This document shows positions 1 to 64,000 of a stretch of DNA of 64,000 nt, in pieces. Source of the stretch: Sinomonas sp. ASV486. GTDB taxonomy: Bacteria > Actinomycetota > Actinomycetes > Actinomycetales > Micrococcaceae. Every line of letters begins with the position of its first letter. The first letter of the stretch is position 1. The notes beneath the pieces were generated by a model. That model had not been told where the DNA came from and did no database searches. It saw nothing but the letters and a program-made list of their open reading frames with translations. The DNA lies in the NCBI RefSeq assembly GCF_030908215.1, contig NZ_JAVFJK010000014.1, positions 1 to 64,000 on the forward strand, written 5' to 3'. Position numbers and translations under genes: made by a program.

Positions 1-57
1 CCCGCCACACCCCTCCCCCCGACCAGCACCACACCCCGGAACCAGAAGGAGCAACCC

Positions 58-336
58 ATGGCAGAACGCACCGCGACCATCGGCTCACGCGTCGGCCTCC
101 ACGCCCGCCCCGCCGCCATCTTCGCCGAAGCCGCCGGACAGGCAGGCCTCGAAGTCACCATCGCCAAGCCCGGCGAGCCCGCCGAGGAGGCCATGGACGC
201 CTCCAGCATCCTCTCCCTCATGTCCCTCGGCGCCGAATACGGCCAACAGGTCATCCTCCGCGCCGACGGACCCGGCGCCGACCAGGCCCTCGACCACCTC
301 GTCACCGTCCTCGAAACCGACCACGACGCCGAATAG
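58..336 (+). CDS. ptsH: HPr phosphocarrier protein of the PTS
   Basis: HPr is the small cytoplasmic phosphocarrier that takes phosphate from PEP via Enzyme I and passes it to sugar-specific EIIA proteins. The 92-residue product has the usual HPr length. The active-site histidine is His15 in GLHARPA. The helix carrying the regulatory serine of Gram-positive HPr reads DASSILSLMSLG (about residues 48-58), so HPr-kinase-type control is conceivable but not shown. The start has a good ribosome site (AGAAGGAG, 7 nt upstream). No other PTS gene is visible; Enzyme I or EII genes would lie to the left of the window. Confidence 0.95.
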   Translation: MAERTATIGSRVGLHARPAAIFAEAAGQAGLEVTIAKPGEPAEEAMDASSILSLMSLGAEYGQQVILRADGPGADQALDHLVTVLETDHDAE

Positions 337-434
337 GACACCGAATAGATAACCGAACAGACAGCCCGGGAGCGCTGCTGGGGTCTGCACGATCCGGCTT
401 CAGGGCACTGCGACCCGATTGGTAGTCTGGCGAA

Positions 435-1100
435 GTGGACCAACCCAGCTGGCGCGCCGCCGTCATGCGTCACCCCGAGCCGCTCCCGGGCTCGAGCCCG
501 TGGGTGGGTCCGCCGCCCACTCCGGTCCCGATCCGGATCGTGGAGTACGACGCCGCATGGCCGGAGCAGTTCGAGGCCGTCGCCGCCGGGATCCGCGCCG
601 CGTTAGGCCCCGAGGCGCTCTCGATCGAGCATGTGGGCTCCACGTCGGTGCCAGGTCTGCCCGCCAAGCCGGTGATCGACGTCGACCTCACGGTCGCTGA
701 CTCTGCCAGCGAGCAGGACTACGTGCCCTTGCTCGAGGGGGCAGGCTACCGGCTGCGGATCCGCGAGCCGGAGTGGCACGAGCACCGCTGCCTCGTCCGC
801 GACAGCCCCGAGGATGACCCGCAGGTCAACCTCCACGTGTTCGGCCCGGGGTGTCCCGAGACAGTGCGCCACCGCATGTTCCGTGACTGGCTGCGTGCCA
901 ACCCTGCCAGCCTCGCGGAGTACCGGGACGCCAAAGTCGCTGCCGCAAGCGCGAGCACGGAACAGCGCGTCATGGACTACAACCAGCGCAAGCAACCGGT
1001 GATCCGGGCAATCTACGAGCGCCTGTTCCGCGCGGCCGGCTGGCTCGACGGCACCGTATCCAACGCCGAGCCCAGCACCGAGCCCAACCCAGAGGAGTGA
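435..1100 (+). CDS. GrpB family protein (UPF0157, nucleotidyltransferase fold)
   Basis: This 221-residue protein belongs to the GrpB/UPF0157 family, a branch of the nucleotidyltransferase superfamily with no settled substrate. The family hallmark HVGSTSVPGLPAKPVIDVD lies at residues 66-84, with the GS pair and downstream acidic residues typical of the fold. The first 30 residues are proline-rich and outside the conserved domain, so a start at the Met at 465 is also possible. It ends 3 bp before the lactonase gene and is probably cotranscribed with it. The family call is firm; the biochemical role is unknown. Confidence 0.85.
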   Translation: MDQPSWRAAVMRHPEPLPGSSPWVGPPPTPVPIRIVEYDAAWPEQFEAVAAGIRAALGPEALSIEHVGSTSVPGLPAKPVIDVDLTVADSASEQDYVPLLEGAGYRLRIREPEWHEHRCLVRDSPEDDPQVNLHVFGPGCPETVRHRMFRDWLRANPASLAEYRDAKVAAASASTEQRVMDYNQRKQPVIRAIYERLFRAAGWLDGTVSNAEPSTEPNPEE

Positions 1101-1103
1101 CCC

Positions 1104-2195
1104 ATGGTCCAGACCTTCGTCTTCGTCGCCTGCGCAGGGGACGGCGCCGTCGACACGCTCGCCCTCAATCCCGCGACCGGCGCGCTCGAGCATCTCTCCC
1201 GCACTGACGGCCTCCAGCATGTCTCGACGATGGCGCTCGATCCGGCGGGGACGCTGTTCGCCGGCGTCAACGGGAATCGGGGGGAACCGCACCGCACGGT
1301 CGCCCTCGGCTTGGACCCGGAGTCCGGTGCCGCGAGGAGCGGCCCCGCCGAGGAGGTCCCGGCGAGCACATGCTTCATCGCGCTCGGGCCGGACCGCCGC
1401 ACCATCTTCAGCGCCTCCTACCATGAGGGCCTCATGGTGAGCTACCCAGTCCCCAGGGCCTCGACGGGCCGGCGGTTCACCGAGTATCGGTCCGGCCCCA
1501 ACACGCACAGTGCCGTCCCGAGCGCCGACGGGCGCTTCGTCTATACGGCGTCGCTCGGCTCTGACCGCATCTCCTGGTTCCCGATCGGATCCCAGACGCC
1601 GGGTGGTGCCGAAGAAGCGGCCGGTCACGGCGCCGTCGTACACGCGGCCGGGTCCATCGCCTCGGCCCAGGGGTCGGGACCCCGGCATCTCCGCCACAGC
1701 GCGGACGGTACGCGCGTGTACGCGCTGCACGAGCTCTCCGGCGAGGTTGCCGTGTACTCACGGGACGCCGCGACGGGCAGCCTCGAGGAACTGCAGCGAG
1801 TCTCGTCGGTCGAGGGCCTGGGGCTCACGCCCGGCCCGGTCAGGTCCCCGAGCACCCCGGATCCGGGTCCCGGCGTCGTGTGGTGCGCTGATCTGCGCCT
1901 CACCCCGGACGGACGCTTCCTGTTCGCCACCGAGCGCTCAACGAGCACCATCGCCGCCTTCGCCGTGGGCACCGACGGCCTTCTGACGTACCTGCGGCGC
2001 ACTGACACCGAGTCCCAGCCGCGCGGCATCGCCGTCGACCCCTCGGGGCGCTGGCTGCTCGCGTGCGGCGAGCGCTCGGACCATGTCACCTCGTACGCGA
2101 TCGGCCCCGACGGCGAGCTCGACGCCGTCTCACGGGCCGAGACGGCGGCGGGCCCGCTGTGGATCGAATGCTGGGAGGCTCCAGCGCGGGCTTGA
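1104..2195 (+). CDS. Lactonase family beta-propeller protein (6-phosphogluconolactonase-like)
   Basis: A 363-residue seven-bladed beta-propeller protein of the lactonase family (Pfam Lactonase), the fold of E. coli Pgl, which hydrolyses 6-phosphogluconolactone in the oxidative pentose phosphate pathway. Blade repeats of the type LTPDGRFLFATERSTSTIAAF and IAVDPSGRWLLACGERSDHV recur through the protein. There is no signal peptide, so it is cytoplasmic. It follows GrpB with a 3-bp gap. Paralogues of this family act on other lactones, so the substrate is inferred. The nearby CoA-transferase and P-type ATPase give no pathway clue. Confidence 0.85.
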   Translation: MVQTFVFVACAGDGAVDTLALNPATGALEHLSRTDGLQHVSTMALDPAGTLFAGVNGNRGEPHRTVALGLDPESGAARSGPAEEVPASTCFIALGPDRRTIFSASYHEGLMVSYPVPRASTGRRFTEYRSGPNTHSAVPSADGRFVYTASLGSDRISWFPIGSQTPGGAEEAAGHGAVVHAAGSIASAQGSGPRHLRHSADGTRVYALHELSGEVAVYSRDAATGSLEELQRVSSVEGLGLTPGPVRSPSTPDPGPGVVWCADLRLTPDGRFLFATERSTSTIAAFAVGTDGLLTYLRRTDTESQPRGIAVDPSGRWLLACGERSDHVTSYAIGPDGELDAVSRAETAAGPLWIECWEAPARA

Positions 2196-2222
2196 ATGCA
2201 AGGCGCCGACTAGTGTTGACGC

Positions 2223-4745
2223 ATGGGTGACGTGGGGACCAGCACCGCTCCGTCGGCGGGAGGAGAAGCGCCTGCGCGGGGGCTGACGGCCGAGGAGGTG
2301 GCCCAGCGGGTCGCGGATGGCAGGACCAACGACGTCCCGCCGCGCGCGAGCCGCAGCACGTGGGAGATCGTGCGGGCGAACGTCTTCACCCGGATCAACG
2401 CGATCTTCGCGGTTCTGGCCGTCATCATCTTCTCGACCGGCCACTATCTGGACGGGCTCTTCGCGGGCCTCATCGTGGCCAACAGCATCGTGGGCATCGT
2501 CCAGGAGCTGCGCGCGAAGCGCACCTTGGACAAGCTCGCGATCGTCGGCCAGGCGCACCCGCAGGTGCGCCGCGACGGCCGCACGGCCGCGATCCCGCCG
2601 CATGGGATCGTGCTCGATGACGTCATAGAACTCGGCCCCGGCGATCAGGCCGTCGTGGACGGCGAGGTCCTCTCCGCGGAAGGCCTCGAGCTCGACGAAT
2701 CCCTGCTCACCGGGGAGGCGGACCCGATCCCGAAGACCCCCGGCAGCCCGGTCCTCTCCGGCTCCTACGTCTCCTCGGGCACTGGCCTCTACCGCGCCAC
2801 GAAGGTGGGCCGCGAGGCGTACGCGGCTCAGCTCGAGGCGGAGGCGAGCAAGTTCACGCTCGTGAACTCGGAGCTGCGCAACGGCATCAACACGATCCTC
2901 ACAGTCATCACGTGGCTGCTCATCCCCGCGGGCATCCTCTCGGTGTACAACCAGCTCACGGGCAGCCAGACGCTCCCCGATGCGCTGCGCGGCATGGTCG
3001 CGGCCCTCGTGCCGATGGTCCCCGAGGGCCTCATCCTCATGACGACGATCGCGTTCGCCGTCGGCGTGGTGCGGCTCGGCCGGCGCAATTGCCTCGTGAA
3101 CGAGCTCCCTGCGATCGAGGGCCTCGCCCGGGTAGACGTAGTGTGCGCGGACAAGACCGGGACGCTCACCGAGAACGCGATGGAGCTGGCCGAGGTGCGC
3201 GAGCTCGCCGTTGGCGCGCCCTCCCGAGAGACGACGCACGACGGCGCCGCGCACCCCGTGCCGTCGGGCCTCGGACCCGCGTCCCTCCCCGCAGAAGCAC
3301 TCCCATCTCTGGCCCTCGCAGCTCTGGCCGCCGCCGACAAGCGACCCAACGCGAGCATGCAGGCCGTCCTCGCCGCATACCCGGAATCCCCCGGCTGGAC
3401 CGTCGAGGAGACGCTCCCCTTCTCCTCGGCACGCAAGTACGGCGGTGTGCGGTTCGCCGAGCATGGCGCGTGGATCCTCGGGGCGCCGGACGTGCTCCTG
3501 CCCGAGGGCTCGCCGGCACGGCACGAGGCCGAGGAAGTCGGCGCCCACGGCCTGCGGGTTCTCCTCCTGGCCCGCGCGGAGGAGCTCCCCGCGTCCGCCC
3601 CGTCCGTCGGCGAGCCCGCGAGCGCAAGCCGGGCGGGCGGCGCCGTGCCTCACATGGAGCCCGCAGCGCTCGTGGTCCTCGATCAGAAGGTGCGCGACGA
3701 CGTGCGTCCCACCCTTGACTTCTTCGAGGCGCAGAAGGTCACGGTCAAGGTCATCTCGGGGGACAACGCGGCCTCGGTCGGAGCCGTGGCGGACCAGCTC
3801 GCCCTCCCGGGCGCGGGCTCCCCCGTCGACGCGCGCGGGCTGCCCGAGGACGAGGAGCAGCTGGCCGCCGCGCTCGAGGAGCGGACAGTGTTCGGGCGTG
3901 TGAGTCCCGCTCAGAAGCGGGGCATGGTCCGGGCACTGCAGTCGCGCGGGCACACCGTGGCCATGACGGGTGACGGCGTCAATGACGTCCTCGCACTCAA
4001 GGACGCGGACATCGGGGTCGCGATGGGCGCCGGCAGCCCGGCAGCCCGCGCGGTCGCGCAGATCGTGCTGCTCGACAACAAGTTCTCGACGCTCCCCCAC
4101 GTGGTCGGAGAGGGCCGCCGCGTGATCGGGAACATCGAGCGGGTCGCGAACCTGTTCCTCACCAAGACCGTGTACTCGGTGCTGCTCGCGCTCATGGTGG
4201 GCGTGCCGGGGCTCATCGGATTCGAGGCCCTGCCGTATCCGTTCCTCCCGCGGCACGTGACGATCACGGGCTGGTTCACGATCGGCCTGCCTGCCTTCGT
4301 CCTCTCGCTCGCACCGAACCACGACCGTGCCCGGCCGGGCTTCGTGGGGCGCGTCATGCGGATGGCGATCCCCGCGGGGATCGTGATCGCTGTGGCATCG
4401 TTCACGAGCTACCTCCTCGTGCGGCCCTCGGTGGCCGGGGGCGGCACCACCCAAGTGCAGGCCAGCACCTCGGCGCTCATCACCCTCATCGCCATCGCGC
4501 TGTGGGTGCTCGCGATCGTTGCCCGCCCGTACGCGTGGTGGAAGGTCGTGCTCGTGGTCGTCATGATGGCGGCATCGTTCGCGATGTTCGCGATGCCGCT
4601 CACGCGAACGCTGTTCGAGCTCGACCCCTCGAACTGGGGGCACACATGGACGGCGCTGGCCTGCGCGGGCGCCGGGATCGTGCTCGTGGAGCTCGCGTGG
4701 TGGATCGACGGCTGGCTGCGCCGGGCCAAGGCGACCCGGGGATGA
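2223..4745 (+). CDS. Cation-translocating P-type ATPase, CtpE-like
   Basis: An 840-residue P-type ATPase in the inner membrane. The actuator-domain TGE is at 163-165, the membrane PEGL motif at 267-270, and the phosphorylation site [11 protein letters not shown] has its Asp at 310. The P-domain hinge [20 protein letters not shown] is intact. Membrane helices flank these in the usual order: a pair near 55-90, a pair near 220-285, and about six after residue 640. There is no heavy-metal-binding N-terminal domain and no CPx motif, so it is not a copper/zinc exporter. The [17 protein letters not shown] region resembles mycobacterial CtpE, which has been linked to calcium uptake; the ion here is inferred. 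It is convergent with the YciI gene. Confidence 0.9.
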
Positions 4746-4765
4746 CTCGCTGACATCGGTCCGGG

Positions 4766-5074
4766 CTAAGCGGGTGCCGGCGGCTCTCCCAGCCACAGGG
4801 TCCAGCGCGTCACACGCTCGGTCACGAGCACCGTGCCATGCCACGGGTCGCCCCTGAACGCCGAAGCCGCGGCCCGCGCGTCGTCGGCTGCTACCAGCAC
4901 GAGCGCGGGGCCCTCGTCGACGTCGTCACCGAGCGGGCCGCCCAGGAGCACGACGCCGCGGCGCACCAGACCGTCCATGAACGCGGCATGCTCGTCCCAC
5001 CCGTCCTGGGCGCGCCGCGGACAGTCGGGCGACCACCGGGGGCCGCGGCCGAACGTCACGACGAAGTACGCCAC
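4766..5074 (-). CDS. YciI family protein
   Basis: A 102-residue YciI-like (ferredoxin-like alpha/beta) protein. The core reads AYFVVTFGRGPRW at the N terminus, then an Asp/Glu-rich middle (DEHAAFMDGLVRRGVVLLGG) and a C-terminal VTRWTLWLG. The chosen start is the GTG at 5074, two bases after the CoA-transferase stop codon, so translation is probably coupled. A longer reading frame upstream lies entirely inside the CoA-transferase gene and is rejected. YciI proteins are small enzymes or subunits of mostly unknown substrate, usually with a conserved His/Asp pair. The link to the CoA-transferase is positional only. Confidence 0.8.
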   Translation of the reverse strand: MAYFVVTFGRGPRWSPDCPRRAQDGWDEHAAFMDGLVRRGVVLLGGPLGDDVDEGPALVLVAADDARAAASAFRGDPWHGTVLVTERVTRWTLWLGEPPAPA

Positions 5075-5076
5075 GT

Positions 5077-6537
5077 TCAGCCCCGATGGCTCCACCCGAG
5101 GGGCGCCGATCCGTAGCGCTCGGACGGGTGGGGGTACTCGAGCTGGGTTCCGTCCAGGATCAGCGGGGGCGGGACGAAGTCGAGGCGTCCGTACGCCGAG
5201 TCGGCGTGCCGGGTCTCGACGACCAGCGCCACTGGCCCACCTGACGGATCGGGCACGCTGGCCCGGAGCAGCTCGTTGGCCGTTGCGATGAGGCTCAGGC
5301 GCGCGCTGCCCGTGACGCCGCGGCTCCGGACTGCGAGCAGCGCGACGGCGGACGCCGCCACGGCCATCCCCGTCGCGTGGTCGAGTGCCTGCACGGGCAA
5401 TGCTCCCGGCCGCCACGCGGCGTCGCGCGTCGACGGACCGGACGGAGCACGGCCCGGCGGAACGGTGCTGGACGCACCGGTGCCGGCAGGCAAGCCTCCA
5501 TAGAGGTGCGCGATCCCGCACGCTGCCTGCACGATGCTGTCGAAGCCTCGGCCGTCGGCCCACGGCCCGGTCCATCCCCACGCGCTCAGGGCCACGACGG
5601 CAAGGTGGGGGAATGCCTCCCGGAGCGAGTCGATGTCCAGCCCGTACCGCGCGAGCGACGCCTGCCGGTAGCCCAGGAGCACGACGTCGGCCTCGCCTGC
5701 GAGCGTGCGCACCCTCGCCGCCTGCTCGGGGTTCCGGAGGTCGGCGACGGCGCTGCGTTTGGCGAAGCCCGTGTCGAGGTGCGCGTCGAGGAGCTCGGGA
5801 TGCTGCGGCGGATCGACGCGGAGCACGTCGGCTCCGAGCGCGCCGAGGAGCCGCGTGGCGCTCGGACCGGCGATGACGCGTGTGAGGTCGAGGACGCGGA
5901 TGCCGGACAGCGGGAGGCCGCCCACGCCGTCGTGCGGAAGGGGCCGCGGCGAGGGGGCCTCGTCGAGCGCGAGGCCGACCCATGGCTCGCCCGCCGCGGC
6001 GAGTCCCATGGGCGTGGCCGCCCACTCGTCAGGGGTCCGGACGGCCGCCGCCACTCCCCCGCCCGACCGCACGGCGTCCTCGATCTCGAGCGCGTCCCGT
6101 TCGAGGAGGGCGGCGTCGAGCTGGTCTGCGGACGTCATGCCCATCGCGGCCAAGAGCCGCTCGGCGTGGTGCGGGTAGTTCGCGTGGAGGCGCACCCAGC
6201 CGTCGCGCGTCCGCCGGAACCCGGACATCGGCGCCCAGATGTCCGCCGAATTCCCGTCGACACGAAGGTGGCGGATGGAGTCGAAGGACGCCGCCACGAG
6301 CGCGGACGACGTCGCCACGCGGCTGCCGCTGGCGGCGTCGCCCTGGGCGCTGTCCAGCGCCGCAAGGGCCGAGACCAGGGCGCCGATCGAGCCTAGGGCC
6401 AACCCCTCGGCGTCGAGCGCACCGGCCCACCAGCGGCGCGGCCCTGACCACCAGCCATCCGGCGCGGGCACGGTCTCGAGGGCAGGGGCGAGATAGCTCC
6501 TGAGGTCGAGGAGCCCTGGCTGGCGGTCGGAGTCCAC
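5077..6537 (-). CDS. Family III CoA-transferase (CaiB/BaiF)
   Basis: A 486-residue CaiB/BaiF-type (family III) CoA-transferase, which moves CoA between carboxylic acids through an Asp-bound intermediate. The Rossmann-like block GIRVLDLTRVIAGPSATR with the following LGADVLRVDPP is diagnostic. The probable catalytic Asp is in DGRGFDSIVQAACG after the WGWTGPW loop. An N-terminal half of about 200 residues precedes the canonical core, as in the longer members. The start is a GTG 6 bp after the upstream amidotransferase stop. Substrate is unknown; no acyl-CoA genes adjoin it, although a phenylacetate module begins 3 kb away. The gene contains one copy of the recurrent 12-mer (5925-5936). Confidence 0.88.
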   Translation of the reverse strand: MDSDRQPGLLDLRSYLAPALETVPAPDGWWSGPRRWWAGALDAEGLALGSIGALVSALAALDSAQGDAASGSRVATSSALVAASFDSIRHLRVDGNSADIWAPMSGFRRTRDGWVRLHANYPHHAERLLAAMGMTSADQLDAALLERDALEIEDAVRSGGGVAAAVRTPDEWAATPMGLAAAGEPWVGLALDEAPSPRPLPHDGVGGLPLSGIRVLDLTRVIAGPSATRLLGALGADVLRVDPPQHPELLDAHLDTGFAKRSAVADLRNPEQAARVRTLAGEADVVLLGYRQASLARYGLDIDSLREAFPHLAVVALSAWGWTGPWADGRGFDSIVQAACGIAHLYGGLPAGTGASSTVPPGRAPSGPSTRDAAWRPGALPVQALDHATGMAVAASAVALLAVRSRGVTGSARLSLIATANELLRASVPDPSGGPVALVVETRHADSAYGRLDFVPPPLILDGTQLEYPHPSERYGSAPLGWSHRG

Positions 6538-6543
6538 AGCGGC

Positions 6544-7413
6544 TCAGGCCTTCCCTTCTCGCTGGGACGCGGCCGCTGCGGGATCGAGATCGTTCAGCGT
6601 GAGCCTTCGCCGCGGATGGTCCGGGAACGGAAACGTACGGGTCGTCGTCAGGTCGCTGCCCACGTGCAGGAGCGTGCCGGGCTCCATCATCTCCCAGCGG
6701 GGATCGTCGGCCATCGGCTCGGTGGCCACGAGGACGTGGTCGCCCACGTCCTTGCCGTGGGCAGAGATCCGGGGGCTCCGGGCGTTGAGGTGGCGGCCGA
6801 CGTCGGGGGCGTCGCTGATGTTCTCGAGCATGTGCAGCTCATGCGTGTCCGGGTAGCGGACGGCCCAGAGGTCGGTGGCGGTCGTGATGATGCAGTTCAG
6901 ACTCAGGACGGGCAGGTTCTCAGCGATCCACGTCAGGGCCGCCGCGATGCCAGCGCCGACGTCTCCGCCCGCCCGGCGGGTCTCGGCGGTGATGAGCGCG
7001 AACATGCGCTCGCTGTCCGTCTGCCCCTGCACGAGCCCGCTGGCCCCCAGCTCGCGGAGCTGCCCGTCCAGCGTCTGGACCTCGGAGAACGCACCGTTGT
7101 GGGCGAAGAGCCTGGCGTCCTGCTCGAAGGGGTGGGTGTTGACGTAGGTGTGGGCGCCGAGGCTCGCGTAGCGCACGTGTGCCAAGAACGTGGTGCTTTC
7201 CACATGCCTGGCCTCACGGGCGAACGCGCGGTCCTCCCAGGCGGCGACGGGCTGCTTGTCCACCCGGGGCTGGCCGTCCGCGGTGAAGGTACCGATCCCC
7301 GTGCCGTCAGGTTCGCGACGGCTCTGCACCTCGAGGCTGTCCGGGGCGGTGAGGAGCCAGAACGTGGCCCTCACGGCCGCGTGGCCTGCATGCATTCCGA
7401 ACAGCCGGCACAT
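6544..7413 (-). CDS. Class II glutamine amidotransferase
   Basis: A 289-residue class II (Ntn-type) glutamine amidotransferase of the YafJ type. The protein begins MCRLFGMHAG, so removal of Met exposes the nucleophilic Cys2. The glutaminase signatures FLAHVRYAS, NTHPF and LFAHNGAF follow in the expected order. The start codon at 7413 is preceded by a strong GGAGG site, which excludes the longer in-frame ORF running to 7788. No synthetase domain is attached, so the ammonia acceptor is unknown. It is separated from the following CoA-transferase by 6 bp and probably shares a transcript. Confidence 0.9.
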   Translation of the reverse strand: MCRLFGMHAGHAAVRATFWLLTAPDSLEVQSRREPDGTGIGTFTADGQPRVDKQPVAAWEDRAFAREARHVESTTFLAHVRYASLGAHTYVNTHPFEQDARLFAHNGAFSEVQTLDGQLRELGASGLVQGQTDSERMFALITAETRRAGGDVGAGIAAALTWIAENLPVLSLNCIITTATDLWAVRYPDTHELHMLENISDAPDVGRHLNARSPRISAHGKDVGDHVLVATEPMADDPRWEMMEPGTLLHVGSDLTTTRTFPFPDHPRRRLTLNDLDPAAAASQREGKA

Positions 7414-7482
7414 CGCCCCTCCTCCGGACGTCCGATCACGGCTCAGGCTACCCTCGGCACCCCTGACCGTGCATGAGGTGGC

Positions 7483-7534
7483 GCGCACGACGGCGGCGGG
7501 CCGGTCGCGTACCCGGCCCACCGCCGTCGTGCGC
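7483..7534 (-). terminator. 22-bp hairpin built on the recurrent 12-mer, downstream of the VOC gene
   Basis: The left arm (7483-7504) and right arm (7513-7534) form a 22-bp stem with one mismatch and an 8-nt loop. Both arms contain the 12-mer CGCACGACGGCG (7484-7495) or its complement (7522-7533). It lies just after the stop of the minus-strand VOC gene, where a transcription terminator would sit. No T-run follows, so terminator function is inferred from position and stem stability. Confidence 0.7.
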
Positions 7535-7549
7535 TGGACAGACCAGCAG

Positions 7550-7954
7550 TTACAGGTTGTACTCGGTGACCCCGCCCTGATGCAGGCTGATGATGTTCCC
7601 GTCCGGATCCGCGAACCACGAGCAGCGCTCGCCGCCGAGGTCGAAGATGTGGTGCTCATCGGTCTTGATGTCCGGGAGGTCGTAGTCCTCGAAGTGGATA
7701 CCGTGGGATTCGAGGTCCGCCATGGCGCCTTCGAGGTTGTCGACCTCGAACTGCACGGCGGTGTGGCCCGTGCGGATGGCATTCTCATCCACCATCAGGC
7801 CCAGCAGTGCGGTTCCGTCCAGACTCAGGATGGTCATCCCGGTCGGGTCCTTTCCGCGGACAGGGAGCCCCAGCGCTCCCTCGTAGAAGTCCCTGGCGCG
7901 GGCCTCGTCGGCCACCGTCAGGATTGTCATTGCAGGGTTCATCGCCAGAGTCAT
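7550..7954 (-). CDS. VOC family (glyoxalase/bleomycin-resistance fold) protein
   Basis: A 134-residue vicinal-oxygen-chelate fold protein with two beta-alpha-beta-beta-beta modules: TILTVADEARARDFYEGALG at the N terminus and the typical C-terminal CSWFADPDGNIISLHQ. The start has a clear GGAGGTG ribosome site. It is the last gene of a three-gene minus-strand set (VOC, HxlR regulator, VOC) in which the regulator lies between two related proteins. This suggests that all three serve one small-molecule or resistance function. VOC proteins include glyoxalases, dioxygenases and drug-binding proteins; the substrate cannot be read from sequence. Confidence 0.85.
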   Translation of the reverse strand: MTLAMNPAMTILTVADEARARDFYEGALGLPVRGKDPTGMTILSLDGTALLGLMVDENAIRTGHTAVQFEVDNLEGAMADLESHGIHFEDYDLPDIKTDEHHIFDLGGERCSWFADPDGNIISLHQGGVTEYNL

Positions 7955-8010
7955 GGCGCACCTCCACGAAGGGAACTGACGGGAACCAGTTTAAGCCCGG
8001 GAGCGGGAAT

Positions 8011-8652
8011 CTAGGCGGCCAAGTGGAAGGTGTTCGCGAAGCGGCCCAGGAGGACATGCGGACCCCGCAGCACCTCGATGACGCCTGCCGCGATCGCGCG
8101 GTCCGGGGCGATCTCTCCGGAGATGAGCCGGTGGATGCCCGGCCCCGCTGCGAAGGCGAGGTCGGAGGGCCCGTCTCCGCGGGCCACGTCGAGGTTGGCG
8201 CCGTCCACTCGGATGAGCAGCTCGGCCGCGCCGAAGCGCCCGGCGTAGGCGGTCGGGGGCAGGCCAGCGGCCACGTGCGGGCGGAACGCGGTGCGGAGGG
8301 CCATCGTCATCGAGTCGGGCGTGATGATCTGCTCCTCGCGCGGCTCTCCCATGGCCTTGAAGCCCCAGGCACCGAGCGCGAGCACCACGGGCTCGAGCTC
8401 GCGGCCGTAGTCCGTGAGCTCGTACACGACGACGCGCGAGCGCGGCGCCCGGCGGAGGACGCCGGCCTCCTGCAGCTCCTTGAGCCGCGCCGCCAGGATG
8501 TTGCTGGGGATGCGGGGCAGGCCCGCGGCGAGCTCCCCGTAGCGGCGCGGCCCGACCAGCAGATCGCGGACGATCAGCAGGGCCCACCGTTCTCCGACGA
8601 GCTCAAGTGCTCGGGTGAGGCCGCAGTACTGCCCGTAGTCGCGTGCGGCCAT
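8011..8652 (-). CDS. HxlR family winged-helix transcriptional regulator
   Basis: A 213-residue HxlR-type regulator. The winged helix-turn-helix occupies residues 10-100: CGLTRALELVGERWALLIVR, GPRRYGELAAGLPRIPSNIL and the wing region RSRVVVYELTDYGRELEPV. The position-10 cysteine fits the redox- or electrophile-sensing residue of many HxlR proteins, though sensing is inferred. About 110 residues follow the DNA-binding domain, longer than minimal HxlR proteins, and may bind a ligand. Its ATG overlaps the stop of the upstream VOC gene by one base (TGATG), so the two are translationally coupled. It likely regulates the flanking VOC genes. Confidence 0.88.
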   Translation of the reverse strand: MAARDYGQYCGLTRALELVGERWALLIVRDLLVGPRRYGELAAGLPRIPSNILAARLKELQEAGVLRRAPRSRVVVYELTDYGRELEPVVLALGAWGFKAMGEPREEQIITPDSMTMALRTAFRPHVAAGLPPTAYAGRFGAAELLIRVDGANLDVARGDGPSDLAFAAGPGIHRLISGEIAPDRAIAAGVIEVLRGPHVLLGRFANTFHLAA

Positions 8653-9086
8653 CAGGCCTGCTGGTTGGCGAAGGCCTCGGGGCCCTGCTCGGCGGCGGCC
8701 GGGTCCATCCAGCCGAACTCGAGGAGGTTGCCGTCCGGGTCGGTCAGCTGACGCTGGTACATGAATCCGTAGTCTGCGGCGGGACGCGCTTCCGCGCCTC
8801 CCGCGGCGAGGCCGTCGGCGACCGCGGCGTCGACGGCATCACGGCTGTCGAGGAAGATCGCGGTCGAGACCGACGGATTCACCGCAGGGTCGCCGATGGG
8901 CAGGTCGGTGAAGGTCTGGAAGAACTCACGCACCAGGATCATGAAGTAGCTGTGGTCTTCTTCCACGACGACACAGGCGGCGTTGTGGTCCGTGAAGAGG
9001 GGGTTGATGGTGAATCCGATCGCCGTGTAGAACGCCTTGGCGCGATCCAAGTCGGTCACCGGCAGATTGACGAACATGGCAGTCAT
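8652..9086 (-). CDS. VOC family protein
   Basis: A 144-residue VOC-fold protein starting MTAMFVNLPVTDLDRAKAFY, with the end signature QLTDPDGNLLEFGWMDP. The start at 9086 has an AGGGGAG site; the longer in-frame Met at 9134 has none and adds residues unlike the family. It overlaps the HxlR regulator start by one base. It resembles the PhnB/glyoxalase-like VOC proteins often regulated by an adjacent HxlR or MarR protein. Substrate unknown. Confidence 0.85.
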   Translation of the reverse strand: MTAMFVNLPVTDLDRAKAFYTAIGFTINPLFTDHNAACVVVEEDHSYFMILVREFFQTFTDLPIGDPAVNPSVSTAIFLDSRDAVDAAVADGLAAGGAEARPAADYGFMYQRQLTDPDGNLLEFGWMDPAAAEQGPEAFANQQA

Positions 9087-9177
9087 TGCGGTCTCCCCTG
9101 TGGGTTCGGATGGTGATTGCGTTAACACTTGCAAAAAACAAGTGGATGGTCAAGGGCTCACACAGACCTGCTCCGGA

Positions 9178-9225
9178 GCGCACGACGGCGGTGGGCTGGG
9201 TATGGAACCCGGCCCACCGCCGTCG
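9178..9225 (-). terminator. Hairpin near-identical to the 7.5-kb hairpin, downstream of paaZ
   Basis: The stem of 17 bp (9184-9200 with 9208-9224, one G-T type mismatch) sits about 70 bp beyond the paaZ stop. Its left arm starts with the 12-mer CGCACGACGGCG at 9179-9190. The arm sequence is nearly the same as the hairpin at 7483-7534, so the VOC-HxlR-VOC set lies between two copies of one hairpin. Confidence 0.65.
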
Positions 9226-9231
9226 CCTGTT

Positions 9232-9294
9232 ACGGCCCCACCTCGCACTCACACGGCCCGACCTCGGCGCCACACGGGGTGACCTCGGCGGGAG
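9232..9294. repeat. Three tandem 21-bp units downstream of paaZ
   Basis: Three units of 21 bp begin at 9232, 9253 and 9274. They share the pattern ACGG-CC-ACCTCG followed by a variable half. They end four bases before the paaZ stop codon complement. Similar GACC/GGTC-rich short tandem units occur after other genes (16.6, 30.4 and 54.7 kb). Confidence 0.7.
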
Positions 9295-9297
9295 GGG

Positions 9298-11427
9298 TCA
9301 GGCCTTCTTCGGCCACTCCTTCTCAACGAGCGTCAGGACGTCGTAGTTGGCGATGAGCTCGTCGTCCTGGTTGGTCAGGACGGCGTCCCAGCGGACCTCG
9401 CCGTACTCGTCCGTGACCCGCGGGGTGATCTGCTTCGCCGTGAGGGTCACGCGGATCGAATCGCCGGCAGGCACGGGCTGGAGGAAGCGCAGGTTGTCGA
9501 GGCCGTAGTTCAGCAGCACCGGGCCGGGCTCGGGCGAGACGAACAGGCCGGCGGCCCAGCTCACGAGCAGGTAGCCGTGCGCCACGATCCCCGGGAACAC
9601 GCCGGCGGCGCGGGCCGCCTCATCGTCCATGTGGGCGTAGAACGTGTCGCCGGTCTCGGCGGCGAACTTCGAGATGTCCTCGCGCGTGATCTGGCGCAGC
9701 TCGGAGCGCATCGCGTCGCCCACGCGGAGCTCCGCGAGCGACTTGCGGAACGGGTGCGTCGACGGGTCGGCAGGGTCCGCGAGGTTCCTGTCCGCACCCG
9801 TGTGCCACAGGCCCGTCACCGCGGTGAGCATGTTGGGCGAACCCTGGAGGGCGGTGCGCTGCATGTGGTGCTTGACGGAGCGGATGCCGCCGAGTTCCTC
9901 GCCGCCGCCCGCGCGGCCCGGGCCGCCGTGGACGAGGTGCGGGACCGGGGAACCGTGGCCGGTCGAAGTCTTGGCGTCCTCGCGGTTGAGCACGAGCACG
10001 CGACCATGGTGCGCGGCGATGCCGGTCACGAGGGTCCGCGCGACCTCCGGGTCGTTCGTGGCGACCGAGGCGACGAGCGAGCCCGCGCCCATCGCCGCGA
10101 GCTTCACAGCCTCGTCGAGGCTCGAGTAGCCGACCACGGACGAGACCGGGCCGAACGCCTCGGTGCCGTGCAGGGCCGGAGCGAGCGCGTCTTCCCACGT
10201 CAGGACCACGGGAGACATGAACGCGCCGTCTCCGACGACGGCCTTCTGGCCGCTGGCCGTGACGACCTCCGGGGCCTCGAGCGAACCGAACGCGATGCGC
10301 CCGCCTGCGGCGACGAGCGATTCGACGGCGCCCCGCACGTCCTTGAGCTGCTCCATCGACGCGAGTGCGCCCATCGTGACGCCCTCGGCCCGAGGGTCGC
10401 CGACCACGACGCGCTCCGTCACCCGCGCACCGATGGCGGCAACGACGTCGTCCACGAGTTCCGCGGGGACGATACTGCGGCGCACCGCCGTGCACTTCTG
10501 GCCAGCCTTGACCGTCATCTCGGTGACCACGGACTTCACGAACGCGTCGAACTCTGGGGTGCCGGGAACGGCGTCGGGACCGAGGATCGCGGCGTTGAGG
10601 GAATCGGTCTCCGAGGTGAAGCGGACCCCGCCGTGCACAACGTTCGGGTGCGACTTGAGGAGGTTCGCGGTGCCGGCCGAGCCGGTGAAGGAGACCATGT
10701 CGCGGTAGTCGAGCTCGTCCAGGAGCGTCCGCGCGGAGCCGGAGATGAGCTGGATCGAGCCGGCCGGGAGGATGCCGGACTCGACCATGAGGCGCACCAT
10801 CGCCTCGGCCACGTAGCCGGTCGGGGTAGCGGGCTTGACGATCGTCGGGACGCCGGCGATGAACGCGGGGGCGAACTTCTCGAGCATGCCCCACACGGGG
10901 AAGTTGAACGCGTTGATCTGCGCGGCGACGCCGGGGATACGGGTGTAGATGTGCTCGCCCGCGAATGAGCCGTCCTTGGAGAGGACCTCAAGGGGACCGT
11001 CCACGATCACGTTTGAGTTCGGCAGCTCGCGGCGCCCCTTCGAGCCGAACGTGAAGAGCACGCCGATGCCGCCGTCGATGTCCACCATGTTGTCGATCTT
11101 CGTTGCGCCGGTCCGGAACGAGAGCTCGTAGAGCTCCTGCTTGCGCCCGTTGAGGAACTGGGCCAGCTCCTTGAGCTTGAGGGCGCGCTCGTGGATGGTG
11201 AGCTTGCCGAGCCCCGCCTGGCCCACCGTGCGAGCGTGCTCGACCATGGCCTTCAGGTCGAGGCCGTCCGCATTCACGACGGCGAGCAGCTCGCCCGTGC
11301 TCGCATCCCTGACCTCAGTGCCCTTGCTGGTCGATTCGGCGGGCGTCCACCAGGTGTCGCGGATGTAGCTGGGCACGACGGCGACCCGGGTCGCCTCTGG
11401 TGCAGTGGTCTCCGGGGCAGTGGTCAT
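9298..11427 (-). CDS. paaZ: PaaZ: bifunctional oxepin-CoA hydrolase / 3-oxo-5,6-dehydrosuberyl-CoA semialdehyde dehydrogenase
   Basis: PaaZ opens the oxepin-CoA ring in aerobic phenylacetate degradation and oxidises the resulting aldehyde. The 709-residue protein has an N-terminal aldehyde dehydrogenase domain (to about residue 530; FNFPVWGMLEKFAPA near 175-189, catalytic Cys312 in KAGQKCTAVRR) fused to a C-terminal MaoC-like (R)-hydratase domain (about 560-709) with FAAETGDTFYAHMDD and GIVAHGY. The start at 11427 has a GGAAGGA site; the upstream in-frame Met at 11463 does not. A PaaR-like operator lies at 11496-11517. Ring-epoxidase genes (paaABCDE) are not in the window, so they must be elsewhere if the pathway is complete. 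Confidence 0.93.
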   Translation of the reverse strand: MTTAPETTAPEATRVAVVPSYIRDTWWTPAESTSKGTEVRDASTGELLAVVNADGLDLKAMVEHARTVGQAGLGKLTIHERALKLKELAQFLNGRKQELYELSFRTGATKIDNMVDIDGGIGVLFTFGSKGRRELPNSNVIVDGPLEVLSKDGSFAGEHIYTRIPGVAAQINAFNFPVWGMLEKFAPAFIAGVPTIVKPATPTGYVAEAMVRLMVESGILPAGSIQLISGSARTLLDELDYRDMVSFTGSAGTANLLKSHPNVVHGGVRFTSETDSLNAAILGPDAVPGTPEFDAFVKSVVTEMTVKAGQKCTAVRRSIVPAELVDDVVAAIGARVTERVVVGDPRAEGVTMGALASMEQLKDVRGAVESLVAAGGRIAFGSLEAPEVVTASGQKAVVGDGAFMSPVVLTWEDALAPALHGTEAFGPVSSVVGYSSLDEAVKLAAMGAGSLVASVATNDPEVARTLVTGIAAHHGRVLVLNREDAKTSTGHGSPVPHLVHGGPGRAGGGEELGGIRSVKHHMQRTALQGSPNMLTAVTGLWHTGADRNLADPADPSTHPFRKSLAELRVGDAMRSELRQITREDISKFAAETGDTFYAHMDDEAARAAGVFPGIVAHGYLLVSWAAGLFVSPEPGPVLLNYGLDNLRFLQPVPAGDSIRVTLTAKQITPRVTDEYGEVRWDAVLTNQDDELIANYDVLTLVEKEWPKKA

Positions 11428-11495
11428 CGTCGACGGATCCTTCCGGTCGGGGCGGGGAGCCATGAAGCGACCGGGCCAACCTTCTCAGAGGCATT

Positions 11496-11517
11496 ACTGA
11501 CCGGCCGTTCGGTAATG
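11496..11517. promoter_or_regulatory. PaaR-like TetR-family operator upstream of paaZ
   Basis: The core ACCGGCCGTTCGGT (11500-11513) is ACCG-NN-CG-NN-CGGT, and the left flank ACTG extends the palindrome. This matches the general form reported for PaaR sites in actinobacteria. It lies about 70 bp upstream of the paaZ start, in the position expected for repression. A second site precedes the thiolase operon at 19956. Confidence 0.75.
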
Positions 11518-11700
11518 GGTCAAGAATACACGGAAGGCCTGCAGGGCACGAGGGGAGCCGAAACAAGCGTCCTCCGCCCCTTCTGCTACAAGACCCCACT
11601 GCCTAGGATGACGCGAGTCAGGACTGTTAGCCTCCGCGGCGCCAGTCCACCGGCTGGGGGATGGACGACGGCGTGGGGGCACCTCGAGTGAGGACCTCAC

Positions 11701-12513
11701 ATGAACGCGCTCACCAACCACCCGCCCACACGCAGACCATCCCCCATCGCCCGGGCCCTTCTGGCCCTCCTGACGGCCTTCGGGCTCGTCGCGGGCACCG
11801 CTGTCCTCCCTGCATCGGCTACACCGCCGTCGGCCTACGTCGGTCTTGGCGACTCAATCGCGGCCGGGACGGGGGGGTCAGACTATGTGGATGCCACGTG
11901 CCTTCGCACCGCCGAGGCCTATCCCACGCAGCTCGGCGGTCTGAACAACGCGTGTTTCGGTGCCACCACCTCAATCGTTGTGCAGACCCAACTCGGGGCG
12001 CTCAACGGTGCAGTGCGGCGCGTCTCGGTGACCGTGGGGGCAAACGACATCGGCTCCGGCCAGGTAGCGGCCGCCTGTATGAGCGCACCGCAGTCCACGA
12101 CCTGCCAGCAAGCCCTCGCAAAATCCCTCTTCGTAGACCTGCCCCAGCTTCCGGGGAAGATCCGGACCATGATCACAGCGATCCGAGCCAAGGCCCCGAA
12201 CGCCGCCATTGTCCTGACCGGCTACCCGCGGCTGTTCACAGTGTCGCCGACCGAGCCGGTTATCCAGCGGACGATGGAAGACACCATCAACTACGCAACG
12301 GATCTCCTCAACACCACGATCGCCACCTCGGCCTATGCGAACGGCACCTCGTTCTCCTCAGTGACGTGGGCCTTCATCGGGCACGGCATCGGCTCGGCGG
12401 CCCCGTGGATTCACAGCCCGCGGGACACAACCAACCAACTCGAGTGGTTCCACCCGAACGACTCCGGATACACGCTCGGCTATGTGCCGGCCGTCCGACC
12501 TTACGTGCAGTAG
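11701..12513 (+). CDS. Secreted SGNH/GDSL-type hydrolase
   Basis: A 270-residue exported SGNH hydrolase. A signal peptide (charged start, hydrophobic stretch about residues 17-35, cleavage near SAT-PPS) precedes block I YVGLGDSIAAG (nucleophilic Ser), block III TVGANDIG (oxyanion Asn) and the C-terminal histidine block WFHPNDSGY. The Asp three residues before the His in classical SGNH enzymes is a Glu here. Several cysteines suggest disulfides outside the cell. It is the first of three related genes within 3.5 kb; the second follows after 52 bp. Likely an extracellular esterase or lipase; substrate unknown. Confidence 0.87.
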   Translation: MNALTNHPPTRRPSPIARALLALLTAFGLVAGTAVLPASATPPSAYVGLGDSIAAGTGGSDYVDATCLRTAEAYPTQLGGLNNACFGATTSIVVQTQLGALNGAVRRVSVTVGANDIGSGQVAAACMSAPQSTTCQQALAKSLFVDLPQLPGKIRTMITAIRAKAPNAAIVLTGYPRLFTVSPTEPVIQRTMEDTINYATDLLNTTIATSAYANGTSFSSVTWAFIGHGIGSAAPWIHSPRDTTNQLEWFHPNDSGYTLGYVPAVRPYVQ

Positions 12514-12565
12514 CCACGGTCAGCCCCGTCCGTCCCCTTCCCGCCCTGCCAAGTCAAGGAGAACC

Positions 12566-13507
12566 ATGAGCCACACCAGCCGGACAGCGTCGCCGATCAC
12601 CAGAGGGGTCACGGCGCTGGTCGCTGCCATCAGCCTCGTCGCGGGGGTGAGCGCCCTTCCCGCCACCGCAACACCGCCGCCCCCCGTCAACTACGTGAAT
12701 CTCGGCGACTCCTATTCCGCCGGCTGGGGCGCTGGCGCACCGGAGGTGAACCCGAACTACTCCGCCCCCGTATGCTATGGCTCCGGACCTGACCACGTGA
12801 CCCTGCTCTCCGCCCTGATGTCGGTGAACTTGGTGGGCGACTTTGCCTGCGCCGGCGCCACGTTAGCGCCCGGAGCCAGCTACCCGAGCATCCCCGATCA
12901 GATACGCGTCGCAGTGAACAAGGGGGCGCTCACCACGAGCACGGGCCTCGTCACTCTGACGGGCGGCGGTAACGATCTCGGCTTTGTCGGCCTCCTCGAA
13001 CAGTGCGGGGCCTTGAAGCAGAGCGGTCAGAGCTGCGTCACCCTCTTCCATAACGGGGCCGAGGCAGCCCCTACCGTGGTCACCCCACTGGTAGCCCGGG
13101 TTGCCGCACAGATCCGGGACGCCGCCGAGAATGCGCGCATCGCGTGGCTCGGCTATCCGCACCTCTTCGCGGTGGCTGGCCAGCCGACGACGATCCTCCC
13201 AGGCGATGGCTTCCTGACGAATGACGAGGCCGTCGCGCTCAACGAGGCTGCAGATGCGCTCAACTCGTCGATCAAGGATGGCCTGAAAGGCGTAAAGAAC
13301 GCGCAGTTCGCCAACGTCGTCCCGAAGTTCGACGGCCACGAGCTCGGCTCCTCTGCCCCCTGGATCACCCCACTCGTCCTTAACCCGGCCGATCCCGGAT
13401 ACATCTTCAACCTCCACCCGACGGCAACCGGCTACGCAGAGGGGTATTACCCCGTCGCGGTCAGGCAGGTGAAGCCCGCTCAGATTCCCCAGGCCGCAAA
13501 GCTCTGA
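12566..13507 (+). CDS. Secreted SGNH/GDSL-type hydrolase
   Basis: A 313-residue paralogue of the preceding gene. The signal peptide ends near ATATPPPP, followed by VNYVNLGDSYSAGWG (Ser), TLTGGGNDLGF (Asn) and FNLHPTATGYAEGYYP (His). The Asp of the usual DxxH pair is absent, as in Streptomyces scabies-type esterases that use a Ser-His dyad; that comparison is inference. The start is set by AAGGAG six bases upstream of the ATG at 12566. It is probably cotranscribed with the first SGNH gene and ends at a hairpin shared with the convergent GNAT gene. Confidence 0.87.
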   Translation: MSHTSRTASPITRGVTALVAAISLVAGVSALPATATPPPPVNYVNLGDSYSAGWGAGAPEVNPNYSAPVCYGSGPDHVTLLSALMSVNLVGDFACAGATLAPGASYPSIPDQIRVAVNKGALTTSTGLVTLTGGGNDLGFVGLLEQCGALKQSGQSCVTLFHNGAEAAPTVVTPLVARVAAQIRDAAENARIAWLGYPHLFAVAGQPTTILPGDGFLTNDEAVALNEAADALNSSIKDGLKGVKNAQFANVVPKFDGHELGSSAPWITPLVLNPADPGYIFNLHPTATGYAEGYYPVAVRQVKPAQIPQAAKL

Positions 13508-13516
13508 TCCCTGACC

Positions 13517-13553
13517 GAGCTGCGCCTCACCCCCTGTGGGCGACGCGCAGCTC
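13517..13553. terminator. Bidirectional hairpin between SGNH and GNAT genes
   Basis: GAGCTGCGC at 13517-13525 pairs perfectly with GCGCAGCTC at 13545-13553. The hairpin lies between convergent genes and overlaps the last codons of the GNAT gene, as expected for a shared terminator. Confidence 0.5.
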
Positions 13554-14120
13554 GAGTCCGTTCCGGACCATGGGCCACTCGGAGGCGACGATCGAATAGA
13601 CCACCGTGTCCCGGAGCGAGCCGTCGGGCATGAGCTGGTGGCTGCGGAGCACACCGTCCTGCTTCGCGCCGAGTCGCTCGATCGCAGCGCGCGACTGGCG
13701 GTTCATCCAGTGCGTTCGGAACTCCACGGCGATGCAGCCGAGCGTCTCGAAAGCGTGCCGCAGCAACAGCAGCTTGGACTCGGGGTTTGTCCCAGTGCCC
13801 TGCGCGCTCAGAGCATTCCAGGTGGATCCGATCTCGACGCGGCGGTTCACAGCGTCGACATTCATGTACGTCGTCATGCCGATGATGCGGCCGTCGGAGA
13901 CGCGTCGCGTCGCGAACGGGAGCATCGAGCCAGCGCTCTGGAGCGCGAGCCTGCGGTCGATCTCGGCCGCCATATCCTCAGGGCGCGGCACTGACGTGTA
14001 CCAGAGGTTCCACAGGTCGCCGTCGCGCACGGCGTCCTCAAGGGCCTCGCAGTGATCAGAGGAGAGCGGTTCAAGGGTCACGAGGCGGCCCCGCAGAATC
14101 ACGGGTTCGACGAAGGACAT
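13527..14120 (-). CDS. GNAT family N-acetyltransferase (RimJ/RimL type)
   Basis: A 197-residue GNAT acetyltransferase that uses acetyl-CoA to modify an amine. The N-terminal VILRGRLVTLEPLSSDHCEA, the central RRVEIGSTWNALSAQGTGTN (acetyl-CoA loop region) and VEFRTHWMNRQSRAAIERLG match the RimJ/RimL-like group that acts on protein N termini or small molecules. There is no membrane segment. It is convergent with the second SGNH gene and divergent from the third, so it has no evident operon partner. Target not predictable. Confidence 0.85.
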   Translation of the reverse strand: MSFVEPVILRGRLVTLEPLSSDHCEALEDAVRDGDLWNLWYTSVPRPEDMAAEIDRRLALQSAGSMLPFATRRVSDGRIIGMTTYMNVDAVNRRVEIGSTWNALSAQGTGTNPESKLLLLRHAFETLGCIAVEFRTHWMNRQSRAAIERLGAKQDGVLRSHQLMPDGSLRDTVVYSIVASEWPMVRNGLELRVAHRG

Positions 14121-14129
14121 GCGGTGAGT

Positions 14130-14230
14130 CTATGCGCGGAGCTTTGCTCTCACGGCGGCGAGCTCGGCGCGGCTGAGGCCGTGATCGAGAAGGAACCCCT
14201 CGAAGTATTGGCGGCATCCGGTGCGGGCGC
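14130..14230 (-). pseudogene. Ghost 3' end of the tyrosine phosphatase gene
   Basis: Bases 14139-14203 match 15232-15296, the coding 3' end of the phosphatase gene, at 62 of 65 positions and in the same orientation. On the minus strand the fragment still reads FLLDHGLSRAELAAVRAKL and ends at its own TAG (14130-14132). Upstream in the same frame about 11 further codons remain open but no longer resemble the gene. The fragment lacks any start codon or ribosome site, so it is a relic. Together with the intact copy it flanks the third SGNH gene as a direct repeat. Confidence 0.8.
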
Positions 14231-14278
14231 TAATATCTCCATCGTATGGATTTAATGACTCGCTCTCAGGGGGAAACC

Positions 14279-15193
14279 ATGTTCCGTCACAATCGCCTCA
14301 TCCGCGCCTTGTCGGTCATCTCTAGCACACTGCTCATCACAGGCGGCGCAGCCACGCTGTCTGCCGCAGCGCCGCCGCCTCCCGTCAACTACGTCAACCT
14401 CGGCGATTCCTTCGGCGCCGGCATGGGCTCCGGGGACGACACTGTCAGACCGGCCTACAACCTGCAGCCACCAAGCCTCTTCGACGGCCAGTGTCTGGGC
14501 GGCGGCTACGACCACGTGACGAAGTTCTCCCACCGCAAAGGGATCAACCTCGTGGCCGACGCCGCGTGCGGAGGGGCGACGTCAACGGACATGGCGGCCA
14601 TCGCCGACATCGCCGCAGGCCGTGGCGAGCTGGGCACGTCGACCCAGCTGGTCAGCATGACGGTCGGCGGCAACGACCTCGGTCTCTACCAGCTCTTCCT
14701 CACCTGCTCGAAGTTCCGCGACCAGGCGCCCTTCCCGCTGCCGAGTTGCGCGGACGCCGTCGCCGGCATCGCCACAGCCCTTCCCTCCCAGGCAGCCATC
14801 TACGCCGCGAACCTCGCGCACGTGCGCGCGCTCGCGCCGAACGCCAAGGTGGTCTGGCTCGGCTACCCGCGCATCTTCTCGCCTGGATACCTCACGGACG
14901 CCGACCCGTTCATCACCCCGGCGAATGCCGCGATGCTCAACGCAGGGATCGACCGGCTCAACGCCACCCTCGCGGCGGTGGCCACGGGCGGTGGCGCGAC
15001 CTTCGCGGACGTCACGTCCCGATTCGACGGCCACGGCTACGGTTCCCCGACCCCGTGGATCAACTCGGGCCCCTGGGCCAGCCTCGACGACTTCTTCAAC
15101 AGCCCTGCCCTGCACCCCAACGAGACGGGCTACATCGAGGGATACTACCCGGCGTTGAATAGTTCGGTCGTGGTCCCGGCACTGCAACGCTGA
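14279..15193 (+). CDS. Secreted SGNH/GDSL-type hydrolase flanked by direct repeats
   Basis: A 304-residue exported SGNH hydrolase, closest in the window to the gene at 12566: the mature start PPPPVNYVNLGDSFGAG is almost the same. Block III is TVGGNDLGLY and the His block is PALHPNETGYIEGYYP. The start at 14279 follows AGGGGG; an in-frame Met at 14246 would add 11 residues. The signal peptide spans about residues 1-30. The gene sits between two 65-bp direct repeats derived from the end of the tyrosine phosphatase gene, so it may have arrived or duplicated there as a unit. Likely an extracellular esterase. Confidence 0.87.
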   Translation: MFRHNRLIRALSVISSTLLITGGAATLSAAAPPPPVNYVNLGDSFGAGMGSGDDTVRPAYNLQPPSLFDGQCLGGGYDHVTKFSHRKGINLVADAACGGATSTDMAAIADIAAGRGELGTSTQLVSMTVGGNDLGLYQLFLTCSKFRDQAPFPLPSCADAVAGIATALPSQAAIYAANLAHVRALAPNAKVVWLGYPRIFSPGYLTDADPFITPANAAMLNAGIDRLNATLAAVATGGGATFADVTSRFDGHGYGSPTPWINSGPWASLDDFFNSPALHPNETGYIEGYYPALNSSVVVPALQR

Positions 15194-15200
15194 CCGGTTC

Positions 15201-15232
15201 CGGCCGCCGCTGAGGAGGCTCAGCGGCGGCCG
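15201..15232. terminator. 14-bp hairpin shared by SGNH and phosphatase genes
   Basis: CGGCCGCCGCTGAG (15201-15214) pairs perfectly with CTCAGCGGCGGCCG (15219-15232) around a GAGG loop. It follows the plus-strand SGNH gene and overlaps the last codons and stop of the minus-strand phosphatase, fitting a bidirectional terminator. Confidence 0.65.
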
Positions 15233-15930
15233 AGCTTGGCTCGCACGGCGGCGAGCTCGGCGCGGCTGAGGCCGTGATCGAGAAGGAACCTCTCGACGTC
15301 GAGCCCGGCGGCGAACGCTGCGAGCGCCGACTGCCGTTCGGCCAGCAGCGGCGCGAGCTCGGCGTCGTTGTGGTAGCGCTCGTACGGGTGCCTCACCGGG
15401 CTGATGCGGTGCCACTCGTTGATGCCCCGCGCGCTCGCCTCGTACTGCTCGGCGGCCGCCGCGCGCGCCGCGGCGGGATCGGCGAGCTGCAGAAGCATCG
15501 TGACAATGAGGCCCGTTCGGTCCCGCCCTGCCGAGCAGTGGAGCACGACGCCGCCCTGCGCCTCGCCGATGGCGCGGAAGACCGTGGCAAGACGTTCGGG
15601 AAACAGCCGGACGATGCCCGCGTAGCCGCTCGGGTGGCTGAGGTAAGGCGGGCTCTGGCCGGCGAACTGCTCCGCGAGCTCGGGGTGGTCCGGGTCCTCC
15701 GTCGGAGCATTGACGACGACGATCCCCGCCATCGCGTCGGGCCGCACCTCAGGATCGGTGGGACGCCGGCGCTGCTCGCCCGGGTTGCGGAGGTCGATGA
15801 TGGTGCGGACGCCGTCGTCGTGCATCTGCCGCCACCCGCGTTCGGTGAGCCACTCGCGACGGCCCATGCGGTACACGCTCCCGAGAACATGGCGGGCGTT
15901 GACGGCGCCCTCCCATCCAACGGGCATCAT
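15220..15930 (-). CDS. Tyrosine-protein phosphatase (DSP/PTP-like)
   Basis: A 236-residue tyrosine phosphatase of the bacterial group typified by mycobacterial PtpB-like enzymes. The P-loop HCSAGRDRTG carries the CX5R catalytic motif, and RTIIDLRNPGE is the conserved N-terminal strand with the Asp-Leu-Arg signature. The C terminus is a helical tail (FLLDHGLSRAELAAVRAKL) of the sort seen in this family. The ATG at 15930 overlaps the stop of the upstream membrane-protein gene (ATGA), so the two are coupled. The last 65 bp of the gene are duplicated at 14139-14203. Possible substrates are phosphotyrosine proteins or phosphoinositides; not determined here. Confidence 0.88.
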   Translation of the reverse strand: MMPVGWEGAVNARHVLGSVYRMGRREWLTERGWRQMHDDGVRTIIDLRNPGEQRRRPTDPEVRPDAMAGIVVVNAPTEDPDHPELAEQFAGQSPPYLSHPSGYAGIVRLFPERLATVFRAIGEAQGGVVLHCSAGRDRTGLIVTMLLQLADPAAARAAAAEQYEASARGINEWHRISPVRHPYERYHNDAELAPLLAERQSALAAFAAGLDVERFLLDHGLSRAELAAVRAKLGRR

Positions 15931-16616
15931 CCGAGGGGCGCCATGCTGGCGGGGAGCACTCGCCGAACGAGCCGGACTGCGGCCCAGCCCGTCACCGCGG
16001 CCATCGCAACGGCCATCGCGGCCGCCCCCAGCGCACCGATGACCAAGACAAGAATCAGTGGCTGGCCCTCGTTCCACAAGGGCGGCGCAATCATGAAGAA
16101 GGCGCCCAGGCCCACGCACCATGCGGCAGCCGTCGCGAGGACCCAGATCCAGGCATGGGGCACGTGGCGACGCAGCTCCAGCCACTGGCCCACGCCGATG
16201 CTCGCAAGGAGCACGAGTCCGAGCACGAGTCCGACGGCGACCGTGAGCGGCATGGACCAATCGATCCACACCGCGGCGGTGACGACCGGCAGCATGCCGA
16301 CTGCCCACGCGATGGCCGCCGCCACGGCGGTGAACACGATGAACCTGCGGCGATTCAGCGAGGGTATCCGCCGGGAGAAGCGCCAGGCCATGGCCGTACC
16401 GAGCACAGCTCCCTCGCCTAGCCCCGCGACCACGAGCAGTCCCGCGCCCGGAAGGTCCGGCAGGTCCGCGGCGATGACGAGCGACTCGGCGCCCATTGGT
16501 ATGAGGAAGCCGACGAATTCGCCAAGCGCCACCCAGCCCAGCCACGGCGCGAAGAACGGCTCGGTGCGATCTGGGGCGGCAGCGCGTTGGATGCTCACGC
16601 GACCATCTTCCCCCAC
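15927..16616 (-). CDS. Polytopic membrane protein of unknown function
   Basis: A 229-residue protein with about six hydrophobic segments (near residues 24-45, 55-78, 92-115, 122-143, 155-175 and 183-212). No family was recognised. The start is a GTG at 16616; an in-frame GTG at 16598 with a GGGGAAG site is equally plausible. Its stop overlaps the start of the tyrosine phosphatase gene, so the two are expressed together; whether they work together is unknown. Confidence 0.7.
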   Translation of the reverse strand: MGEDGRVSIQRAAAPDRTEPFFAPWLGWVALGEFVGFLIPMGAESLVIAADLPDLPGAGLLVVAGLGEGAVLGTAMAWRFSRRIPSLNRRRFIVFTAVAAAIAWAVGMLPVVTAAVWIDWSMPLTVAVGLVLGLVLLASIGVGQWLELRRHVPHAWIWVLATAAAWCVGLGAFFMIAPPLWNEGQPLILVLVIGALGAAAMAVAMAAVTGWAAVRLVRRVLPASMAPLG

Positions 16617-16628
16617 CCCTTCACTTGC

Positions 16629-16745
16629 GGGGTCTCTGGCGGGCGCGTGTGGGGTCTCTGGCGCGCCCGTTGACCCGGGCGGGACCGCTCATTGGGTCGC
16701 CAAAGACCCCTCAACGCTTTGCCAGGGACCCCTCAACGGCAGGGG
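16629..16745. repeat. Intergenic short repeats of the GGGGTCTC/GACCCCTC type
   Basis: GGGGTCTCTGGCG occurs twice on the left and ACCCCTCAACG twice on the right, with inverted similarity between the halves. The stretch lies downstream of the minus-strand hydroxyacyl-CoA dehydrogenase and upstream of the membrane-protein gene. It resembles in style the gene-end repeats at 9.2, 30.4 and 54.7 kb. Confidence 0.55.
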
Positions 16746-16752
16746 TGGGGGG

Positions 16753-17634
16753 TCAGTTCCAGGTGTAGAAGCCTTTGCCGGTCTTGCGGCCGAGTTCGCC
16801 GTTGGCGACCTTGTCGCGCAGGATCTGCGGCGGGGCGAACCGGTCGCCGAGGGTCGAGTGGAGGTATTCGGCGATGCCGAGGCGGACGTCGAGTCCGACG
16901 ATGTCGGTGGTCTTCAGCGGCCCGGTGGGGTGCTTGTAGCCCAGGACCATGGCGTTGTCGATGTCCTCCGCACTGGCGACGCCCTCTTCGACCATGCGCA
17001 TCGCCTCCAGCGCGATGGCGACCCCGAGGCGGGAGGACGCGAAGCCGGGGGCGTCGCGGACGACGACGGCGGTCTTGCCCAATGCCTCGGTCCAGGCCTT
17101 CGCCGCGGCGGCCAGCTCCGGTGCGGTCTTCTCCGCCACGACGACCTCGATCAGGGTCGAGGCCGGGACGGGGTTGAAGAAGTGCAGGCCCAGGAACCGC
17201 TCCGGCCGGGCCAGGGACTCCGCCAGCTTGGACACCGACAGCGAGGACGTGTTCGTGGCCAGGAACGCCCCCGCGCCCAGCACCGCCTCGACGCCGGTCA
17301 AGGCCGCCTTCTTGAGGGCCGGGTCCTCGGGGACGGCCTCGACGACCAGGTCGCGGTCGGCGAACGCGGCATAGTCCAGCGAGGTGGTGAACGACTCCAG
17401 GATCGCTGCCTTCGCCTCCGGCAGGGCCCCGTCCACTGCGCCGCGCTCGATGGACTTCGCGACGGAGGACTCGACCCGCTCCCGCGCGCCCTCCTCGGCC
17501 TGCTCGTCACGCTCGACCACGACCACCTCCGCGCCCTTCATCAGGAACGCGTGGGCGATGCCGGCGCCCATCCTGCCTCCGCCCAGGACCCCCACGCGTG
17601 CGGGGAGGCCCTCTGCCAGGTTGATCTTTCCCAT
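16753..17634 (-). CDS. 3-hydroxyacyl-CoA dehydrogenase (probably PaaH-like)
   Basis: A 293-residue NAD-dependent 3-hydroxyacyl-CoA dehydrogenase without a fused hydratase domain. The dinucleotide fold is GVLGGGRMGAGIAHAF (residues 15-30), the catalytic His is about 151 in FLGLHFFNPVP, and the C-terminal helical domain ends with LGRKTGKGFYTWN. The ATG overlaps the stop of the enoyl-CoA hydratase by one base (TGATG). Third gene of the thiolase operon; given the PaaR-like site and paaZ nearby, a 3-hydroxyadipyl-CoA dehydrogenase role in phenylacetate breakdown is likely. General fatty-acid oxidation is the alternative. Confidence 0.9.
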   Translation of the reverse strand: MGKINLAEGLPARVGVLGGGRMGAGIAHAFLMKGAEVVVVERDEQAEEGARERVESSVAKSIERGAVDGALPEAKAAILESFTTSLDYAAFADRDLVVEAVPEDPALKKAALTGVEAVLGAGAFLATNTSSLSVSKLAESLARPERFLGLHFFNPVPASTLIEVVVAEKTAPELAAAAKAWTEALGKTAVVVRDAPGFASSRLGVAIALEAMRMVEEGVASAEDIDNAMVLGYKHPTGPLKTTDIVGLDVRLGIAEYLHSTLGDRFAPPQILRDKVANGELGRKTGKGFYTWN

Positions 17635-18668
17635 CACTGCTTCTTCCCGTCTGTCTTCTTGCTGCCCGTGCCGTTGGTCTTCTTGTCCAGGAATGCCTGC
17701 ATGCGGTCGAACTTGGCCTGGGACTCGAAGAGCATGCCCTGGGCCAGGGTGTCGATGAGGGGGTGGACCTCCCGGGGGGTGTGGAACACGGCCTTGGAGA
17801 TCCGCACCGCGAGGGGGTCCTGCGCGGCGATGCGGTCCGCGAGGGCGTGCGCTGCGGGCAGGAGCTGCTCGGGCTCGACGAGTTCGGTGACCAGGCCCGC
17901 CGCGAGGCACTGCTCGCCGGTGAGGACCTTGCCCGCGAGGAGGACCTCCTTCGCGAGGGGTTCGCCGACGAGCTCGCGCAGGCGCCAGGTGGCCCCGGCC
18001 GCGGCCATGATCCCCAGACCGGTCTCGGGGTTCCCGACCCGCAGCGACTCGGTGCCGATGCGGAAGTCCGCGGCGTAGGCCAGCTCCGCCCCGCCGCCGA
18101 GGGCGTACCCCTCCAGGGCGGCGATGACGGGCATCGGGAGCTTCGCGATGCGGTCGAAGACGGCCGAGTTGATCCCGGCCAGGGCGTCGTCTCGGCGGCG
18201 TTCGCGCAGCTGGGCGATGTCCGCCCCCGACGCGAAGATCCCCTTCCCTCCCGGGGCCACGGAGGCGGGGGTGCCGGAGAGGATCAGGACCTTCGGATGC
18301 GCCTCGAGGTGCGCGCACACGGCGTGCAGCTCGTCCACCATCGTCTGGTCGATCGCGTTCCGCACCGCCGGGCGGTGCAGCCGCGCATGCACCCGGTCGG
18401 CCCGCTCCTGAACCACGAGCGTGCTGAACCCGGACGCGTCAAGCCGCGTAGCGTCATTGTTCGACGCTGCGTCGTGCGCCGGGTCGGCGGAGGGCGCGGA
18501 CGACGGCGCGGCCTCGCCCCCGGGGGTGGCGGAACCCGACGGGGTGCCCGACCCCGCGGGGCCGTCCTGCGCGCCGGTGCCGTCTGCCGGGATGCCCGCA
18601 GCTGTCGGCCCGTCCGACGTGGTGCCCGGCCCCGCGGGGCGGCCCTGCGCGCCGGTGCCCTGGGCCAT
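17634..18668 (-). CDS. Enoyl-CoA hydratase/isomerase with long disordered N terminus
   Basis: A crotonase-fold enoyl-CoA hydratase of about 265 residues preceded by about 75 low-complexity Gly/Pro/Ala/Ser residues. The fold is clear from LHRPAVRNAID, the oxyanion loop GIFASGADIAQL, and EGYALGGGAELAYAADFRI. A family member normally starts near residue 76 (DASGFSTLVVQERADR), so the first 75 codons are an accretion; they contain a 39-bp direct repeat (18543-18581, 18621-18659). A Lys-rich tail closes the protein. The ATG directly abuts the thiolase stop (TAGATG). Likely hydrates 2,3-dehydroadipyl-CoA in the paa pathway. An internal start cannot be excluded. Confidence 0.87.
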   Translation of the reverse strand: MAQGTGAQGRPAGPGTTSDGPTAAGIPADGTGAQDGPAGSGTPSGSATPGGEAAPSSAPSADPAHDAASNNDATRLDASGFSTLVVQERADRVHARLHRPAVRNAIDQTMVDELHAVCAHLEAHPKVLILSGTPASVAPGGKGIFASGADIAQLRERRRDDALAGINSAVFDRIAKLPMPVIAALEGYALGGGAELAYAADFRIGTESLRVGNPETGLGIMAAAGATWRLRELVGEPLAKEVLLAGKVLTGEQCLAAGLVTELVEPEQLLPAAHALADRIAAQDPLAVRISKAVFHTPREVHPLIDTLAQGMLFESQAKFDRMQAFLDKKTNGTGSKKTDGKKQ

Positions 18669-19895
18669 CTAGATGCCCTCGATGAGGAGGGCTGTGCCCT
18701 GGCCGACCCCGACGCACATCGTGGCCAGGCCGAGCTTGCGGCCCGGGCCGGTGAGTTCGCGGTCCATGCGGCCCAGCAGGGTCACGACGAGGCGGGACCC
18801 GGAGGAGCCCAGGGGGTGGCCCAGGGCGATCGCCCCGCCGTCGCGGTTGACGGTCTCCTGGTCGAGCTTGAGCTCGCGGATCACGGCCAGGGACTGGGAG
18901 GCGAAGGCCTCGTTGAGCTCCACCGCGCCCAGATCGGCGACCGAGAGGCCCGCCCGGTCCAGGACCTTGCGGGTCGCCGGGACCGGGCCGATCCCCATGA
19001 CCTCGGGCGCGACCCCTGCGGAGGCGCCGTCCAGGATGCGGGCGCGCGGGGTCAGGCCGTACCGCTCGATGGCGGCCTCCGAGGCCACCACGACCGCCGA
19101 GGCGCCGTCGTTCAGGGTCGAGGCGTTGCCAGCCGTGACCACGGAGCCGCCAGCCACGACCGGGCGGAGCCCTGCGAGGACGTCCATGGTGGTGCCCGCC
19201 CGCGGGCCCTCGTCGGTGTCCACGACCGTCTGGGCGCCCTTGCGGCCCGTGACCGTCACCGGGACGATCTCCTCGGCGAAGCGGCCCGCCTGAATCGCGG
19301 CGAGCGCCCGCTCGTGGGAGCGGACGGCGAACGCGTCGCAGTCCTCGCGGGAGGTGCCGTAGACGCGGGCGACCTCCTCCGCAGTCTCCGGCATCGAGTA
19401 CGACGCCTTGCCGTCCCGGGAGAGCTCCCCGGAGAGGAAGGCGGGGTTGGTGAAGCGCCACCCGATCGAGGTGTCGAACACCGCCCCGGGCTTGGCGAAC
19501 GCCGTGCCGGGCTTCTCCATGACCCACGGGGCGCGGCTCATGGACTCCACCCCGCCGGCGACGACGAGGTCCGCGGCGCCGGCCTTGACCATATGGGAGG
19601 CCATGATGATCGCGGACAGGCCCGAGGCGCACAGCCGGTTCACCGTGATCCCCGGCACGCTGTCCGGGTAGTCGGCCAGCAGCCACGCCATCCGGGCCAC
19701 GTTCCGGTTCTCCTCCCCGGCCCCGTTCGCGTTGCCCAGGACCACCTCGTCCACCAGTGCCGGATCGATCCCGGCCCGCTCCACCGCCGCCCGCACCACC
19801 AGGGCGGCCAGGTCATCCGGACGCACCCCCGAGAGCGCACCCCCGTACCGCCCCACCGGGGTCCGCGCCCCACCCACCAGAAACGCCTCAGCCAT
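18669..19895 (-). CDS. Thiolase (acetyl-CoA C-acyltransferase, PaaJ/PcaF-like)
   Basis: A 408-residue type I thiolase. The acyl-accepting Cys is 89 in NRLCASGLSA, the NEAFA and GHPLGSSGSRLV blocks supply the His, and the second Cys is in MCVGVGQG near the C terminus. Start at 19895 (MAEAFLVGGARTP) is favoured by a GGGAG site; a Met 14 codons upstream adds unrelated residues. It heads the operon thiolase-hydratase-dehydrogenase and is preceded by a PaaR-like operator (19956-19977). A beta-ketoadipyl-CoA thiolase role, releasing succinyl-CoA and acetyl-CoA in phenylacetate catabolism, is the best inference. Confidence 0.92.
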   Translation of the reverse strand: MAEAFLVGGARTPVGRYGGALSGVRPDDLAALVVRAAVERAGIDPALVDEVVLGNANGAGEENRNVARMAWLLADYPDSVPGITVNRLCASGLSAIIMASHMVKAGAADLVVAGGVESMSRAPWVMEKPGTAFAKPGAVFDTSIGWRFTNPAFLSGELSRDGKASYSMPETAEEVARVYGTSREDCDAFAVRSHERALAAIQAGRFAEEIVPVTVTGRKGAQTVVDTDEGPRAGTTMDVLAGLRPVVAGGSVVTAGNASTLNDGASAVVVASEAAIERYGLTPRARILDGASAGVAPEVMGIGPVPATRKVLDRAGLSVADLGAVELNEAFASQSLAVIRELKLDQETVNRDGGAIALGHPLGSSGSRLVVTLLGRMDRELTGPGRKLGLATMCVGVGQGTALLIEGI

Positions 19896-19955
19896 GTGCA
19901 CTCCCTCATGCCTCGTCGCGCAGGACACGGCCTCCATCGGCGTGCCGGCACGAAT

Positions 19956-19977
19956 AGTTACCGACCGTTCGTTCTAT
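19956..19977. promoter_or_regulatory. PaaR-like TetR-family operator upstream of the thiolase operon
   Basis: ACCGACCGTTCGTT (19960-19973) matches the core ACCG-NN-CG-NN-CGGT at all but one position, and the left flank AGTT resembles the left flank of the paaZ site. It lies 60-80 bp upstream of the thiolase start. The shared element is the main evidence that the two operons form one regulon. Confidence 0.7.
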
Positions 19978-20011
19978 AAAGATTCTCATTCCCTCCCCCA
20001 CTGGTCAACCT

Positions 20012-20797
20012 ATGCCCAGGCGCGAACGGAACCCACAGTGCTGCGCATTCGTTCTGACCTTGATGCTCCGATCGTCCTCAACGTCGCCTGCCAAGCCACG
20101 ACGTTTCTCCCGCTACACGCCCGCTGATGCACTCGCCGTCGTGCTCTACCTCGGCCTGCCGTTGGCCCTCGTGTTCCTCCCGCTCGACCGTCTCCCTTGG
20201 CTCACGCGGGACCCGCTGCTCGGCGCGTACCTGCTCAACCTCGGGGTGTATGCGGCGGTCTTCATCGTCGCCATCATCGCCGCACGTCACTACGTGGCCC
20301 GCGACCTGCGGATCCTGGCCACTCGACCGTGGTTCACGATCGGGGTCCTCCCGCTGCTGCTCGTGGTGATGCTCATTGTGACGGCGATCGTCGTGGCCCT
20401 CGCCGGCGGCGTCGAGGTGTCCGTCAACCAATCGGGCCTCGAGGAGATGACCGCGCATGTCCCGTGGTACCTCACGGCACCGCTGCTCGTGCTCGTGGGG
20501 CCGTTCGTCGAGGAGTACGTCTTCCGGCACCTCATGATCGGCAAGCTCAGCCGGTATGTGAACCGCTGGGTCTGCTACGTGACCTCAGTGGTATTATTCG
20601 CAGCGCTGCACATCGCGGGCCGCGAGGCCATCACCGTCCAGGCGCTCGCGCCGTACCTGGCGCTGGGTCTCGTGCTCGTCTTCGCTTATGCGTGGACAGC
20701 CAACAACCTGATGTTCAGCTACTCACTGCACGCCCTGAAGAACCTGCTGTCCGTGGTGCTCATGTATACGGTGGACATCAGTTCGCTGACCTCCTAG
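20012..20797 (+). CDS. CPBP family intramembrane metalloprotease
   Basis: A 261-residue CPBP/CAAX-type intramembrane protease with about seven hydrophobic segments. The first zinc motif is FVEEYVFRHLMIGKL (EExxxR), the second LHIAG, and the third SLHALKNLL (HxxxN), all placed in or next to membrane helices. The N terminus is uncertain: Met at 20012 or at 20063 (MLRSSSTSPAKPRRF). Followed after 6 bp by a membrane-anchored YceI protein, so probably one transcript. In actinobacteria such proteases process membrane peptides or act in self-immunity; no peptide precursor is seen nearby. Confidence 0.85.
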   Translation: MPRRERNPQCCAFVLTLMLRSSSTSPAKPRRFSRYTPADALAVVLYLGLPLALVFLPLDRLPWLTRDPLLGAYLLNLGVYAAVFIVAIIAARHYVARDLRILATRPWFTIGVLPLLLVVMLIVTAIVVALAGGVEVSVNQSGLEEMTAHVPWYLTAPLLVLVGPFVEEYVFRHLMIGKLSRYVNRWVCYVTSVVLFAALHIAGREAITVQALAPYLALGLVLVFAYAWTANNLMFSYSLHALKNLLSVVLMYTVDISSLTS

Positions 20798-20803
20798 GAA
20801 CCC

Positions 20804-21490
20804 GTGACCAAGCGCGCCCTCCTCGTCCCCCTCGGCATTGTGGTGGCGGTGATCCTCGCCGTTGTCATCGGCGGTCCGATCATCTCCTCGGCCCTCAGTC
20901 CGAAGCAGGTGGACCCGTTCAGCGTCACGGCCGGCGCCTCTCAGGTGAGCACGACGCCGCGCCCCACCGGCGCGGACAATGGCACCTGGACCGTGGGCAG
21001 CGGCTCGCAGGCCGGCTACCGGGTCAACGAAGTGCTCAACGGCAATGCTGTGGCCGTGGTGGGGCGCACGGACAGGGTCACGGGCTCGGCTACCGTGGCC
21101 AACGGGAACCTCACGGCCGCAAGCATCGCGGTCGAGGCCGGGACCATCGCCACCGACAACTCCGGCCGCGACAACTACTTCCGCTTCACCGTGATCTCCG
21201 CAGGCAAGTACCCTCAGGCAACCTTCACCCTCAACTCCCCCGTGACCCTGCCTGAGATCGGCGGAACGCCGGTTGAGGTCAAGGTTCCGGGGACCCTCGC
21301 GCTGGCAGGCGCTCAGCGAGCGGTCACGGCGGACCTGCAGGTGCTGCGCGACGGCGACCGCATCGTCGCCGTCGGCACGATCCCGATCGCGGTGAAGGAC
21401 TTCGGCATCGACCCCCCGAACTTGGGCTTCGTCAAGGTCGAGGACCACGCCCAGGTCGAGTTCCGGGTGAACCTCTCCCAGGGCGGCTGA
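20804..21490 (+). CDS. YceI-like domain protein with N-terminal membrane anchor
   Basis: A 228-residue protein starting at a GTG. Residues 5-28 form one hydrophobic helix (signal anchor); a YceI-type lipid-binding beta-barrel follows from about residue 58: TWTVGSGSQAGYRVNEV, VEAGTIATDNSGRDNYF, and the end VEDHAQVEFRVNL. YceI proteins bind isoprenoid or fatty-acyl lipids in a long hydrophobic barrel; here it would face outside the cytoplasm. A second, soluble YceI gene lies at 42691. Menaquinone genes 6 kb downstream make a quinone link tempting, but it is unproven. Confidence 0.85.
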   Translation: MTKRALLVPLGIVVAVILAVVIGGPIISSALSPKQVDPFSVTAGASQVSTTPRPTGADNGTWTVGSGSQAGYRVNEVLNGNAVAVVGRTDRVTGSATVANGNLTAASIAVEAGTIATDNSGRDNYFRFTVISAGKYPQATFTLNSPVTLPEIGGTPVEVKVPGTLALAGAQRAVTADLQVLRDGDRIVAVGTIPIAVKDFGIDPPNLGFVKVEDHAQVEFRVNLSQGG

Positions 21491-21531
21491 GCGCCCCAGC
21501 TTCTGAGGGTCGTCTCCTGGGAGTCAGCTCC

Positions 21532-23298
21532 TCAATGGTGCGCGTGGAGGCGTCCCGCAGACCCGACGGGCTCGAGAGCGAGCCGACGGTGGCCCTCGCG
21601 ATCTCCCCCGCCGACCGCGGCGCCCGCACCAAGCCCCTCGAACCATCGCGCCATGGCGCGGTCATGGCTCGCCACGACCAGCGTGCCGCGGTACCTCGTG
21701 AGGGCATCCTCGAGCTCGCCGACCAACAGCGGGGCGAGGTGGTTGGTTGGCTCGTCGAGGAGGAGCAGCTCGGGCCGTGTTGCCAGCAGGCGCGCGAGGG
21801 CGAGCCGCCGGTACTGCCCTGCCGAAAGAGAGCCGACGGGCACGAAGAAGTCCTGGACGCGGAACAGGCCAGTATGCATGAGCGCCTCGGCATGGTCGTC
21901 CAGCCCGCCGGTGAGGCCCGCCGCGTAGGCTGCAAGGAGGCGCGCGTTCGGGTTCGCGGGCGGTGGGACCTCTTGGGGCAGGAACCCGACAACGGGGCCT
22001 ATCGACTCTGCGCCGCCGCGCTCAACCACCGTGACCGCCGCACCTGTGTACGGGACGACACCGGCCAGGATGCCGAGCAGCGTCGACTTCCCCGCACCGT
22101 TGGGCCCGGTGACAAGGAGTCGCGCCCCGGGCTTGAGGCTCAGATCGACGGGTGCGAGCCGCCCGGGCGAGGCCACTCGGGACAGCGTCACGCTAGCGCC
22201 CGTCTCCACCTCGAAGGCCGCGGCCAGGTGCAGCGGCTTCGACGGGGGCAAAATGGGCTGTGCCTCGAGCCGCCGCAGTCGCTCGCGCGCGGAGCGGATC
22301 TGGCTCTCGACCGCCGCCGAGACGCGCTGGCCGAAGTAGTTGTACCCGGACTTGTCGTTGTCCGTCATGCGGCCGTAGGCGACTCGGTCTGTGACCCCGG
22401 TGGCCTTGTCGCGCTCGTGCTCCTTGGCCCCGACCCACTCGATGTACGCCCGCTCCCAGCCACGCCGCTCGCGGGCCTTCTCGGCGCGGTACCCCGCGTA
22501 CCCGGTGCCATAGCGGCGCACGGTGCGGGTATCGGCGTCGACCTCCAGGATCACGCTCGCGAACCGCTCGAGGAAGTCGCGGTCGTGGGAGACCGCCACG
22601 ACGATCCCCGGCCGCGCAGCGATCTCGGCCTCCAGCCACGCCAGGGCGGCTGCGTCGAGGTGATTGGTGGGCTCGTCGAGGAGCAGGATCGGGGCTGGGT
22701 CCGCGAGTGCGAGGGCCAAGGCCACCCTTTCGGCCTCCCCGCCTGAGAGGCTGCCGAGCGTTCGGTCGCGGCCCTCGCGGGCGAGGTGCCCTACCCCGAG
22801 GCGCTCGAGCGCGATGGCCGCCGCGACCTCCGCCCGCACGACGGCGCTGGCCGCCTCGTCGGGGTCTGCCTCCTCGCCGCTCTGCTCGCCGCTGCCCGTG
22901 GCTGCGGCCGTGCCTGCTCCAGCGACCCCCTCCCATGAGGCCGTTCCCGACGCTGCCGTCTCCGATGCGGCGGTGAGAAGCCCGCCGATGGTCGCGGCGG
23001 CGTCCTGCGTCTGGGCAAGGCGTGAAACGCGCCCATGGACCGCAATCGTGCCAGATTCGGGAGGCTCGTCGCCTGCGAGGAGGCGCAGGAGCGTGGACTT
23101 TCCCGAGCCGTTCTCGCCCACGACCGCGATGCGCTCGCCGTCGCCGATGACGAGGTCCACTCGGTCAAGGAGGAGCCGGTCGCCGTAGCCGTGGGAGACG
23201 CCGGCGGCGGTGATATGGACGGAGCTGCGGGGCGCGATGCCCGCGTGATCGGGCGGTTCGGGGCGACTGGAGTGGAAACGATGGAGAGGCGCATGCAT
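21532..23298 (-). CDS. ABC-F family ATP-binding protein
   Basis: A 588-residue ABC-F protein: two ATP-binding cassettes and no membrane segment. Walker A motifs are GENGSGKST (first) and GPNGAGKST (second). Signature and Walker B blocks are LSGGEAERVALALALADPA/LLLDEPTNHLD and LSAGQYRRLALARLLA/LLLDEPTNHL. The linker between domains is rich in Arg/Lys (YRAEKARERRGWERAYIEW), as expected for the ribosome-facing P-site tRNA interaction motif. Start at 23298 is chosen because the in-frame extension to 23511 overlaps the neighbouring gene. ABC-F members act in translation or protect ribosomes from antibiotics; which applies cannot be told. A Gly/Ala-rich insert lies in the first cassette. Confidence 0.9.
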   Translation of the reverse strand: MHAPLHRFHSSRPEPPDHAGIAPRSSVHITAAGVSHGYGDRLLLDRVDLVIGDGERIAVVGENGSGKSTLLRLLAGDEPPESGTIAVHGRVSRLAQTQDAAATIGGLLTAASETAASGTASWEGVAGAGTAAATGSGEQSGEEADPDEAASAVVRAEVAAAIALERLGVGHLAREGRDRTLGSLSGGEAERVALALALADPAPILLLDEPTNHLDAAALAWLEAEIAARPGIVVAVSHDRDFLERFASVILEVDADTRTVRRYGTGYAGYRAEKARERRGWERAYIEWVGAKEHERDKATGVTDRVAYGRMTDNDKSGYNYFGQRVSAAVESQIRSARERLRRLEAQPILPPSKPLHLAAAFEVETGASVTLSRVASPGRLAPVDLSLKPGARLLVTGPNGAGKSTLLGILAGVVPYTGAAVTVVERGGAESIGPVVGFLPQEVPPPANPNARLLAAYAAGLTGGLDDHAEALMHTGLFRVQDFFVPVGSLSAGQYRRLALARLLATRPELLLLDEPTNHLAPLLVGELEDALTRYRGTLVVASHDRAMARWFEGLGAGAAVGGGDREGHRRLALEPVGSAGRLHAHH

Positions 23299-23422
23299 GG
23301 CGGGACTCGCTTCGGGGGCTCGCGGGCACACCGATGCCCGGGCGGAACTGGACAGAGAAGCGATCAGCGGAGCATGCGTTATAGCGTCCCGGCCCGTGGC
23401 CGGCGTGTCAAGGCGCCCGCCG

Positions 23423-24631
23423 TCAGAGACCCGACTTGGCGAAGATCTGGTTGACGAAGGCTGCCAGCGCCTCGGCCGCGGGCTGCACCTCTGCCTCGGT
23501 GGCACGGACATCGTCCACTTCGATCGTCAGGCTTCCCCGCCGGGCGGCGACCGCAAGGTGCTTCTGCCCGGTGCCGTCTGAAAGCTCATAGACGACGGCG
23601 TAGCTCGCGTCGCCACCCGGCACCGCCGTCAGCGGCCTGAGCGACGACCACGCGCGGCCTTGGCTTCCACCCAGGACCTTCTCTGTGATCGACGAGCAGG
23701 TCCGGAGCGCCTCTGCACGGGTGTCGAAGGGATAAGGGGTCGCGATCGACCCTGCCATGCTGACCGCGCGGAGAGTCAGGAACGACTTCTTTGCCGGGCT
23801 TCCCGAGTAGGTGCCTTGGACCATCGACGAGCCGCCGAGCGCGCCGAGGTATGCGGCGTCGTCAAGGGTGCACGCCGTCTGGCTGGGCGGCGCTGACGCG
23901 GCGGCCTCTGCTGGGATGAGCTGGGCGTGGACCAGGGCTGTGCTGCCGTCAGGTCCGGGAATGCCCTGGATCAGGGCTGCCAGCTGCTCAGGCGTGCGGG
24001 AGTTGGGCGTGGGCGTGCTCACCGCCGGAGGGTTGGTCGCCGCCTCATCGAGGAGGTCTCGCGCGATGCCTGCCATGGACTCCACAGCAGGCTGCAGGTC
24101 GCCGTCCGGCGTCACGCTGAGCGAGAGGGCGAGGGACAGCGTTCCCGCAAGGACGTTGAGCGTTGCTCCGCCAAGATCGCCCGGCCCTCGCGGCTTCGTG
24201 GTCTGCACAGCAGCGAAAGAGCGCTCACCGATGGTCGGGGCCGGGAGCAGTCGCACGGTGTACGTCGAGGCGTTCGATCCCTCAGTATGCTGCAGATCGA
24301 ACTGGCTGCAGCGCGCGAGCAGATCGTCGTTGTAGTTGAAGTCGGAGGAGGCGAGGACGTCCTTGGCCGCGCTTCTGATGGTGAACATGACCGTCGTCGT
24401 GGGACCACCGGAGCCGCCCGAGATGGGCAGCGCACCGGTGGCGAAGCTTGTGCCGGCGTCCTTGGCAATGTCTATCGGATCCTTGGCCACAAAGGGCTGG
24501 CACTCGCCGGGTGTGGCGACTGTTGTGCGTGCCGGCCACGTGTTTGCCGTGGCGCCGATGCGCAGGCTGCGGGAATCCTGCGCACCATAGGGAACGTTGC
24601 GGCGCGCGGCCACTGCGTTGATGACGGCCAT
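23423..24631 (-). CDS. C-terminal part of a frameshifted lipoprotein of unknown family
   Basis: A 402-residue open frame starting at an internal Met (MAVINAVAARRNVPYG). It has no signal peptide of its own and no recognised domain; it is Ser/Thr/Ala-rich with cysteines near 44, 109, 264 and 313 and ends AFVNQIFAKSGL. The frame is open upstream of the Met to about 24677. A proper lipoprotein N terminus with a strong ribosome site lies immediately upstream in another frame (24640-24849). One indel would join them into a lipoprotein of about 460 residues. Either the gene is a recent pseudogene or the window has a sequencing error near 24650-24680. Function unknown. Confidence 0.65.
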   Translation of the reverse strand: MAVINAVAARRNVPYGAQDSRSLRIGATANTWPARTTVATPGECQPFVAKDPIDIAKDAGTSFATGALPISGGSGGPTTTVMFTIRSAAKDVLASSDFNYNDDLLARCSQFDLQHTEGSNASTYTVRLLPAPTIGERSFAAVQTTKPRGPGDLGGATLNVLAGTLSLALSLSVTPDGDLQPAVESMAGIARDLLDEAATNPPAVSTPTPNSRTPEQLAALIQGIPGPDGSTALVHAQLIPAEAAASAPPSQTACTLDDAAYLGALGGSSMVQGTYSGSPAKKSFLTLRAVSMAGSIATPYPFDTRAEALRTCSSITEKVLGGSQGRAWSSLRPLTAVPGGDASYAVVYELSDGTGQKHLAVAARRGSLTIEVDDVRATEAEVQPAAEALAAFVNQIFAKSGL

Positions 24632-24639
24632 GAGTTCTC

Positions 24640-24849
24640 CGTCGTGAACACCTTCGCGGAAGGAGCTGAAGGCCCGCTAGCCGACGCCGAAGCCGACACC
24701 GTTGAACTCGGCGCCGAGCTCCCTGATGAGCAGCCGGCCACGGCAAGTGCGGTCATCGCGAGGGCTGCGGTCCAGGCCAAAGGCCCCCCGCTGTCCCGCC
24801 GATCTCCAGTGTTCGGAGGGACCTGGGTCACCCAACGGACTCCTGACAT
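24640..24849 (-). pseudogene. N-terminal part of the frameshifted lipoprotein
   Basis: From the ATG at 24849, preceded by AGGAGG, the frame encodes a charged start, a hydrophobic helix (AWTAALAMTALAVAGC) ending in a lipobox with Cys, and a Ser/Ala-rich linker typical of actinobacterial lipoproteins. It then runs out into unrelated sequence while the body of the protein continues in a different frame (23423-24631). The switch point falls in the linker. Confidence 0.65.
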
Positions 24850-25021
24850 CGCTGGCCTCCTCTAGCCGTCCGGCTCCCAGACTCACCGAAGCCAGGCGGA
24901 CCGGTTAGAGGACTACGTCCCGAGCCCTCGGCAGGGGTCGAGGAAGCCTTCCCACCATGCGGACACCAGCTGTCCGCTTCTGCCTTCCCTCCCACACCAG
25001 CGGAACCCTACCGTGGGGCGC

Positions 25022-25459
25022 ATGGCATACAGATTCCAAGTGGTTATCGACAGCCGCGACCCGCACGCGCAGGCCGATTGGTGGGCGGAAACGATGGGCT
25101 GGGTCGTCGAGCCGAGCGACGAGGCGTTCATCCGGCGCATGGTCTCCGAGGGCTTCGCGACGGAGGCCGAGACCACCACCCACCAGGGCGTGCTCGTGTG
25201 GGCCAGCGCCCAGGCGATCTGCCCGCCGGACCAGGTCGGACAGAAGGAGCGCCAGCGGTTCCTGTTCCAGACCGTCCCGGAGGGCAAGACGGTCAAGAAC
25301 CGCGTGCACTGGGACGTCCGTCTCGACGGCGATGACAAGGACGAGATCCGCACCGCGCTCGAGTCCCGCGGCGCAACGTTCCTCTGGGAAGGCCGTGAGG
25401 GCCCGCACGGGTGGTACACCATGGCAGATCCGGAGGGCAACGAGTTCTGCATCTCGTGA
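25022..25459 (+). CDS. VOC family protein (glyoxalase-like)
   Basis: A 145-residue VOC-fold protein beginning MAYRFQVVIDSRDPHAQADWW and ending WYTMADPEGNEFCIS, the paired module ends of the glyoxalase-like group that carries the conserved ADPEGNEFC signature. Start at the ATG 25022; a GTG nine bases upstream is possible, and no clear ribosome site is seen, so the mRNA may be leaderless. It stands alone between the lipoprotein gene (divergent) and the YhhN gene. Substrate unknown. Confidence 0.82.
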   Translation: MAYRFQVVIDSRDPHAQADWWAETMGWVVEPSDEAFIRRMVSEGFATEAETTTHQGVLVWASAQAICPPDQVGQKERQRFLFQTVPEGKTVKNRVHWDVRLDGDDKDEIRTALESRGATFLWEGREGPHGWYTMADPEGNEFCIS

Positions 25460-25550
25460 GCCGCGTCGGTTGAGGCATCGCGGTCGGGCGACGGCGAGCG
25501 CGCGGGAAACCCGGGTAGGCTCACCATGTGCGCATCCCGGGTAGCTCGCC

Positions 25551-26186
25551 GTGACGCCGCTCGTGTGGGTGCTAGCCGGGGCTGCCGCCCTCGCCTCGCT
25601 CGTCGACTGGCGGGCGACGGCGCGCGGTGCAACCCGAGTGCGGCACCGCACCAAGCCGGCTCCGATGGTGCTGCTGATCGGCGCCGCTGCCGCGGTCCAG
25701 CCGTGGCACGGGTGGACCCAGGTGCTGCTCCTCGCGGCGTTCACGGCGTCGCTAGCAGGCGATGTCCTCCTGCTCCCCGGCCGCTCGCTGGGCCCCGGGC
25801 TCGCCGCGTTCCTCTTGGCCCACGTGGCCTTCGTCGCCGCGTTCGTCACGCAGGCAACATCCGTGGCGGGGACGCTGTTCGCCGCCGCGATGCTCGTCGT
25901 CGTGCTGCCGCTCGCGGCTCCCCCGCTGCTGCGCGCGGTCAGACGCCAGAGCCCGGGGCTGAGCATCCCGGTCGGGACCTACATCGCAGCGCTGGCCGCG
26001 CTCGCGCTCACCGCAGGAACCACCGGCTCACCGTGGGCGCTCGGCGGCGCTGCCCTCTTCCTCGCCTCTGACCTGCTGCTCGGCTGGCGCGCATTCGTCG
26101 GGCCGGTATTGAAGGAATGGCACGTCATGGCGACGTACCACGTGGCGCAATTCGCGTTCCTCGTCTGGCTCGCTGGCCTTTCCTAG
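25551..26186 (+). CDS. YhhN family membrane protein (lysoplasmalogenase-like)
   Basis: A 211-residue integral membrane protein of the YhhN/TMEM86 family with about seven to eight helices. Family markers are RTKPAPMVLLIGA, SLAGDVLLL, FLLAHVAFVAAF and GGAALFLASDLLLGWRAFV. Characterised relatives hydrolyse the vinyl-ether bond of lysoplasmalogens; whether the bacterial protein does so is unknown. It begins with GTG and is convergent with ldh, with a gap of only 10 bp. Confidence 0.85.
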   Translation: MTPLVWVLAGAAALASLVDWRATARGATRVRHRTKPAPMVLLIGAAAAVQPWHGWTQVLLLAAFTASLAGDVLLLPGRSLGPGLAAFLLAHVAFVAAFVTQATSVAGTLFAAAMLVVVLPLAAPPLLRAVRRQSPGLSIPVGTYIAALAALALTAGTTGSPWALGGAALFLASDLLLGWRAFVGPVLKEWHVMATYHVAQFAFLVWLAGLS

Positions 26187-26196
26187 GGCTCGGTCC

Positions 26197-27150
26197 TCAG
26201 TACCCCAGCGACTGAACCGAGGCCCGCAGCGCATCGGCCGACCGCGCGAGCCGCGCCAGCTCGCCGTCGTCCATCGGAACCTCGAGGACGCGGCGCACGC
26301 CGCCGGCCCCCACCACAGACGGCAGGCTCAGCGCGACGCCGTCGATTCCGTACTGCCCCGACAGGACGGTCGAGACGGGCAGCACGGCGTCCTCGCGCCC
26401 GAGCACCGCCTCGACGATACGCGCAGTCGAGAGCCCGATCGCGTAGTTCGTGGCGCCCTTGCCCTCGATCACGCGGTAGGCGGCGGTGCGGACCTCGTGG
26501 GCAAGAGCCTCGAGGGACTCGGGGGTGAAGGCCCTCGAACCATCCGCGTCGACCCAGTCCTGCAGCGGAACGCCGCCGATCGTCGCGCACGTCCACAGCG
26601 GGAACTCGGTGTCGCCGTGCTCGCCCACAATGTAGGCGTGCACGCTCGAGCGGGACACCCCGACGTGCTCGCCCAGGAGCCACCGCAGCCGCGAGGTGTC
26701 CAGCACGGTTCCGGAGGCGAAGACGCGGCCCGCGGGCAGCGCCGTGATGCGCTGCGCGATCACCGTGAGCACGTCGCACGGGTTGGTGACGAGGACATAT
26801 ACAGCATCCGGGGACTGCTCGAGGAGCCGCGGCAGGAGGCCTTCGAGGATGCGCGCGTTGGTGCCCGCGAGCTCGAGGCGCGTCTGGCCCGGCTTCTGCT
26901 TGGCGCCGGCCGTGATCACGACGACGTCGGCACCCGCTGTGAGCGCAACGTCGGTTCCTCCCGTGATGCTCGAGGCCCCGGTGAACTGGGTGCCGTGGGC
27001 GAGGTCCAGTACCTCGGCCTCGACTTTGGACGCGTCGATGTCGTACAGAACCACCTCGCGCGCGGAGGCTCGGATGAGCGCCGCATAGGCGGCCGAGCTC
27101 CCCACTGCGCCAGCGCCGACCACCACGAGCTTGCCCGTCTGAGCTGCCAT
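26197..27150 (-). CDS. ldh: L-lactate dehydrogenase
   Basis: A 317-residue NAD-dependent L-lactate dehydrogenase interconverting pyruvate and lactate. The Rossmann motif [11 protein letters not shown] is at residues 8-18, the mobile loop [10 protein letters not shown] contains the substrate Arg91, LDTSRLR holds Arg154, and the catalytic His178 is in GEHGD. The Gln in the loop before R91 (rather than the Arg of malate dehydrogenase) favours lactate over malate. Monocistronic, convergent with yhhN and divergent from menB. No Rex operator was recognised in the 60-bp menB intergenic region. Confidence 0.94.
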
Positions 27151-27212
27151 GGGGACAGCGTAGCGCCCGGGAGTCGACTCGCCTCAACCACCCCCGACTA
27201 GACTCTTCTCAC

Positions 27213-28184
27213 GTGACCCCCTCTGCCCCGACCGAGCCCCCCGTCCTGCCCGAGAATGTCTCCGACACGTTCGACCCCACACGCTGGCGCGTCGTCGAGG
27301 GCTTCGACTTCGAAGACCTCACATACCACCGGCAGGTCGAGCGGGACGAGCGCGGCGCCGTCGTGCGCGACCTGCCCACGGTGCGGATCGCCTTCAACCG
27401 ACCCGAGGTGCGCAATGCGTTCCGTCCCGGCACGGTCGATGAGCTCTACCGCGCGATGGACCACGCCCGCATGACACCGGACGTCGCAACCGTGCTGCTG
27501 ACAGGCAACGGCCCGTCCCCCAAGGACGGCGGCCACGCGTTCTGCTCGGGCGGCGACCAGCGGATCCGCGGCCGTGAGGGCTACAAGTACGCCTCGGGTG
27601 CGACCGCCGAGACCATTGACCCCGCGCGCGCGGGCCGGCTCCACATCCTCGAGGTGCAGCGGCTCATGCGGACCATGCCCAAGGTGGTCATCGCCGTCGT
27701 GAACGGGTGGGCAGCGGGCGGCGGGCACTCGCTGCACGTCGTCTCGGACCTGACCATCGCGAGCCGTGAGCACGGACGATTCAAGCAGACGGACGCGACT
27801 GTCGGCTCGTTCGACGCCGGCTACGGCTCCGCGCTCCTGGCCCGCCAGATCGGGCAGAAGAACGCGCGTGCCATCTTCTTCCTCGCCAGGGAGTACTCGG
27901 CCGAGGACATGGTCGCGATGGGCGCAGTCAACGAGGCCGTGGACCACGCCCGCCTGGAGGAGGTCGCGCTCGAGTACGCGGCGGACATCGCGCGCCAGTC
28001 GCCGCAGGCCATCCGCATGCTCAAGTTCGCGTTCAACCTCGCCGACGACGGCCTCGCGGGCCAGCAGGTGTTCGCTGGCGAGGCGACCCGGCTTGCCTAC
28101 ATGACGGACGAGGCCGTCGAGGGCCGCGACGCGTTCCTCCAGAAGCGGGATCCTGACTGGAGCCCGTTCCCGTACTACTTCTGA
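27213..28184 (+). CDS. menB: 1,4-dihydroxy-2-naphthoyl-CoA synthase
   Basis: MenB closes the second ring in menaquinone synthesis, turning o-succinylbenzoyl-CoA into 1,4-dihydroxy-2-naphthoyl-CoA. The 323-residue crotonase-fold protein has the MenB-specific loops FCSGGDQRIRGREGYKYASG and GWAAGGGHSLHVVSDL, the TVGSFDAGYGSALLARQIG block and the C-terminal DPDWSPFPYYF. Length fits the actinobacterial type. It starts with GTG and begins the plus-strand run menB-menE-menA. One copy of the 12-mer lies at 27356-27367. Confidence 0.96.
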   Translation: MTPSAPTEPPVLPENVSDTFDPTRWRVVEGFDFEDLTYHRQVERDERGAVVRDLPTVRIAFNRPEVRNAFRPGTVDELYRAMDHARMTPDVATVLLTGNGPSPKDGGHAFCSGGDQRIRGREGYKYASGATAETIDPARAGRLHILEVQRLMRTMPKVVIAVVNGWAAGGGHSLHVVSDLTIASREHGRFKQTDATVGSFDAGYGSALLARQIGQKNARAIFFLAREYSAEDMVAMGAVNEAVDHARLEEVALEYAADIARQSPQAIRMLKFAFNLADDGLAGQQVFAGEATRLAYMTDEAVEGRDAFLQKRDPDWSPFPYYF

Positions 28185-28226
28185 CCCCGCAAGCCCAAGA
28201 CGTGACCCCGCAACGAGAGGCGCACC

Positions 28227-29435
28227 GTGAACCTGGATCCAGTGCTCAAGGCACTCGCCGCCGCACTCGCGGGCGAGGGCCCGGCCGTCGAGTTCGGCCC
28301 CGCCGGGGGCGAGAACAGCGGCCGCCCGCGGGACCTCCGGGCCCAGGCGCACGACGGCGCGTGGCGGCTGTGGCGCCGATCGGAAAGCGCCGCGGCACTC
28401 CCCGAGGGGACGGCAGTAGTGGTGCGCACGTCGGGGTCGACGGGGGCCCCGAAGGCCACAGCGCTCACCGTCGACGCGCTCGCGGCGTCCTCGATGGCCA
28501 CCGCGATGGCGCTGAAGGGCGAGGGCCAGTGGCTCCTCGCGCTCCCGCTCGAGTACGTCGCGGGCGTGCAGGTGCTCGTCCGGTCGCTGTTCGCGGGCAC
28601 GCGGCCGTGGGCCATGGACCTCTCCGGGGGGTTCACTCCGGAAGCGTTCGCGGACGCCGCAGAGCAGCTCACGGACCCGGTCCGGTTCACGTCGCTCGTC
28701 CCGACCCAGCTGCGCCGCCTCGTCGACGACGACTCCCCGCGCGTGCAGATCGCGCTCGCGCGGTTCATGGCGATCCTGCTCGGCGGGGCGCCCATCCCGC
28801 CCGGGCTCCTGGACCGCGCGCGGGCGGCCGGTGTTCGGGTCGTCACCACATACGGCTCGGCCGAGACCTGCGGCGGGTGCGTGTACGACGGCGAGCCGCT
28901 CGAGGGCGTCGAGGTCGAGCTCGTGGACGGCCGGGTGTGGCTCGGCGGCGAGGTGGTCGCGGCCGGATACGTGGGCGACCCAGAGCGCACGGCCGAGCAC
29001 TTCCGCACCGACGAGGATGGGCAGCGCTGGTATGTGAGCTCGGATGTGGGCGAGATCGCCCCGGACGGCCGACTGCGGATCCTGGGCCGCGCGGACGATG
29101 TAGTGATCACGGGCGGCGTGAAGGCCTCCGCCGCGCGGGTGGCCGCCGAGCTCGAGTCGCTCCCCGGCGTGCGTGAGTCGTTCGTGGCCGGCGTCGAGGA
29201 CCCCGAATGGGGGCAGGCGCTCGCGGCGGCCGTGGTCCTCACGCCGCCGGGCGCGCCCGAAGCAGGCCAGCCCGAGGCGACCTTCACCGCAGTGCGGGAG
29301 GCCGCCGTCGTGCGCCTCGGCAGGCTCGCCCCGAAGACCTGGCTTGTCCTCGAGGCCCTCCCCCATCTGCCCAACGGCAAGCCCGACCGGAGGGCGATCA
29401 CCGACCTCCTGCGGGCCCGACACGCTGGCACGTAA
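28227..29435 (+). CDS. menE: o-Succinylbenzoate-CoA ligase
   Basis: A 402-residue adenylate-forming ligase that activates o-succinylbenzoate with ATP and CoA, supplying MenB. The P-loop is VRTSGSTGAPKATALT, followed by VTTYGSAETCGG, the hinge GRLRILGRADDVVITGG and the C-terminal catalytic Lys in LPHLPNGKPDRRAI. It is shorter than general acyl-CoA ligases, as usual for actinobacterial MenE. Starts with GTG 42 bp after menB. Contains two 12-mer copies (28348-28359 and 29303-29314) in different reading frames. Confidence 0.95.
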   Translation: MNLDPVLKALAAALAGEGPAVEFGPAGGENSGRPRDLRAQAHDGAWRLWRRSESAAALPEGTAVVVRTSGSTGAPKATALTVDALAASSMATAMALKGEGQWLLALPLEYVAGVQVLVRSLFAGTRPWAMDLSGGFTPEAFADAAEQLTDPVRFTSLVPTQLRRLVDDDSPRVQIALARFMAILLGGAPIPPGLLDRARAAGVRVVTTYGSAETCGGCVYDGEPLEGVEVELVDGRVWLGGEVVAAGYVGDPERTAEHFRTDEDGQRWYVSSDVGEIAPDGRLRILGRADDVVITGGVKASAARVAAELESLPGVRESFVAGVEDPEWGQALAAAVVLTPPGAPEAGQPEATFTAVREAAVVRLGRLAPKTWLVLEALPHLPNGKPDRRAITDLLRARHAGT

Positions 29436-29492
29436 GCCGCCCCGGAACGCCCAACCACCTACCCACCTAGCTAGCTCCAGAGGAACAACCAC

Positions 29493-30374
29493 GTGGCCAC
29501 AACCGCCCAATGGATCTCCGGCTCGCGGCCGCGCACCCTGCCGATGGCCGTCGCGCCCGTCGTCATCGGCAGCGCTGCCGCGTTCGGACTCGGGGCGTTC
29601 AAGCCCGTGAACGCCCTTCTCGCGGCGCTCGTAGCGCTCGCGCTGCAGGTGGGCGTGAACTACGCGAACGACTATTCGGACGGCATCCGCGGCACCGACG
29701 ATGACCGTGTGGGCCCCTTCAGGCTCACGGGGTCGAAGGCCGCCGAGCCGGCCGCGGTCAAGCGCGCAGCGTTCCTGGCGTTCGGCGTCGCCATGCTGTT
29801 CGGCCTGTTCCTCGTGGTGCTCTCCCAGGCGTGGTGGCTGCTTCTCGTGGGGGCCGGCTCCGTGGCCGCGGCCTGGGGCTATACAGGCGGCAAGCACCCG
29901 TACGGCTACATGGGCCTCGGCGACGTTTTCGTGTTCATCTTCTTCGGCCTCGTGGCCACGCTCGGCACCACGTTCACGCAGGCGGGCACCCTGAGCCCCG
30001 CGGCGTGGGTCGGAGCGATCGGGACCGGGCTCATCGCGGACGCGCTCCTCATGGCCAACAATGTCCGCGACATCCCCACGGACCGCGCGTCCGGCAAGCG
30101 GACGCTCGCGGTCCGGCTCGGGGACGCCCGCGCGAGGCGGGCCTACCTCCTGATGCTCGGGGTCGCCGTCCTCGGCCCGCTCGTGCTAGTGCCGTGGAAC
30201 CCGTGGATGCTCATAGTCCTGCTGCTCGTCCCGGCATGCGTCACACCGTCCTGGATCATGCTCGGCGGGAAGAAGGGTCCCGGGCTCATCCCGGTGCTCC
30301 AGCAGACCGGTTTCATCAACCTCGGCTACGCCTCGCTGTTCACGATTGCGATCGTGCTCAGGGTGCTGCTCTAG
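29493..30374 (+). CDS. menA: 1,4-dihydroxy-2-naphthoate polyprenyltransferase
   Basis: MenA attaches the polyprenyl chain to 1,4-dihydroxy-2-naphthoate in the membrane, giving demethylmenaquinone. The 293-residue protein has about eight to nine helices. The first Asp-rich prenyl-diphosphate motif is NYANDYSDGIRGTDD and the second region MANNVRDIPTDRASGKRTLA carries the NxxxDxxxD pattern. Starts with a GTG after AGAGGAAC. Third gene of the men run; followed by a short-repeat gene end at 30395 and then an HNH nuclease gene. Confidence 0.95.
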   Translation: MATTAQWISGSRPRTLPMAVAPVVIGSAAAFGLGAFKPVNALLAALVALALQVGVNYANDYSDGIRGTDDDRVGPFRLTGSKAAEPAAVKRAAFLAFGVAMLFGLFLVVLSQAWWLLLVGAGSVAAAWGYTGGKHPYGYMGLGDVFVFIFFGLVATLGTTFTQAGTLSPAAWVGAIGTGLIADALLMANNVRDIPTDRASGKRTLAVRLGDARARRAYLLMLGVAVLGPLVLVPWNPWMLIVLLLVPACVTPSWIMLGGKKGPGLIPVLQQTGFINLGYASLFTIAIVLRVLL

Positions 30375-30394
30375 CACTAGCTGTCGCACGACGG

Positions 30395-30472
30395 CGCGCC
30401 CCACCTATCGCGGGAGGGTCACCCGTCGCGGGAGTGTCGCCCTTCTCGGGCGGGTCACCCTTCTCGGGCCCT
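30395..30472. repeat. Tandem 18-bp GGTCACCC units after menA
   Basis: Three to four units of about 18 bp with the form GGTCACCC-YTCGCGGGMG repeat between menA and the HNH gene. One exact 12-mer copy (30385-30396) adjoins them. The unit style matches the gene-end repeats at 9.2 and 54.7 kb. No T-run or long perfect stem is present, so terminator function is unproven. Confidence 0.6.
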
Positions 30473-30578
30473 GTTGGCGCCGGGCGTTTGGCGCTCGCGG
30501 CTGGGTGGCTCGGCGGAGACTGAGGTCCTCGCCCCGAGCTGCGCGAGAAATGTCGGAACCCTCTACTAGGGTTGTTTC

Positions 30579-32309
30579 ATGAGCATCGAACGCGCGTTCG
30601 ACGATGGATCCACGGGGTCGGGGAAAGCACTCCCCTGGTGGCTAGCGCGCGAACTGGACGATGTCCTCCAGGCCGAGGAGGACGTCGCTGCCGCGGGCGG
30701 ACCCGTTGAACCCGAGCCGTGGATGGTCAAGGCGTGGGAGCTCAGCGACGATCCTTCGACGCGCCCCGTCAGGTCTCCGCGTCCGGACGACGAGCTTCTG
30801 GCCATCATCGCCGCCGACCTCCGCGCCGCGGCGGTCGCCGCCCCCGATGCCCTGGCTGGCGACCTGTTCATCGACGGCGAGCTCCCCTCCCCCGCCGCCA
30901 TCGTGGCCGAAGTGGAAGCCGAGGCCGCTGGGCTGCTGGTTGCCCGACTCGAGCGGCTGGACAGGGAGGATGCCTCACGGGCCGCCGAGCGGACGATGGC
31001 CCTGGCCGCCCTCGTGCGGGCCGTGGGTGGATGGCGCGACGACCCGTTCCGACGCATTGAAGCGCCGTCGATCGCGGCCTCCGAGGTGTCCGCTGCCCTC
31101 AAGATCTCCGCCCGTACCGCCAAGGGCATGGTCAGCGAGGCGCTCGAGCTCTCCCGGCCGTCTTGGGCGCCGCTCGTCGCCGCGATGAGCGCTGGACGCC
31201 TGCCCCAGCGGCGCGTGCGGACCATCCTGGACGCAGCGATTCCGATCCCGAGCGCGAACCTGGGTGCGTTCGTCGCCGAGGCAGTCGATGTTGCGGCGCC
31301 GACCGATTCGCATGGCACCGCGGACCCAGACAGGATCCCGAGCCCCGGAGCACTGGGCCGGCGCCTGCGGCGTCTGGCCGAGAAGCACTCCGCCGAACCA
31401 CTGGCCGCCCGCAAGGCGAAGGCACGTGAGCACCGTCGCGTTGACGTGGAGCCAGCCGGAGACGCAATGTGCTGGCTGACGGCGTACCTGCCGCTTGAGG
31501 ACGCGGCGGCCATCGATTCGCGCCTTGAGAGCCTCGCCCGCTCGCTGAAGGGGCCCACCGAAGGCCGCACACTCCCTCAGCTGAGGGCCGATGTGTTCAC
31601 GGATCTCCTCGGCGAGGCCACCCTGGCAGGAGAGGGATCCCTAGGAGGATTTCGCGCCCAGATCATCGCCACGATTCCAGCCGGAACGCTTGCGGGCACC
31701 TGCAACGCGGCCACCGAGATCCTCGGATACGGGCCCATCGACCCCGATGCCGCACGACTCCTGGCCTCGCAGGCCGCCACATGGACCCGCATGTGGGTCG
31801 ACCCTGGAACAGGCGCCCCGCTTGCTATCGGCCGCACTCGTTACACTCCGACTGCCGCAATGCGCAGACAGCTCGGGGTGAGGGACATGGTGTGCCGGTT
31901 TCCTGGCTGCGACAAGCCGGCTTCTGCGACGGAGGCAGACCACACCACGTCATGGGCCAGCGGCGGCGAGACGAGCACTGACAATCTGGCGCTCCTCTGC
32001 CCCGAACACCATCGGCTGAAGAGCGAGGGATATTGGTCGGCGCGCCAGATAGGGCGGCCCCAAGACGCCGCGGCGGCGGAACGGTTTGCACGCACCGACG
32101 AGTCCGCGGCTCAACCCCACAGCATCGCGGACACGCGGGGACGCAGTGCCCGCGCGGCAGACTCCCACGCCACGGAACCCGAAGGCGCCGACTCCAGAGG
32201 GGCGCCATCCCGCCCACCCGCACCACCGCCCGGGACCATCGAATGGATCTCTCCCACGGGGCGCCGATACATCACCTACCCCGAGGGAGACCCGCCGCCG
32301 CCCTTCTAG
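30579..32309 (+). CDS. HNH endonuclease signature protein with DUF222 (13E12 repeat family)
   Basis: A 576-residue protein of the actinobacterial 13E12/DUF222-HNH family, present in many copies in these genomes. DUF222 covers roughly residues 60-400. The HNH motif is FPGCDKPASATEADHTTSW followed by NLALLCPEHHRLKS with the conserved Cys and His residues. A proline-rich tail follows (about residues 500-576). Proteins of this family are thought to be linked to mobile elements or DNA processing, but their function is not established. It interrupts the usual men-DUF4229-PLDc_N neighbourhood and is followed directly by an 89-bp tandem duplication. Confidence 0.88.
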   Translation: MSIERAFDDGSTGSGKALPWWLARELDDVLQAEEDVAAAGGPVEPEPWMVKAWELSDDPSTRPVRSPRPDDELLAIIAADLRAAAVAAPDALAGDLFIDGELPSPAAIVAEVEAEAAGLLVARLERLDREDASRAAERTMALAALVRAVGGWRDDPFRRIEAPSIAASEVSAALKISARTAKGMVSEALELSRPSWAPLVAAMSAGRLPQRRVRTILDAAIPIPSANLGAFVAEAVDVAAPTDSHGTADPDRIPSPGALGRRLRRLAEKHSAEPLAARKAKAREHRRVDVEPAGDAMCWLTAYLPLEDAAAIDSRLESLARSLKGPTEGRTLPQLRADVFTDLLGEATLAGEGSLGGFRAQIIATIPAGTLAGTCNAATEILGYGPIDPDAARLLASQAATWTRMWVDPGTGAPLAIGRTRYTPTAAMRRQLGVRDMVCRFPGCDKPASATEADHTTSWASGGETSTDNLALLCPEHHRLKSEGYWSARQIGRPQDAAAAERFARTDESAAQPHSIADTRGRSARAADSHATEPEGADSRGAPSRPPAPPPGTIEWISPTGRRYITYPEGDPPPPF

Positions 32310-32339
32310 ATCACGGTTGCCGGGCTCACAGACGGGTCT

Positions 32340-32519
32340 GCGCTCCAACTCACCGCTTGGGCGACGACCCCGGGTGGGCATCGTTGGGCACCCCGGCAAC
32401 GGGCCCCTCGACCGACTCCCTACCGTCGGCGCTCCAACTCACAGTTTGGGCGACGATCCCGGGTCGGCATCGTTGGGCTCGCCGCTAACGTGCCCCTCGA
32501 CCGACTCCCCACCGTCGGC
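32340..32519. repeat. 89-bp tandem duplication of the DUF4229 gene 3' end
   Basis: Copies start at 32340 and 32429. The second is the coding 3' end of the DUF4229 gene (minus strand) and the first lies wholly outside it. On the minus strand the outer copy would read ESVEGPVAGVPNDAHPGSSP and end at TGA, matching the real tail ESVEGHVSGEPNDADPGSSP. The copies differ at about 13 positions, so the duplication is not recent. Confidence 0.8.
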
Positions 32520-32918
32520 GCCATTGGCAGTGCGCTCACCCGAAGCAACAATCCGCTCTGCCGAAGCAGCAGTGCGCTCACCCGAAGCAGTGCGCTCACC
32601 CGAAGTGCTGCCTGCGCTCGCATCCATGGGTCCCTGAGCGTCGCCCGCCTGACCACGCTGGGCGTCGTCGAGGGCGTCCTCAACCTCGGCGTCCTTCAGC
32701 TCCTGCTTGGTGCGGACCTCCTTGCGGCCACTGAACACATCCCGCACCTCGCCCGCCGCGGCGTTGCGCTGACGGTTCAGAAACAGGAAGTTAACCGCGA
32801 ACGCGAAGATGACAGCGAAGATCGCCGAGAGGATGGCGCCGATCCCGATCACCATGAAGACTGCGAACGGAACAACAAACAGGACGGTACGGATCAGGAA
32901 GTACTTGAGTGATGCCAC
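32439..32918 (-). CDS. DUF4229 membrane protein
   Basis: A 159-residue protein with two N-terminal membrane helices (about residues 5-24 and 25-48), then a charged cytoplasmic region (NRQRNAAAGEVRDVFSGRK, EVEDALDDAQ). The N-terminal part matches DUF4229, a small actinobacterial family commonly next to menaquinone genes; its role is unknown. The C-terminal 60 residues are low-complexity, with repeats of SGERTA/ASGERT, and the very end is duplicated outside the gene. Divergent from the PLDc_N gene. Confidence 0.85.
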   Translation of the reverse strand: MASLKYFLIRTVLFVVPFAVFMVIGIGAILSAIFAVIFAFAVNFLFLNRQRNAAAGEVRDVFSGRKEVRTKQELKDAEVEDALDDAQRGQAGDAQGPMDASAGSTSGERTASGERTAASAERIVASGERTANGADGGESVEGHVSGEPNDADPGSSPKL

Positions 32919-32943
32919 TGGACGAGTTTACTAAAATGGCCCT

Positions 32944-33207
32944 ATGGTCCGCGTTCTTCCCTGGCTCATCGTTCTAGTCGCCTGGCTGTATGGCATGGTC
33001 GACTGCGCCCTGAGCGACCGGAACGGTGTCCGCGGCGGGATCTCGAAGACAGTCTGGTTCCTCATCGCTGTGCTGCCCGCCGTCGGCACCGCGCTCTGGT
33101 TCATCTACGGCCGTCCGCGCGGCACGACGCCGCCACGCACCGGGAGCGACAAGGGTCGTCGTCCGGTGGCACCAGACGACGACCCTGACTTCCTGCGCGG
33201 CCTCTGA
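32944..33207 (+). CDS. PLDc_N domain membrane protein
   Basis: An 87-residue protein with two membrane helices (about 5-24 and 38-56) matching the phospholipase D nuclease N-terminal (PLDc_N) domain: YGMVDCALSDRNGVRGGISKTVWFLIAVLPAVG and the end of helix 2 WFIYGRPR. Such small proteins lack any nuclease domain and act only as membrane modules of unknown role; in cardiolipin synthases the domain is the membrane anchor. It is usually adjacent to DUF4229 and men genes, as here. Confidence 0.85.
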   Translation: MVRVLPWLIVLVAWLYGMVDCALSDRNGVRGGISKTVWFLIAVLPAVGTALWFIYGRPRGTTPPRTGSDKGRRPVAPDDDPDFLRGL

Positions 33208-33252
33208 ACCGCCGCAGTCCTCGACGACCGCGGGTTCCAGGCCGCTGGGCCG

Positions 33253-34566
33253 CTACTTCTTGGCGTTCTTGATGAGCATGTCGGCGTCATTCTTGAACGC
33301 CGCTGCCGAGGCCTGAGCGTCCGCCCGGCCGAAGAGCACGTCCGTCACGCGGCGGCCCAGGGCGTCGGCGACCTTGCTCGTGCCCACCGGCGGAACGGCC
33401 GGCGCCGACCCTACCTCGGGCTTGATCGCAGTAAGGAATCCGAGCGCCGTCTTATCCGTCGGGGTGAGGAGCGGTTTGATCGCGTCCTGCACCTTCTGCG
33501 ACGTCGAGAATCCCCGCTCAGTGGTGATCACCTTGGCCACGTCCGTGCTGTTGACGAGATAGTCGATGAACGTTGCAGCCTCTGCCGGGTGCTTCGAGCG
33601 TGACGATGCCGACCAGTACATCGAGGGCTTGTAGAACAGCCCGTTATCCTTCGAACTGCCGTCCTGACTCGGGACGCGGAGAAGCTTGATGTCGCTGCCC
33701 GTGGCCTTGGTGAGGGCCCCTAGCTGGTTGGTCCACCAGAACGACATGCCTGTCTTGTTGGTCGCCGCGAGCGTCTGCTCGACAGCAGCGCCGATATCCT
33801 CCTGCGCGACGCTAGCCGGCGGGGCCGCCTTGGCATCGAGCAACTTCTTCTGGAAGGCCATGAAGGAGGCGACGCCGTCCACCGTGAAGCCAGTCTGGCC
33901 GTCGTTCGTGTAAAGGGACTCCCCACGCTGCCGCAGCCACATGCTCAGATTCTGGTCCGTGATGCCGTACGAGGCGCCATAGTTGGTTGCCCCGCCCTGC
34001 GAGGCCCCAGCGCCAAGGGCCTTCGCGGTGGCGAGGTAGCCGTCCCAAGTCCATGTGGCGTCGTTTGGGAGCGGGACCCCTGCCGCTTGGAAGACCTTGA
34101 CGTTGGCGAAGATCGCGAGCGCGTTCTGGCCGGTGCTGACCCCGTAGAGCTTGCCCCCGTATTGGCCGGCCGCGAGCGTGTTCGCATCGAAGGACGATGT
34201 GTCGAGTTCCTTCTGCTTCGTGAGGTCGAGGAGCGCCCCCCGCCCGCCGTACTCCGCGATATAGGCCAGATCCATCTGGATGACGTCCGGGGCATCATTG
34301 GCAGCCGTCTGGGTTGCGAGCTTGTCCCAATAGCCTGACCAGACGCCGGGCTCCGCCTGGATCTTGATATTGGGGTGGGCTGCCTGGAACGCGTCGATGA
34401 CTTGTTGCGTCTGCTTGTTGCGCACGTCGTTGCCCCACCACGTGAAGCGGAGAGTCACGGATCCGTCGGCGTTCTTGCCGCCGCCAGTGCCGCAACCAGC
34501 GAGGAGACCCACAGCCGCCGTGCCGGCGAAGAGCTTGAGTGCTGTGCGTCGCGTCAGAGTCGTCAT
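33253..34566 (-). CDS. Carbohydrate ABC transporter substrate-binding lipoprotein
   Basis: A 437-residue extracellular solute-binding protein (family 1). The N terminus TRRTALKLFAGTAAVGLLAGC has a twin-Arg-like pair and a lipobox whose Cys would be lipidated. Binding-protein features follow: LRFTWWGNDVRNKQT, VIQMDLAYIAEYGGRGAL, and MSFWWTNQLGAL. The start at 34566 has GGAGAG upstream. It is divergent from its two permease genes; both promoters carry LacI-type operators. No ATPase gene is present, so a shared MsiK-type ATPase is probably used, as is common for actinobacterial sugar importers. Operator similarity links it to the sugar-acid locus at 50-64 kb. Confidence 0.92.
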   Translation of the reverse strand: MTTLTRRTALKLFAGTAAVGLLAGCGTGGGKNADGSVTLRFTWWGNDVRNKQTQQVIDAFQAAHPNIKIQAEPGVWSGYWDKLATQTAANDAPDVIQMDLAYIAEYGGRGALLDLTKQKELDTSSFDANTLAAGQYGGKLYGVSTGQNALAIFANVKVFQAAGVPLPNDATWTWDGYLATAKALGAGASQGGATNYGASYGITDQNLSMWLRQRGESLYTNDGQTGFTVDGVASFMAFQKKLLDAKAAPPASVAQEDIGAAVEQTLAATNKTGMSFWWTNQLGALTKATGSDIKLLRVPSQDGSSKDNGLFYKPSMYWSASSRSKHPAEAATFIDYLVNSTDVAKVITTERGFSTSQKVQDAIKPLLTPTDKTALGFLTAIKPEVGSAPAVPPVGTSKVADALGRRVTDVLFGRADAQASAAAFKNDADMLIKNAKK

Positions 34567-34599
34567 CGTCTCTCCAAGGTGAAGTGGATGGTTGTCCGA

Positions 34600-34611
34600 G
34601 AAATCGGTTTC
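34600..34611. promoter_or_regulatory. LacI-type operator at the start site of the binding-protein gene
   Basis: GAAATCGGTTTC is a CG-centred palindrome. A minus-strand promoter can be drawn with -35 TTGACG (34650-34645), a 17-bp spacer and -10 CATACT (34627-34622), placing transcription start near 34615, just upstream of this operator. The 15-nt sequence 34598-34612 recurs exactly at 53478-53492. Confidence 0.75.
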
Positions 34612-34657
34612 TGATTTACTGAGTATGCCCAAGGTCACACCCGTCGTCAAGGACTAA

Positions 34658-34671
34658 GGAAAACGCATTCC
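34658..34671. promoter_or_regulatory. LacI-type operator between the divergent transporter promoters
   Basis: GGAAAACGCATTCC fits GGAA-NN-CG-NN-TTCC. It lies just upstream of the -35 box of the binding-protein promoter and also upstream of the permease promoter, so it could serve both. The left half is shared with the site at 61067. Confidence 0.65.
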
Positions 34672-34689
34672 ACCTGTAATGGCAAGGCC

Positions 34690-34736
34690 TTGACTCCCCA
34701 GCTAGACCGGAACTATCTTGCGTGAAAGCGCATTCC
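34690..34736 (+). promoter_or_regulatory. Permease promoter overlapped by a LacI-type operator
   Basis: -35 TTGACT (34690-34695), an 18-bp spacer and -10 TATCTT (34714-34719) predict a start near 34726. The operator TGAAAGCGCATTCC (34723-34736) overlaps that start, a classic arrangement for repression. Confidence 0.7.
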
Positions 34737-34820
34737 GACCAGAGGAGGTCACACCGTGTCCAACCCGCATGCGACACCAGCGCTCCAGCCCGGCGCTCCT
34801 GCTATGAATCGGTTCATACC

Positions 34821-35786
34821 ATGAGCGCCCTCGCCGAGCTCGGAAACCTCGGCAAGAGCTCCGCGGCACGCCCCACCAAGGGCGCTCCCAACGGACACCG
34901 GCCCAAGGCCACCCGGCCCAAGGACAACAGGGCCGCCTTCATCTTCCTCGCACCGTGGATCGTGGGCCTGATAGCCATCACGGTCGGCCCGATGCTCGTC
35001 TCGCTCTATCTTTCCTTCACGGACTACAACCTCATCCAGGACCCGAACTGGATCGGGCTGGACAACTTCACCCGCATGTTCGGCGACGAGCGGTTCTGGA
35101 ACTCCCTCGGCGTGACCCTCACGTACGTCATCGTCGGCGTCCCGCTCCAGCTCGGCCTCGCGCTCATTGTGGCCCTCGCCTTGGACAAGGGCCTCAAGGG
35201 GCTCGCCTTCTACCGCTCGGTGTTCTACCTGCCCTCCCTGCTCGGCTCGTCCGTGGCGGTGGCCATCCTGTGGAAGCAGATGTTCGGCACCTCCGGCCTC
35301 GTCAACCAGCTCCTGGCCGTCTTCGGTATCCACGGCCCGGGCTGGATCTCCGATCCGAGCACCGCGCTGGGCAGCATCATCCTGCTCCACGTCTGGACTT
35401 TCGGCTCCCCCATGATCATCTTCCTCGCGGGGCTGCGGCAGATCCCCACGATGTACTACGAAGCGGCCGCCGTCGACGGTGCCGGCCGGATCACCCGCTT
35501 CCTCAAGATCACCCTGCCGCTGCTGAGCCCGATCATCTTCTTCAACCTCGTCCTGCAGATCATCGGCGCTTTCCAGTCGTTCACGCAGGCCTTCATCGTC
35601 TCCGGGGGCACCGGCGGCCCGAGCGACTCGACGATGTTCTTCACGCTCTACCTGTACCAGCGCGGCTTCGGCCAGTTCGACATGGGCTACGCCTCCGCCA
35701 TGGCCTGGGTCCTGGTGATCATCGTCGGAGCCTTCACTGCAATCAACTTCTACGCATCGAAATTCTGGGTGTTCTATGACGACTGA
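34821..35786 (+). CDS. Carbohydrate ABC transporter permease (MalF-like)
   Basis: A 321-residue inner-membrane permease with about six helices and the cytoplasmic EAA loop EAAAVDGAGRITRFLKITLP, which contacts the ATPase. The N-terminal 35 residues are polar and basic, before the first helix AAFIFLAPWIVGLIAITVG. The ATG at 34821 is chosen; the long frame upstream to 34722 covers the promoter and operator. It overlaps the next permease by 11 bp. Forms the membrane pore with the MalG-like partner and receives sugar from the lipoprotein at 33253. Confidence 0.92.
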   Translation: MSALAELGNLGKSSAARPTKGAPNGHRPKATRPKDNRAAFIFLAPWIVGLIAITVGPMLVSLYLSFTDYNLIQDPNWIGLDNFTRMFGDERFWNSLGVTLTYVIVGVPLQLGLALIVALALDKGLKGLAFYRSVFYLPSLLGSSVAVAILWKQMFGTSGLVNQLLAVFGIHGPGWISDPSTALGSIILLHVWTFGSPMIIFLAGLRQIPTMYYEAAAVDGAGRITRFLKITLPLLSPIIFFNLVLQIIGAFQSFTQAFIVSGGTGGPSDSTMFFTLYLYQRGFGQFDMGYASAMAWVLVIIVGAFTAINFYASKFWVFYDD

Positions 35787-36798
35787 AGCAGCCCCTCACA
35801 GCAACGTCCCGAGCGCCGCCACAGCGCACCGCACGGGCGCCGCGCCGGGCGCCCCACGCGCCGTCGTGCGCCCCGTCCCGCCCAGCAACGACGCGGGCCA
35901 GGGCAGCAACGGCGACGCCCCGCCAGCCCGCAGGCGCCGGCTTCCCCGAGGAGACCTGGCCCTCAGCCCGCGCCAACGGGTCAAGAGCCTCCTGAAACAC
36001 GTGGTGCTGATCGCGGCAGCGATCGTGATGATCTACCCGCTGCTGTGGATGCTCGTCTCCTCGTTCCGCCCGAGCGACGACGTCTTCCGCGCCCCTGGCC
36101 TGTGGCTGGCCGAGGCGCACCCCGAGAACTACGCCAACGGCTGGAACGCCCTCAGCTCCCCCTTCGGGACCTACCTGCTCAACTCCACGATCGTCGTCCT
36201 TGGCGCGATCATCGGCAATCTCGTCTCGTGCTCGATGGCCGCCTACGCCTTCGCGCGGCTGGACTTCTCGGGCAAGAAGTGGATGTTCGCGGCGATGCTC
36301 ATCACGATCATGCTGCCCATCCACGTGATCATAGTGCCGCAGTACATCCTGTTCTCGCAGATCGGCTGGATCAATACGTTCTGGCCGCTCATCGTGCCCA
36401 AGCTCCTGGCCACCGACGCGTTCTTCGTCTTCCTGATGGTCCAGTTCATCCGCGGCATCCCCCGCGAGCTCGACGAGGCTGCCAGAATCGACGGCGCGGG
36501 CCACCCCCGTATCTTCCTGCGCGTGATCCTTCCCCTCATGACCCCTGCGCTGGCCACCACAACGATCTTCACGTTCATCTGGACTTGGAGCGACTTCTTC
36601 AGCCAGCTGATCTACCTCACCTCCCCGGACGTCTTCACCGTCCCCGTGGCGCTTCGCGCCTTCGTCGATGCCCAGTCCAGCACCGACTGGGGCTCGATGT
36701 TCGCCATGTCGGTCGTTTCCCTCCTGCCCGTCTTCATCGCCTTCCTCATCGGCCAGAAGTTCCTCGTCAAGGGCATCGCAACCACCGGCATCAAGTAG
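35776..36798 (+). CDS. Carbohydrate ABC transporter permease (MalG-like)
   Basis: A 340-residue permease with six helices and the EAA loop EAARIDGAGHPRIFLRVILP. A Pro/Ala/Gly-rich N-terminal extension of about 65 residues precedes the first helix and contains one 12-mer copy (35859-35870). Start ATG overlaps the end of the MalF-like gene, so translation is coupled. Partner of the preceding gene in a heterodimeric importer; substrate inferred only from shared operators with the uronate/rhamnose locus. Confidence 0.92.
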   Translation: MTTEAAPHSNVPSAATAHRTGAAPGAPRAVVRPVPPSNDAGQGSNGDAPPARRRRLPRGDLALSPRQRVKSLLKHVVLIAAAIVMIYPLLWMLVSSFRPSDDVFRAPGLWLAEAHPENYANGWNALSSPFGTYLLNSTIVVLGAIIGNLVSCSMAAYAFARLDFSGKKWMFAAMLITIMLPIHVIIVPQYILFSQIGWINTFWPLIVPKLLATDAFFVFLMVQFIRGIPRELDEAARIDGAGHPRIFLRVILPLMTPALATTTIFTFIWTWSDFFSQLIYLTSPDVFTVPVALRAFVDAQSSTDWGSMFAMSVVSLLPVFIAFLIGQKFLVKGIATTGIK

Positions 36799-36957
36799 AC
36801 GGGCAACACGTAGACGGCAACACGCAGAGGGCAACAAGGAGGGAGTCCCGGCAGGACGTTCGGCACTGTGGTCACCATGCTGTCCTCCCGACCATGGGTA
36901 GTGACCGACGAAGCCCGGCCAAAGGCACGCGGTCTACTATCTGGAAGGAGAAGAGAG

Positions 36958-37380
36958 ATGCCGAAGGTATCAAAATCAAGTGCGTCGTCGCACTTGGTCG
37001 TCCCCGGTCTCACAGAATCCCACGGAGAAGACATCAACGGCTGGAACGTCTCGCTGGCGGCCGACGACAAGGACCTCGATCTGGCGCGGCTCTTCAAGGG
37101 AGCGCCGAACAACCTGTGCCAAGCGTCTCACCTCGGTTACGTCATCAAGGGGAAGTTCGGTGTCCGGAAGGCGGACGGAACCGAGGAGATCTACGAGGCC
37201 GGAGACGCATTCGTCATCGAGCCAGGCCACACCCCACTCTCGTTCGCGGGAGGAGAATACGTGGCTTTCACCTCCAGCGAGGATGCGAAGTGGCAGGCGG
37301 CCGTCATGATGCCGAACATGCCTCAGTTCGCCAAGGACCAGGGAGTCGAACTCCCGGAGGATCTGGCCATGCCGTCGTAG
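36958..37380 (+). CDS. Small cupin-domain protein
   Basis: A 140-residue single-domain cupin. The barrel shows the motif-1-like HLGYVIKGKFGVRKADG and motif-2-like GDAFVIEPGHTPLSFAGGEYV; of the usual metal ligands only part is obvious. Start at the ATG 36958 is set by GGAAGGAG; an in-frame Met 30 codons upstream lacks one. It lies 160 bp after the permease genes on the same strand and ends before a strong terminator, so it may be an independent unit. Function not predictable. Confidence 0.8.
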   Translation: MPKVSKSSASSHLVVPGLTESHGEDINGWNVSLAADDKDLDLARLFKGAPNNLCQASHLGYVIKGKFGVRKADGTEEIYEAGDAFVIEPGHTPLSFAGGEYVAFTSSEDAKWQAAVMMPNMPQFAKDQGVELPEDLAMPS

Positions 37381-37409
37381 CACCCAGCACAACACACATC
37401 TCGACGTTC

Positions 37410-37452
37410 ACGAGAAAGGCCCGGTCCCGTGGTGGGACCGGGCCTTTCTCGT
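37410..37452. terminator. Strong 19-bp hairpin terminator
   Basis: ACGAGAAAGGCCCGGTCCC (37410-37428) pairs perfectly with its complement at 37434-37452 around a 5-nt loop. It lies between the convergent cupin and ccsB genes and has A/T-rich stem feet, so it probably ends transcription from both sides. Confidence 0.9.
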
Positions 37453-37512
37453 GCATCGGGGCGCCCAGCTTCCGGCAGTGGCTCTCGGGAGGCGGCGGCC
37501 AGCAAGAGGGTG

Positions 37513-38649
37513 TCAGCCCGCGCTGACGCCCCCGTAGGAGTGGAGGCCCGAGAAGTACACGTTGACGATTGTGAAGTTGAAGAGCACGCACAGGTAGCCG
37601 ACGATCGAGAGCCACGCGGCACGCGCGCCGGTCCAGCCGCGGGTGGCCCGAGCGTGCAGGTAGGCCGCGTAGACCACCCAGATCACGAAGCTCCAGACTT
37701 CCTTCGTGTCCCAGCCCCAGAAACGGCCCCAGGCCTTCTCGGCCCAGATGGCGCCGAACATCACGGTGAGGGTCCACCCGACGAACGCGATCGTGTTGAT
37801 CCGATAGGAGAGGGCCTCAAGCGTCATGGAGCCGGGAACGAGCCGCATGAATCCGCCGGTGTCGAGCCCGCCTGCGGCGATCTTCGCCTCACGGCGGCTC
37901 TGGATCAGCTGGAGAACGGCCATCGAGAACGTGAGGGTGAACAGCGCCGAGGACATCACGGCGATGGACACGTGGATCACGAGCCAGTAGCTCTGCAGTG
38001 CCGGGACGAGGTGCCCCACCGGGATGTAGAAGGCGACGGCCGCGGCCACCATCATGACCACCGCGAGGCCGAGCACGAACGTGCCGAGGAATCGCAGGTC
38101 GCGGCGGATGAGGACCAAGAGGAAGACGGCAACCACGAGGAGGGCACCGGTCGTGCAGAACTCGTACATGTTGCCCCACGGGACGCGGCCAGCGGCGATC
38201 CCACGGGTGACGACGCCCGCGGCGTGGATCACGAGGCCCAAGATGCTCAACGAGACGCCCACGCGGGCGGCCTTGCGCCGCGAGCGGTACTTCAGGTCGG
38301 CGTCGGCCACCTCGACAGGGGCAACCCCGCCGTTCGGGGAACCGGAATTCTTCACCGAGGACGACGGCGCGCCGCCAGCAGCGCCGTCACTGGCATCACC
38401 GCCTGTGCCACCTCCTGCGCCACCGCCCGCAGCGGACCCTACGCCAGCCAGCGCCGGCCTCTTCGCCGCCGTCTCGGCCTGCGTAACCAGGGCCTTCTGC
38501 CCGGCCAACAGGGCTGCGTCGCGCTGGGCGACCTTGCCGCTGGTGGCCATGTCCCACGCGAAGGCGAGGAACGCGACCACGTAGGTGCCTGCGGCAAGCA
38601 GCATGAACAGCTCGCTGTACGCGCCGAGCGTGAAATTGATGGTGGGCAT
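37513..38649 (-). CDS. ccsB: Cytochrome c biogenesis protein CcsB (CcsA/ResC type)
   Basis: A 378-residue multi-pass protein of the system II haem-delivery complex that attaches haem to apocytochrome c outside the membrane. The tryptophan-rich WWD domain is WGRFWGWDTKEVWSFVIW, flanked by helices with conserved His residues (HVSIAVMSSALF, and YAAYLHARATRGW). An Ala/Gly-rich cytoplasmic insert of about 40 residues follows the first helix. The gene overlaps the resB stop by one base. Last gene of the operon phosphatase-resA-ccdA-resB-ccsB. Confidence 0.93.
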   Translation of the reverse strand: MPTINFTLGAYSELFMLLAAGTYVVAFLAFAWDMATSGKVAQRDAALLAGQKALVTQAETAAKRPALAGVGSAAGGGAGGGTGGDASDGAAGGAPSSSVKNSGSPNGGVAPVEVADADLKYRSRRKAARVGVSLSILGLVIHAAGVVTRGIAAGRVPWGNMYEFCTTGALLVVAVFLLVLIRRDLRFLGTFVLGLAVVMMVAAAVAFYIPVGHLVPALQSYWLVIHVSIAVMSSALFTLTFSMAVLQLIQSRREAKIAAGGLDTGGFMRLVPGSMTLEALSYRINTIAFVGWTLTVMFGAIWAEKAWGRFWGWDTKEVWSFVIWVVYAAYLHARATRGWTGARAAWLSIVGYLCVLFNFTIVNVYFSGLHSYGGVSAG

Positions 38650-40400
38650 CAGGCGTCCTTCTGAGTGCTGTCTATTGCGTTCTGAGGGTTCTTAGTCTGC
38701 TCGTTCGGTCCATCGTCGGGTACCCCCCACGCCATGGCGAGGGCGGCCCGCACGGACTTCCCCTCGGCGCCGAGACCGCCGTGGTCTTCGCCGCGGGTGA
38801 TCAGCCCATACTCGACCATGGTGCGCCCATCCTCGTGGTTCCCCGCGCGGACCCAGAGGCGGCGGCGCGTCAGGAACAGCGAGGCAATGAGTCCGGCCAA
38901 GGAGAAGAGGGCGAAGCCGAGCGCCCATTCCTGACCGGGGTTGTGGTGGACGTCCAGCGCGACGTACCGCTTGAGTCCGTCGAAGCTGATCGATCCTTGG
39001 CCGTCCGGCAGGGTGTAGGACTGCCCCGCACCGAGGACGATGCCGCCCGCGGGCTTGTCGCGGCCGTTGACCTGGGTGAGCTTGGCGACGTCGAGCGCGT
39101 AGACGTTCTGGGGGGTGCCCTTGTCGAGTCCGAGGTTGCCGATGTACGAGTTGAGGTTCAGCTGGGCGTTGAGCGGGTCAGGGTCGGCGCTGAACGCGAC
39201 GTTGTTCGCACCCTTCTCCGCGGTGGGGAGGAAGAAGCCGACGAATCCGAGCTGGCCCGGCTTCGCGTCCGGGGCCTTGATGACGATCGTCGACGTGTAG
39301 ACCGCGTCGGTGGGGATCGCGGGCACCGGCCCCTGGAAGGCGATCTTCCCGTCGCCACCCCGCACCGTGACGACCGGCGCATAGCCGTTGCCGACCAGGT
39401 ACACGTTGGTGCCGCCGATCGAGAGCGGGTCGTTGACCTTGACATCCTCCTGCTTCTCGGGAGCGTCCGGGGAGTCCTTTGTGGTCACGTGCGCAGTGAA
39501 GTCGAGCGGCTGTCCGAACTGCTTGACGGACTCCCTGTCATAGCGGACATCGAACTTGTCGAGTCGGAACGAGTACGGGGCCAGCCAGCCCGACTGGAAG
39601 TTCGAGCCAGGGTTGAACGTGTCGTAGCCCACGAGGGTGTTGACGAAGGTCTCGCCCTCGACGAGCGTGCGCTGCCCGCTGTAGCCGAACAGCCCGCCGA
39701 CCGCCACGGACACGAGCACGCCAACGAGGCCCGAGTGGAAGCACAGGTTGCCGAGCTCCTTGAGGTAGCCCTTCTCGGCCCCCACGGAGGGAAGGTCGCC
39801 CGCGGACCGCAGGTCCACACGGTAGCCGCGCTTCTTCAGGAGGGCGGCGGCCTGCACAGCGGCGTCCGACGCCGTCAGGCCGGCTTCCGCGGACACCACG
39901 AGGGTTCCGTACACGGGCAGCCGCGAGAGGCGTGCCGGGGTGCGCGGGGGCTTGGAACGCCACGACTTCCAGTGCGCGATCGCACGCGGAACCACGCAGC
40001 CGATGAGCGAGATGAAGAGCAGCAGGTACACGGCGGAGAACCAGGCCGACGAATAGACGTCGAACATCTGGAGCTTGTCCAGGATCGGGCCGTAGTCGGC
40101 GTGGTCCTTGAGGTACTGCGTCACGATCGCGGGGTTCGCGGGCCGCTGCGGGAACAGGGAGCCCGGAACGGCTGCGACGGCGAGCAGGAGAAGCAGGAAG
40201 AGCGCGGTCTTCATGCTCGTGAGCTGGGTCCATGCCCAGCGCAGCATCCCGAGCACGCCAAGGGTGGGCAGCGCGACGTCGGTGCGCTTGGCCTGCTTGC
40301 CCCTGTTGCCTGCCGCTTTCGACGCCTTCGACTGCTTCGAAGGCTTGGCAGACTTCGGGGCCTCGTGCCCGTTCTGGTTCTCAGTCTTGGTATCGGTCAT
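38649..40400 (-). CDS. resB: Cytochrome c biogenesis protein ResB (Ccs1)
   Basis: A 583-residue ResB/Ccs1 protein, partner of CcsB in system II. After a Lys-rich cytoplasmic N terminus come helices (ALFLLLLLAVAAVPGSLFPQ, SAVYLLLFISLIGCVVPRA, GLVGVLVSVAVGGLFGY), a large extracytoplasmic domain of about 270 residues, and a last helix ALGFALFSLAGLIASLFL. SLFPQR is the family hallmark. Start at 40400, overlapping the ccdA stop (TGATG); the longer frame to 40751 lies inside ccdA. A charged tail of about 70 residues ends the protein. Confidence 0.93.
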   Translation of the reverse strand: MTDTKTENQNGHEAPKSAKPSKQSKASKAAGNRGKQAKRTDVALPTLGVLGMLRWAWTQLTSMKTALFLLLLLAVAAVPGSLFPQRPANPAIVTQYLKDHADYGPILDKLQMFDVYSSAWFSAVYLLLFISLIGCVVPRAIAHWKSWRSKPPRTPARLSRLPVYGTLVVSAEAGLTASDAAVQAAALLKKRGYRVDLRSAGDLPSVGAEKGYLKELGNLCFHSGLVGVLVSVAVGGLFGYSGQRTLVEGETFVNTLVGYDTFNPGSNFQSGWLAPYSFRLDKFDVRYDRESVKQFGQPLDFTAHVTTKDSPDAPEKQEDVKVNDPLSIGGTNVYLVGNGYAPVVTVRGGDGKIAFQGPVPAIPTDAVYTSTIVIKAPDAKPGQLGFVGFFLPTAEKGANNVAFSADPDPLNAQLNLNSYIGNLGLDKGTPQNVYALDVAKLTQVNGRDKPAGGIVLGAGQSYTLPDGQGSISFDGLKRYVALDVHHNPGQEWALGFALFSLAGLIASLFLTRRRLWVRAGNHEDGRTMVEYGLITRGEDHGGLGAEGKSVRAALAMAWGVPDDGPNEQTKNPQNAIDSTQKDA

Positions 40401-41149
40401 CAGACAGGCAGCTCCACAGTTCCGATCCAAATCTGCACTTGGCTGATCCAATAGCTCCACACGCCGGAGACCATGAGGACTCCGACGAGGATCAGCAGCC
40501 CGCCGCCGGAGACCTGGAGGGCCCGGCGGTGCTTCTTGAAGAACGCCAGCGCTCCGAGGCCCCGGCGGATGCCCAGCGCGATGAGCAGGAACGGCACGCC
40601 GAGGCCCAGGCAGTAGACGAACGTCAGGAGGGCGCCCTTGTACGCCGTCGGCCCGTCCGAGAAGGCGAGCACCTGCACGGCAGCGAGGGTCGGGCCGATG
40701 CACGGGACCCAGCCGAGCCCGAACGTGATGCCCAGCAGCGGCGCGCCCCACAGGCCCGCCGGCGGGCGGGCGTGCACGCGGGCCTCACGCTGGAAGATGC
40801 CGAGCCCGCCCATGAAGACGATGCCCATGAGCACCACGACGATGCCGAGCACCCGCGTCAGCCAGCCCGAGGAGATCGCAAGCCACCGGCCCACCCCCCC
40901 GAACACCGCGCCTGTCGCCACGAACACGAGCGTGAACCCAAGGATGAACAGCAGGATCCCCGCAACCATGCGCCCGCGCCTCTGCTTCGCGAGGTCCACG
41001 CCCGTCAGGCCCGTGACGTAGCCGAGGTAGCCGGGCACGAGCGGCAGGACGCACGGGGACAGGAACGAGACGACGCCCGCGAGCAGCGCCACGGGCAGCG
41101 CGAGCAGGAGCGAGCCGTTGAGCACCGTGTCGCTGAAGATCCCGCCCAC
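40400..41149 (-). CDS. ccdA: Cytochrome c biogenesis thiol-disulfide transporter CcdA
   Basis: A 249-residue CcdA/DsbD-like membrane protein with six helices that passes reducing equivalents from cytoplasmic thioredoxin to ResA outside. The two redox cysteines lie in helices 1 and 4: FLSPCVLPLVPGYL and GWVPCIGPTLAAV, the typical PC and PCIGP contexts. The start is a GTG two bases past the resA stop. Its stop overlaps resB. Confidence 0.94.
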   Translation of the reverse strand: MGGIFSDTVLNGSLLLALPVALLAGVVSFLSPCVLPLVPGYLGYVTGLTGVDLAKQRRGRMVAGILLFILGFTLVFVATGAVFGGVGRWLAISSGWLTRVLGIVVVLMGIVFMGGLGIFQREARVHARPPAGLWGAPLLGITFGLGWVPCIGPTLAAVQVLAFSDGPTAYKGALLTFVYCLGLGVPFLLIALGIRRGLGALAFFKKHRRALQVSGGGLLILVGVLMVSGVWSYWISQVQIWIGTVELPV

Positions 41150-41150
41150 G

Positions 41151-41777
41151 CTACTCGGCCGCCGCGGAGGTGATGAGGGTCTTGAGGGTGCCCCGCTCGA
41201 GCTGGCCCAGGACGCGCGAGGCCACGCGGCCCTGCTTGTCGAGCACGAGGGTGGTGGGGACGGCGCCGGGCGGGACCATCCCGGACATGGCCAGGAGGAC
41301 CTGGCCGTCCTTGTCGTTGAAGCTCGGGTAGGTCAGCTTGAAGCTCTGCTCGAACGCCTCGGCCGTGCCCTGTTCGTCCCGGAGGTTGACGCCGTAGAAG
41401 ACGATCCCCTGCGGCTTGAACTCCGTGTGCAGGGCCTCGAGCTCGGGGGCCTCGACGCGGCATGGAGCGCACGCCGCGAACCAGAAGTTCAGCACAGTGA
41501 CGTGGCCCACAAGGTCCTTGGAACCGAGCTTCGTGCCGTCGTACAGCACTCCCGTGAAGTCCACCGGCGGCTTGCGGGTGTCCTTCGCGTACTCGGTGAC
41601 CGAGCCGTCGCCGGCAACGTAGTTCTTGTTGTCCCCCGCGCGGGCCTGCTGCGCGAGGGGATCATCGGCGGCACACCCGGAGAGGGCCGCTGCGATGCCG
41701 ACGGCGCCTAGGGCACCTGCCGCGGTCAGGAGCCGACGGCGGGACAGGCCTCCGGGGGCATTGAGGGCATCCGTCAT
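41151..41777 (-). CDS. Thiol-disulfide oxidoreductase ResA/TlpA-like lipoprotein
   Basis: A 208-residue exported thioredoxin-fold protein that keeps apocytochrome c cysteines reduced for haem attachment. N terminus SRRRLLTAAGALGAVGIAAALSGC combines a twin-arginine pattern and lipobox. The redox site is FAACAPCRVEAPEL (CAPC, in place of the usual CEPC). Thioredoxin strands VTVLNFW and GIVFYGVNLRD surround it. The ATG abuts the stop of the histidine phosphatase gene. Confidence 0.93.
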   Translation of the reverse strand: MTDALNAPGGLSRRRLLTAAGALGAVGIAAALSGCAADDPLAQQARAGDNKNYVAGDGSVTEYAKDTRKPPVDFTGVLYDGTKLGSKDLVGHVTVLNFWFAACAPCRVEAPELEALHTEFKPQGIVFYGVNLRDEQGTAEAFEQSFKLTYPSFNDKDGQVLLAMSGMVPPGAVPTTLVLDKQGRVASRVLGQLERGTLKTLITSAAAE

Positions 41778-42446
41778 TCAGGCCCCCGGCGTGGTGGCCG
41801 CGCCCGGAAGGAGCCGGGCGGCTGGCTCGGTGTAGCGGAGCGAGACCACAGAACCTGTCGAGGTATCGATCGTGAGGGAGGTCAGGGACGTCAGGGTGCA
41901 CTCGCGCTTGCGCGGATCGTGGGCGAGCGGGCGGCCCTCGGCCTTGAGCCGGGCGGCCCAGATGGGCAGCTGGTGCGCAACGAGGATCGCCTCAGAGCCC
42001 TCTCCCCCGCGCTCGTAGGCAGTGCGTGCCGCGTCCCGCGCCGCGGCGAGCACGCGGGCAGCCTGAGCCTCGTAGGGCTCACCCCATGAGGGCCGCAGCG
42101 GATTGAGGATGTACGGCCAGTGCTTCGGCTTGAGCAGCTCGCGCGGCGTCACCTTGAGGCCCTCGAAGTGGTTCTCCGCTTCGATGATGCGCGGCTCGGT
42201 ACCGACCTCGAGGCCGAGCGCCGCAGCCGTGGGCGCCGCCGTCTCCTGGGCACGGATCAGCGGCGAGGCTGCAAGCAGGACGATCCGCGCGCCGTCGTGC
42301 GCTCGCCGCGCGAAGTGCTCCGCGAGGCAGTCCGCCATCTGCCGGCCCAGCTCGGACAGGTGGAAATCCGGGAGCCGGCCGTAGAGCACGCCCGCGGGGT
42401 TGTACACCTCGCCGTGCCGCAGCAGATGAACGGTTGATGAAGGCAT
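41778..42446 (-). CDS. Histidine phosphatase family protein
   Basis: A histidine phosphatase (phosphoglycerate mutase-like) of about 222 residues. The catalytic RHG motif is VHLLRHGEVYNP, with SPLIRAQETAAP (second Arg) and ILVAHQLPIW (second His). Start at 42446 (MPSSTVHLL) is preferred; upstream in-frame codons lack family similarity. It heads the cytochrome c maturation operon, the same place as its counterpart in mycobacteria, though its substrate is unknown. One 12-mer lies at 42290-42301. Confidence 0.87.
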   Translation of the reverse strand: MPSSTVHLLRHGEVYNPAGVLYGRLPDFHLSELGRQMADCLAEHFARRAHDGARIVLLAASPLIRAQETAAPTAAALGLEVGTEPRIIEAENHFEGLKVTPRELLKPKHWPYILNPLRPSWGEPYEAQAARVLAAARDAARTAYERGGEGSEAILVAHQLPIWAARLKAEGRPLAHDPRKRECTLTSLTSLTIDTSTGSVVSLRYTEPAARLLPGAATTPGA

Positions 42447-42654
42447 GACATCCAGTTTCTCAAACATGGCGGGCGGCAGGGAAATCGCGTGGACGGTGTG
42501 GGTGGAGGACCCGATGGAGGCGACTCGGAGCAACCGCCAACCGATTCTACAGGGAGTAGAACTATCACGGACACCCTAGAGTTCCCTGTGTAAGGCTCGC
42601 CACAGCCCTTGCGTGTGCATGCATCTGCATGTTTTCATAGATATCAGCGGTTAC

Positions 42655-42666
42655 TTGACGCTTCAA
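42655..42666. promoter_or_regulatory. TTGA-N4-TCAA inverted repeat upstream of yceI
   Basis: TTGACGCTTCAA lies 25 bp upstream of the GTG start and overlaps a plausible -35 (TTGACG). It could be a site for a MarR-like repressor. TTGA/TCAA elements recur at 43380-43412. Confidence 0.4.
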
Positions 42667-42690
42667 TCACTTTCTAGAAGGAGATATCCC

Positions 42691-43239
42691 GTGACTCTGC
42701 CCCACGGCCTCACCACCGGCACCTGGACCCTCGACCCCTCGCACAGCGAGATCGGCTTCACCGTCCGCCACGCGGGCATCAGCAAGGTCCGCGGACGCTT
42801 CGCGGACGCCTCGGCAACCGTCGAGGTCGGCGCGACCCGTGACGAGACGAAGGCGACGGCAGCCATCAAGACCGCGTCCTTCGACTCGGGAGACGCGAAC
42901 CGCGACGGCCACGTCAAGAGCGCCGACTTCTTCGACGTCGAGCAGTTCCCGGAAATCACCTTCACCTCCACCGCACTCGAGGCGAAGGGCGACGACTACG
43001 ACCTGACCGGCGATCTCACGATCAAGGGCGTCACCAAGTCCGTCACGATCGAGACCGAGTTCAACGGCATCGCCGTGGACCCGTTCGGCAACACCCGCGC
43101 GGGTGTCTCTGGCGAGACGACGATCTCCCGCAAGGACTTCGGCCTCACGTGGAACGCCGTCCTCGAGACCGGCGGCGTGCTGGTCTCCGACAAGGTCGTC
43201 ATCTCCCTCGACCTCGCGTTCATCGCACCGCAGGCCTGA
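42691..43239 (+). CDS. YceI family protein
   Basis: A 182-residue soluble YceI protein: GTWTLDPSHSEIGFTVRHAG at the N terminus, ADASATVEVG, HVKSADFFDVEQFPEITFTS and the C-terminal KDFGLTWNAVLETGGVLVSD. These are the signatures of the isoprenoid-binding lipocalin-like barrel. Starts with GTG behind AGAAGGAG. No signal peptide, so cytoplasmic, unlike the anchored paralogue at 20804. Such genes are often under MarR-type control in actinobacteria; a TTGA-N4-TCAA site upstream is compatible. Confidence 0.93.
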   Translation: MTLPHGLTTGTWTLDPSHSEIGFTVRHAGISKVRGRFADASATVEVGATRDETKATAAIKTASFDSGDANRDGHVKSADFFDVEQFPEITFTSTALEAKGDDYDLTGDLTIKGVTKSVTIETEFNGIAVDPFGNTRAGVSGETTISRKDFGLTWNAVLETGGVLVSDKVVISLDLAFIAPQA

Positions 43240-43308
43240 CACCTGCCAGGGCGCGCACGAGCGCGTCCTACGCGGGCCGGGCCCGCTGAGATCCGGCCCC
43301 GCTGAGAT

Positions 43309-43348
43309 CCGGCCCCGCCGCCAGTGAAGATCTGGCTGCGGGGCCGGA
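43309..43348. terminator. 16-bp hairpin downstream of yceI
   Basis: CCGGCCCCGCCGCCAG pairs with CTGGCTGCGGGGCCGG (one mismatch) around a TGAAGAT loop. A tandem copy of the 16-bp segment GCTGAGATCCGGCCCC precedes it. Likely the yceI terminator. Confidence 0.7.
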
Positions 43349-43379
43349 CGCCGTTAATCGCCAACTTCAATCGCTACCT

Positions 43380-43413
43380 TGACCATCAACTTTGATCAAC
43401 AACTTTGATCAAC
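43380..43413. repeat. Tandem 13-bp CAACTTTGATCAA repeats (TTGATCAA palindromes)
   Basis: TTGATCAA occurs at 43392-43399 and 43405-43412, with a further TTGA/ATCAAC half just before. The stretch is the most AT-rich sequence nearby and lies about 90 bp upstream of the membrane-protein gene at 43501. It may be a cluster of operators for a dimeric regulator. Confidence 0.5.
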
Positions 43414-43500
43414 AGCCCAGCGCTCACCGCCACCCCGTGTCATGTGCGAGCCTCGGTGATGACAAACCGGTGACCAGACCGCACCGATACAGTGGGCGCC

Positions 43501-44061
43501 ATGAGCGAACCCCTCCCGTCCGCCCACGAGCCCCCAGACATCATGCGAATCTTCAGCCTCGACGGCGTTCCAGCCGAGGTGCAGTCGTCCTACTGGATCT
43601 CGGTCGTGGGCGGCTTCATCGGTGTGATCATCGGGATCGTCACGGGCATCACCTCCTTCGCCTTCCTGCACCTGCTCGGCCCGATGTGGCTCATCCGGAT
43701 GGTGCTCGACGTCGTGGCCGTCGCGTTCGCGTCGGCCCAGATCCTTCTGGGGGTGGCCGCTAAGCAGCGGAAGGAGTGGGCACGGCTCCAGCTCACGGCG
43801 CTTGCGGCCATAGAGGTCGCCCTGGTGGTCGGGATCGTTCTCGGCGGGGTTCCTGCCGGTTACTGGTACGGGTTCGGGCTCACGGTGGTCGCCGCGGCGC
43901 TTCTGTGGCTCCCCAGCTCGAACAGGTGGTTCGGCGGCAGATCCGCCGAAGCCGAAGCGGCACTGCTCACAGACCCTGCGCGGGAGATAGGGTGGGATCA
44001 ACGCATCGGGGACGCGGAGGCGCTCCCCACCGGGCCACCTTCGACGATTGGACCCTCATGA
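43501..44061 (+). CDS. Membrane protein of unknown function
   Basis: A 186-residue protein with four hydrophobic segments (near residues 35-60, 62-85, 95-115 and 118-140) and a polar C terminus. No family recognised beyond general resemblance to small actinobacterial DUF-type membrane proteins. Start ATG 43501 rather than the GTG nine bases before. Its TGA overlaps the ATG of the next gene (ATGA), so these genes form an operon of three membrane proteins (43501-45684). Confidence 0.7.
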
Positions 44062-44954
44062 GCACGCCTGACGTCCCTCCGAACGGCTCTGAGCAGCCGG
44101 AAGAGGGGGCGCCGACGCACCGGCCGTCCGAGCCACAGGACACGCAGGGCAGTCGTCAAGAGCCTAGCGCCCCGGCAGGACGTCCTGCCCCCCGCTACGG
44201 ACAGTACGCGCCCGGGTTCGAGCCGAATGCGCAGCAGCAGCCCCCCGCCTACGGCCAGCCCCAGTACGGACAGCCTCCGTACGGGCAGCAGCAGCCCCCC
44301 GCCCACGGCCAACCCAACTACGGCCAACCCCAGTACGGACAGCAGCCCCCGGCTTACGGCCAACCTCAGTACGGCCAGCCTCCGTATGGACAGCAGCCGC
44401 CCTACTCCCCCCAGCCGCCCACCTACGGCTACGGAGGGCCGGGCTATGGGGCCCCAGGTCCCGAGGCGCAGCAGGCGGCGGTGCGCCGAGCGTCCCTCCT
44501 GCTCTTCGTGACGGCGGCGGTCGAGGTCGTCATTGGCTTCATCGCCACTATGGCCGAGCTCAACTTGCCGGCGAGCGCACTCCGCGATCTGTTCAACCGG
44601 GCTGGCGGCGCGCAGGCGGGAATCACCTTCGAGCAGTTCCGCCAGATCATCAGCACGTTCGTGTGGGTGGCGATGAGCGGAGCGGTGGTCAACGCCATTG
44701 TCCTTGTCCTGTGCGGCGTGTTCCTCTCCCGGGGCCGCCGGTGGGCCAGGGTCCTCGGCACGGTATTCCTGTGCCTCACGATCTTGGCGTTTTTTGCCGG
44801 CGGACTGTTCTCGCTCCTCACAATGGCGCTCGCGGTCGCCTCGATGGTGATGATGTTCCGGCCAGCCGTCACGGCATTCCTGAACGCAAACAACCAGTTC
44901 GCCAACCCCTACACCCCGAAGGGACCCACCTTCGGCAATCCGTACGGCCAGTGA
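44058..44954 (+). CDS. Membrane protein with Pro/Gln/Tyr/Gly-rich repeats
   Basis: A 298-residue protein. The first 130 residues are disordered, with repeats of the type [14 protein letters not shown]; then come four membrane helices (about 140-160, 195-215, 225-245 and 248-270) and a short tail. The second half resembles the first and third genes of this operon, suggesting paralogy. YGQ-rich N termini are common in actinobacterial septum or envelope proteins and may mediate condensation or protein contacts; that is inference. DNA in the repeat region is itself tandemly repetitive. Confidence 0.75.
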
Positions 44955-45009
44955 CCCTGCGCGGTGTACGGCCAATGGAGGTGCGACAAGTGAGAGTGCG
45001 GAGCGTGTG

Positions 45010-45684
45010 ATGAGCCAGCCGACCCCACCGCCCTATCAGCCGGGCCCCCCGTACCAGAACCAGAGCCCGCAGCAGTATGCCCCCGTGCCCCCGCAGGGTC
45101 CGTACCAGGGCCCGTGGCCTAGCCAGCTACCCGGGGGAATGTTCCCCGGAATGCCCACTACGGGCATCGTCCGGCCCGTCACCATCACCCTCGCGTTCTG
45201 GATGCTCGTGGTCAGCGCGGTCCTTCCTCTGGCGGGCATCCCGGCCGCTCTGGACTGGATGCACACGTACCTGCGCGCGGCGATCCTCGAGGCCACGGCG
45301 CCGTCGGGCAGGGCCAAGGCCTTGACCTTCATCGAGCAGTTCAACGCGACGTCCGCGCCTCTCGTGTGGATCTCGGCACTCGTCGGGATCGCAGTCAGCG
45401 TCCTCATTGCCTTGGGCATCCGTGCTGGCATGAACTGGGTACGCATCCTCCTCACGGTGTTCGCGGGACTCTCACTCCTGGGCTACCTCGGCAACGCTGC
45501 CGTCGCCCTGATGGTCTCGATCCCCAGAGCCGTGATGTTCGTGCCGCCCGTGATCGTCTACGTCTTTTCCATCCTCTCGGCCATCCTGTACATCGCGGCA
45601 ACGGTGCTGACGTGGCTGCGCCCCTCGAACGAGTACGTCGCCGCCCGCCGAGCCGCGGCCCTCGGCGGCGGCTACCTCCGCTGA
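45010..45684 (+). CDS. Membrane protein with Pro-rich N terminus
   Basis: A 224-residue protein (an alternative GTG start lies one codon upstream). A Pro/Gln/Tyr-rich segment (PPPYQPGPPYQNQSPQQY) of about 50 residues precedes four membrane helices. Architecture matches the preceding gene, so the two are probably paralogues. The third gene of the operon; ends before a complex hairpin built on the 12-mer. Confidence 0.72.
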   Translation: MSQPTPPPYQPGPPYQNQSPQQYAPVPPQGPYQGPWPSQLPGGMFPGMPTTGIVRPVTITLAFWMLVVSAVLPLAGIPAALDWMHTYLRAAILEATAPSGRAKALTFIEQFNATSAPLVWISALVGIAVSVLIALGIRAGMNWVRILLTVFAGLSLLGYLGNAAVALMVSIPRAVMFVPPVIVYVFSILSAILYIAATVLTWLRPSNEYVAARRAAALGGGYLR

Positions 45685-45719
45685 GGACCCGCATCGCAGG
45701 TCGGATCCTGCGCCCTCGC

Positions 45720-45784
45720 GCGCACGACGGCGAGCAGTCGCCTCAGGTGCGCCGCTCGCCCCGGTGAGGGGCGGCGTCGTGCGC
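45720..45784. terminator. Hairpin with inverted 12-mer arms between convergent genes
   Basis: GCGCACGACG (45720-45729) pairs with CGTCGTGCGC (45775-45784). An inner GGCGAG/CTCGCC stem sits in the loop. It lies between the convergent membrane-protein and rex genes. The left arm is an exact 12-mer copy (45721-45732); the right arm differs by one base. Confidence 0.6.
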
Positions 45785-45790
45785 CGTGGG

Positions 45791-45924
45791 CGCAGTGTCC
45801 GCAGGCGCCACGAACGCGGGCGACCCGTCAGTCAGCAGGCGGCGGCATGTCCGCCGGCGCAGTGTCCACAGGCGCCACTAACGCGGGCGACCCGTCAGTC
45901 AGCAGGCGGCGGCATGTCCGCGGG
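45791..45924. repeat. 67-bp tandem duplication of the rex 3' end
   Basis: Two units start at 45791 and 45858. The inner unit includes the last codons and stop of rex; the outer one lies beyond the stop and would encode a similar PADMPPPAD ending with its own TGA. It is the third case in the window of a gene tail copied outside its gene. Confidence 0.75.
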
Positions 45925-46692
45925 CCGCGTGTCAGCGGGTGGCTGTATGTCCGCGGGCGCCACGTCCACGGCCTCGGGCGCGCCGGCGGACGGTTGCCCG
46001 GTCTCGCCGCCCGACTCACCGCGCTGGGCGTGATACGCGAGGATCTGGAGCTCCGTGGCCATGTCCACCTTGCGCAGGGTCACGCCCGGAGGCACCTGCA
46101 GGATCGTGGGCGCGAAGCTCAGGATGCTGCGGACCCCTGCGGCGACCACGCGGTCGCAGACGAACTGGGCCGCGGACGCGGGGAGCGCGAGGACCGCCAT
46201 ATTGGTCCTGGTGCGCTCGAAGACGGCCTCGAGGTTGGCCGCATCCGAGACACGCAGCCAGCCGATCTCGTTGCCGATGATCTGCGGGTCGGTGTCGAGG
46301 AGCGCCACGACGTCGAAGCCGCGCGTCTCGAACCCGCCGTACCGGGCCAGTGCGCGGCCCAGGTTGCCCGCGCCGACGATCGCGACGCGCCAATCACGCG
46401 TGAGCCCCATCGCGACCGAGAGGTGCGTCAGAAGGTTCTCGACCTCGTAGCCGACCCCACGTGTGCCATAGGAACCGAGCTGCGAGAGGTCTTTGCGCAG
46501 GGTCGACGAGCTCACACCCGAGGCCTCGGCGAGGGCATCAGAGGAGACGCGGTCCACGTCGTCGGCCAGGAACGAATTGAGCGCGCGGAGGTAGACGGTG
46601 AGTCGGGCGACGACGGCCGGTGGGAGCCCCTTGCCCTCGGACAGCGAGACGGACGGCTCCCCCTCGTGACTCGCCCGACGTACCACTGACAC
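45895..46692 (-). CDS. rex: Redox-sensing transcriptional repressor Rex
   Basis: Rex represses respiratory and fermentative genes until NADH rises. The 265-residue protein has the N-terminal winged helix (VYLRALNSFLADDVDRVSSD, SSTLRKDLSQLGSYG) and the Rossmann NADH domain (VAIVGAGNLGRALARYGGF, DVVALLDTDP). The last 45 residues (SGGETGQPSAGAPEAV then PAD repeats) are a disordered accretion not typical of Rex. No Rex-type operator was seen in its own upstream region. Located next to glutaredoxin and HAD genes; hemA, a common neighbour, is not in the 80-bp gap. Confidence 0.95.
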   Translation of the reverse strand: MSVVRRASHEGEPSVSLSEGKGLPPAVVARLTVYLRALNSFLADDVDRVSSDALAEASGVSSSTLRKDLSQLGSYGTRGVGYEVENLLTHLSVAMGLTRDWRVAIVGAGNLGRALARYGGFETRGFDVVALLDTDPQIIGNEIGWLRVSDAANLEAVFERTRTNMAVLALPASAAQFVCDRVVAAGVRSILSFAPTILQVPPGVTLRKVDMATELQILAYHAQRGESGGETGQPSAGAPEAVDVAPADIQPPADTRPADMPPPAD

Positions 46693-46773
46693 TCCTCAGT
46701 CCTGCTGCTCCGGGGCCCTGAAGGGCCGCCGCACTCACTCTAAGTTCCGTCCGCAGGCCGGGCCAAATGGGCC

Positions 46774-47037
46774 TCAGCCCTGCCGGGCCGCCTCGACGGT
46801 GCGGCGCAGACGGGCCTCGTTGATGGTCCAGAAGTCGCGTTGGACCCCATCCACGAGGACCACGGGCACCTCCTCGGCGAAGCGGTCGCGCAGCGCGTCG
46901 TCGTCATCGATACGGCGCTCCTGCCATCCCACGCCTGCCTCCGACGCCACCCGGGAGACGACCTCCCTCGCGGCTTCGCACAGGTGACACTCGCTCTTGG
47001 TCACGAGAATGATCTCGGGGATACGCATGCCTCCCAC
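46774..47037 (-). CDS. Glutaredoxin family protein
   Basis: An 87-residue thioredoxin-fold protein with the redox site KSECHLCEAAREV (CHLC) and the conserved VPVVLVDG cis-Pro strand. It matches the small glutaredoxin-like family next to SerB-type phosphatases in actinobacteria. Start is uncertain: GTG at 47037, or the ATG at 47028 (MRIPEI), which has GGGAGG but only one base of spacing. Divergent from the HAD gene. Probable thiol reductase for mycothiol or protein disulfides. Confidence 0.85.
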   Translation of the reverse strand: MGGMRIPEIILVTKSECHLCEAAREVVSRVASEAGVGWQERRIDDDDALRDRFAEEVPVVLVDGVQRDFWTINEARLRRTVEAARQG

Positions 47038-47083
47038 GGTAGCGCGGCCCGGTCCCTGCGCCGCGAATGGCTAGACTCTGACC

Positions 47084-47893
47084 ATGCCCGGAGAGAAGAA
47101 GGCGCAGGCCCCGGTGCGCCCCGCGCCGGTGGAACGCTCACGCGAGGCGGCCTTCTTCGACGTCGACAACACGCTCATGAAGGGTGCGAGCCTCTTCCAT
47201 GTGGCGCGCAAGATGTACGAGCGCAAGGCGTTCACCCTCCGCGATGCGGCAGGCTTCGCGTGGAAGCACCTCGCGTTCATGCTGCGAGGCGAGAACCTCG
47301 AGGACGTGCATTCGATCCAAGCGTCCGCGCTGTCCCTGGCTGCGGGCATCCTCACGGTTGACGTCGCCACCGTGGGCCACGAGGTCTACGACGAATTCAT
47401 CGAGTCCCGCATCTGGCCCGGTACCAAGGCGCTTGCCGAGCAGCACCTCCGCATCGGCAGGCGTGTGTGGCTCGTGACGGCGACGCCGATCGAGATCGCC
47501 TCCGTCATTTCCGAGAGGCTCGGCCTCACGGGTGCCCTCGGCACCGTGGGCGAGATCGTGGACGGCACCTACACGGGACGTCTCGTCGGGGAGATCCTGC
47601 ATGGCCAGGCGAAGGCGGACGCCGTGGCGGAGCTCGCCGAGCGCGAGGGTCTGGACCTGCGGCAGTGCTGGGCGTACTCCGACTCGCACAACGACATCCC
47701 GCTCCTGACCCTCGTTGGGCACCCGGTGGCGATCAACCCGGATGTGCGGCTCCGGGCCCACGCGAACGCGAACAACTGGCCGATCTACGACTTCCGCGCG
47801 GGACGCCGGGCCGCAACGCTCGGGCTCAAGGCCGCCACCGTGGGCGGCGTGCTGTACGGGCTGTGGCGGGGATATACGCGCATCCGCAAGTAG
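47084..47893 (+). CDS. HAD-IB family phosphatase (SerB-like)
   Basis: A 269-residue HAD hydrolase of subfamily IB. Motif I is FFDVDNTLMKG (nucleophilic Asp), motif II VTATPIEIA, motif III Lys near GQAKADAV, and motif IV YSDSHNDIPLL. A C-terminal hydrophobic/basic tail (ATVGGVLYGLWRGYTRIRK) may touch the membrane. Relatives are annotated as phosphoserine or lipid phosphatases (SerB1-like); the substrate is not certain. Confidence 0.88.
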   Translation: MPGEKKAQAPVRPAPVERSREAAFFDVDNTLMKGASLFHVARKMYERKAFTLRDAAGFAWKHLAFMLRGENLEDVHSIQASALSLAAGILTVDVATVGHEVYDEFIESRIWPGTKALAEQHLRIGRRVWLVTATPIEIASVISERLGLTGALGTVGEIVDGTYTGRLVGEILHGQAKADAVAELAEREGLDLRQCWAYSDSHNDIPLLTLVGHPVAINPDVRLRAHANANNWPIYDFRAGRRAATLGLKAATVGGVLYGLWRGYTRIRK

Positions 47894-47998
47894 CCCCGCC
47901 GGCTCCTCGGGCGTCGAGATCGGGTGCTGGACCCCCAACTCTGCCCCGCGCGGAGTCCACGAAACGTCCACGAACCCTGCCACGCTCCACGAACGCCA

Positions 47999-48029
47999 CG
48001 AGGCCCGCCCCCAACAGGGACGGGCCTCG
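47999..48029 (-). terminator. Hairpin terminator after bS22
   Basis: CGAGGCCCGCCCC pairs with GGGACGGGCCTCG (one mismatch) around CAACA. It lies about 30 bp after the bS22 stop in the direction of its transcription. Confidence 0.7.
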
Positions 48030-48057
48030 CATCACCTCGCCCGTGTCGGGCAGGCGC

Positions 48058-48156
48058 CTACTTCTTGTTGCGGCGCTGGTGACGAGTCTTGCGAAGCAGC
48101 TTGCGGTGCTTCTTCTTGGCCATGCGCTTGCGCCGCTTCTTGATGACTGAACCCAC
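48058..48156 (-). CDS. Small ribosomal protein bS22 (AURKAIP1/COX24 domain)
   Basis: A 32-residue, extremely basic protein starting at GTG: MGSVIKKRRKRMAKKKHRK, then LLRKTRHQRRNKK. It matches the actinobacterial bS22 small-subunit protein (AURKAIP1/COX24 domain; mycobacterial Rv0500B), found next to an excisionase-like regulator exactly as here. An AGGA site lies upstream. A hairpin follows the stop. Confidence 0.93.
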   Translation of the reverse strand: MGSVIKKRRKRMAKKKHRKLLRKTRHQRRNKK

Positions 48157-48272
48157 GTGCAGTTCCTAACCGATAGTTGGTGTCCCGGCCGCTGGCCGGC
48201 GCGCTCGGGGCGGCTTTCAACCAACTGCTGGTGACGGGACGTTAAACGTTCCTCAACAGGATACCGTACACG

Positions 48273-48476
48273 TCAGGCGGTCTCACTCCGGCCGTCGACC
48301 ACCGCATTGCGCAGGTACTCCTCCACTGCGGCCTCAGGCACCCGGTACGAGCGGCCGAAGCGCACGGCCGGCATCTCTCCAGAGTGGACAAGACGGTAGA
48401 CCGTCATCTTGGACACGCGCATCATCTCCGCAACCTCAGCAACGGTGAGGAACCGGGAAGTGGAGAAATCAGCCAT
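48273..48476 (-). CDS. Excisionase-family helix-turn-helix DNA-binding protein
   Basis: A 67-residue MerR-like winged HTH of the excisionase family: RFLTVAEVAEMMRVSKMTVY for the HTH and FGRSYRVPEAAVEEYLR for the wing and C-terminal helix. It is the counterpart of the small regulator found beside bS22 in actinobacteria (such as Rv0500A), so it is a chromosomal regulator and not a phage excisionase. Start at 48476; the longer frame overlaps the DAHP synthase gene. Confidence 0.9.
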   Translation of the reverse strand: MADFSTSRFLTVAEVAEMMRVSKMTVYRLVHSGEMPAVRFGRSYRVPEAAVEEYLRNAVVDGRSETA

Positions 48477-48486
48477 ACAAAATACT

Positions 48487-49620
48487 CTAGTTGCTGGAGT
48501 GGCTCTTGTGAACGCGGCGCTGTCTGGCCGCACCCGCGAGGCCAGTCAGGACCTGCGCGGTGACGTCCCACTCCATACATTTGTCGGTCACGCTCTGCCC
48601 GTAGACGAGCTGCGTGCGACCGGCGGCGAACTGCGCGACGTCGAGTGCCTGCGCCCCGCCCACGAGGAAGCTCTCGAGCATGACACCCGCGACCGCGTCG
48701 GCGCTGGCGCCCCCCGTAGCGAGGTGGCTTCCGATCTCGAGGGCGACCTCAGCCTGGCGGTGATGGTCCTTGCCACTGTTGGCGTGGCTCGCGTCCACGA
48801 TGAGGCGCGGGTTGAGCCCCTTGCCGGCCATCTTGGCCGACGCCGCCGCGACGTGCTCCGCGCCGTAGTTGGGTCCGTCCGAGCCGCCGCGGAGGATGAG
48901 GTGGGTGTCCGGGTTGCCGGAGGTCGCCACGAGGGCGGCGCGACCGCCATCGTCAATGCCGAGGAAGGCCTGCGCGGCGGCCGCGGCGCCGCATGCGTCG
49001 ATCGCGACCTGCAGCCCGCCGTCAGTGCCGTTCTTGAACCCGACCGGCATGGACAGGCCCGAGACGAGCTGGCGGTGGATCTGGCTCTCGGTGGTGCGCG
49101 CACCGATGGCGCCCCACACGATCGCATCGGCCGTGTACTGCGGGCTGATCGGCTCGAGGAACTCGGTCGCGGTGGGCAGACCAAGCTCGAGCACGTCCAG
49201 GAGGAAGCGACGGGAGGCACGGAGGCCGGCAGCGATGTCGTGGCTGCCGTCGAGATTCGGGTCATTGATGAGGCCCTTCCACCCGACAGTCGTGCGCGGC
49301 TTCTCGAAGTACGTGCGCATCACCACGAGCATGTCCTCGCGGTGTTCGCGGGCGACGGCGGCGAGCCGGGTCGCGTACTCGAGGCCCGCCTCGGGGTCGT
49401 GGATGGAACAGGGGCCAGCGATCACGAGGAGGCGATCGTCGAGGCCGTCCATGATGGCGCGCACCTCGTCACGTCCGCGGGCCACGGTGCTGGCAGCGGC
49501 CTCGCTGAGGGGCAGCTCCGAGAGGAGGTCGGCCGGCGCGGGAAGGGGGGTGAACTCGGCGACGCGGAGGTTTCCGGTCGAGGAGTCGATGGTGGTGCTC
49601 TGGGTGCGGGGCGGGGTCAT
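48487..49620 (-). CDS. aroG: 3-deoxy-7-phosphoheptulonate (DAHP) synthase, class I
   Basis: DAHP synthase condenses PEP and erythrose 4-phosphate, the first step to Phe, Tyr and Trp. The 377-residue protein is the class I alpha type (AroF/AroG/AroH-like; which isozyme name applies is not settled). Markers: VIAGPCSIHDPEAGLEY, MRTYFEKPRTTVGWKG, WGAIGARTTESQIHRQL, GFKNGTDGG and VDASHANSGKDHHRQ. Its 5' leader (49621-49805) encodes a short aromatic-rich peptide followed by alternative hairpins, so it is probably controlled by attenuation as well as by feedback at the enzyme. Confidence 0.93.
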   Translation of the reverse strand: MTPPRTQSTTIDSSTGNLRVAEFTPLPAPADLLSELPLSEAAASTVARGRDEVRAIMDGLDDRLLVIAGPCSIHDPEAGLEYATRLAAVAREHREDMLVVMRTYFEKPRTTVGWKGLINDPNLDGSHDIAAGLRASRRFLLDVLELGLPTATEFLEPISPQYTADAIVWGAIGARTTESQIHRQLVSGLSMPVGFKNGTDGGLQVAIDACGAAAAAQAFLGIDDGGRAALVATSGNPDTHLILRGGSDGPNYGAEHVAAASAKMAGKGLNPRLIVDASHANSGKDHHRQAEVALEIGSHLATGGASADAVAGVMLESFLVGGAQALDVAQFAAGRTQLVYGQSVTDKCMEWDVTAQVLTGLAGAARQRRVHKSHSSN

Positions 49621-49679
49621 GGTCAGTCCTTGTCCTGACAGGCCCCCAGGGATCCAGAGCCTGCCATTGAAATGGCAAA

Positions 49680-49759
49680 GGGCAAGGACCGTGTGGTCCC
49701 TGCCCTGTTGGCTCTGGAGTCGGTACGCGAGGATCTACGCTTGGCCCTCCAGAGCCAAC
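49680..49759 (-). promoter_or_regulatory. Attenuator hairpins in the DAHP synthase leader
   Basis: On the minus strand, CTCCAGAGCCAAC (49759-49747 complement side) can pair with GTTGGCTCTGGAG (49707-49719) across the end of the leader ORF. A second stem, GGGCAGGGACC/GGTCCTTGCCC (49680-49705, 11 bp, two mismatches), is followed by TTTGCC and fits an intrinsic terminator. GGCTCTGG further down (near 49653-49660) could pair with the released first-stem arm as an alternative. The geometry fits ribosome-stalling attenuation. Confidence 0.7.
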
Positions 49760-49788
49760 GCAAAATACGCATACCAACGCTTGAACAT
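49735..49788 (-). CDS. Aromatic leader peptide of the DAHP synthase gene
   Basis: A 17-residue ORF reads MFKRWYAYFALALEGQA. It has one Trp, two Tyr and two Phe in its first nine residues, covering all three end products of the pathway. It ends 115 bp before the DAHP synthase start. A -10-like TAGAGT lies 6 bp before its ATG, so the mRNA may begin at the ATG (leaderless). Its codons overlap the first arm of the attenuator. Function as a sensing peptide is inferred from composition and position. Confidence 0.72.
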   Translation of the reverse strand: MFKRWYAYFALALEGQA

Positions 49789-49901
49789 GCTCGCACTCTA
49801 GGCGCGGGAGTCTTAGCCCGCAAACAGCCGTCCGCATGCTGGACGCCTGCGGTCGCAGAGGGGATGGATTGCGGCCTCGATCTCGGCGAGGCGCCGCCCG
49901 G

Positions 49902-51047
49902 TCAGACCAGGCGCTTCCGCAGCCACACGAGCTGCCGCGCGACGTGATGCTCTCCCCCGCCCTCGTGGTTGTTGAACTGGTACTCCTCGATCGACTTCTC
50001 AACGGACTCCCCGGACGACGCCGCGTGCCCAGCGCGGGCCGCTTCCTCGCCGTAGCGGTTGAACGCCGCGTAGACGGTCGATGGCGGGCACGTCGTGTCG
50101 CGCAGTGCCACCGAGAAGTACGCCGGAACCCGCGCGAAGCGGGCGTGGTTCACGGCGTCGAAGTACGGCAGCGTCATGAGGGCCGCCTCGACGTGATCGC
50201 GGTGGCGCACGAGGTACCGCTCGAGTTCGGGGTACGGCCCAGTCGAGGCGACCTCGAGGGCGCGGGGGTAGTCGCACAGGAACGGGACGTCCGGCAGGCA
50301 GCCGACCACGCCGTCGAGCCTGCCCGCCGCAAGGCCCGCCGCAGCGAGCGCGAGGCCACCGCCCTGCGAGACGCCTTGCACCACCACCCGGGCGGCGTCG
50401 ACGGCCGGGTGCGCCTGGACGGCCTCGATGGCCCGGAGGGCATCGGCGTAGATGCGCCGGTAGTAGTAGTCCTCGCGGGACAGGAGCCCGCGAGTCATGA
50501 CGCCCGGATACTGGTTACCTCCGGAGCTCGGATGGGGATCAGGTGTGTGGCCGAGCTGGCCCCCGTAGCCCTGACCCCGCGAATCCATGATGAGCATCGC
50601 GTAGCCGGCCTGCGCCCAGAGGGTGTTCTGGTGCGGCAGCCCTCGCCCGCCTGAATACCCGAGATAGGTGACGACCGCAGGGAGCCGCCCCGCGGCGTCG
50701 TGCGTGGAGGGCGGCGCGTCCCGCGGGAGCCGCCCCGCGGCGTCGTGCGTGGAGGGCGGCGCGTCCCGCGGGAGCCGCCCCGCGGCGTCGTGCGTAAGGG
50801 TCTGCGCGTCCCAACCAGCGGGGAGGTGCAGCCACGCCTTGATGGGCTGCCCTCCGAAGCCGGCGAAGGTGACGTCGAAGGTGTCGATGAGGGGCAGGAG
50901 CGTCTCGACGCCCTCGAACCGCACGTCGAGGGGGTGGGCCCGCGCCTCGGCGATGGTCGCGTCCCAGAACTCGGAGAAGTCGGCGGGGATGGCCGCGCCG
51001 CCGGCGTAGGCGCGGAGCTGATCGGACGGAAGGTCGACGACGGGCAT
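49902..51047 (-). CDS. Acetylxylan esterase / cephalosporin-C deacetylase family (AXE1) with 15-residue repeats
   Basis: A 381-residue alpha/beta hydrolase of the AXE1 family (carbohydrate esterase family 7), which removes acetyl groups from sugars or oligosaccharides. Catalytic residues: Ser227 in GVSQGGGLA, Asp317 in LRDTTCPP, His361 in NNHEGGGEHH; MDSRGQG is the family signature. Residues 85-122 are an inserted 15-residue repeat THDAAGRLPRDAPPS in 2.5 copies, absent from the family. No signal peptide, so it acts on imported acetylated sugars. Divergent from the LacI regulator, with an operator between them. Confidence 0.88.
   Translation of the reverse strand: MPVVDLPSDQLRAYAGGAAIPADFSEFWDATIAEARAHPLDVRFEGVETLLPLIDTFDVTFAGFGGQPIKAWLHLPAGWDAQTLTHDAAGRLPRDAPPSTHDAAGRLPRDAPPSTHDAAGRLPAVVTYLGYSGGRGLPHQNTLWAQAGYAMLIMDSRGQGYGGQLGHTPDPHPSSGGNQYPGVMTRGLLSREDYYYRRIYADALRAIEAVQAHPAVDAARVVVQGVSQGGGLALAAAGLAAGRLDGVVGCLPDVPFLCDYPRALEVASTGPYPELERYLVRHRDHVEAALMTLPYFDAVNHARFARVPAYFSVALRDTTCPPSTVYAAFNRYGEEAARAGHAASSGESVEKSIEEYQFNNHEGGGEHHVARQLVWLRKRLV
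50681..50803. repeat. 45-bp tandem repeat inside the AXE1 gene
   Basis: Units start at 50681, 50726 and 50771; the last is partial. The first two are near-identical. Each contains CGGCGTCGTGCG, one base away from the recurrent 12-mer. The period is a multiple of three, so the frame is kept. Confidence 0.9.
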
Positions 51048-51105
51048 GAACGGCCTTTCTGCGGTGGTGTCCCGACCGGCAGGATATCGCTTTCCCGTCT
51101 GCTGC

Positions 51106-51117
51106 GTAACCGGTTGC
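51106..51117. promoter_or_regulatory. LacI-type operator between esterase and LacI genes
   Basis: GTAACCGGTTGC is a CG-centred palindrome like the sites at 53425 and 61014. A -10-like TATGCT (51118-51123) follows directly, so binding here would block the regulator promoter (autoregulation) and possibly that of the divergent esterase. Confidence 0.7.
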
Positions 51118-51149
51118 TATGCTGTGCCCAACCCACCATCGGAGGATCC

Positions 51150-52241
51150 ATGGCCCGCATGAGCACGCGCCCCTCGGGGCGCGTCACCATCGCCCACGTC
51201 GCCGCGGAGGCGGGCGTCTCCCGCGCCACTGTCTCCCGGGTCATGAACGGCCTCGCCACGGTGGACCCCGCGATCGGCACACGAGTCCGGGCCGCCGCCG
51301 AGAAGCTCAACTACACCCCCAACACGGTGGCCCGCAGCCTCGCAATCGGGCGCACGCAGACCGTCGCGATCGTGGTCCCGGACCTAGCGAACCCCATGTT
51401 CCAGGAGACCCTGCGCGGGCTCTCGCGGGCAGCCGCCAAGGACGACTACCGGGTTCTCGTGGCCGACTCGGTCGAGAACCCCGAAGAGGAGGTCATCCTC
51501 GCGCGCGAGGCCCGGCGGCGCTGCGACGGGCTCGTGCTCGTCGCGCCCCGCATGGACGCCGCCCGGCTGGACGCGCTCCTGCCGGAGCTCGCTCCGGTGG
51601 TTCTGGTCAACCGATCGTCGGGGGTGCCGGGGGTGCCTGTACTCGCGGTCGACTACGCATCTGGAATCCGCAGCATCATCGCGCATCTGAGCCAGCTCGG
51701 GCACCGGCGCATCGCGTACGTGGCCGGACCGAGCGCGAGCGCGGGCGACCGGGCCCGGCGCGAGGGACTCCAGCATCCACTGCCCACGGCCGAGGGTGCC
51801 GAGATCGTCGTGATCCCGTGCGGGGCGATGTTCGAGGACGGCTACGCCGCGCGCGACGCCGTCATGGACTCCCGCGCAACGGCCGCCGTGTGCTTCAACG
51901 ACCTCGTGGCCATGGGACTCCTGGGCGCGCTGCATGAGGCCGGCGTTGCGGTTCCCGAGCAGCTGTCCGTCACCGGCTTCGACGATATCCAGTTCGCCCG
52001 TTACACGGTCCCGGCGCTCACGACGGCCTCCGTCCCGCAGAACGAGCTCGGCGAGCAGGCGTGGCAGCGGCTCCGGGCCCTCCTCGATGGGCGCGAACCG
52101 GATGAGGACGTCGACGTCAAACCCCACCTCGAGCCTCGCGCGAGCACCGGCCCGGCGCCTGGCGCCGAGGCTCCGGCTGGCCGGACGCCGCGCGAGGCTC
52201 CAGCCGACTGGATGCCGCGCGGGACGCGAACCGAGGCCTGA
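51150..52241 (+). CDS. LacI family transcriptional regulator
   Basis: A 363-residue LacI/GalR regulator. The HTH is VTIAHVAAEAGVSRATVSRV (about residues 12-31), the hinge helix TPNTVARSLA, and the periplasmic-binding-like effector domain runs from TVAIVVPDLANPMFQETL to SVPQNELGEQAWQRL. A Pro/Ala-rich tail of about 45 residues is unusual. Start at 51150 behind GGAGG; longer frames are spurious. Operators with the CG-centred GTAACCGGTTTC form lie near this gene and three other promoters, and it is the only LacI protein in the window, so it is the best candidate for their repressor. Confidence 0.9.
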   Translation: MARMSTRPSGRVTIAHVAAEAGVSRATVSRVMNGLATVDPAIGTRVRAAAEKLNYTPNTVARSLAIGRTQTVAIVVPDLANPMFQETLRGLSRAAAKDDYRVLVADSVENPEEEVILAREARRRCDGLVLVAPRMDAARLDALLPELAPVVLVNRSSGVPGVPVLAVDYASGIRSIIAHLSQLGHRRIAYVAGPSASAGDRARREGLQHPLPTAEGAEIVVIPCGAMFEDGYAARDAVMDSRATAAVCFNDLVAMGLLGALHEAGVAVPEQLSVTGFDDIQFARYTVPALTTASVPQNELGEQAWQRLRALLDGREPDEDVDVKPHLEPRASTGPAPGAEAPAGRTPREAPADWMPRGTRTEA

Positions 52242-52242
52242 C

Positions 52243-53415
52243 GTGGCGAACGACGCCTGGGCGGGCTGGCAGCGCGAGGTTGCCGGCGTCGTCGTGCGCA
52301 GCAAGCCCCTCTTCGCCGAGCGCGCCGCGGAGCCTCCCGAGGAGCTCCGCGAGGCACTGACGGCGGCCCTGGGGGTGCCGGGATTGCGGGCGGATCCCGA
52401 CGTGCGCGTCGAGGACACCTTCCGGCGCGACGGCCTCGAGGGCGCTGACCTGAGCTGGACCTGCGGCTACGGGCCGCGGGCCCGGGCCTGGCTCCTCCGA
52501 CCCGATGGCGCTGGAGAGCCGCTGCCTGGCGTCCTCGCGCTGTTCGAACACGGCGGAGTCAAGATGCTCGGTCGCGAGAAGCTCTCCGATGGCGCGGGGC
52601 TGGCGGGGCCGGTGGCGCTCGCCGCATCCGCGCACAGGGAGGCATGCTCGGACGGCCGGGCCTGGGCGGAGGAGCTGGCGCGGCGGGGCGTGGCGGTGCT
52701 CGTGCACGACGCGTTCGGCTTCGGATCGCGGCGGCTGCCCGCGGCGGAGGCTTCGGCGCGGACCGTGCGGGCGGCGCTCGCGCAGGGGTCGCTCGCGCGC
52801 GAGGAGGCTGCCGAGGCGTCCGGTGACCCGGCGGCGTCGAGCCCTGCCGTGGACCCCGAGGCCTTGCACGCGGGCTTCGAGGGCGAAGCCGCAAAGGCCG
52901 CGGGAGTCCTGGGGACCTCGTGGGCCGGGCTGCTCGCCGCCGAGGACCTCCTCGCGCTCGACGTGCTCGGCTCGCTTCCCTGGGTCGATGGCGCACGGCT
53001 CGCCGCGGCGGGAATGTCCGGCGGCGGCGCGAGGGCCGGAGTGCTGCGCGTGCTTGCGCCGCAGCTTCGCGCCACCGCGATCGTGGCGATGATGAGCACA
53101 CTCCCCGAGCTCATGGCCGGGCACGCGGATGCACATTCGTGGACGTGGCTGAGCCCCGGTCTCGGCACGGTGGGTGACTGGCCGTCGGTCGTTGCCTCGT
53201 GGACCTCGAACCCCCTGCTGGTGCAGTACGGGCTCGCGGACCACCTGTTTCCCCGGTCCGGCATGGAGCGCGCACACGAGCAGATCCGACGGCGGTTCGA
53301 GCACTTCAGGGACGCCAGCAACTACACGGGTGCGTTCTATCCCTCCGGCCATGTGTTCACGGCCGCGATGCAGAACGAAGCGTTCGGGTGGCTCGTAACC
53401 AGACTAGGGCCCTGA
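52243..53415 (+). CDS. Alpha/beta hydrolase (Abhydrolase_7/acetyl-esterase-like)
   Basis: A 390-residue alpha/beta hydrolase starting at GTG one base after the LacI stop. The nucleophile elbow is AAGMSGGGARA (GxSGGG), preceded by VAVLVHDAFGFGSRRLP and followed by GLADHLFP (probable Asp region) and YPSGHVFTAAMQ (His). The layout resembles the putative acetyl-xylan-esterase group Abhydrolase_7. No signal peptide. With the AXE1 gene it gives the locus two intracellular esterases, plausible for deacetylating or demethylating pectic oligosaccharides. Specificity not known. Confidence 0.8.
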   Translation: MANDAWAGWQREVAGVVVRSKPLFAERAAEPPEELREALTAALGVPGLRADPDVRVEDTFRRDGLEGADLSWTCGYGPRARAWLLRPDGAGEPLPGVLALFEHGGVKMLGREKLSDGAGLAGPVALAASAHREACSDGRAWAEELARRGVAVLVHDAFGFGSRRLPAAEASARTVRAALAQGSLAREEAAEASGDPAASSPAVDPEALHAGFEGEAAKAAGVLGTSWAGLLAAEDLLALDVLGSLPWVDGARLAAAGMSGGGARAGVLRVLAPQLRATAIVAMMSTLPELMAGHADAHSWTWLSPGLGTVGDWPSVVASWTSNPLLVQYGLADHLFPRSGMERAHEQIRRRFEHFRDASNYTGAFYPSGHVFTAAMQNEAFGWLVTRLGP

Positions 53416-53424
53416 GCCGTTCCT

Positions 53425-53491
53425 GAAACCGGTTACTCGGATCCGTTGACGGGCCTCTCCCGCCCATCTAGGGTGGAGAGAAATCGGTTTC
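53425..53491 (+). promoter_or_regulatory. Promoter with two LacI-type operators before the M24 gene
   Basis: Operators GAAACCGGTTAC (53425-53436) and GAAATCGGTTTC (53480-53491) flank -35 TTGACG (53446-53451) and -10 TAGGGT (53469-53474; 17-bp spacer). The predicted start near 53481 lies in the second operator. The same order, operator then -35, -10 and operator at the start site, is found at the transporter and Gfo/Idh promoters. Confidence 0.75.
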
Positions 53492-53513
53492 TCCACGATC
53501 CGAGGGATTCTTC

Positions 53514-54707
53514 ATGCCGTTCCCCAATACCCATGCCCCCTACGCGCGGGTCCCCCACACGGACGCCTCCCACATGGACGCCTCCGTCGCCGCCCGGTCC
53601 GCTGACACAAGCGGCGGCGAGCATGCCGAAAAACGCCGCCGCGTCCTGGCCCTGCTGGATGCGGCCAGCGCGAACGCCGTCGCCCTCACCTCACAGGCTG
53701 CGCTCGCGTGGTACCTGCAGGGGGCACGGACCCACGTGAGCCTCGCGGGCGGCCCGATCGTCGCCGCAGTCGTGGACCGCGACGGTGAAGCGGTGCACGT
53801 GACGTCGAACGAGGAGCACCGGCTCGTGGCCGAGGAGCTGCCCTCGTGGGCGCAGCCCGTCGTCGTCGCACACCCGTGGCACCGCGACGTCGTCGCCACC
53901 GCCGAGGCGCAGGCCCTCGCTGCGGGCGGGCTACGGGAGGAGGCACTCGCCGCCGGGCTCCGGAACGCGCGGCAGTCGCTCCACGCGGAGGAGGCCGCGC
54001 GGTACCGGATCCTGGGTCGCGACGTCGCACGGCTCCTCACGCGTGAGCTCGCCGCGGCCCGACCCGACGAAGCCGAGGCGGATCTGGCCGCACGGCTGAC
54101 TGCAGGGGTTGTGGACCTCGGGGCCGAGCCACTCGTGGTCCTCGTGGGCGGGGACTCGCGCGCAGCCCACCGGCATCCCCTCCCGACGCGAGCCCCGCTC
54201 GGCCGGCGCGCCATGGCCGTGGTGTGCGCGCGGCGGCACGGTCTCATCCTCAACATCACGCGCTGGGTGCGCTTCGGTCCACGGACCGCCGACGAGCGGA
54301 CCGCAGATGCCAGGATCCTCGGGGTCGAGGCCGTTTACCTCTCAGGATCCCGGCCCGGTGGGTCCCTCCAGCGGGCCTTCGACGCCGGCACCGCGGCCTA
54401 CCTCGCCAACGGATTCGCCTCCGACGAGTGGACTCGCCACCATCAGGGCGGCGTCGCCGGATACGCAGGGCGGGATCCGCGCGCCCTGCCGGGGCTCGAT
54501 CTGGGCCTCGGTACGGACGTTGCCTTCGCGTGGAATCCCACGGCAGCGGGCTGCAAGGTCGAAGACACGATTCTCAGCACCCAGGGGGGCTTCGAGGTCC
54601 TCTCCGTTGACCCGGAGTGGCCGACCGTCGCCTCTGTGGTCCCTGCCTCGCACGACGGCGCGTGGGCGCCGCAGGTGCTGGACCGCCCCGACGTTCTCGA
54701 GCTCTGA
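53514..54707 (+). CDS. M24 (creatinase/aminopeptidase P fold) family protein, possibly degenerate
   Basis: A 397-residue protein with the pita-bread fold of M24 peptidases: a creatinase-like N-terminal domain (YLQGARTHVSLAGGPIVAAVV) and a C-terminal domain with the substrate His region WTRHHQGGVAGYAGRDPR. The strand that normally gives metal-binding Asp (D-x-T-R) reads LILNITRWVRF here, with Asn in place of Asp, and the final Glu is in KVEDTIL. It may therefore bind metals differently or have a non-peptidase role. It stands within the sugar-acid locus under two LacI-type operators. Function unknown. Confidence 0.78.
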   Translation: MPFPNTHAPYARVPHTDASHMDASVAARSADTSGGEHAEKRRRVLALLDAASANAVALTSQAALAWYLQGARTHVSLAGGPIVAAVVDRDGEAVHVTSNEEHRLVAEELPSWAQPVVVAHPWHRDVVATAEAQALAAGGLREEALAAGLRNARQSLHAEEAARYRILGRDVARLLTRELAAARPDEAEADLAARLTAGVVDLGAEPLVVLVGGDSRAAHRHPLPTRAPLGRRAMAVVCARRHGLILNITRWVRFGPRTADERTADARILGVEAVYLSGSRPGGSLQRAFDAGTAAYLANGFASDEWTRHHQGGVAGYAGRDPRALPGLDLGLGTDVAFAWNPTAAGCKVEDTILSTQGGFEVLSVDPEWPTVASVVPASHDGAWAPQVLDRPDVLEL

Positions 54708-54712
54708 CCCGG

Positions 54713-54845
54713 AGTCACCTCCCACGGATGCGGAGTCACCTCCCAAGGGATTTGGCAAAGCGAGGAACTAGCGTCGCTGGTGAGATGACCCCGCATCGCA
54801 GAGACATGACCCCTCATCGGGGGGGGGGGGAGGTGACCTCGCGTT
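54713..54845. repeat. Gene-end repeats with a 12-G run
   Basis: GGAGTCACCTCCC occurs twice near the M24 stop, then GATGACCCCGCATCGCAGA and ACATGACCCCTCATCGG, a run of 12 G (about 54819-54830), and GAGGTGACCTCGCGTTGC. Units are partly inverted relative to each other. They sit between the convergent M24 and dehydrogenase genes. Confidence 0.65.
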
Positions 54846-54846
54846 G

Positions 54847-56346
54847 CTAGGTGAGGGGCGCCGTCGTGAGCTTGCCGTCGACGCGGCGGACGATGCTTCG
54901 CGGGTTGTCGTCGCGCAGGGCCTCCGGCAGGACGGACGCGGGCGCGTCCTGGAACACGACCGGCCGCTGGAACCGGCGCACCGCAGTGGCCCCGACCGAT
55001 GTGTGGAGCGCGGACGTCGTCGCCGGCCACGGGCCGCCGTGGTGCTGCGACCACGTCACCGCGACCCCCGTGGGCCAACCGCCGAACAGAACGCGACCGG
55101 CGCGCTCGGCCAGCCGGGCGGCAAGCTCGGTGACGTCCTCGTCCGGTTCGGCGTGGACGGTGGCGGTCAGCGAGCCGCCGACGGCGTCGAGCACCGCGTC
55201 CCGCTCAGCGTCCGACGCGTACCGCACGAGCAGCGTCACGGGCCCGAAGCACTCCTCGAGCAACACCTCTGGCCGCGCGAGGACGCGGGCGGCGTCGGCC
55301 ATGAGGACCGCAGGACGTGCCACGCCGTCGGAGGCGTCCTGACCGGGATTCCCGATCAGGAGGTCTGCCTTGCCGTCAACCACGAGCCGCCTCAGCCCGG
55401 CCGGGAACGCCTCCGCGATGCGCGGGGTGAGCATCACGCCACCGCGATGGGACGAGGCCTCGATGGCCAGCGCTGTCCCGAACCCTGCCTCCGCGGGCAC
55501 CAGGACGAGCCCGGGCTTGGTGCAGAACTGCCCGACGCCGAGTGTGAAAGACGCCGCGAGCCCGGCAGCGATCTCTGCCGTCCGGGCCTTGGCCGCCGCC
55601 GGCGTCACGACCACGGGGTTGATCGAGCCGAGCTCGCCGTAGAAGGGGATCGGATCGGGCCGCGCGCACGCGAGGTCGAACAGGGCGCGTCCTCCGGACA
55701 GCGAACCGGTGAACCCGACGGCCCTAATGCCCGGAGCCTGGACAAGTGCGTTCCCGGCTGGCCGGCCGAGCACGAGCCCGAACACGCCTTCGGGCGCACC
55801 GGCCGAGGCGAGCGCATCGGCGACGACCTGCGCCGTCCGCACCGACAGCTCGGGGTGACCCGAGTGCCCCTTGACGACGACGGGGCACCCCACTGCGAGG
55901 GCGCTCGCCGTGTCGCCGCCGGCCACGGAGAACGCGAACGGGAAGTTGCTCGCGGAGAACACGGCGACGGGCCCGAGCGGACGCAGGATGCGGCGCTGGT
56001 CGGGCTGCGGCGGCGTCGCACCGGGACGCGCGCGGTCGATGACGGCCTCGAGGTATGCGCCGTCCCGGACGACGGCGGCGAAGAGCCGCAGCTGGCCGGT
56101 GGTCCGTGCCACTTCCCCGGTGAGCCGCAGGGTGGGCAGGTGCGACTCCCGCTCCGCGATCGCGACGAGCTCGTCGCGGGCCGCATCGAGCGCGTCGGCG
56201 ACGGCCTCGAGCCACGCGGCCCGTGCGTCGTCCGACGCCGCTGCGGACGGCCCGGCGGCCCTGACCGCGGCGGCCACGACGGCATCGAGCTCCTCTGGCG
56301 TAGTGTCGGCGGTCGTCTCGGGGATGAGCAGGGCGGCGGCGGTCAT
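54847..56346 (-). CDS. Alpha-ketoglutarate semialdehyde (2,5-dioxovalerate) dehydrogenase
   Basis: A 499-residue aldehyde dehydrogenase of the NADP-type 2,5-dioxovalerate group, the last step from aldarates to alpha-ketoglutarate. Catalytic Cys is in LGVGQFCTKPGLV, the Glu in PFYGELGSINPV, and the cofactor loop in VGFTGSLSGGRALFD. The SASNFPFAFSVAGGDTASAL block is specific for this subgroup. Its start overlaps the stop of the enolase-superfamily gene by four bases (ATGA). Last gene of the operon starting at 60962. KdgD next door makes its substrate, which strengthens the assignment. Confidence 0.9.
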   Translation of the reverse strand: MTAAALLIPETTADTTPEELDAVVAAAVRAAGPSAAASDDARAAWLEAVADALDAARDELVAIAERESHLPTLRLTGEVARTTGQLRLFAAVVRDGAYLEAVIDRARPGATPPQPDQRRILRPLGPVAVFSASNFPFAFSVAGGDTASALAVGCPVVVKGHSGHPELSVRTAQVVADALASAGAPEGVFGLVLGRPAGNALVQAPGIRAVGFTGSLSGGRALFDLACARPDPIPFYGELGSINPVVVTPAAAKARTAEIAAGLAASFTLGVGQFCTKPGLVLVPAEAGFGTALAIEASSHRGGVMLTPRIAEAFPAGLRRLVVDGKADLLIGNPGQDASDGVARPAVLMADAARVLARPEVLLEECFGPVTLLVRYASDAERDAVLDAVGGSLTATVHAEPDEDVTELAARLAERAGRVLFGGWPTGVAVTWSQHHGGPWPATTSALHTSVGATAVRRFQRPVVFQDAPASVLPEALRDDNPRSIVRRVDGKLTTAPLT

Positions 56347-57482
56347 GCGGGAACTCCTGAGGTGTGGGCGGCATGGGGCAAGTGCGGTTCGTCAGCTGCG
56401 AGCCGCTCGACGAACTCGAGGCCGAGGCCAGGAGCCGGCTCGAGGTGGATGGTTGCGCCCTTCCGAACGACGGGCGACGGCGCAGCGAGCAGGCCGAGTG
56501 TCTCGAACGAGGTGTCCTCGACCTCCTCAATGTGCACCGCGCCGGGCAGGGTCGCGGCGAGCTGTGCCGAGAGGTCGGTGAGCAGGTGGGGCGCAAGTTC
56601 CACGGAGCCCGACTGGGCGAGGGCCGCGATACGCAGGAACGGCGTGATGCCGCCGACGCGGATGATGTTGGGCTGGATGACGTCGCACGCGCCGGCCGCG
56701 ACATACTCGCGGAAGCGCTGGAGCGTGTGGAGGTTCTCCCCCACCGCGATGGGCACCGACACGGATCGGCGGAGCTGCACGTGCCCGTCCAGATCCTCGG
56801 CACGCAGCGGTTCCTCGAGCCAGTGCAGCCCGTACGGCTCGAGCGCGGCGACGGCACGCCGGGCGGTGGGCAGGTCCCAGCGCTGGTTCGCGTCCACCAT
56901 GAGGCGCCGGCCCGGGCCGAGGGCCTTCCGCACGGCGGCGACCCGCTCGACGTCCTCCTCGATCTCCGGCTTCCCGACCTTGATCTTGACGGCGCCGTAC
57001 CCGGCCACGATCCATCGCTGCACCTGCTCGAGGAGCTCCTCGAGGCTGTAGTGCAGGTTGACGCCGCTCCCGTACGCGGGCATCGACGCACGACGCCGCC
57101 CCAACAGCCCCGCGATCGGCTCGCCGAGGCGCCGGGCCGTCAGATCCCAGAGAGCCAGGTCGAGGCCCGCGAGCGCGATGGTGGTCAGGCCTCCCCCGCC
57201 GGCCTCGTGGAGGTGGCGCCAGAGCACCTCCCACACGGCCTCGGGGTGCGTGGGGCCCCCGAGGGCTGCCCGCGAGATGTCCGCGTCGAGGAGGCTCTGC
57301 ACCGCCCCCGCGCCAATCGTCGGGGTCCAGGAGAAGCCGGTTCCGCGGTTCCCGTGGGAGTCCTCGACCTCCACGACGATCACATGCACCTCGGGGACGT
57401 CCGGTCCCCAGGGCCGCGGGAGCCTCGGAACGAGCAGCCTGGTCCGGAGCGAGGCGAGCACCGGCTCACGCGCGGCGCTCAT
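56343..57482 (-). CDS. Enolase-superfamily dehydratase or cycloisomerase (mandelate racemase/muconate lactonizing type)
   Basis: A 379-residue MR/MLE enzyme. The catalytic KxK is YGAVKIKVGKPE; metal ligands are Asp in MVDANQRWD, Glu in HWLEEPL and Glu in AVGENLHT; a His is in ELAPHLLTDL. In context it should act on an aldaric acid or its lactone: a galactarate/glucarate dehydratase forming 5-keto-4-deoxyglucarate, or a galactarolactone cycloisomerase. Sequence inspection does not separate these. Overlaps kdgD and the dehydrogenase by four bases on each side. Confidence 0.85.
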   Translation of the reverse strand: MSAAREPVLASLRTRLLVPRLPRPWGPDVPEVHVIVVEVEDSHGNRGTGFSWTPTIGAGAVQSLLDADISRAALGGPTHPEAVWEVLWRHLHEAGGGGLTTIALAGLDLALWDLTARRLGEPIAGLLGRRRASMPAYGSGVNLHYSLEELLEQVQRWIVAGYGAVKIKVGKPEIEEDVERVAAVRKALGPGRRLMVDANQRWDLPTARRAVAALEPYGLHWLEEPLRAEDLDGHVQLRRSVSVPIAVGENLHTLQRFREYVAAGACDVIQPNIIRVGGITPFLRIAALAQSGSVELAPHLLTDLSAQLAATLPGAVHIEEVEDTSFETLGLLAAPSPVVRKGATIHLEPAPGLGLEFVERLAADEPHLPHAAHTSGVPA

Positions 57483-58561
57483 GAGGCCGCGAACGCGTCG
57501 GCCGCCAGCTCAGCACCGGCGAGGTCACCACCGGCCAACTCAGCACCGGCCAACTCAGCACTGGCGGGGTCGCCACCCGTGCGCCGCGCGCCGTCGTGCG
57601 CGAGGTCGGCGAAGGCGACGGGCTCGCCGGCCGCCAGCTCAGCACCGATGGCGAGAATGCGCTCGAGCTCGGCGAGATGCTCGGCGGACGGGTCGAGGAG
57701 CGGTGCCCGCACGCCGCCGACGGGCAGGCCGCCGAGCCGGACGCCGGCCTTGACGAGCGAGACCCCATAGCCGGGGACCGTGTCCCGCAGCGCGACGAGC
57801 GGCCGGTAGAAACGCGTGAGGATCTCGTGCCGCCGTTCCTCGTCGCCGGCAGCGTACGCGCGGTAGTACGCGTTCGCGACCTCCGGCGCCATCGCGAACG
57901 CCGCCGAGGAGTACAGCGGCATGCCGATCCCCCGGTACGCGCCCTGGGTGAGCTCGGCGGTGAGCAGGCCGTTGAAGAACTGGAAGTCGGTCCGACCGGT
58001 GGCCTCAACCGCAAGGACCACCTCCTGCGTCACGCCGATGTCCCCCACTCCGTCCTTGAACCCCACGACCTGGGGGTTCCCGGCGAGCCGGGCCGCCGCC
58101 TCGGGCGTGAACCTCGCGTTGCCGCGGTGGTAGACGACGAGCTCGAGCGAGGTCGACGCCGCGATGGCTTCGACGTACCGCTCAAGCCCCGCGACGGGTG
58201 CGTTGACGAGGTACGGCGGCAGGACGAGAAGACCGTCCGCGCCTGCATCCTCGGCGGCCTTCGCCGCCTCGATCGCATGGCCGAGCGGTCCACCCGTCCC
58301 TCCGATCACGGGGACGCGATGCCCAGCCTCGGGACCGCCGTCCGCGGTGTGCTCGCCCACCGCCTGGACGGCGGCACGCACGACGGCGCCCGCCTCCTTC
58401 GCGGTGAGGGCGTGGTATTCGCCGGTGCCGCACGCGGCGAACACGCCGCCGGGTCCGTGGGAGAGGCGCGACGCGATGTGGTCGCGCGTGAGCCCGGGAT
58501 CCACGGCGCCGGACGAGCCGAAGGCCGTGATGGGGAAGAAGAGGATGCCGTCGAAGTGCAT
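57479..58561 (-). CDS. kdgD: 5-dehydro-4-deoxyglucarate dehydratase with repeat tail
   Basis: KdgD, of the DapA/N-acetylneuraminate lyase family, decarboxylates and dehydrates 5-keto-4-deoxyglucarate to alpha-ketoglutarate semialdehyde. The protein starts MHFDGILFFPITAF; Schiff-base Lys is in QVVGFKDGVGD, and VVYHRGNARFTPE and FFNGLLTAE are subgroup markers. The conserved enzyme ends near residue 325. A tail to residue 360 has pentapeptide-like repeats (SAELAGAELAGGDLAGAELA) encoded by a 15-bp tandem repeat. Two 12-mers occur (57589, 58377). Start at 58561 behind AGGAGC. Confidence 0.92.
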   Translation of the reverse strand: MHFDGILFFPITAFGSSGAVDPGLTRDHIASRLSHGPGGVFAACGTGEYHALTAKEAGAVVRAAVQAVGEHTADGGPEAGHRVPVIGGTGGPLGHAIEAAKAAEDAGADGLLVLPPYLVNAPVAGLERYVEAIAASTSLELVVYHRGNARFTPEAAARLAGNPQVVGFKDGVGDIGVTQEVVLAVEATGRTDFQFFNGLLTAELTQGAYRGIGMPLYSSAAFAMAPEVANAYYRAYAAGDEERRHEILTRFYRPLVALRDTVPGYGVSLVKAGVRLGGLPVGGVRAPLLDPSAEHLAELERILAIGAELAAGEPVAFADLAHDGARRTGGDPASAELAGAELAGGDLAGAELAADAFAAS

Positions 58562-58647
58562 GGGTGCTCCTTGGGTCGGTGGAGGGGCCGGGCGGGGTGG
58601 GCGGGATGGGGGCCTGATGGGATGGGTGGAAAGCCCTGCGGCCCAGG

Positions 58648-59589
58648 TCAGGAGAGGTGCGCGGCGGTGGCCGCGAGGGGCTCGCCGGCGAGCTCGGTGC
58701 GCCACGACCGCTGGGGCCGCCAGCCGAGCAGGCGCCGGGCCTTGGCCGAGCTGAAGGCCGCCTGCGTTCCGGTGAGGTGCTTCGCGATGCGCTCGGTGCC
58801 CGGGAAGTACCGGGGCACGAGCTCGGCGAGCGAGTCGCGGGCCATGGCGTCGTCGGCGCTGACGAAGAACACGTCCCCGTTGCGCACCTCGTCCGCGGCC
58901 TCGAGCCAGCGCTCGGCGAAGCCCGCGGCGTCGCGGGCGTCGACGTAGTTGAAGAGGGACACGGCGGCGAGCTCGGGCCGGGCGAGCCGCTCGGCCACGG
59001 TGTGGCCTTGCTGCGTCGGGGTGCCGTTCCATTCCTGCGGGCTGATGACGAAGCACGGCCGGAACGCGCCGACCCGGAAGGAGTCGCCCCGCGCCGCGAC
59101 GAACATGCGGACCGTGGCCTCCATGGTGGCCTTCGAGAGCGCGTAGGCGTTCCACGGCGCGATGGGGTGCTCCTCGTCGATCGGGAGGTACTGCGGGGCC
59201 CAGCCCTGCGGCGTCCCATAGCCGAGCACCGTGGGACTCGACGCAACAAGCGCGCGGCCGGCCCCGGCGTCGGCCGCCGCGGACAGCACCGAGAGGCACA
59301 GCTGGGCGTTGGTCCTCAGGATCACATCCTCGGGCGCGCTGAACGGGACGGCGATCGCCGCGAGGTGCACGACGCCGTCCGGCCGCAGCCGCTCGAACTC
59401 CCCACGGGTGGCGGACGCGTCGGCGAGGTCGACGGTGAGCTGCCGCACGCCGTCGTGCACGAGGTCCGACGGCGCGCGGTCGAGCGAGATGACCTCGTGG
59501 CCGCGGGAGGCGAGGTGGTTGACGACGCTCACGCCGAGCCGGCCCGAGCCACCCGTCACCACGACGCGCGAAGCGCTGCGCCAGGTCAT
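58648..59589 (-). CDS. NAD-dependent epimerase/dehydratase family protein, possible uronate dehydrogenase
   Basis: A 313-residue extended short-chain dehydrogenase. The NAD motif is VVVTGGSGRLGVSVVNHL (GxxGxxG), catalytic YxxxK is AYALSKATME, and the Ser region is VASSPTVLGYG. In a cluster encoding the rest of the oxidative uronate route, the missing first step is uronate dehydrogenase, which belongs to this superfamily; that role is inferred. It is somewhat longer than typical uronate dehydrogenase (about 265 residues), so a sugar epimerase is an alternative. Start overlaps the Gfo/Idh stop (ATGA). Confidence 0.82.
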   Translation of the reverse strand: MTWRSASRVVVTGGSGRLGVSVVNHLASRGHEVISLDRAPSDLVHDGVRQLTVDLADASATRGEFERLRPDGVVHLAAIAVPFSAPEDVILRTNAQLCLSVLSAAADAGAGRALVASSPTVLGYGTPQGWAPQYLPIDEEHPIAPWNAYALSKATMEATVRMFVAARGDSFRVGAFRPCFVISPQEWNGTPTQQGHTVAERLARPELAAVSLFNYVDARDAAGFAERWLEAADEVRNGDVFFVSADDAMARDSLAELVPRYFPGTERIAKHLTGTQAAFSSAKARRLLGWRPQRSWRTELAGEPLAATAAHLS

Positions 59590-60962
59590 CGCGCACCTGC
59601 CTTCTCGGCGGTGTGCGCCTCGCCCTCGACGAGCGGGAGGCCGAAGTCCGCGAGGCGGACGGCCTGGCCGGTGCGGAGGGACTCGTTCCCCGCGATCCCG
59701 ACGAGGACGCTGCGCACGCCGTCGCCCCAGCCAGCCTGGCGGTGGAGCGGATCGACGCCCGGGCCGCGGAAGACGTCGTCGAGCAGGATGGCGTCGCCGC
59801 CGCCGTGGCCGCCCTCTCCCTCGTGGATCTCGACGATCCGCGCCGGCTCCCAGAGTCGCTGGACGCGCACGAGGGTTCCTTCGGGCCGTGCGGCCGCGCC
59901 GGCGAGGTGCGGGTCCACGGCTGCGGATGGGTCGAGCGTGTGCCGGTCCGGGGCCACAGAGCCGCGCTCCACGACCTCGATCTCGAGGCGCCCTTCGGTG
60001 CCGTTGATGGCCACGCGATAGCCCTCCCACGGGGAGTGTGCCACCAGCGTGTACGCCATCGACGCGCCACCGCGGTAGCCGACCACGAGGCTCAGGTTGT
60101 CCTCGATGTCGATGCCCTCTGTGAACACGTCGCGGTCGCGGAGGTAGCCGTCGTCGGACTCGCCTTCGAGGTAGAGCGCACGGAGCTTCGGATCCGCCGC
60201 GAGGTCGAGGTTGAACGGGTCGGCGCGGTCCGGGTTGTCGCGGCTCAGCTGCGGGCGTGGGCCCCCGCCGCGTTCTGCGGCGTTGACCGCGCCGTAGAAG
60301 CGCAGGCCGCCCTGGGCGTAGACGGTCTCGGGGACATCCCCGAGCCACCAGTTCACGAGGTCGAAATGGTGCGTCGACTTGTGGACGAGCAGTCCGCCCG
60401 AGTTGGCCTTGTTGCGGTGCCAGCGGCGGAAGTAGTCGGCGCCGTGGACCGTGTCGAGGCACCACTCGAAGTGGACCGACGTGACCTTGCCGATCTGGCC
60501 CGAGGCGATGATCTCCCTGATCGCGGCATTGCGCGGCGAGTAGCGGTAGTTGAACGTGACGACGAGCTTCGCGCCGGAGGTCCGCGCCGCGGCGTCGGCC
60601 GCGTCCACGATGCTCCGGAGGCCCTCGACGCTCGTGGTGAGCGGCTTCTCGCACACGACGTCGACGCCGCGGGCCAGTGCCTCGGTCACGTAGTGCGCGT
60701 GGGTGAAGTCCGGGGACGTGACGACCAGAGCGTCAGGCCGCTCGACGTCGAACATCTCGCCGAGCCGGTCCGGAGTGTAGTGGAGCGGCGCGGTGCCCGA
60801 GGCGAGCGCCGCATGGGAGTCGTAGTGGGCCATGCGGTGCTCGTTCGTGTCGACGAACGCGACCACGCGGCCAGCATCCCTGTGGCTGCCTGACAGGGCA
60901 TCGATGTACATCTGCGCGCGCGAGCCGGTGCCGGCGAGGGCGTACTTCTTGGGGGCTTGCAT
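59586..60962 (-). CDS. Gfo/Idh/MocA family oxidoreductase
   Basis: A 458-residue NAD(P)-dependent sugar oxidoreductase. Rossmann domain KYALAGTGSRAQMYIDAL; the family EKP signature is in VDVVCEKPLTTS; the C-terminal beta-sheet domain includes GGLLVHKSTHHFDLVNWWLG, with the two His residues of the active site. It is longer than the usual 330-390 residues because of loops in the second domain. First gene of the operon, with LacI-type operators at its promoter. Likely oxidises or epimerises a sugar derived from the imported oligosaccharide; exact substrate unknown. Confidence 0.88.
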   Translation of the reverse strand: MQAPKKYALAGTGSRAQMYIDALSGSHRDAGRVVAFVDTNEHRMAHYDSHAALASGTAPLHYTPDRLGEMFDVERPDALVVTSPDFTHAHYVTEALARGVDVVCEKPLTTSVEGLRSIVDAADAAARTSGAKLVVTFNYRYSPRNAAIREIIASGQIGKVTSVHFEWCLDTVHGADYFRRWHRNKANSGGLLVHKSTHHFDLVNWWLGDVPETVYAQGGLRFYGAVNAAERGGGPRPQLSRDNPDRADPFNLDLAADPKLRALYLEGESDDGYLRDRDVFTEGIDIEDNLSLVVGYRGGASMAYTLVAHSPWEGYRVAINGTEGRLEIEVVERGSVAPDRHTLDPSAAVDPHLAGAAARPEGTLVRVQRLWEPARIVEIHEGEGGHGGGDAILLDDVFRGPGVDPLHRQAGWGDGVRSVLVGIAGNESLRTGQAVRLADFGLPLVEGEAHTAEKAGAR

Positions 60963-61013
60963 GTGGCGAGGTCTCCTTGCAAAGGCTTCGGCCGGCGCCT
61001 CCTTCGACGCCCA

Positions 61014-61082
61014 GTAACCGGTTTCTCACCACGGTACTCCGGCGGAGGGCTTCTGCCAAGGGATATGGGAAAACGCTTGCCC
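61014..61082 (-). promoter_or_regulatory. Promoter with two LacI-type operators before the Gfo/Idh operon
   Basis: On the minus strand: operator GGGAAAACGCTTGCCC (61067-61082), -35 TTGGCA (61059-61054), 17-bp spacer, -10 TACCGT (61036-61031), and operator GTAACCGGTTTC (61014-61025) at the predicted start site near 61024. It is the same layout as at the transporter promoter (34.6 kb), including the GGAAAACGC half-site upstream. Confidence 0.78.
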
Positions 61083-61092
61083 AGCGAGAAGG

Positions 61093-61124
61093 GGATCGGC
61101 AACCCCGTGCGGGGCTGCCGATCC
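61093..61124. terminator. 14-bp hairpin after rhaB
   Basis: GGATCGGCAACCCC pairs with GGGGCTGCCGATCC (one mismatch) around a 4-nt loop, 20 bp after the rhaB stop and upstream of the Gfo/Idh promoter. It separates the rhamnose transcript from the next operon. Confidence 0.75.
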
Positions 61125-61144
61125 TCTTCTTCGTTGGCCCGCAG

Positions 61145-62749
61145 TCAGACCGCGGCGGGAACGTACTCCCGCAACTCCACGCTGGCCCGGACGGCCGCGC
61201 GGAGGGCGGCGAGGCCGCCGTCGAGAGCCCCGGCCGCGCGGGCCTGGACCAGCACGTTGCCGAGTGCGGTGGCCTCGACGGGCCCGGCGATCACCGGCAG
61301 CCCGGTCGCGTCGGCGGTCAGGCGGCAGAGGAGCTCGTTCTGGGACCCGCCGCCGACCACGTGGACCACCTGCGGGCGCCGCCCGGACAGGAGCGCGGCC
61401 TGGGCGATGGTGCGGGCGTAAGCTGCGGCGAGGCTGTCGAGGATGCAGCGCACGACGGCGCCGGGCTCGTCCGCGAGCACGTCGCCGCCGCTGGGATGGG
61501 AACCGCCCGAGGCGCCGGCACGCGCGGCGGCCGCATGGATCCGCTCGGGCATGCCGCCCGGAGCGATGAACTCCTCGGAGTCCACGTCGATCTGCGGACC
61601 GCCAGCCGGCAGTGCCGCGGCGGCGGCGAGCAGGACCTCGAGGGAGGACTCCCGCCCCTCGGCGGCCCACTGCCGCTGCGACTCGGACAGGAGCCACAGA
61701 CCTCCCACGTTGCGCAGGTACCGGATGGTGCCGTCGACGCCGCGCTCGTTGGTGAAGTTCGCGGCACGGCTGGCATCCGTGAGCACGGGGGCGTCCAGCT
61801 CGACGCCCACGAGCGACCACGTGCCCGAGGAGATGTACGCGACCTCCTCCCCTTCGCTGTCCCCTCGCGGTGCCGCGGGGACCGCGGCCACAGCGGAGGC
61901 GGTGTCGTGGGAGCCGACCGCGACGACAGGCGTGCCCGCGGGCAGCCCGGTGCGCTCGGCCACGGCCGGCAGGAGGGTCCCGTAGGTCTCCCCCGGGGCG
62001 ATGAGCTCAGGGAAGAGCGCCTCGGGGAACCCAAGGGCCTCGAACAGCTCCTGTGACCAGTTGCCCGTGCGCGCGTCGAGGAGCCCGGTGGTTGACGCGT
62101 TGGTCTCCTCGGTCCGGCGGGCGCCGGTGAGCCAGAACGCGAGCAGGTCCGGGATGAGGAGCGCCTCGTACCCGTCCAGGCGCGGCTCGGCGGCGAGCTG
62201 GTAGAGCGTGGTGAACGGCAGGAACTGCAGCCCGTTCACCCCGTAGAGCCTCTCCGGCGCGGCCTTCGCGTGGACCACCGGGATCGCGGCCTCGGTGCGC
62301 CCGTCGCGGTACGAGAACACGGGCTCCTTGAGCCGGCCCGCGCCGTCGACGAGGCCGTAGTCAACGGCCCACGTGTCGATCCCGATGCTCTCGATCCGCA
62401 GTCCGCGCGCCGCAGCCGCCTCGCGGGCCTTCGTCAGGCCGGTCTGGACCTCGGCGAAGATGCCGGGCAGGTCCCAGCGGAGCACGCGGGCTCCATCGCC
62501 GGTCACGCCGTCGTCGATCACGCCGTTCGGGAAGCGGTGGACGACGTCGAGCGCGACCTTCGCGGCGCCGTCGTGCGGTGCGCCGTCGTGCATCCCGCCC
62601 GGCCCCCCGCCGTCGTGCATCCCGCCCGGCCCCCCGCCGGCTGGCTGAGGAGCGCCCACCGTGGCGAGGATGACGCGCCCGGAGGAGGCCCCGACATCGA
62701 CCGCTGCGAAGCAATGGCGGCCAGGGCCGGGCGCGCCGGGCTCGTTCAC
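61145..62749 (-). CDS. rhaB: Rhamnulokinase
   Basis: A 534-residue FGGY-family kinase that phosphorylates L-rhamnulose. The N-terminal ATP site is AVDVGASSGRVIL; WAVDYGLVD, FPFTTLYQLAAEPRL, PDLLAFWLTG and SHDTASAVAAVP are rhamnulokinase hallmarks, and VHVVGGGSQNELLCRLTADA is the C-terminal nucleotide loop. About 30 residues (33-62) are inserted early in the protein, including GGPGGMHDG twice and HDG again, encoded by a 27-bp tandem repeat next to the 12-mer at 62566. Start overlaps the stop of the aldolase/dehydrogenase gene (ATGA). Confidence 0.93.
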   Translation of the reverse strand: MNEPGAPGPGRHCFAAVDVGASSGRVILATVGAPQPAGGGPGGMHDGGGPGGMHDGAPHDGAAKVALDVVHRFPNGVIDDGVTGDGARVLRWDLPGIFAEVQTGLTKAREAAAARGLRIESIGIDTWAVDYGLVDGAGRLKEPVFSYRDGRTEAAIPVVHAKAAPERLYGVNGLQFLPFTTLYQLAAEPRLDGYEALLIPDLLAFWLTGARRTEETNASTTGLLDARTGNWSQELFEALGFPEALFPELIAPGETYGTLLPAVAERTGLPAGTPVVAVGSHDTASAVAAVPAAPRGDSEGEEVAYISSGTWSLVGVELDAPVLTDASRAANFTNERGVDGTIRYLRNVGGLWLLSESQRQWAAEGRESSLEVLLAAAAALPAGGPQIDVDSEEFIAPGGMPERIHAAAARAGASGGSHPSGGDVLADEPGAVVRCILDSLAAAYARTIAQAALLSGRRPQVVHVVGGGSQNELLCRLTADATGLPVIAGPVEATALGNVLVQARAAGALDGGLAALRAAVRASVELREYVPAAV

Positions 62750-64000
62750 CGGAGGAAGGCGGCGGCGACGCCGGCGTCGACGGGGATGTGGAGGCCTGTG
62801 GTGTGGGAGAGCTCGTTGCTGGTCAGGACGGCAGCGGCGTTCGCGACGTGCTCGGGGAGGACCTCGCGCTTGAGAAGGGTGCGCTGGGCGTAGTACTCGC
62901 CGAGCTTCTCCTCCTCGACTCCGTAGACGGCGGCGCGTTTGGCGCCCCAGCCGCCGGCGAAGATCCCGGAGCCGCGGACCACGCCGTCGGGGTTGATGCC
63001 GTTGACGCGGATGCCGTGCTCGCCGAGCTCTGCCGCGAGAAGGCGCACCTGATGGGCCTGGTCGGCCTTGACTGCGGAGTAGGCGATGTTGTTGGGGCCC
63101 GCGAAGACGGAGTTCTTCGAGGAGATGTACACGATGTCCCCGCCCATGCCCTGGGCGACCATGGCGCGCGCGGCGGCCTGCGAGACGAGGAACGAGCCCT
63201 TGGCCATGACGTCGTGCTGGAGGTCCCAGTCCTTCTCGCTCGTCTCGAGCAACGGCTTGGAGATGGACAGGCCTGCGTTGTTCACCACGAGGTCGATGCC
63301 GCCGAACGCCAGGACCGTCGCATCAACGGCCGCTGCGACCTGGGTGGCGTCGGTGACGTCCGCGCGGACGCCCACCGCGACGTCGGCGTTGCCGAGCTCC
63401 GCGGCGGCCGCCCGGGCCTTGTCCACGTCGAGGTCCGCGATGACGACGCACGCGCCCTCCGCGGCCAGGCGGGTCGCGATGGCCTTGCCGATGCCCGACG
63501 CGGCGCCGGTCACGAGGGCGATGCGGGTCGCGTGGGACTTGGGCTGGGGCAGGCGCGCGAGCTTGGCCTCCTCGAGCGCCCAGTACTCGATGCGGAACTT
63601 CTCGCCCTCCTCGATCGGGGCATAGGTGGAGATCGCCTCCGCGCCGCGCATGACGTTGATCGCGTTGAGGAAGAACTCCCCGGCGACCCTGGCAGTCTGC
63701 TTGTCCTTGCCGTAGGAGAACATGCCCACGCCCGGGATCAGGACGATCGCAGGGTCGGCCCCGCGCATGGCCGGCGAGTCGGGCTCGGCGTGGCGCTCGT
63801 AATAGGCCGCGTACTCCTCGCGGTAGGCCGTGTGGAGCTCCTTGAGCCGCGCGATGCTCTCCTCGATCGAGGCATCCGCGGGCAGGTCCAGGACGAGCGG
63901 GGCGACCTTGGTGCGCAGGAAGTGGTCCGGGCAGGACGTGCCCAGGGCTGCCAGGCGCGGGTGCTCGGCGGAGGCCAGGAACTCCAGGACCCGGGGGTCG
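62746..64000 (-). CDS. rhaD: Bifunctional rhamnulose-1-phosphate aldolase/short-chain dehydrogenase, 5' end beyond window
   Basis: The frame is open from 62746 to the window edge (418 codons), so the N terminus is missing. The visible part has the end of a class II aldolase domain (DPRVLEFLASAEHPRL, PDHFLRTKVAPLVLDLP, VLIPGVGMFSYGKDK) fused to a short-chain dehydrogenase (RIALVTGAASGIGKAIATRL, NNAGLS, catalytic YSAVKAD). This fusion splits rhamnulose 1-phosphate and oxidises the L-lactaldehyde to lactate. An internal Met at 63768 would give only the dehydrogenase and is not the likely start. rhaI or the promoter should lie just right of the window. Confidence 0.92.
   Translation of the reverse strand, partial: DPRVLEFLASAEHPRLAALGTSCPDHFLRTKVAPLVLDLPADASIEESIARLKELHTAYREEYAAYYERHAEPDSPAMRGADPAIVLIPGVGMFSYGKDKQTARVAGEFFLNAINVMRGAEAISTYAPIEEGEKFRIEYWALEEAKLARLPQPKSHATRIALVTGAASGIGKAIATRLAAEGACVVIADLDVDKARAAAAELGNADVAVGVRADVTDATQVAAAVDATVLAFGGIDLVVNNAGLSISKPLLETSEKDWDLQHDVMAKGSFLVSQAAARAMVAQGMGGDIVYISSKNSVFAGPNNIAYSAVKADQAHQVRLLAAELGEHGIRVNGINPDGVVRGSGIFAGGWGAKRAAVYGVEEEKLGEYYAQRTLLKREVLPEHVANAAAVLTSNELSHTTGLHIPVDAGVAAAFLR

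Follow-up and report, generated by a model that had tools for sequence, protein, structure and literature searches.

A DUS-like 12-mer dispersed through Sinomonas genomes is a likely DNA uptake signal

Neisseria and Haemophilus tell their own DNA from foreign DNA by short uptake sequences. Sequence-specific DNA uptake is attributed to two Gram-negative families in the available text of a 2016 review (PMC5031613). In the Neisseriaceae, the DNA uptake sequence (DUS) and its dialects, as described in the excerpted text of Frye et al. (2013; PMC3630211), are short non-palindromic words that occur on either strand, inside genes and between them, form terminator-associated inverted pairs, and vary as single-base dialects round a shared core that follow phylogeny. 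The 12-mer CGCACGACGGCG of Sinomonas has the same properties. However, the sequences differ, as the DUS is ATGCCGTCTGAA and the reverse complement of the Sinomonas word, CGCCGTCGTGCG, shares with it only GCCGTC, which may be chance; in addition, the exact Sinomonas word is less dense, its host is a monoderm actinobacterium and its receptor is putative. Whereas Neisserial DUS occupancy is about 1% according to the same excerpts (PMC3630211), the exact Sinomonas word, at 116 per Mb genome-wide, lies several-fold below it. The uptake signal sequence (USS) of the Pasteurellaceae is likewise a genome-wide enriched word with few essential bases and dialects, as far as the available text of PMC5031613 describes it, but it has an unrelated sequence (AAGTGCGGT) and Gram-negative hosts, and its function is known by experiment while we infer that of the Sinomonas word. 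Micrococcus luteus, from the same family as Sinomonas, shows Flp/Tad-dependent natural transformation and has comEA, comEC and Tad-type genes in common with it; no uptake sequence for M. luteus was found in the available part of a review on this system (PMC6370729) or by a term search of PMC8467076. The Sinomonas signal is real and DUS-like, and we found no report of such a signal in Actinobacteria in the literature. HIP1 of cyanobacteria is also a very abundant short word of coding and noncoding DNA; it resembles the Sinomonas word in abundance but is a palindrome, whereas the Sinomonas word is non-palindromic and has dialects and hairpin pairs.

In the window (the whole 64-kb stretch of DNA analysed), CGCACGACGGCG is the most frequent 12-mer, and all 18 copies of the original prediction are present at precisely the predicted coordinates (10 forward, 8 reverse), which makes the window 2.4-fold denser in the word than its genome (18 versus 7.4). 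The coding copies were predicted to be 13 in 11 genes, read as HDG or AVVR; the two frames were confirmed, and the numbers are 12 copies in nine genes, with gene starts that are approximate because the genes were called by our own script. Copies in the HDG frame lie at 3235–3246 (+, sense) in a P-type ATPase gene (2298–4745), 5925–5936 (−) in a CoA-transferase III gene (5077–6537), 28348–28359 (+) in an AMP-binding enzyme gene (28242–29435), 42290–42301 (−) in a histidine phosphatase gene (41778–42407), 54649–54660 (+) in a gene without Pfam match (53514–54707), 57589–57600 (−) in a DHDPS-family gene (57479–58561), and 62566–62577 (−) in an FGGY kinase gene (61145–62749), the last at the edge of a tandem array with degenerate copies. 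Those in the AVVR frame lie at 22835–22846 (+, antisense) in an ABC transporter gene (21532–23160), 27356–27367 (−) in an enoyl-CoA hydratase gene (27213–28184), 29303–29314 (−) in the AMP-binding enzyme gene, 58377–58388 (+) in the DHDPS-family gene, and 61449–61460 (+) in the FGGY kinase gene.

Six copies, rather than the five predicted to form inverted pairs at gene ends, lie between genes; two of them form the one exact pair, and one belongs to an imperfect pair. The exact pair (7484–7495, +, left arm; 7522–7533, −, right arm) lies downstream of the stop of the gene at 7550–7930 (−), with the right arm 16 bp from that stop. It forms a terminator-like 50-bp hairpin (7484–7533, −46.8 kcal/mol), in which a mostly paired spacer of 26 nt separates the motif arms; no T run comes after it. 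The copy at 9179–9190 (+) follows the stop of the gene at 9298–11427 (−) by 107 bp and is an arm of an imperfect 50-nt hairpin (9179–9228). The remaining copies are found 10 bp past the stop of the gene at 29544–30374 (30385–30396, +), 72 bp past that of 34821–35786 (35859–35870, −), and 36 bp past that of 45139–45684 (45721–45732, +).

Over the whole genome, CGCACGACGGCG has 498 copies (257/241 by strand) compared with nine of the reversed word, and the expectation of about 22 (scaled by hand) gives an enrichment of about 23-fold. The size of the enrichment, originally put at more than 100-fold, depends on the null, the 0.1 copies expected there being a base-composition figure. In a 464-kb sample, which comprised the window and 20 stretches of the genome G000 and whose counts, densities and gene-end statistic are raised because the window and ten of the stretches were preselected, the latter at known copies, 85 copies were found versus 2.5 under an order-4 Markov model (34-fold), with 54 in the coding part versus 2.2–3.0 by a codon-pair model (18–25-fold) and 31 in the noncoding part versus 0.15 by an order-3 Markov model. 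The unselected 200 kb (ten stretches) contained 25 copies, six of them noncoding and 19 coding (0.96 expected by the codon-pair model, 20-fold). CGCACGACGGCG was the top 12-mer in coding DNA against the codon-pair null, and the best of 300 permuted 12-mers reached 5-fold compared with 32-fold for CGCACGACGGCG. The noncoding density was 3.6 times the coding density in the 464-kb sample and only about twice in the unselected part. These data demonstrate that the word is enriched as DNA, in genes and noncoding sequence alike and on either strand; the count is far above the dicodon model, and the motif is not confined to this region, being genome-wide and, in its main or dialect form, genus-wide.

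Copies in the 464-kb sample were read in five of the six frames; the frame that requires rare codons had two versus 0.01 expected, and antisense coding copies numbered 22 versus about 1.3. The HDG tripeptide itself occurred 49 times versus 15.4 expected (3.2-fold), while its five permutations, at 12–17, showed no excess; in the unselected part there were 18 versus 6.6 expected. For AVV, the codon choice GCCGTCGTG was used in 69/200 cases (34.5%) versus 10.4%, whereas the control VVA gave 17/161 (10.6%) versus 10.4%. Codon choice for HDG was also skewed (41/49, 84% versus 44%), a skew that was matched by the control GDH (11/14, 79%) and absent from DGH (35%) and HGD (42%). The HDG excess shows that a DNA signal has shaped protein sequence. 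Together, the codon-pair excess, the HDG excess and the variant profiles described below support well the view that the target of selection is the DNA and not the protein.

Counts of single-base variants revealed a protein-like specificity. Apart from two partial exceptions, variants at positions 5–9, 11 and 12 occurred as often as expected or nearly so, whereas all three variants at position 10, where the HDG frame has a second codon base, were enriched about 7–9-fold. The word is therefore best written CGCACGACGnCG, and its rigid core is CGACGnCG; once position 10 is left free and position 3 may be either C or G (CGSACGACGnCG), the density reaches 386 per Mb, in a sample with an upward bias, where uptake sequences of the DUS/USS type would be expected at about 1 per kb. 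Bias in codons, dipeptides or low-complexity sequence, at a GC content of 70%, might be suspected as the source, given that both the HDG and the AVVR frame draw on favoured codons and that further CGACG-type words are mildly over-represented. Nevertheless, the wobble positions 8 and 11 have no enriched variant, yet the second codon position is free; moreover, noncoding DNA and the rare-codon frame are enriched too, the excess over the codon-pair null persists in unselected DNA, and a relative with 71% GC (G064) gave no clear signal in 140 kb, although its genome total was 68 versus 3 for the reversed word. The codon-pair null, the permuted words and the frame-by-frame counts led us to reject codon or dicodon bias, and an origin in bias of any of these kinds is almost certainly wrong.

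Such sharp specificity points to recognition by something, not by an uptake receptor in particular, and CGCACGACGGCG could be the site of another DNA-binding protein (nucleoid-associated, chromosome-organising or a modification enzyme) that is needed chromosome-wide, which would fit the genome-wide spread and the strand balance. We regard this as unlikely, since a dialect change on one branch, head-to-head pairs and site turnover are expected for uptake signals but not specially for such a site. As a target of methylation, moreover, the word would be long: it is a non-palindromic 12-mer whose core spans 8 bp.

Chi and KOPS are short over-represented non-palindromic words that are as a rule strand-polar to replication. 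Over the first 1.16 Mb of the complete, dnaA-first chromosome G104, that is, in one genome and part of one replichore, the Sinomonas word occurred 100 times forward and 92 times in reverse (p = 0.61), without leading-strand bias; a second complete chromosome (G135) was left out of this test because its first genes were, by eye, unlike dnaA. In one chromosome, the first 61 kb after dnaA contained no copy versus about nine expected. All 17 close pairs in the 1.16 Mb of G104 were head-to-head inverted (1.9 in any order expected), an arrangement that makes no sense for an orienting signal. A Chi-like recombination hotspot or an FtsK-orienting sequence (KOPS/AIMS) would agree with a short, non-palindromic and genome-wide word but is extremely unlikely in view of these data, and the architecture role considered in the original prediction is disfavoured by the strand balance in the part tested.

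The inverted pairs fold as strong hairpins, mostly near gene ends. Noncoding copies lay within 110 bp downstream of a stop in 23 of 29 cases (background 38%), a statistic inflated because stretches were picked at known copies or close pairs and pairs were counted twice; in the unselected stretches the fraction was 3/5. In a second genus, one 20-kb stretch contained seven related-word hairpins, several of them right after stop codons. Taken with the position of the sampled noncoding copies near stops (a biased sample), these observations would suit a word that is mainly a set of terminator hairpins, or of REP-like repeats, with arms that have spread. However, 19/25 unselected copies and 54/85 of the sample lie in coding DNA rather than being confined to intergenic hairpins, only 34/192 copies in the 1.16 Mb of G104 are in close pairs, pair spacers mostly differ, and the enrichment extends to antisense coding copies, for which an RNA signal would have no use. 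The single coding copies already weaken this explanation, which is very unlikely. The named Sinomonas contigs had 30 inverted pairs with 25 different spacers; in 24/30 pairs the spacer was 6 nt long. A mobile repeat was rejected because the copies share little outside the word and the spacers mostly differ.

Sister Sinomonas species carry the dialect CGGACGACGGCG, also written CGGACGACGGCG(G), with near-identical rigid positions and position 4 relaxed; it was first taken as ACGACGACGGCGG, which CGGACGACGGCG(G) replaced after more sequence. The A/B dialect ratio was above 1 in nine and below 1 in six of the 15 genus genomes. In a tree of 14 genomes of the genus, based on 22 neighbouring genes and leaving out G186, for which none of the 33 genes of the comEC region gave orthologues, the five genomes with a low A/B ratio formed one clade with a local support of 1.0. 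The dialect follows host phylogeny. Low A counts within the genus (43–92) overlap those of other genera (up to 75); for B, the counts of some genera outside Sinomonas (up to 156) reach into the lower part of the Sinomonas range. Among other genera, G281 was clearly enriched in regularly spaced stretches (top 9-mer CGACGGCGG, 142 versus 32, coding DNA), and the core was enriched in 140 kb of G143 and 120 kb of G217, two of the six G217 stretches having been taken where several copies were listed.

In aligned orthologues, copies were found at indels, and dialect or position-10 changes occurred at one and the same site. A sites were modestly better conserved than codon-matched controls (90% versus 81%; 21 site–reference pairs, not independent), whereas dialect-B sites were less conserved than theirs (76% versus 84% within the clade; 67% versus 80% outside, nine sites). 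Site conservation overall thus gave a mixed result from too few independent sites, and the B sites count against.

ComEC, DprA and T2SSE-family ATPases were matched in all 15 genus genomes, the ComEC match in G186 being short and split, but the same families do not discriminate because they also match in 10, 11 and 14 of 14 control genomes, including E. coli. A ComEA-like HHH protein adjoins comEC in G000. The literature search returned nothing on transformability of Sinomonas among the matches listed, and we know of no uptake experiment on this genus.

Given the occurrence on both strands, the lack of replichore polarity in the part tested, the inverted pairs, the noncoding copies near gene ends, the phylogeny-following dialects around a rigid core and the turnover at permissive sites, an uptake sequence fits the pattern best. 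The original reading is upheld to this extent: we infer the role in uptake from that pattern, and it is likely. We consider CGCACGACGGCG, best CGCACGACGnCG, to be a genome-dispersed DNA recognition word that probably acts as an uptake signal. The core would be bound by a putative competence receptor on the cell surface, possibly a Tad/Flp-type pilus that feeds ComEA/ComEC, and DNA of the same species would be preferred. As the preferred fragments recombine into the chromosome, biased uptake (molecular drive) would raise the number of copies, with the least hindrance at permissive sites such as protein loops, indels and gene ends, where inverted pairs may also have been recruited as terminators; a shift in receptor specificity would give a dialect. 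On an even balance, Micrococcaceae may share an uptake-signal language independent of those of Neisseriaceae and Pasteurellaceae, with the core CGACGnCG and the dialects CGCACGACGGCG in part of Sinomonas, CGGACGACGGCG(G) in another part and ACGACGGCGG in at least one further genus. If true, this would add a third case of independent origin, now from a high-GC phylum of monoderms, and DNA self-recognition would not depend on an outer membrane; among monoderms, and perhaps among actinobacteria, no uptake sequence would have been known before this word, which would also rewrite proteins (HDG) to hold it. It would also point to competence in a large group of soil bacteria and offer a tag that could be used at once to transform Sinomonas and related organisms, and the dialect switch within the genus would make receptor–word evolution directly testable.

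In a small second contig, a 20-kb stretch (L159) carried no copy of either dialect, and its core count was 23, compared with 46–90 per 20 kb over the initial 120 kb of that genome's main contig. In the window, the gene at 49902–51047 contains three 45-bp tandem units (50675–50812, −) with the position-10 variant (CGCACGACGnCG, n not G), the matches being at 50693, 50738 and 50783.

The 12-mer CGCACGACGGCG is a dispersed and strand-balanced word that shows protein-like specificity at the level of DNA, occurs in dialects and forms inverted pairs. Within the window it outnumbers every other 12-mer, and 18 out of 18 exact copies were found exactly where the original prediction had placed them; its density there is 2.4 times that of the whole source genome (4.28 Mb, 19 contigs), which carries 498 copies, 257 forward and 241 reverse, against nine of the reversed word. 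The window lies on contig C6 of that assembly. Expectations were derived from a 464-kb sample comprising the window, ten unselected stretches (200 kb) and ten stretches chosen where a genome-wide search had listed copies. Genes were called by script (408, 86% coding), with a codon-pair Markov model as the coding null and an order-3 Markov model as the noncoding null. The sample contains 54 coding copies against 2.2–3.0 expected and 31 noncoding copies against 0.15 expected. By frame, sense frames 0, 1 and 2 hold 6, 24 and 2 copies (0.29, 0.71 and 0.01 expected), and antisense frames 0, 1 and 2 hold 2, 0 and 20 (0.03, 0.02 and 1.27 expected). Noncoding density is 3.6 times coding density in this sample, which was partly picked for copies, and about twice in the unselected 200 kb. 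The latter has 25 copies, or 125 per Mb (near the genome mean of 116 per Mb), comprising 19 in coding sequence, where 0.96 are expected, and six in noncoding sequence. The best of 300 permuted words reached 5-fold enrichment, against 32-fold for the motif. The genome-wide frequency, for which the original prediction had called for a comparison with a dicodon-type expectation, is approximately 23-fold that expected when scaled by hand from the sample.

The proposal that selection acts on DNA rather than protein is well supported by the excess over the codon-pair null, by the variant profile and by the over-representation of HDG but not of its permutations. The profile compares all 36 single-base variants of the word with expectation in the 464-kb sample. 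At positions 5–9, 11 and 12 the variants are about as frequent as expected, the expected numbers being low (0.2–2.4 each); a change of position 5 to T (4 vs 0.6) or of position 7 to G (8 vs 2.2) is a partial exception, and position 4 is almost as strict. Positions 1–3 are tolerant of certain substitutions, such as T at position 2 (11 vs 0.9) and G at position 3 (18 vs 2.0). Position 10 is free: coding DNA contains 11 copies with A there (1.4 expected), 15 with C (2.1 expected) and 13 with T (1.5 expected). This position is the second codon base in the commonest frame, so that every change there alters the amino acid. No variant is enriched at wobble positions 8 and 11, whereas wobble positions 2 and 5 do tolerate T. 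In the proteins of the sample, HDG is 3.2-fold over-represented, with GDH, DGH, HGD, DHG and GHD at 0.8–1.1; in the unselected 200 kb, HDG occurs 18 times (6.6 expected) and its permutations 5–7 times. Codon choice in AVV is skewed toward the word (34.5% vs 10.4%), but not in the control VVA; that of HDG is skewed (84% vs 44%), as is that of the control GDH (11/14) but not of DGH and HGD.

The complete chromosome G104 begins with dnaA and dnaN. Strand skew from the origin, which the original prediction had suggested examining, was not seen in the first 1.16 Mb of this chromosome, where the word stands forward 100 times and reverse 92 times (p = 0.61). In this region 17 pairs of neighbouring copies lie no more than 60 bp apart, against 1.9 expected in any order, and in every one the word precedes its complement. 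The first 61 kb after dnaA (G104:C1:1-60988) has zero copies against about nine expected from the genome mean, and core density also looks lower there (stretches L124 and L125). In the window, the inverted pair at 7484-7533 folds at -46.8 kcal/mol. A search of all genome contigs for inverted pairs gave 95 stretches; 30 of the 80 listed come from named Sinomonas records. Among these 30 stretches there are 30 pairs, in which 25 different spacers occur and 24 of the 30 spacers measure 6 nt. Outside Sinomonas the word forms inverted pairs too, in Streptomyces, Arthrobacter, Paenarthrobacter and certain other actinobacteria (L021, L036, L038 and others), where the commonest spacer is GTGACGG (8), in a tally pooled over genera among the matches listed. 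For 29 noncoding copies in the source-genome sample the neighbours on either side are both known; 23 of these copies follow a stop codon at a distance of no more than 110 bp (against a background of 38%), a figure inflated because stretches were chosen for copies and both arms of pairs were counted. By the same measure, the fraction is 6/6 in the window and 3/5 in the unselected stretches.

Across 15 genomes of the genus, very probably Sinomonas (Micrococcaceae), CGCACGACGGCG has 43–663 copies and the variant CGGACGACGGCG 135–514, and the ratio of the first to the second is 1.2–3.4 in nine genomes and 0.14–0.32 in six. In 900 kb from the six low-ratio genomes, CGGACGACGGCG has 44 coding copies (4.9 expected) and 17 noncoding copies; as with CGCACGACGGCG, hardly any change is tolerated at positions 5–9, 11 and 12 and position 10 is free; position 4 is relaxed in this case. 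Position 5 to G (5 vs 2.2) is among the largest excesses at these near-rigid positions. In a midpoint-rooted tree of 14 genomes (22 genes beside comEC, 9,533 columns), the five low-ratio genomes included form one clade with local support of 1.0. The family search covered 295 genomes in 32 genera. In the 280 genomes from outside the genus, CGCACGACGGCG reaches at most 75 copies and CGGACGACGGCG at most 156, both overlapping the low ends of the genus. In G281, from another genus, CGACGGCGG ranks first among 9-mers relative to the codon-pair null (142 vs 32 coding, 38 noncoding). This enrichment is weaker in G143 and G217, and no clear CGACGGCGG signal was found in the stretches examined of G064. 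Seven hairpins of a related word, with core ACGACGGCGG, sit in a single 20-kb stretch of G217, likewise outside the genus (L183, G217:C1:580001-600000), several directly 3′ of stop codons.

By analogy with known systems, the word probably functions in DNA uptake. Its feature set is that of the DUS of Neisseriaceae (PMC3630211) and of the USS of Pasteurellaceae (PMC5031613). No report of an uptake sequence in Actinobacteria or Sinomonas was found among the matches listed in the open-licence literature. ComEC, DprA and T2SSE-family ATPases are each present in 15/15 genus genomes, the ComEC match of the genus member G186 being short and split, and a ComEA-like protein adjoins comEC. However, the three families also match in 10, 11 and 14 of 14 control genomes, respectively. 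It is also possible that the word is recognized by a DNA-binding protein without a role in uptake. Site turnover was followed at 17 aligned sites in genes beside comEC in up to 14 genomes. Several copies sit within lineage-specific indels, and one site in gene G000_32 reads CGSACGACGnCG in all eight species with complete letters, the third base being C or G and the tenth G, C or A. Within their own clade, sites of the main dialect are conserved at 90% against 81% for codon-matched bases; those of the sister dialect are conserved at 76% against 84%, which counts against the uptake reading. Numbers are small for both dialects.

Two other dispersed repeats were observed. One is noncoding and built of 22-bp units (CGCCAGAGACCCCACAA...) that form both direct and inverted arrays (window 16629-16670, L105, L107, L111 and L116), and includes GCCAGAGACCCC (18 noncoding copies and 0 coding in the 464-kb sample). 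The second, mostly noncoding, has 21-bp units (CCACACGGGGTGACCTCGGCG...) in arrays (window 9232-9290, L104, L108, L115 and L116) and includes ACACGGGGTG (18 noncoding copies and one coding in the same sample). Three 45-bp tandem units at 50675-50812 lie in a minus-strand gene (49902-51047), esterase-like by eye; they give THDAAGRLPRDAPPS-type protein repeats and carry three position-10 motif variants 45 bp apart. A 15/27-bp tandem array of motif near-copies (CGCCGTCGTGCATCC) occupies 62566-62640 in an FGGY kinase gene, beside the exact copy at 62566. In G226, the 202-kb second contig, possibly a plasmid, shows neither dialect in L159 (G226:C2:1-20000), where cores number 23, whereas stretches of the main contig have 46–90 per 20 kb. 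Near the end of that main contig at which a dnaA-like gene (recognized by eye) is located, seven parS-like GTTTCACGTGAAAC sites lie at 7619-15104 of L153 (G226:C1).
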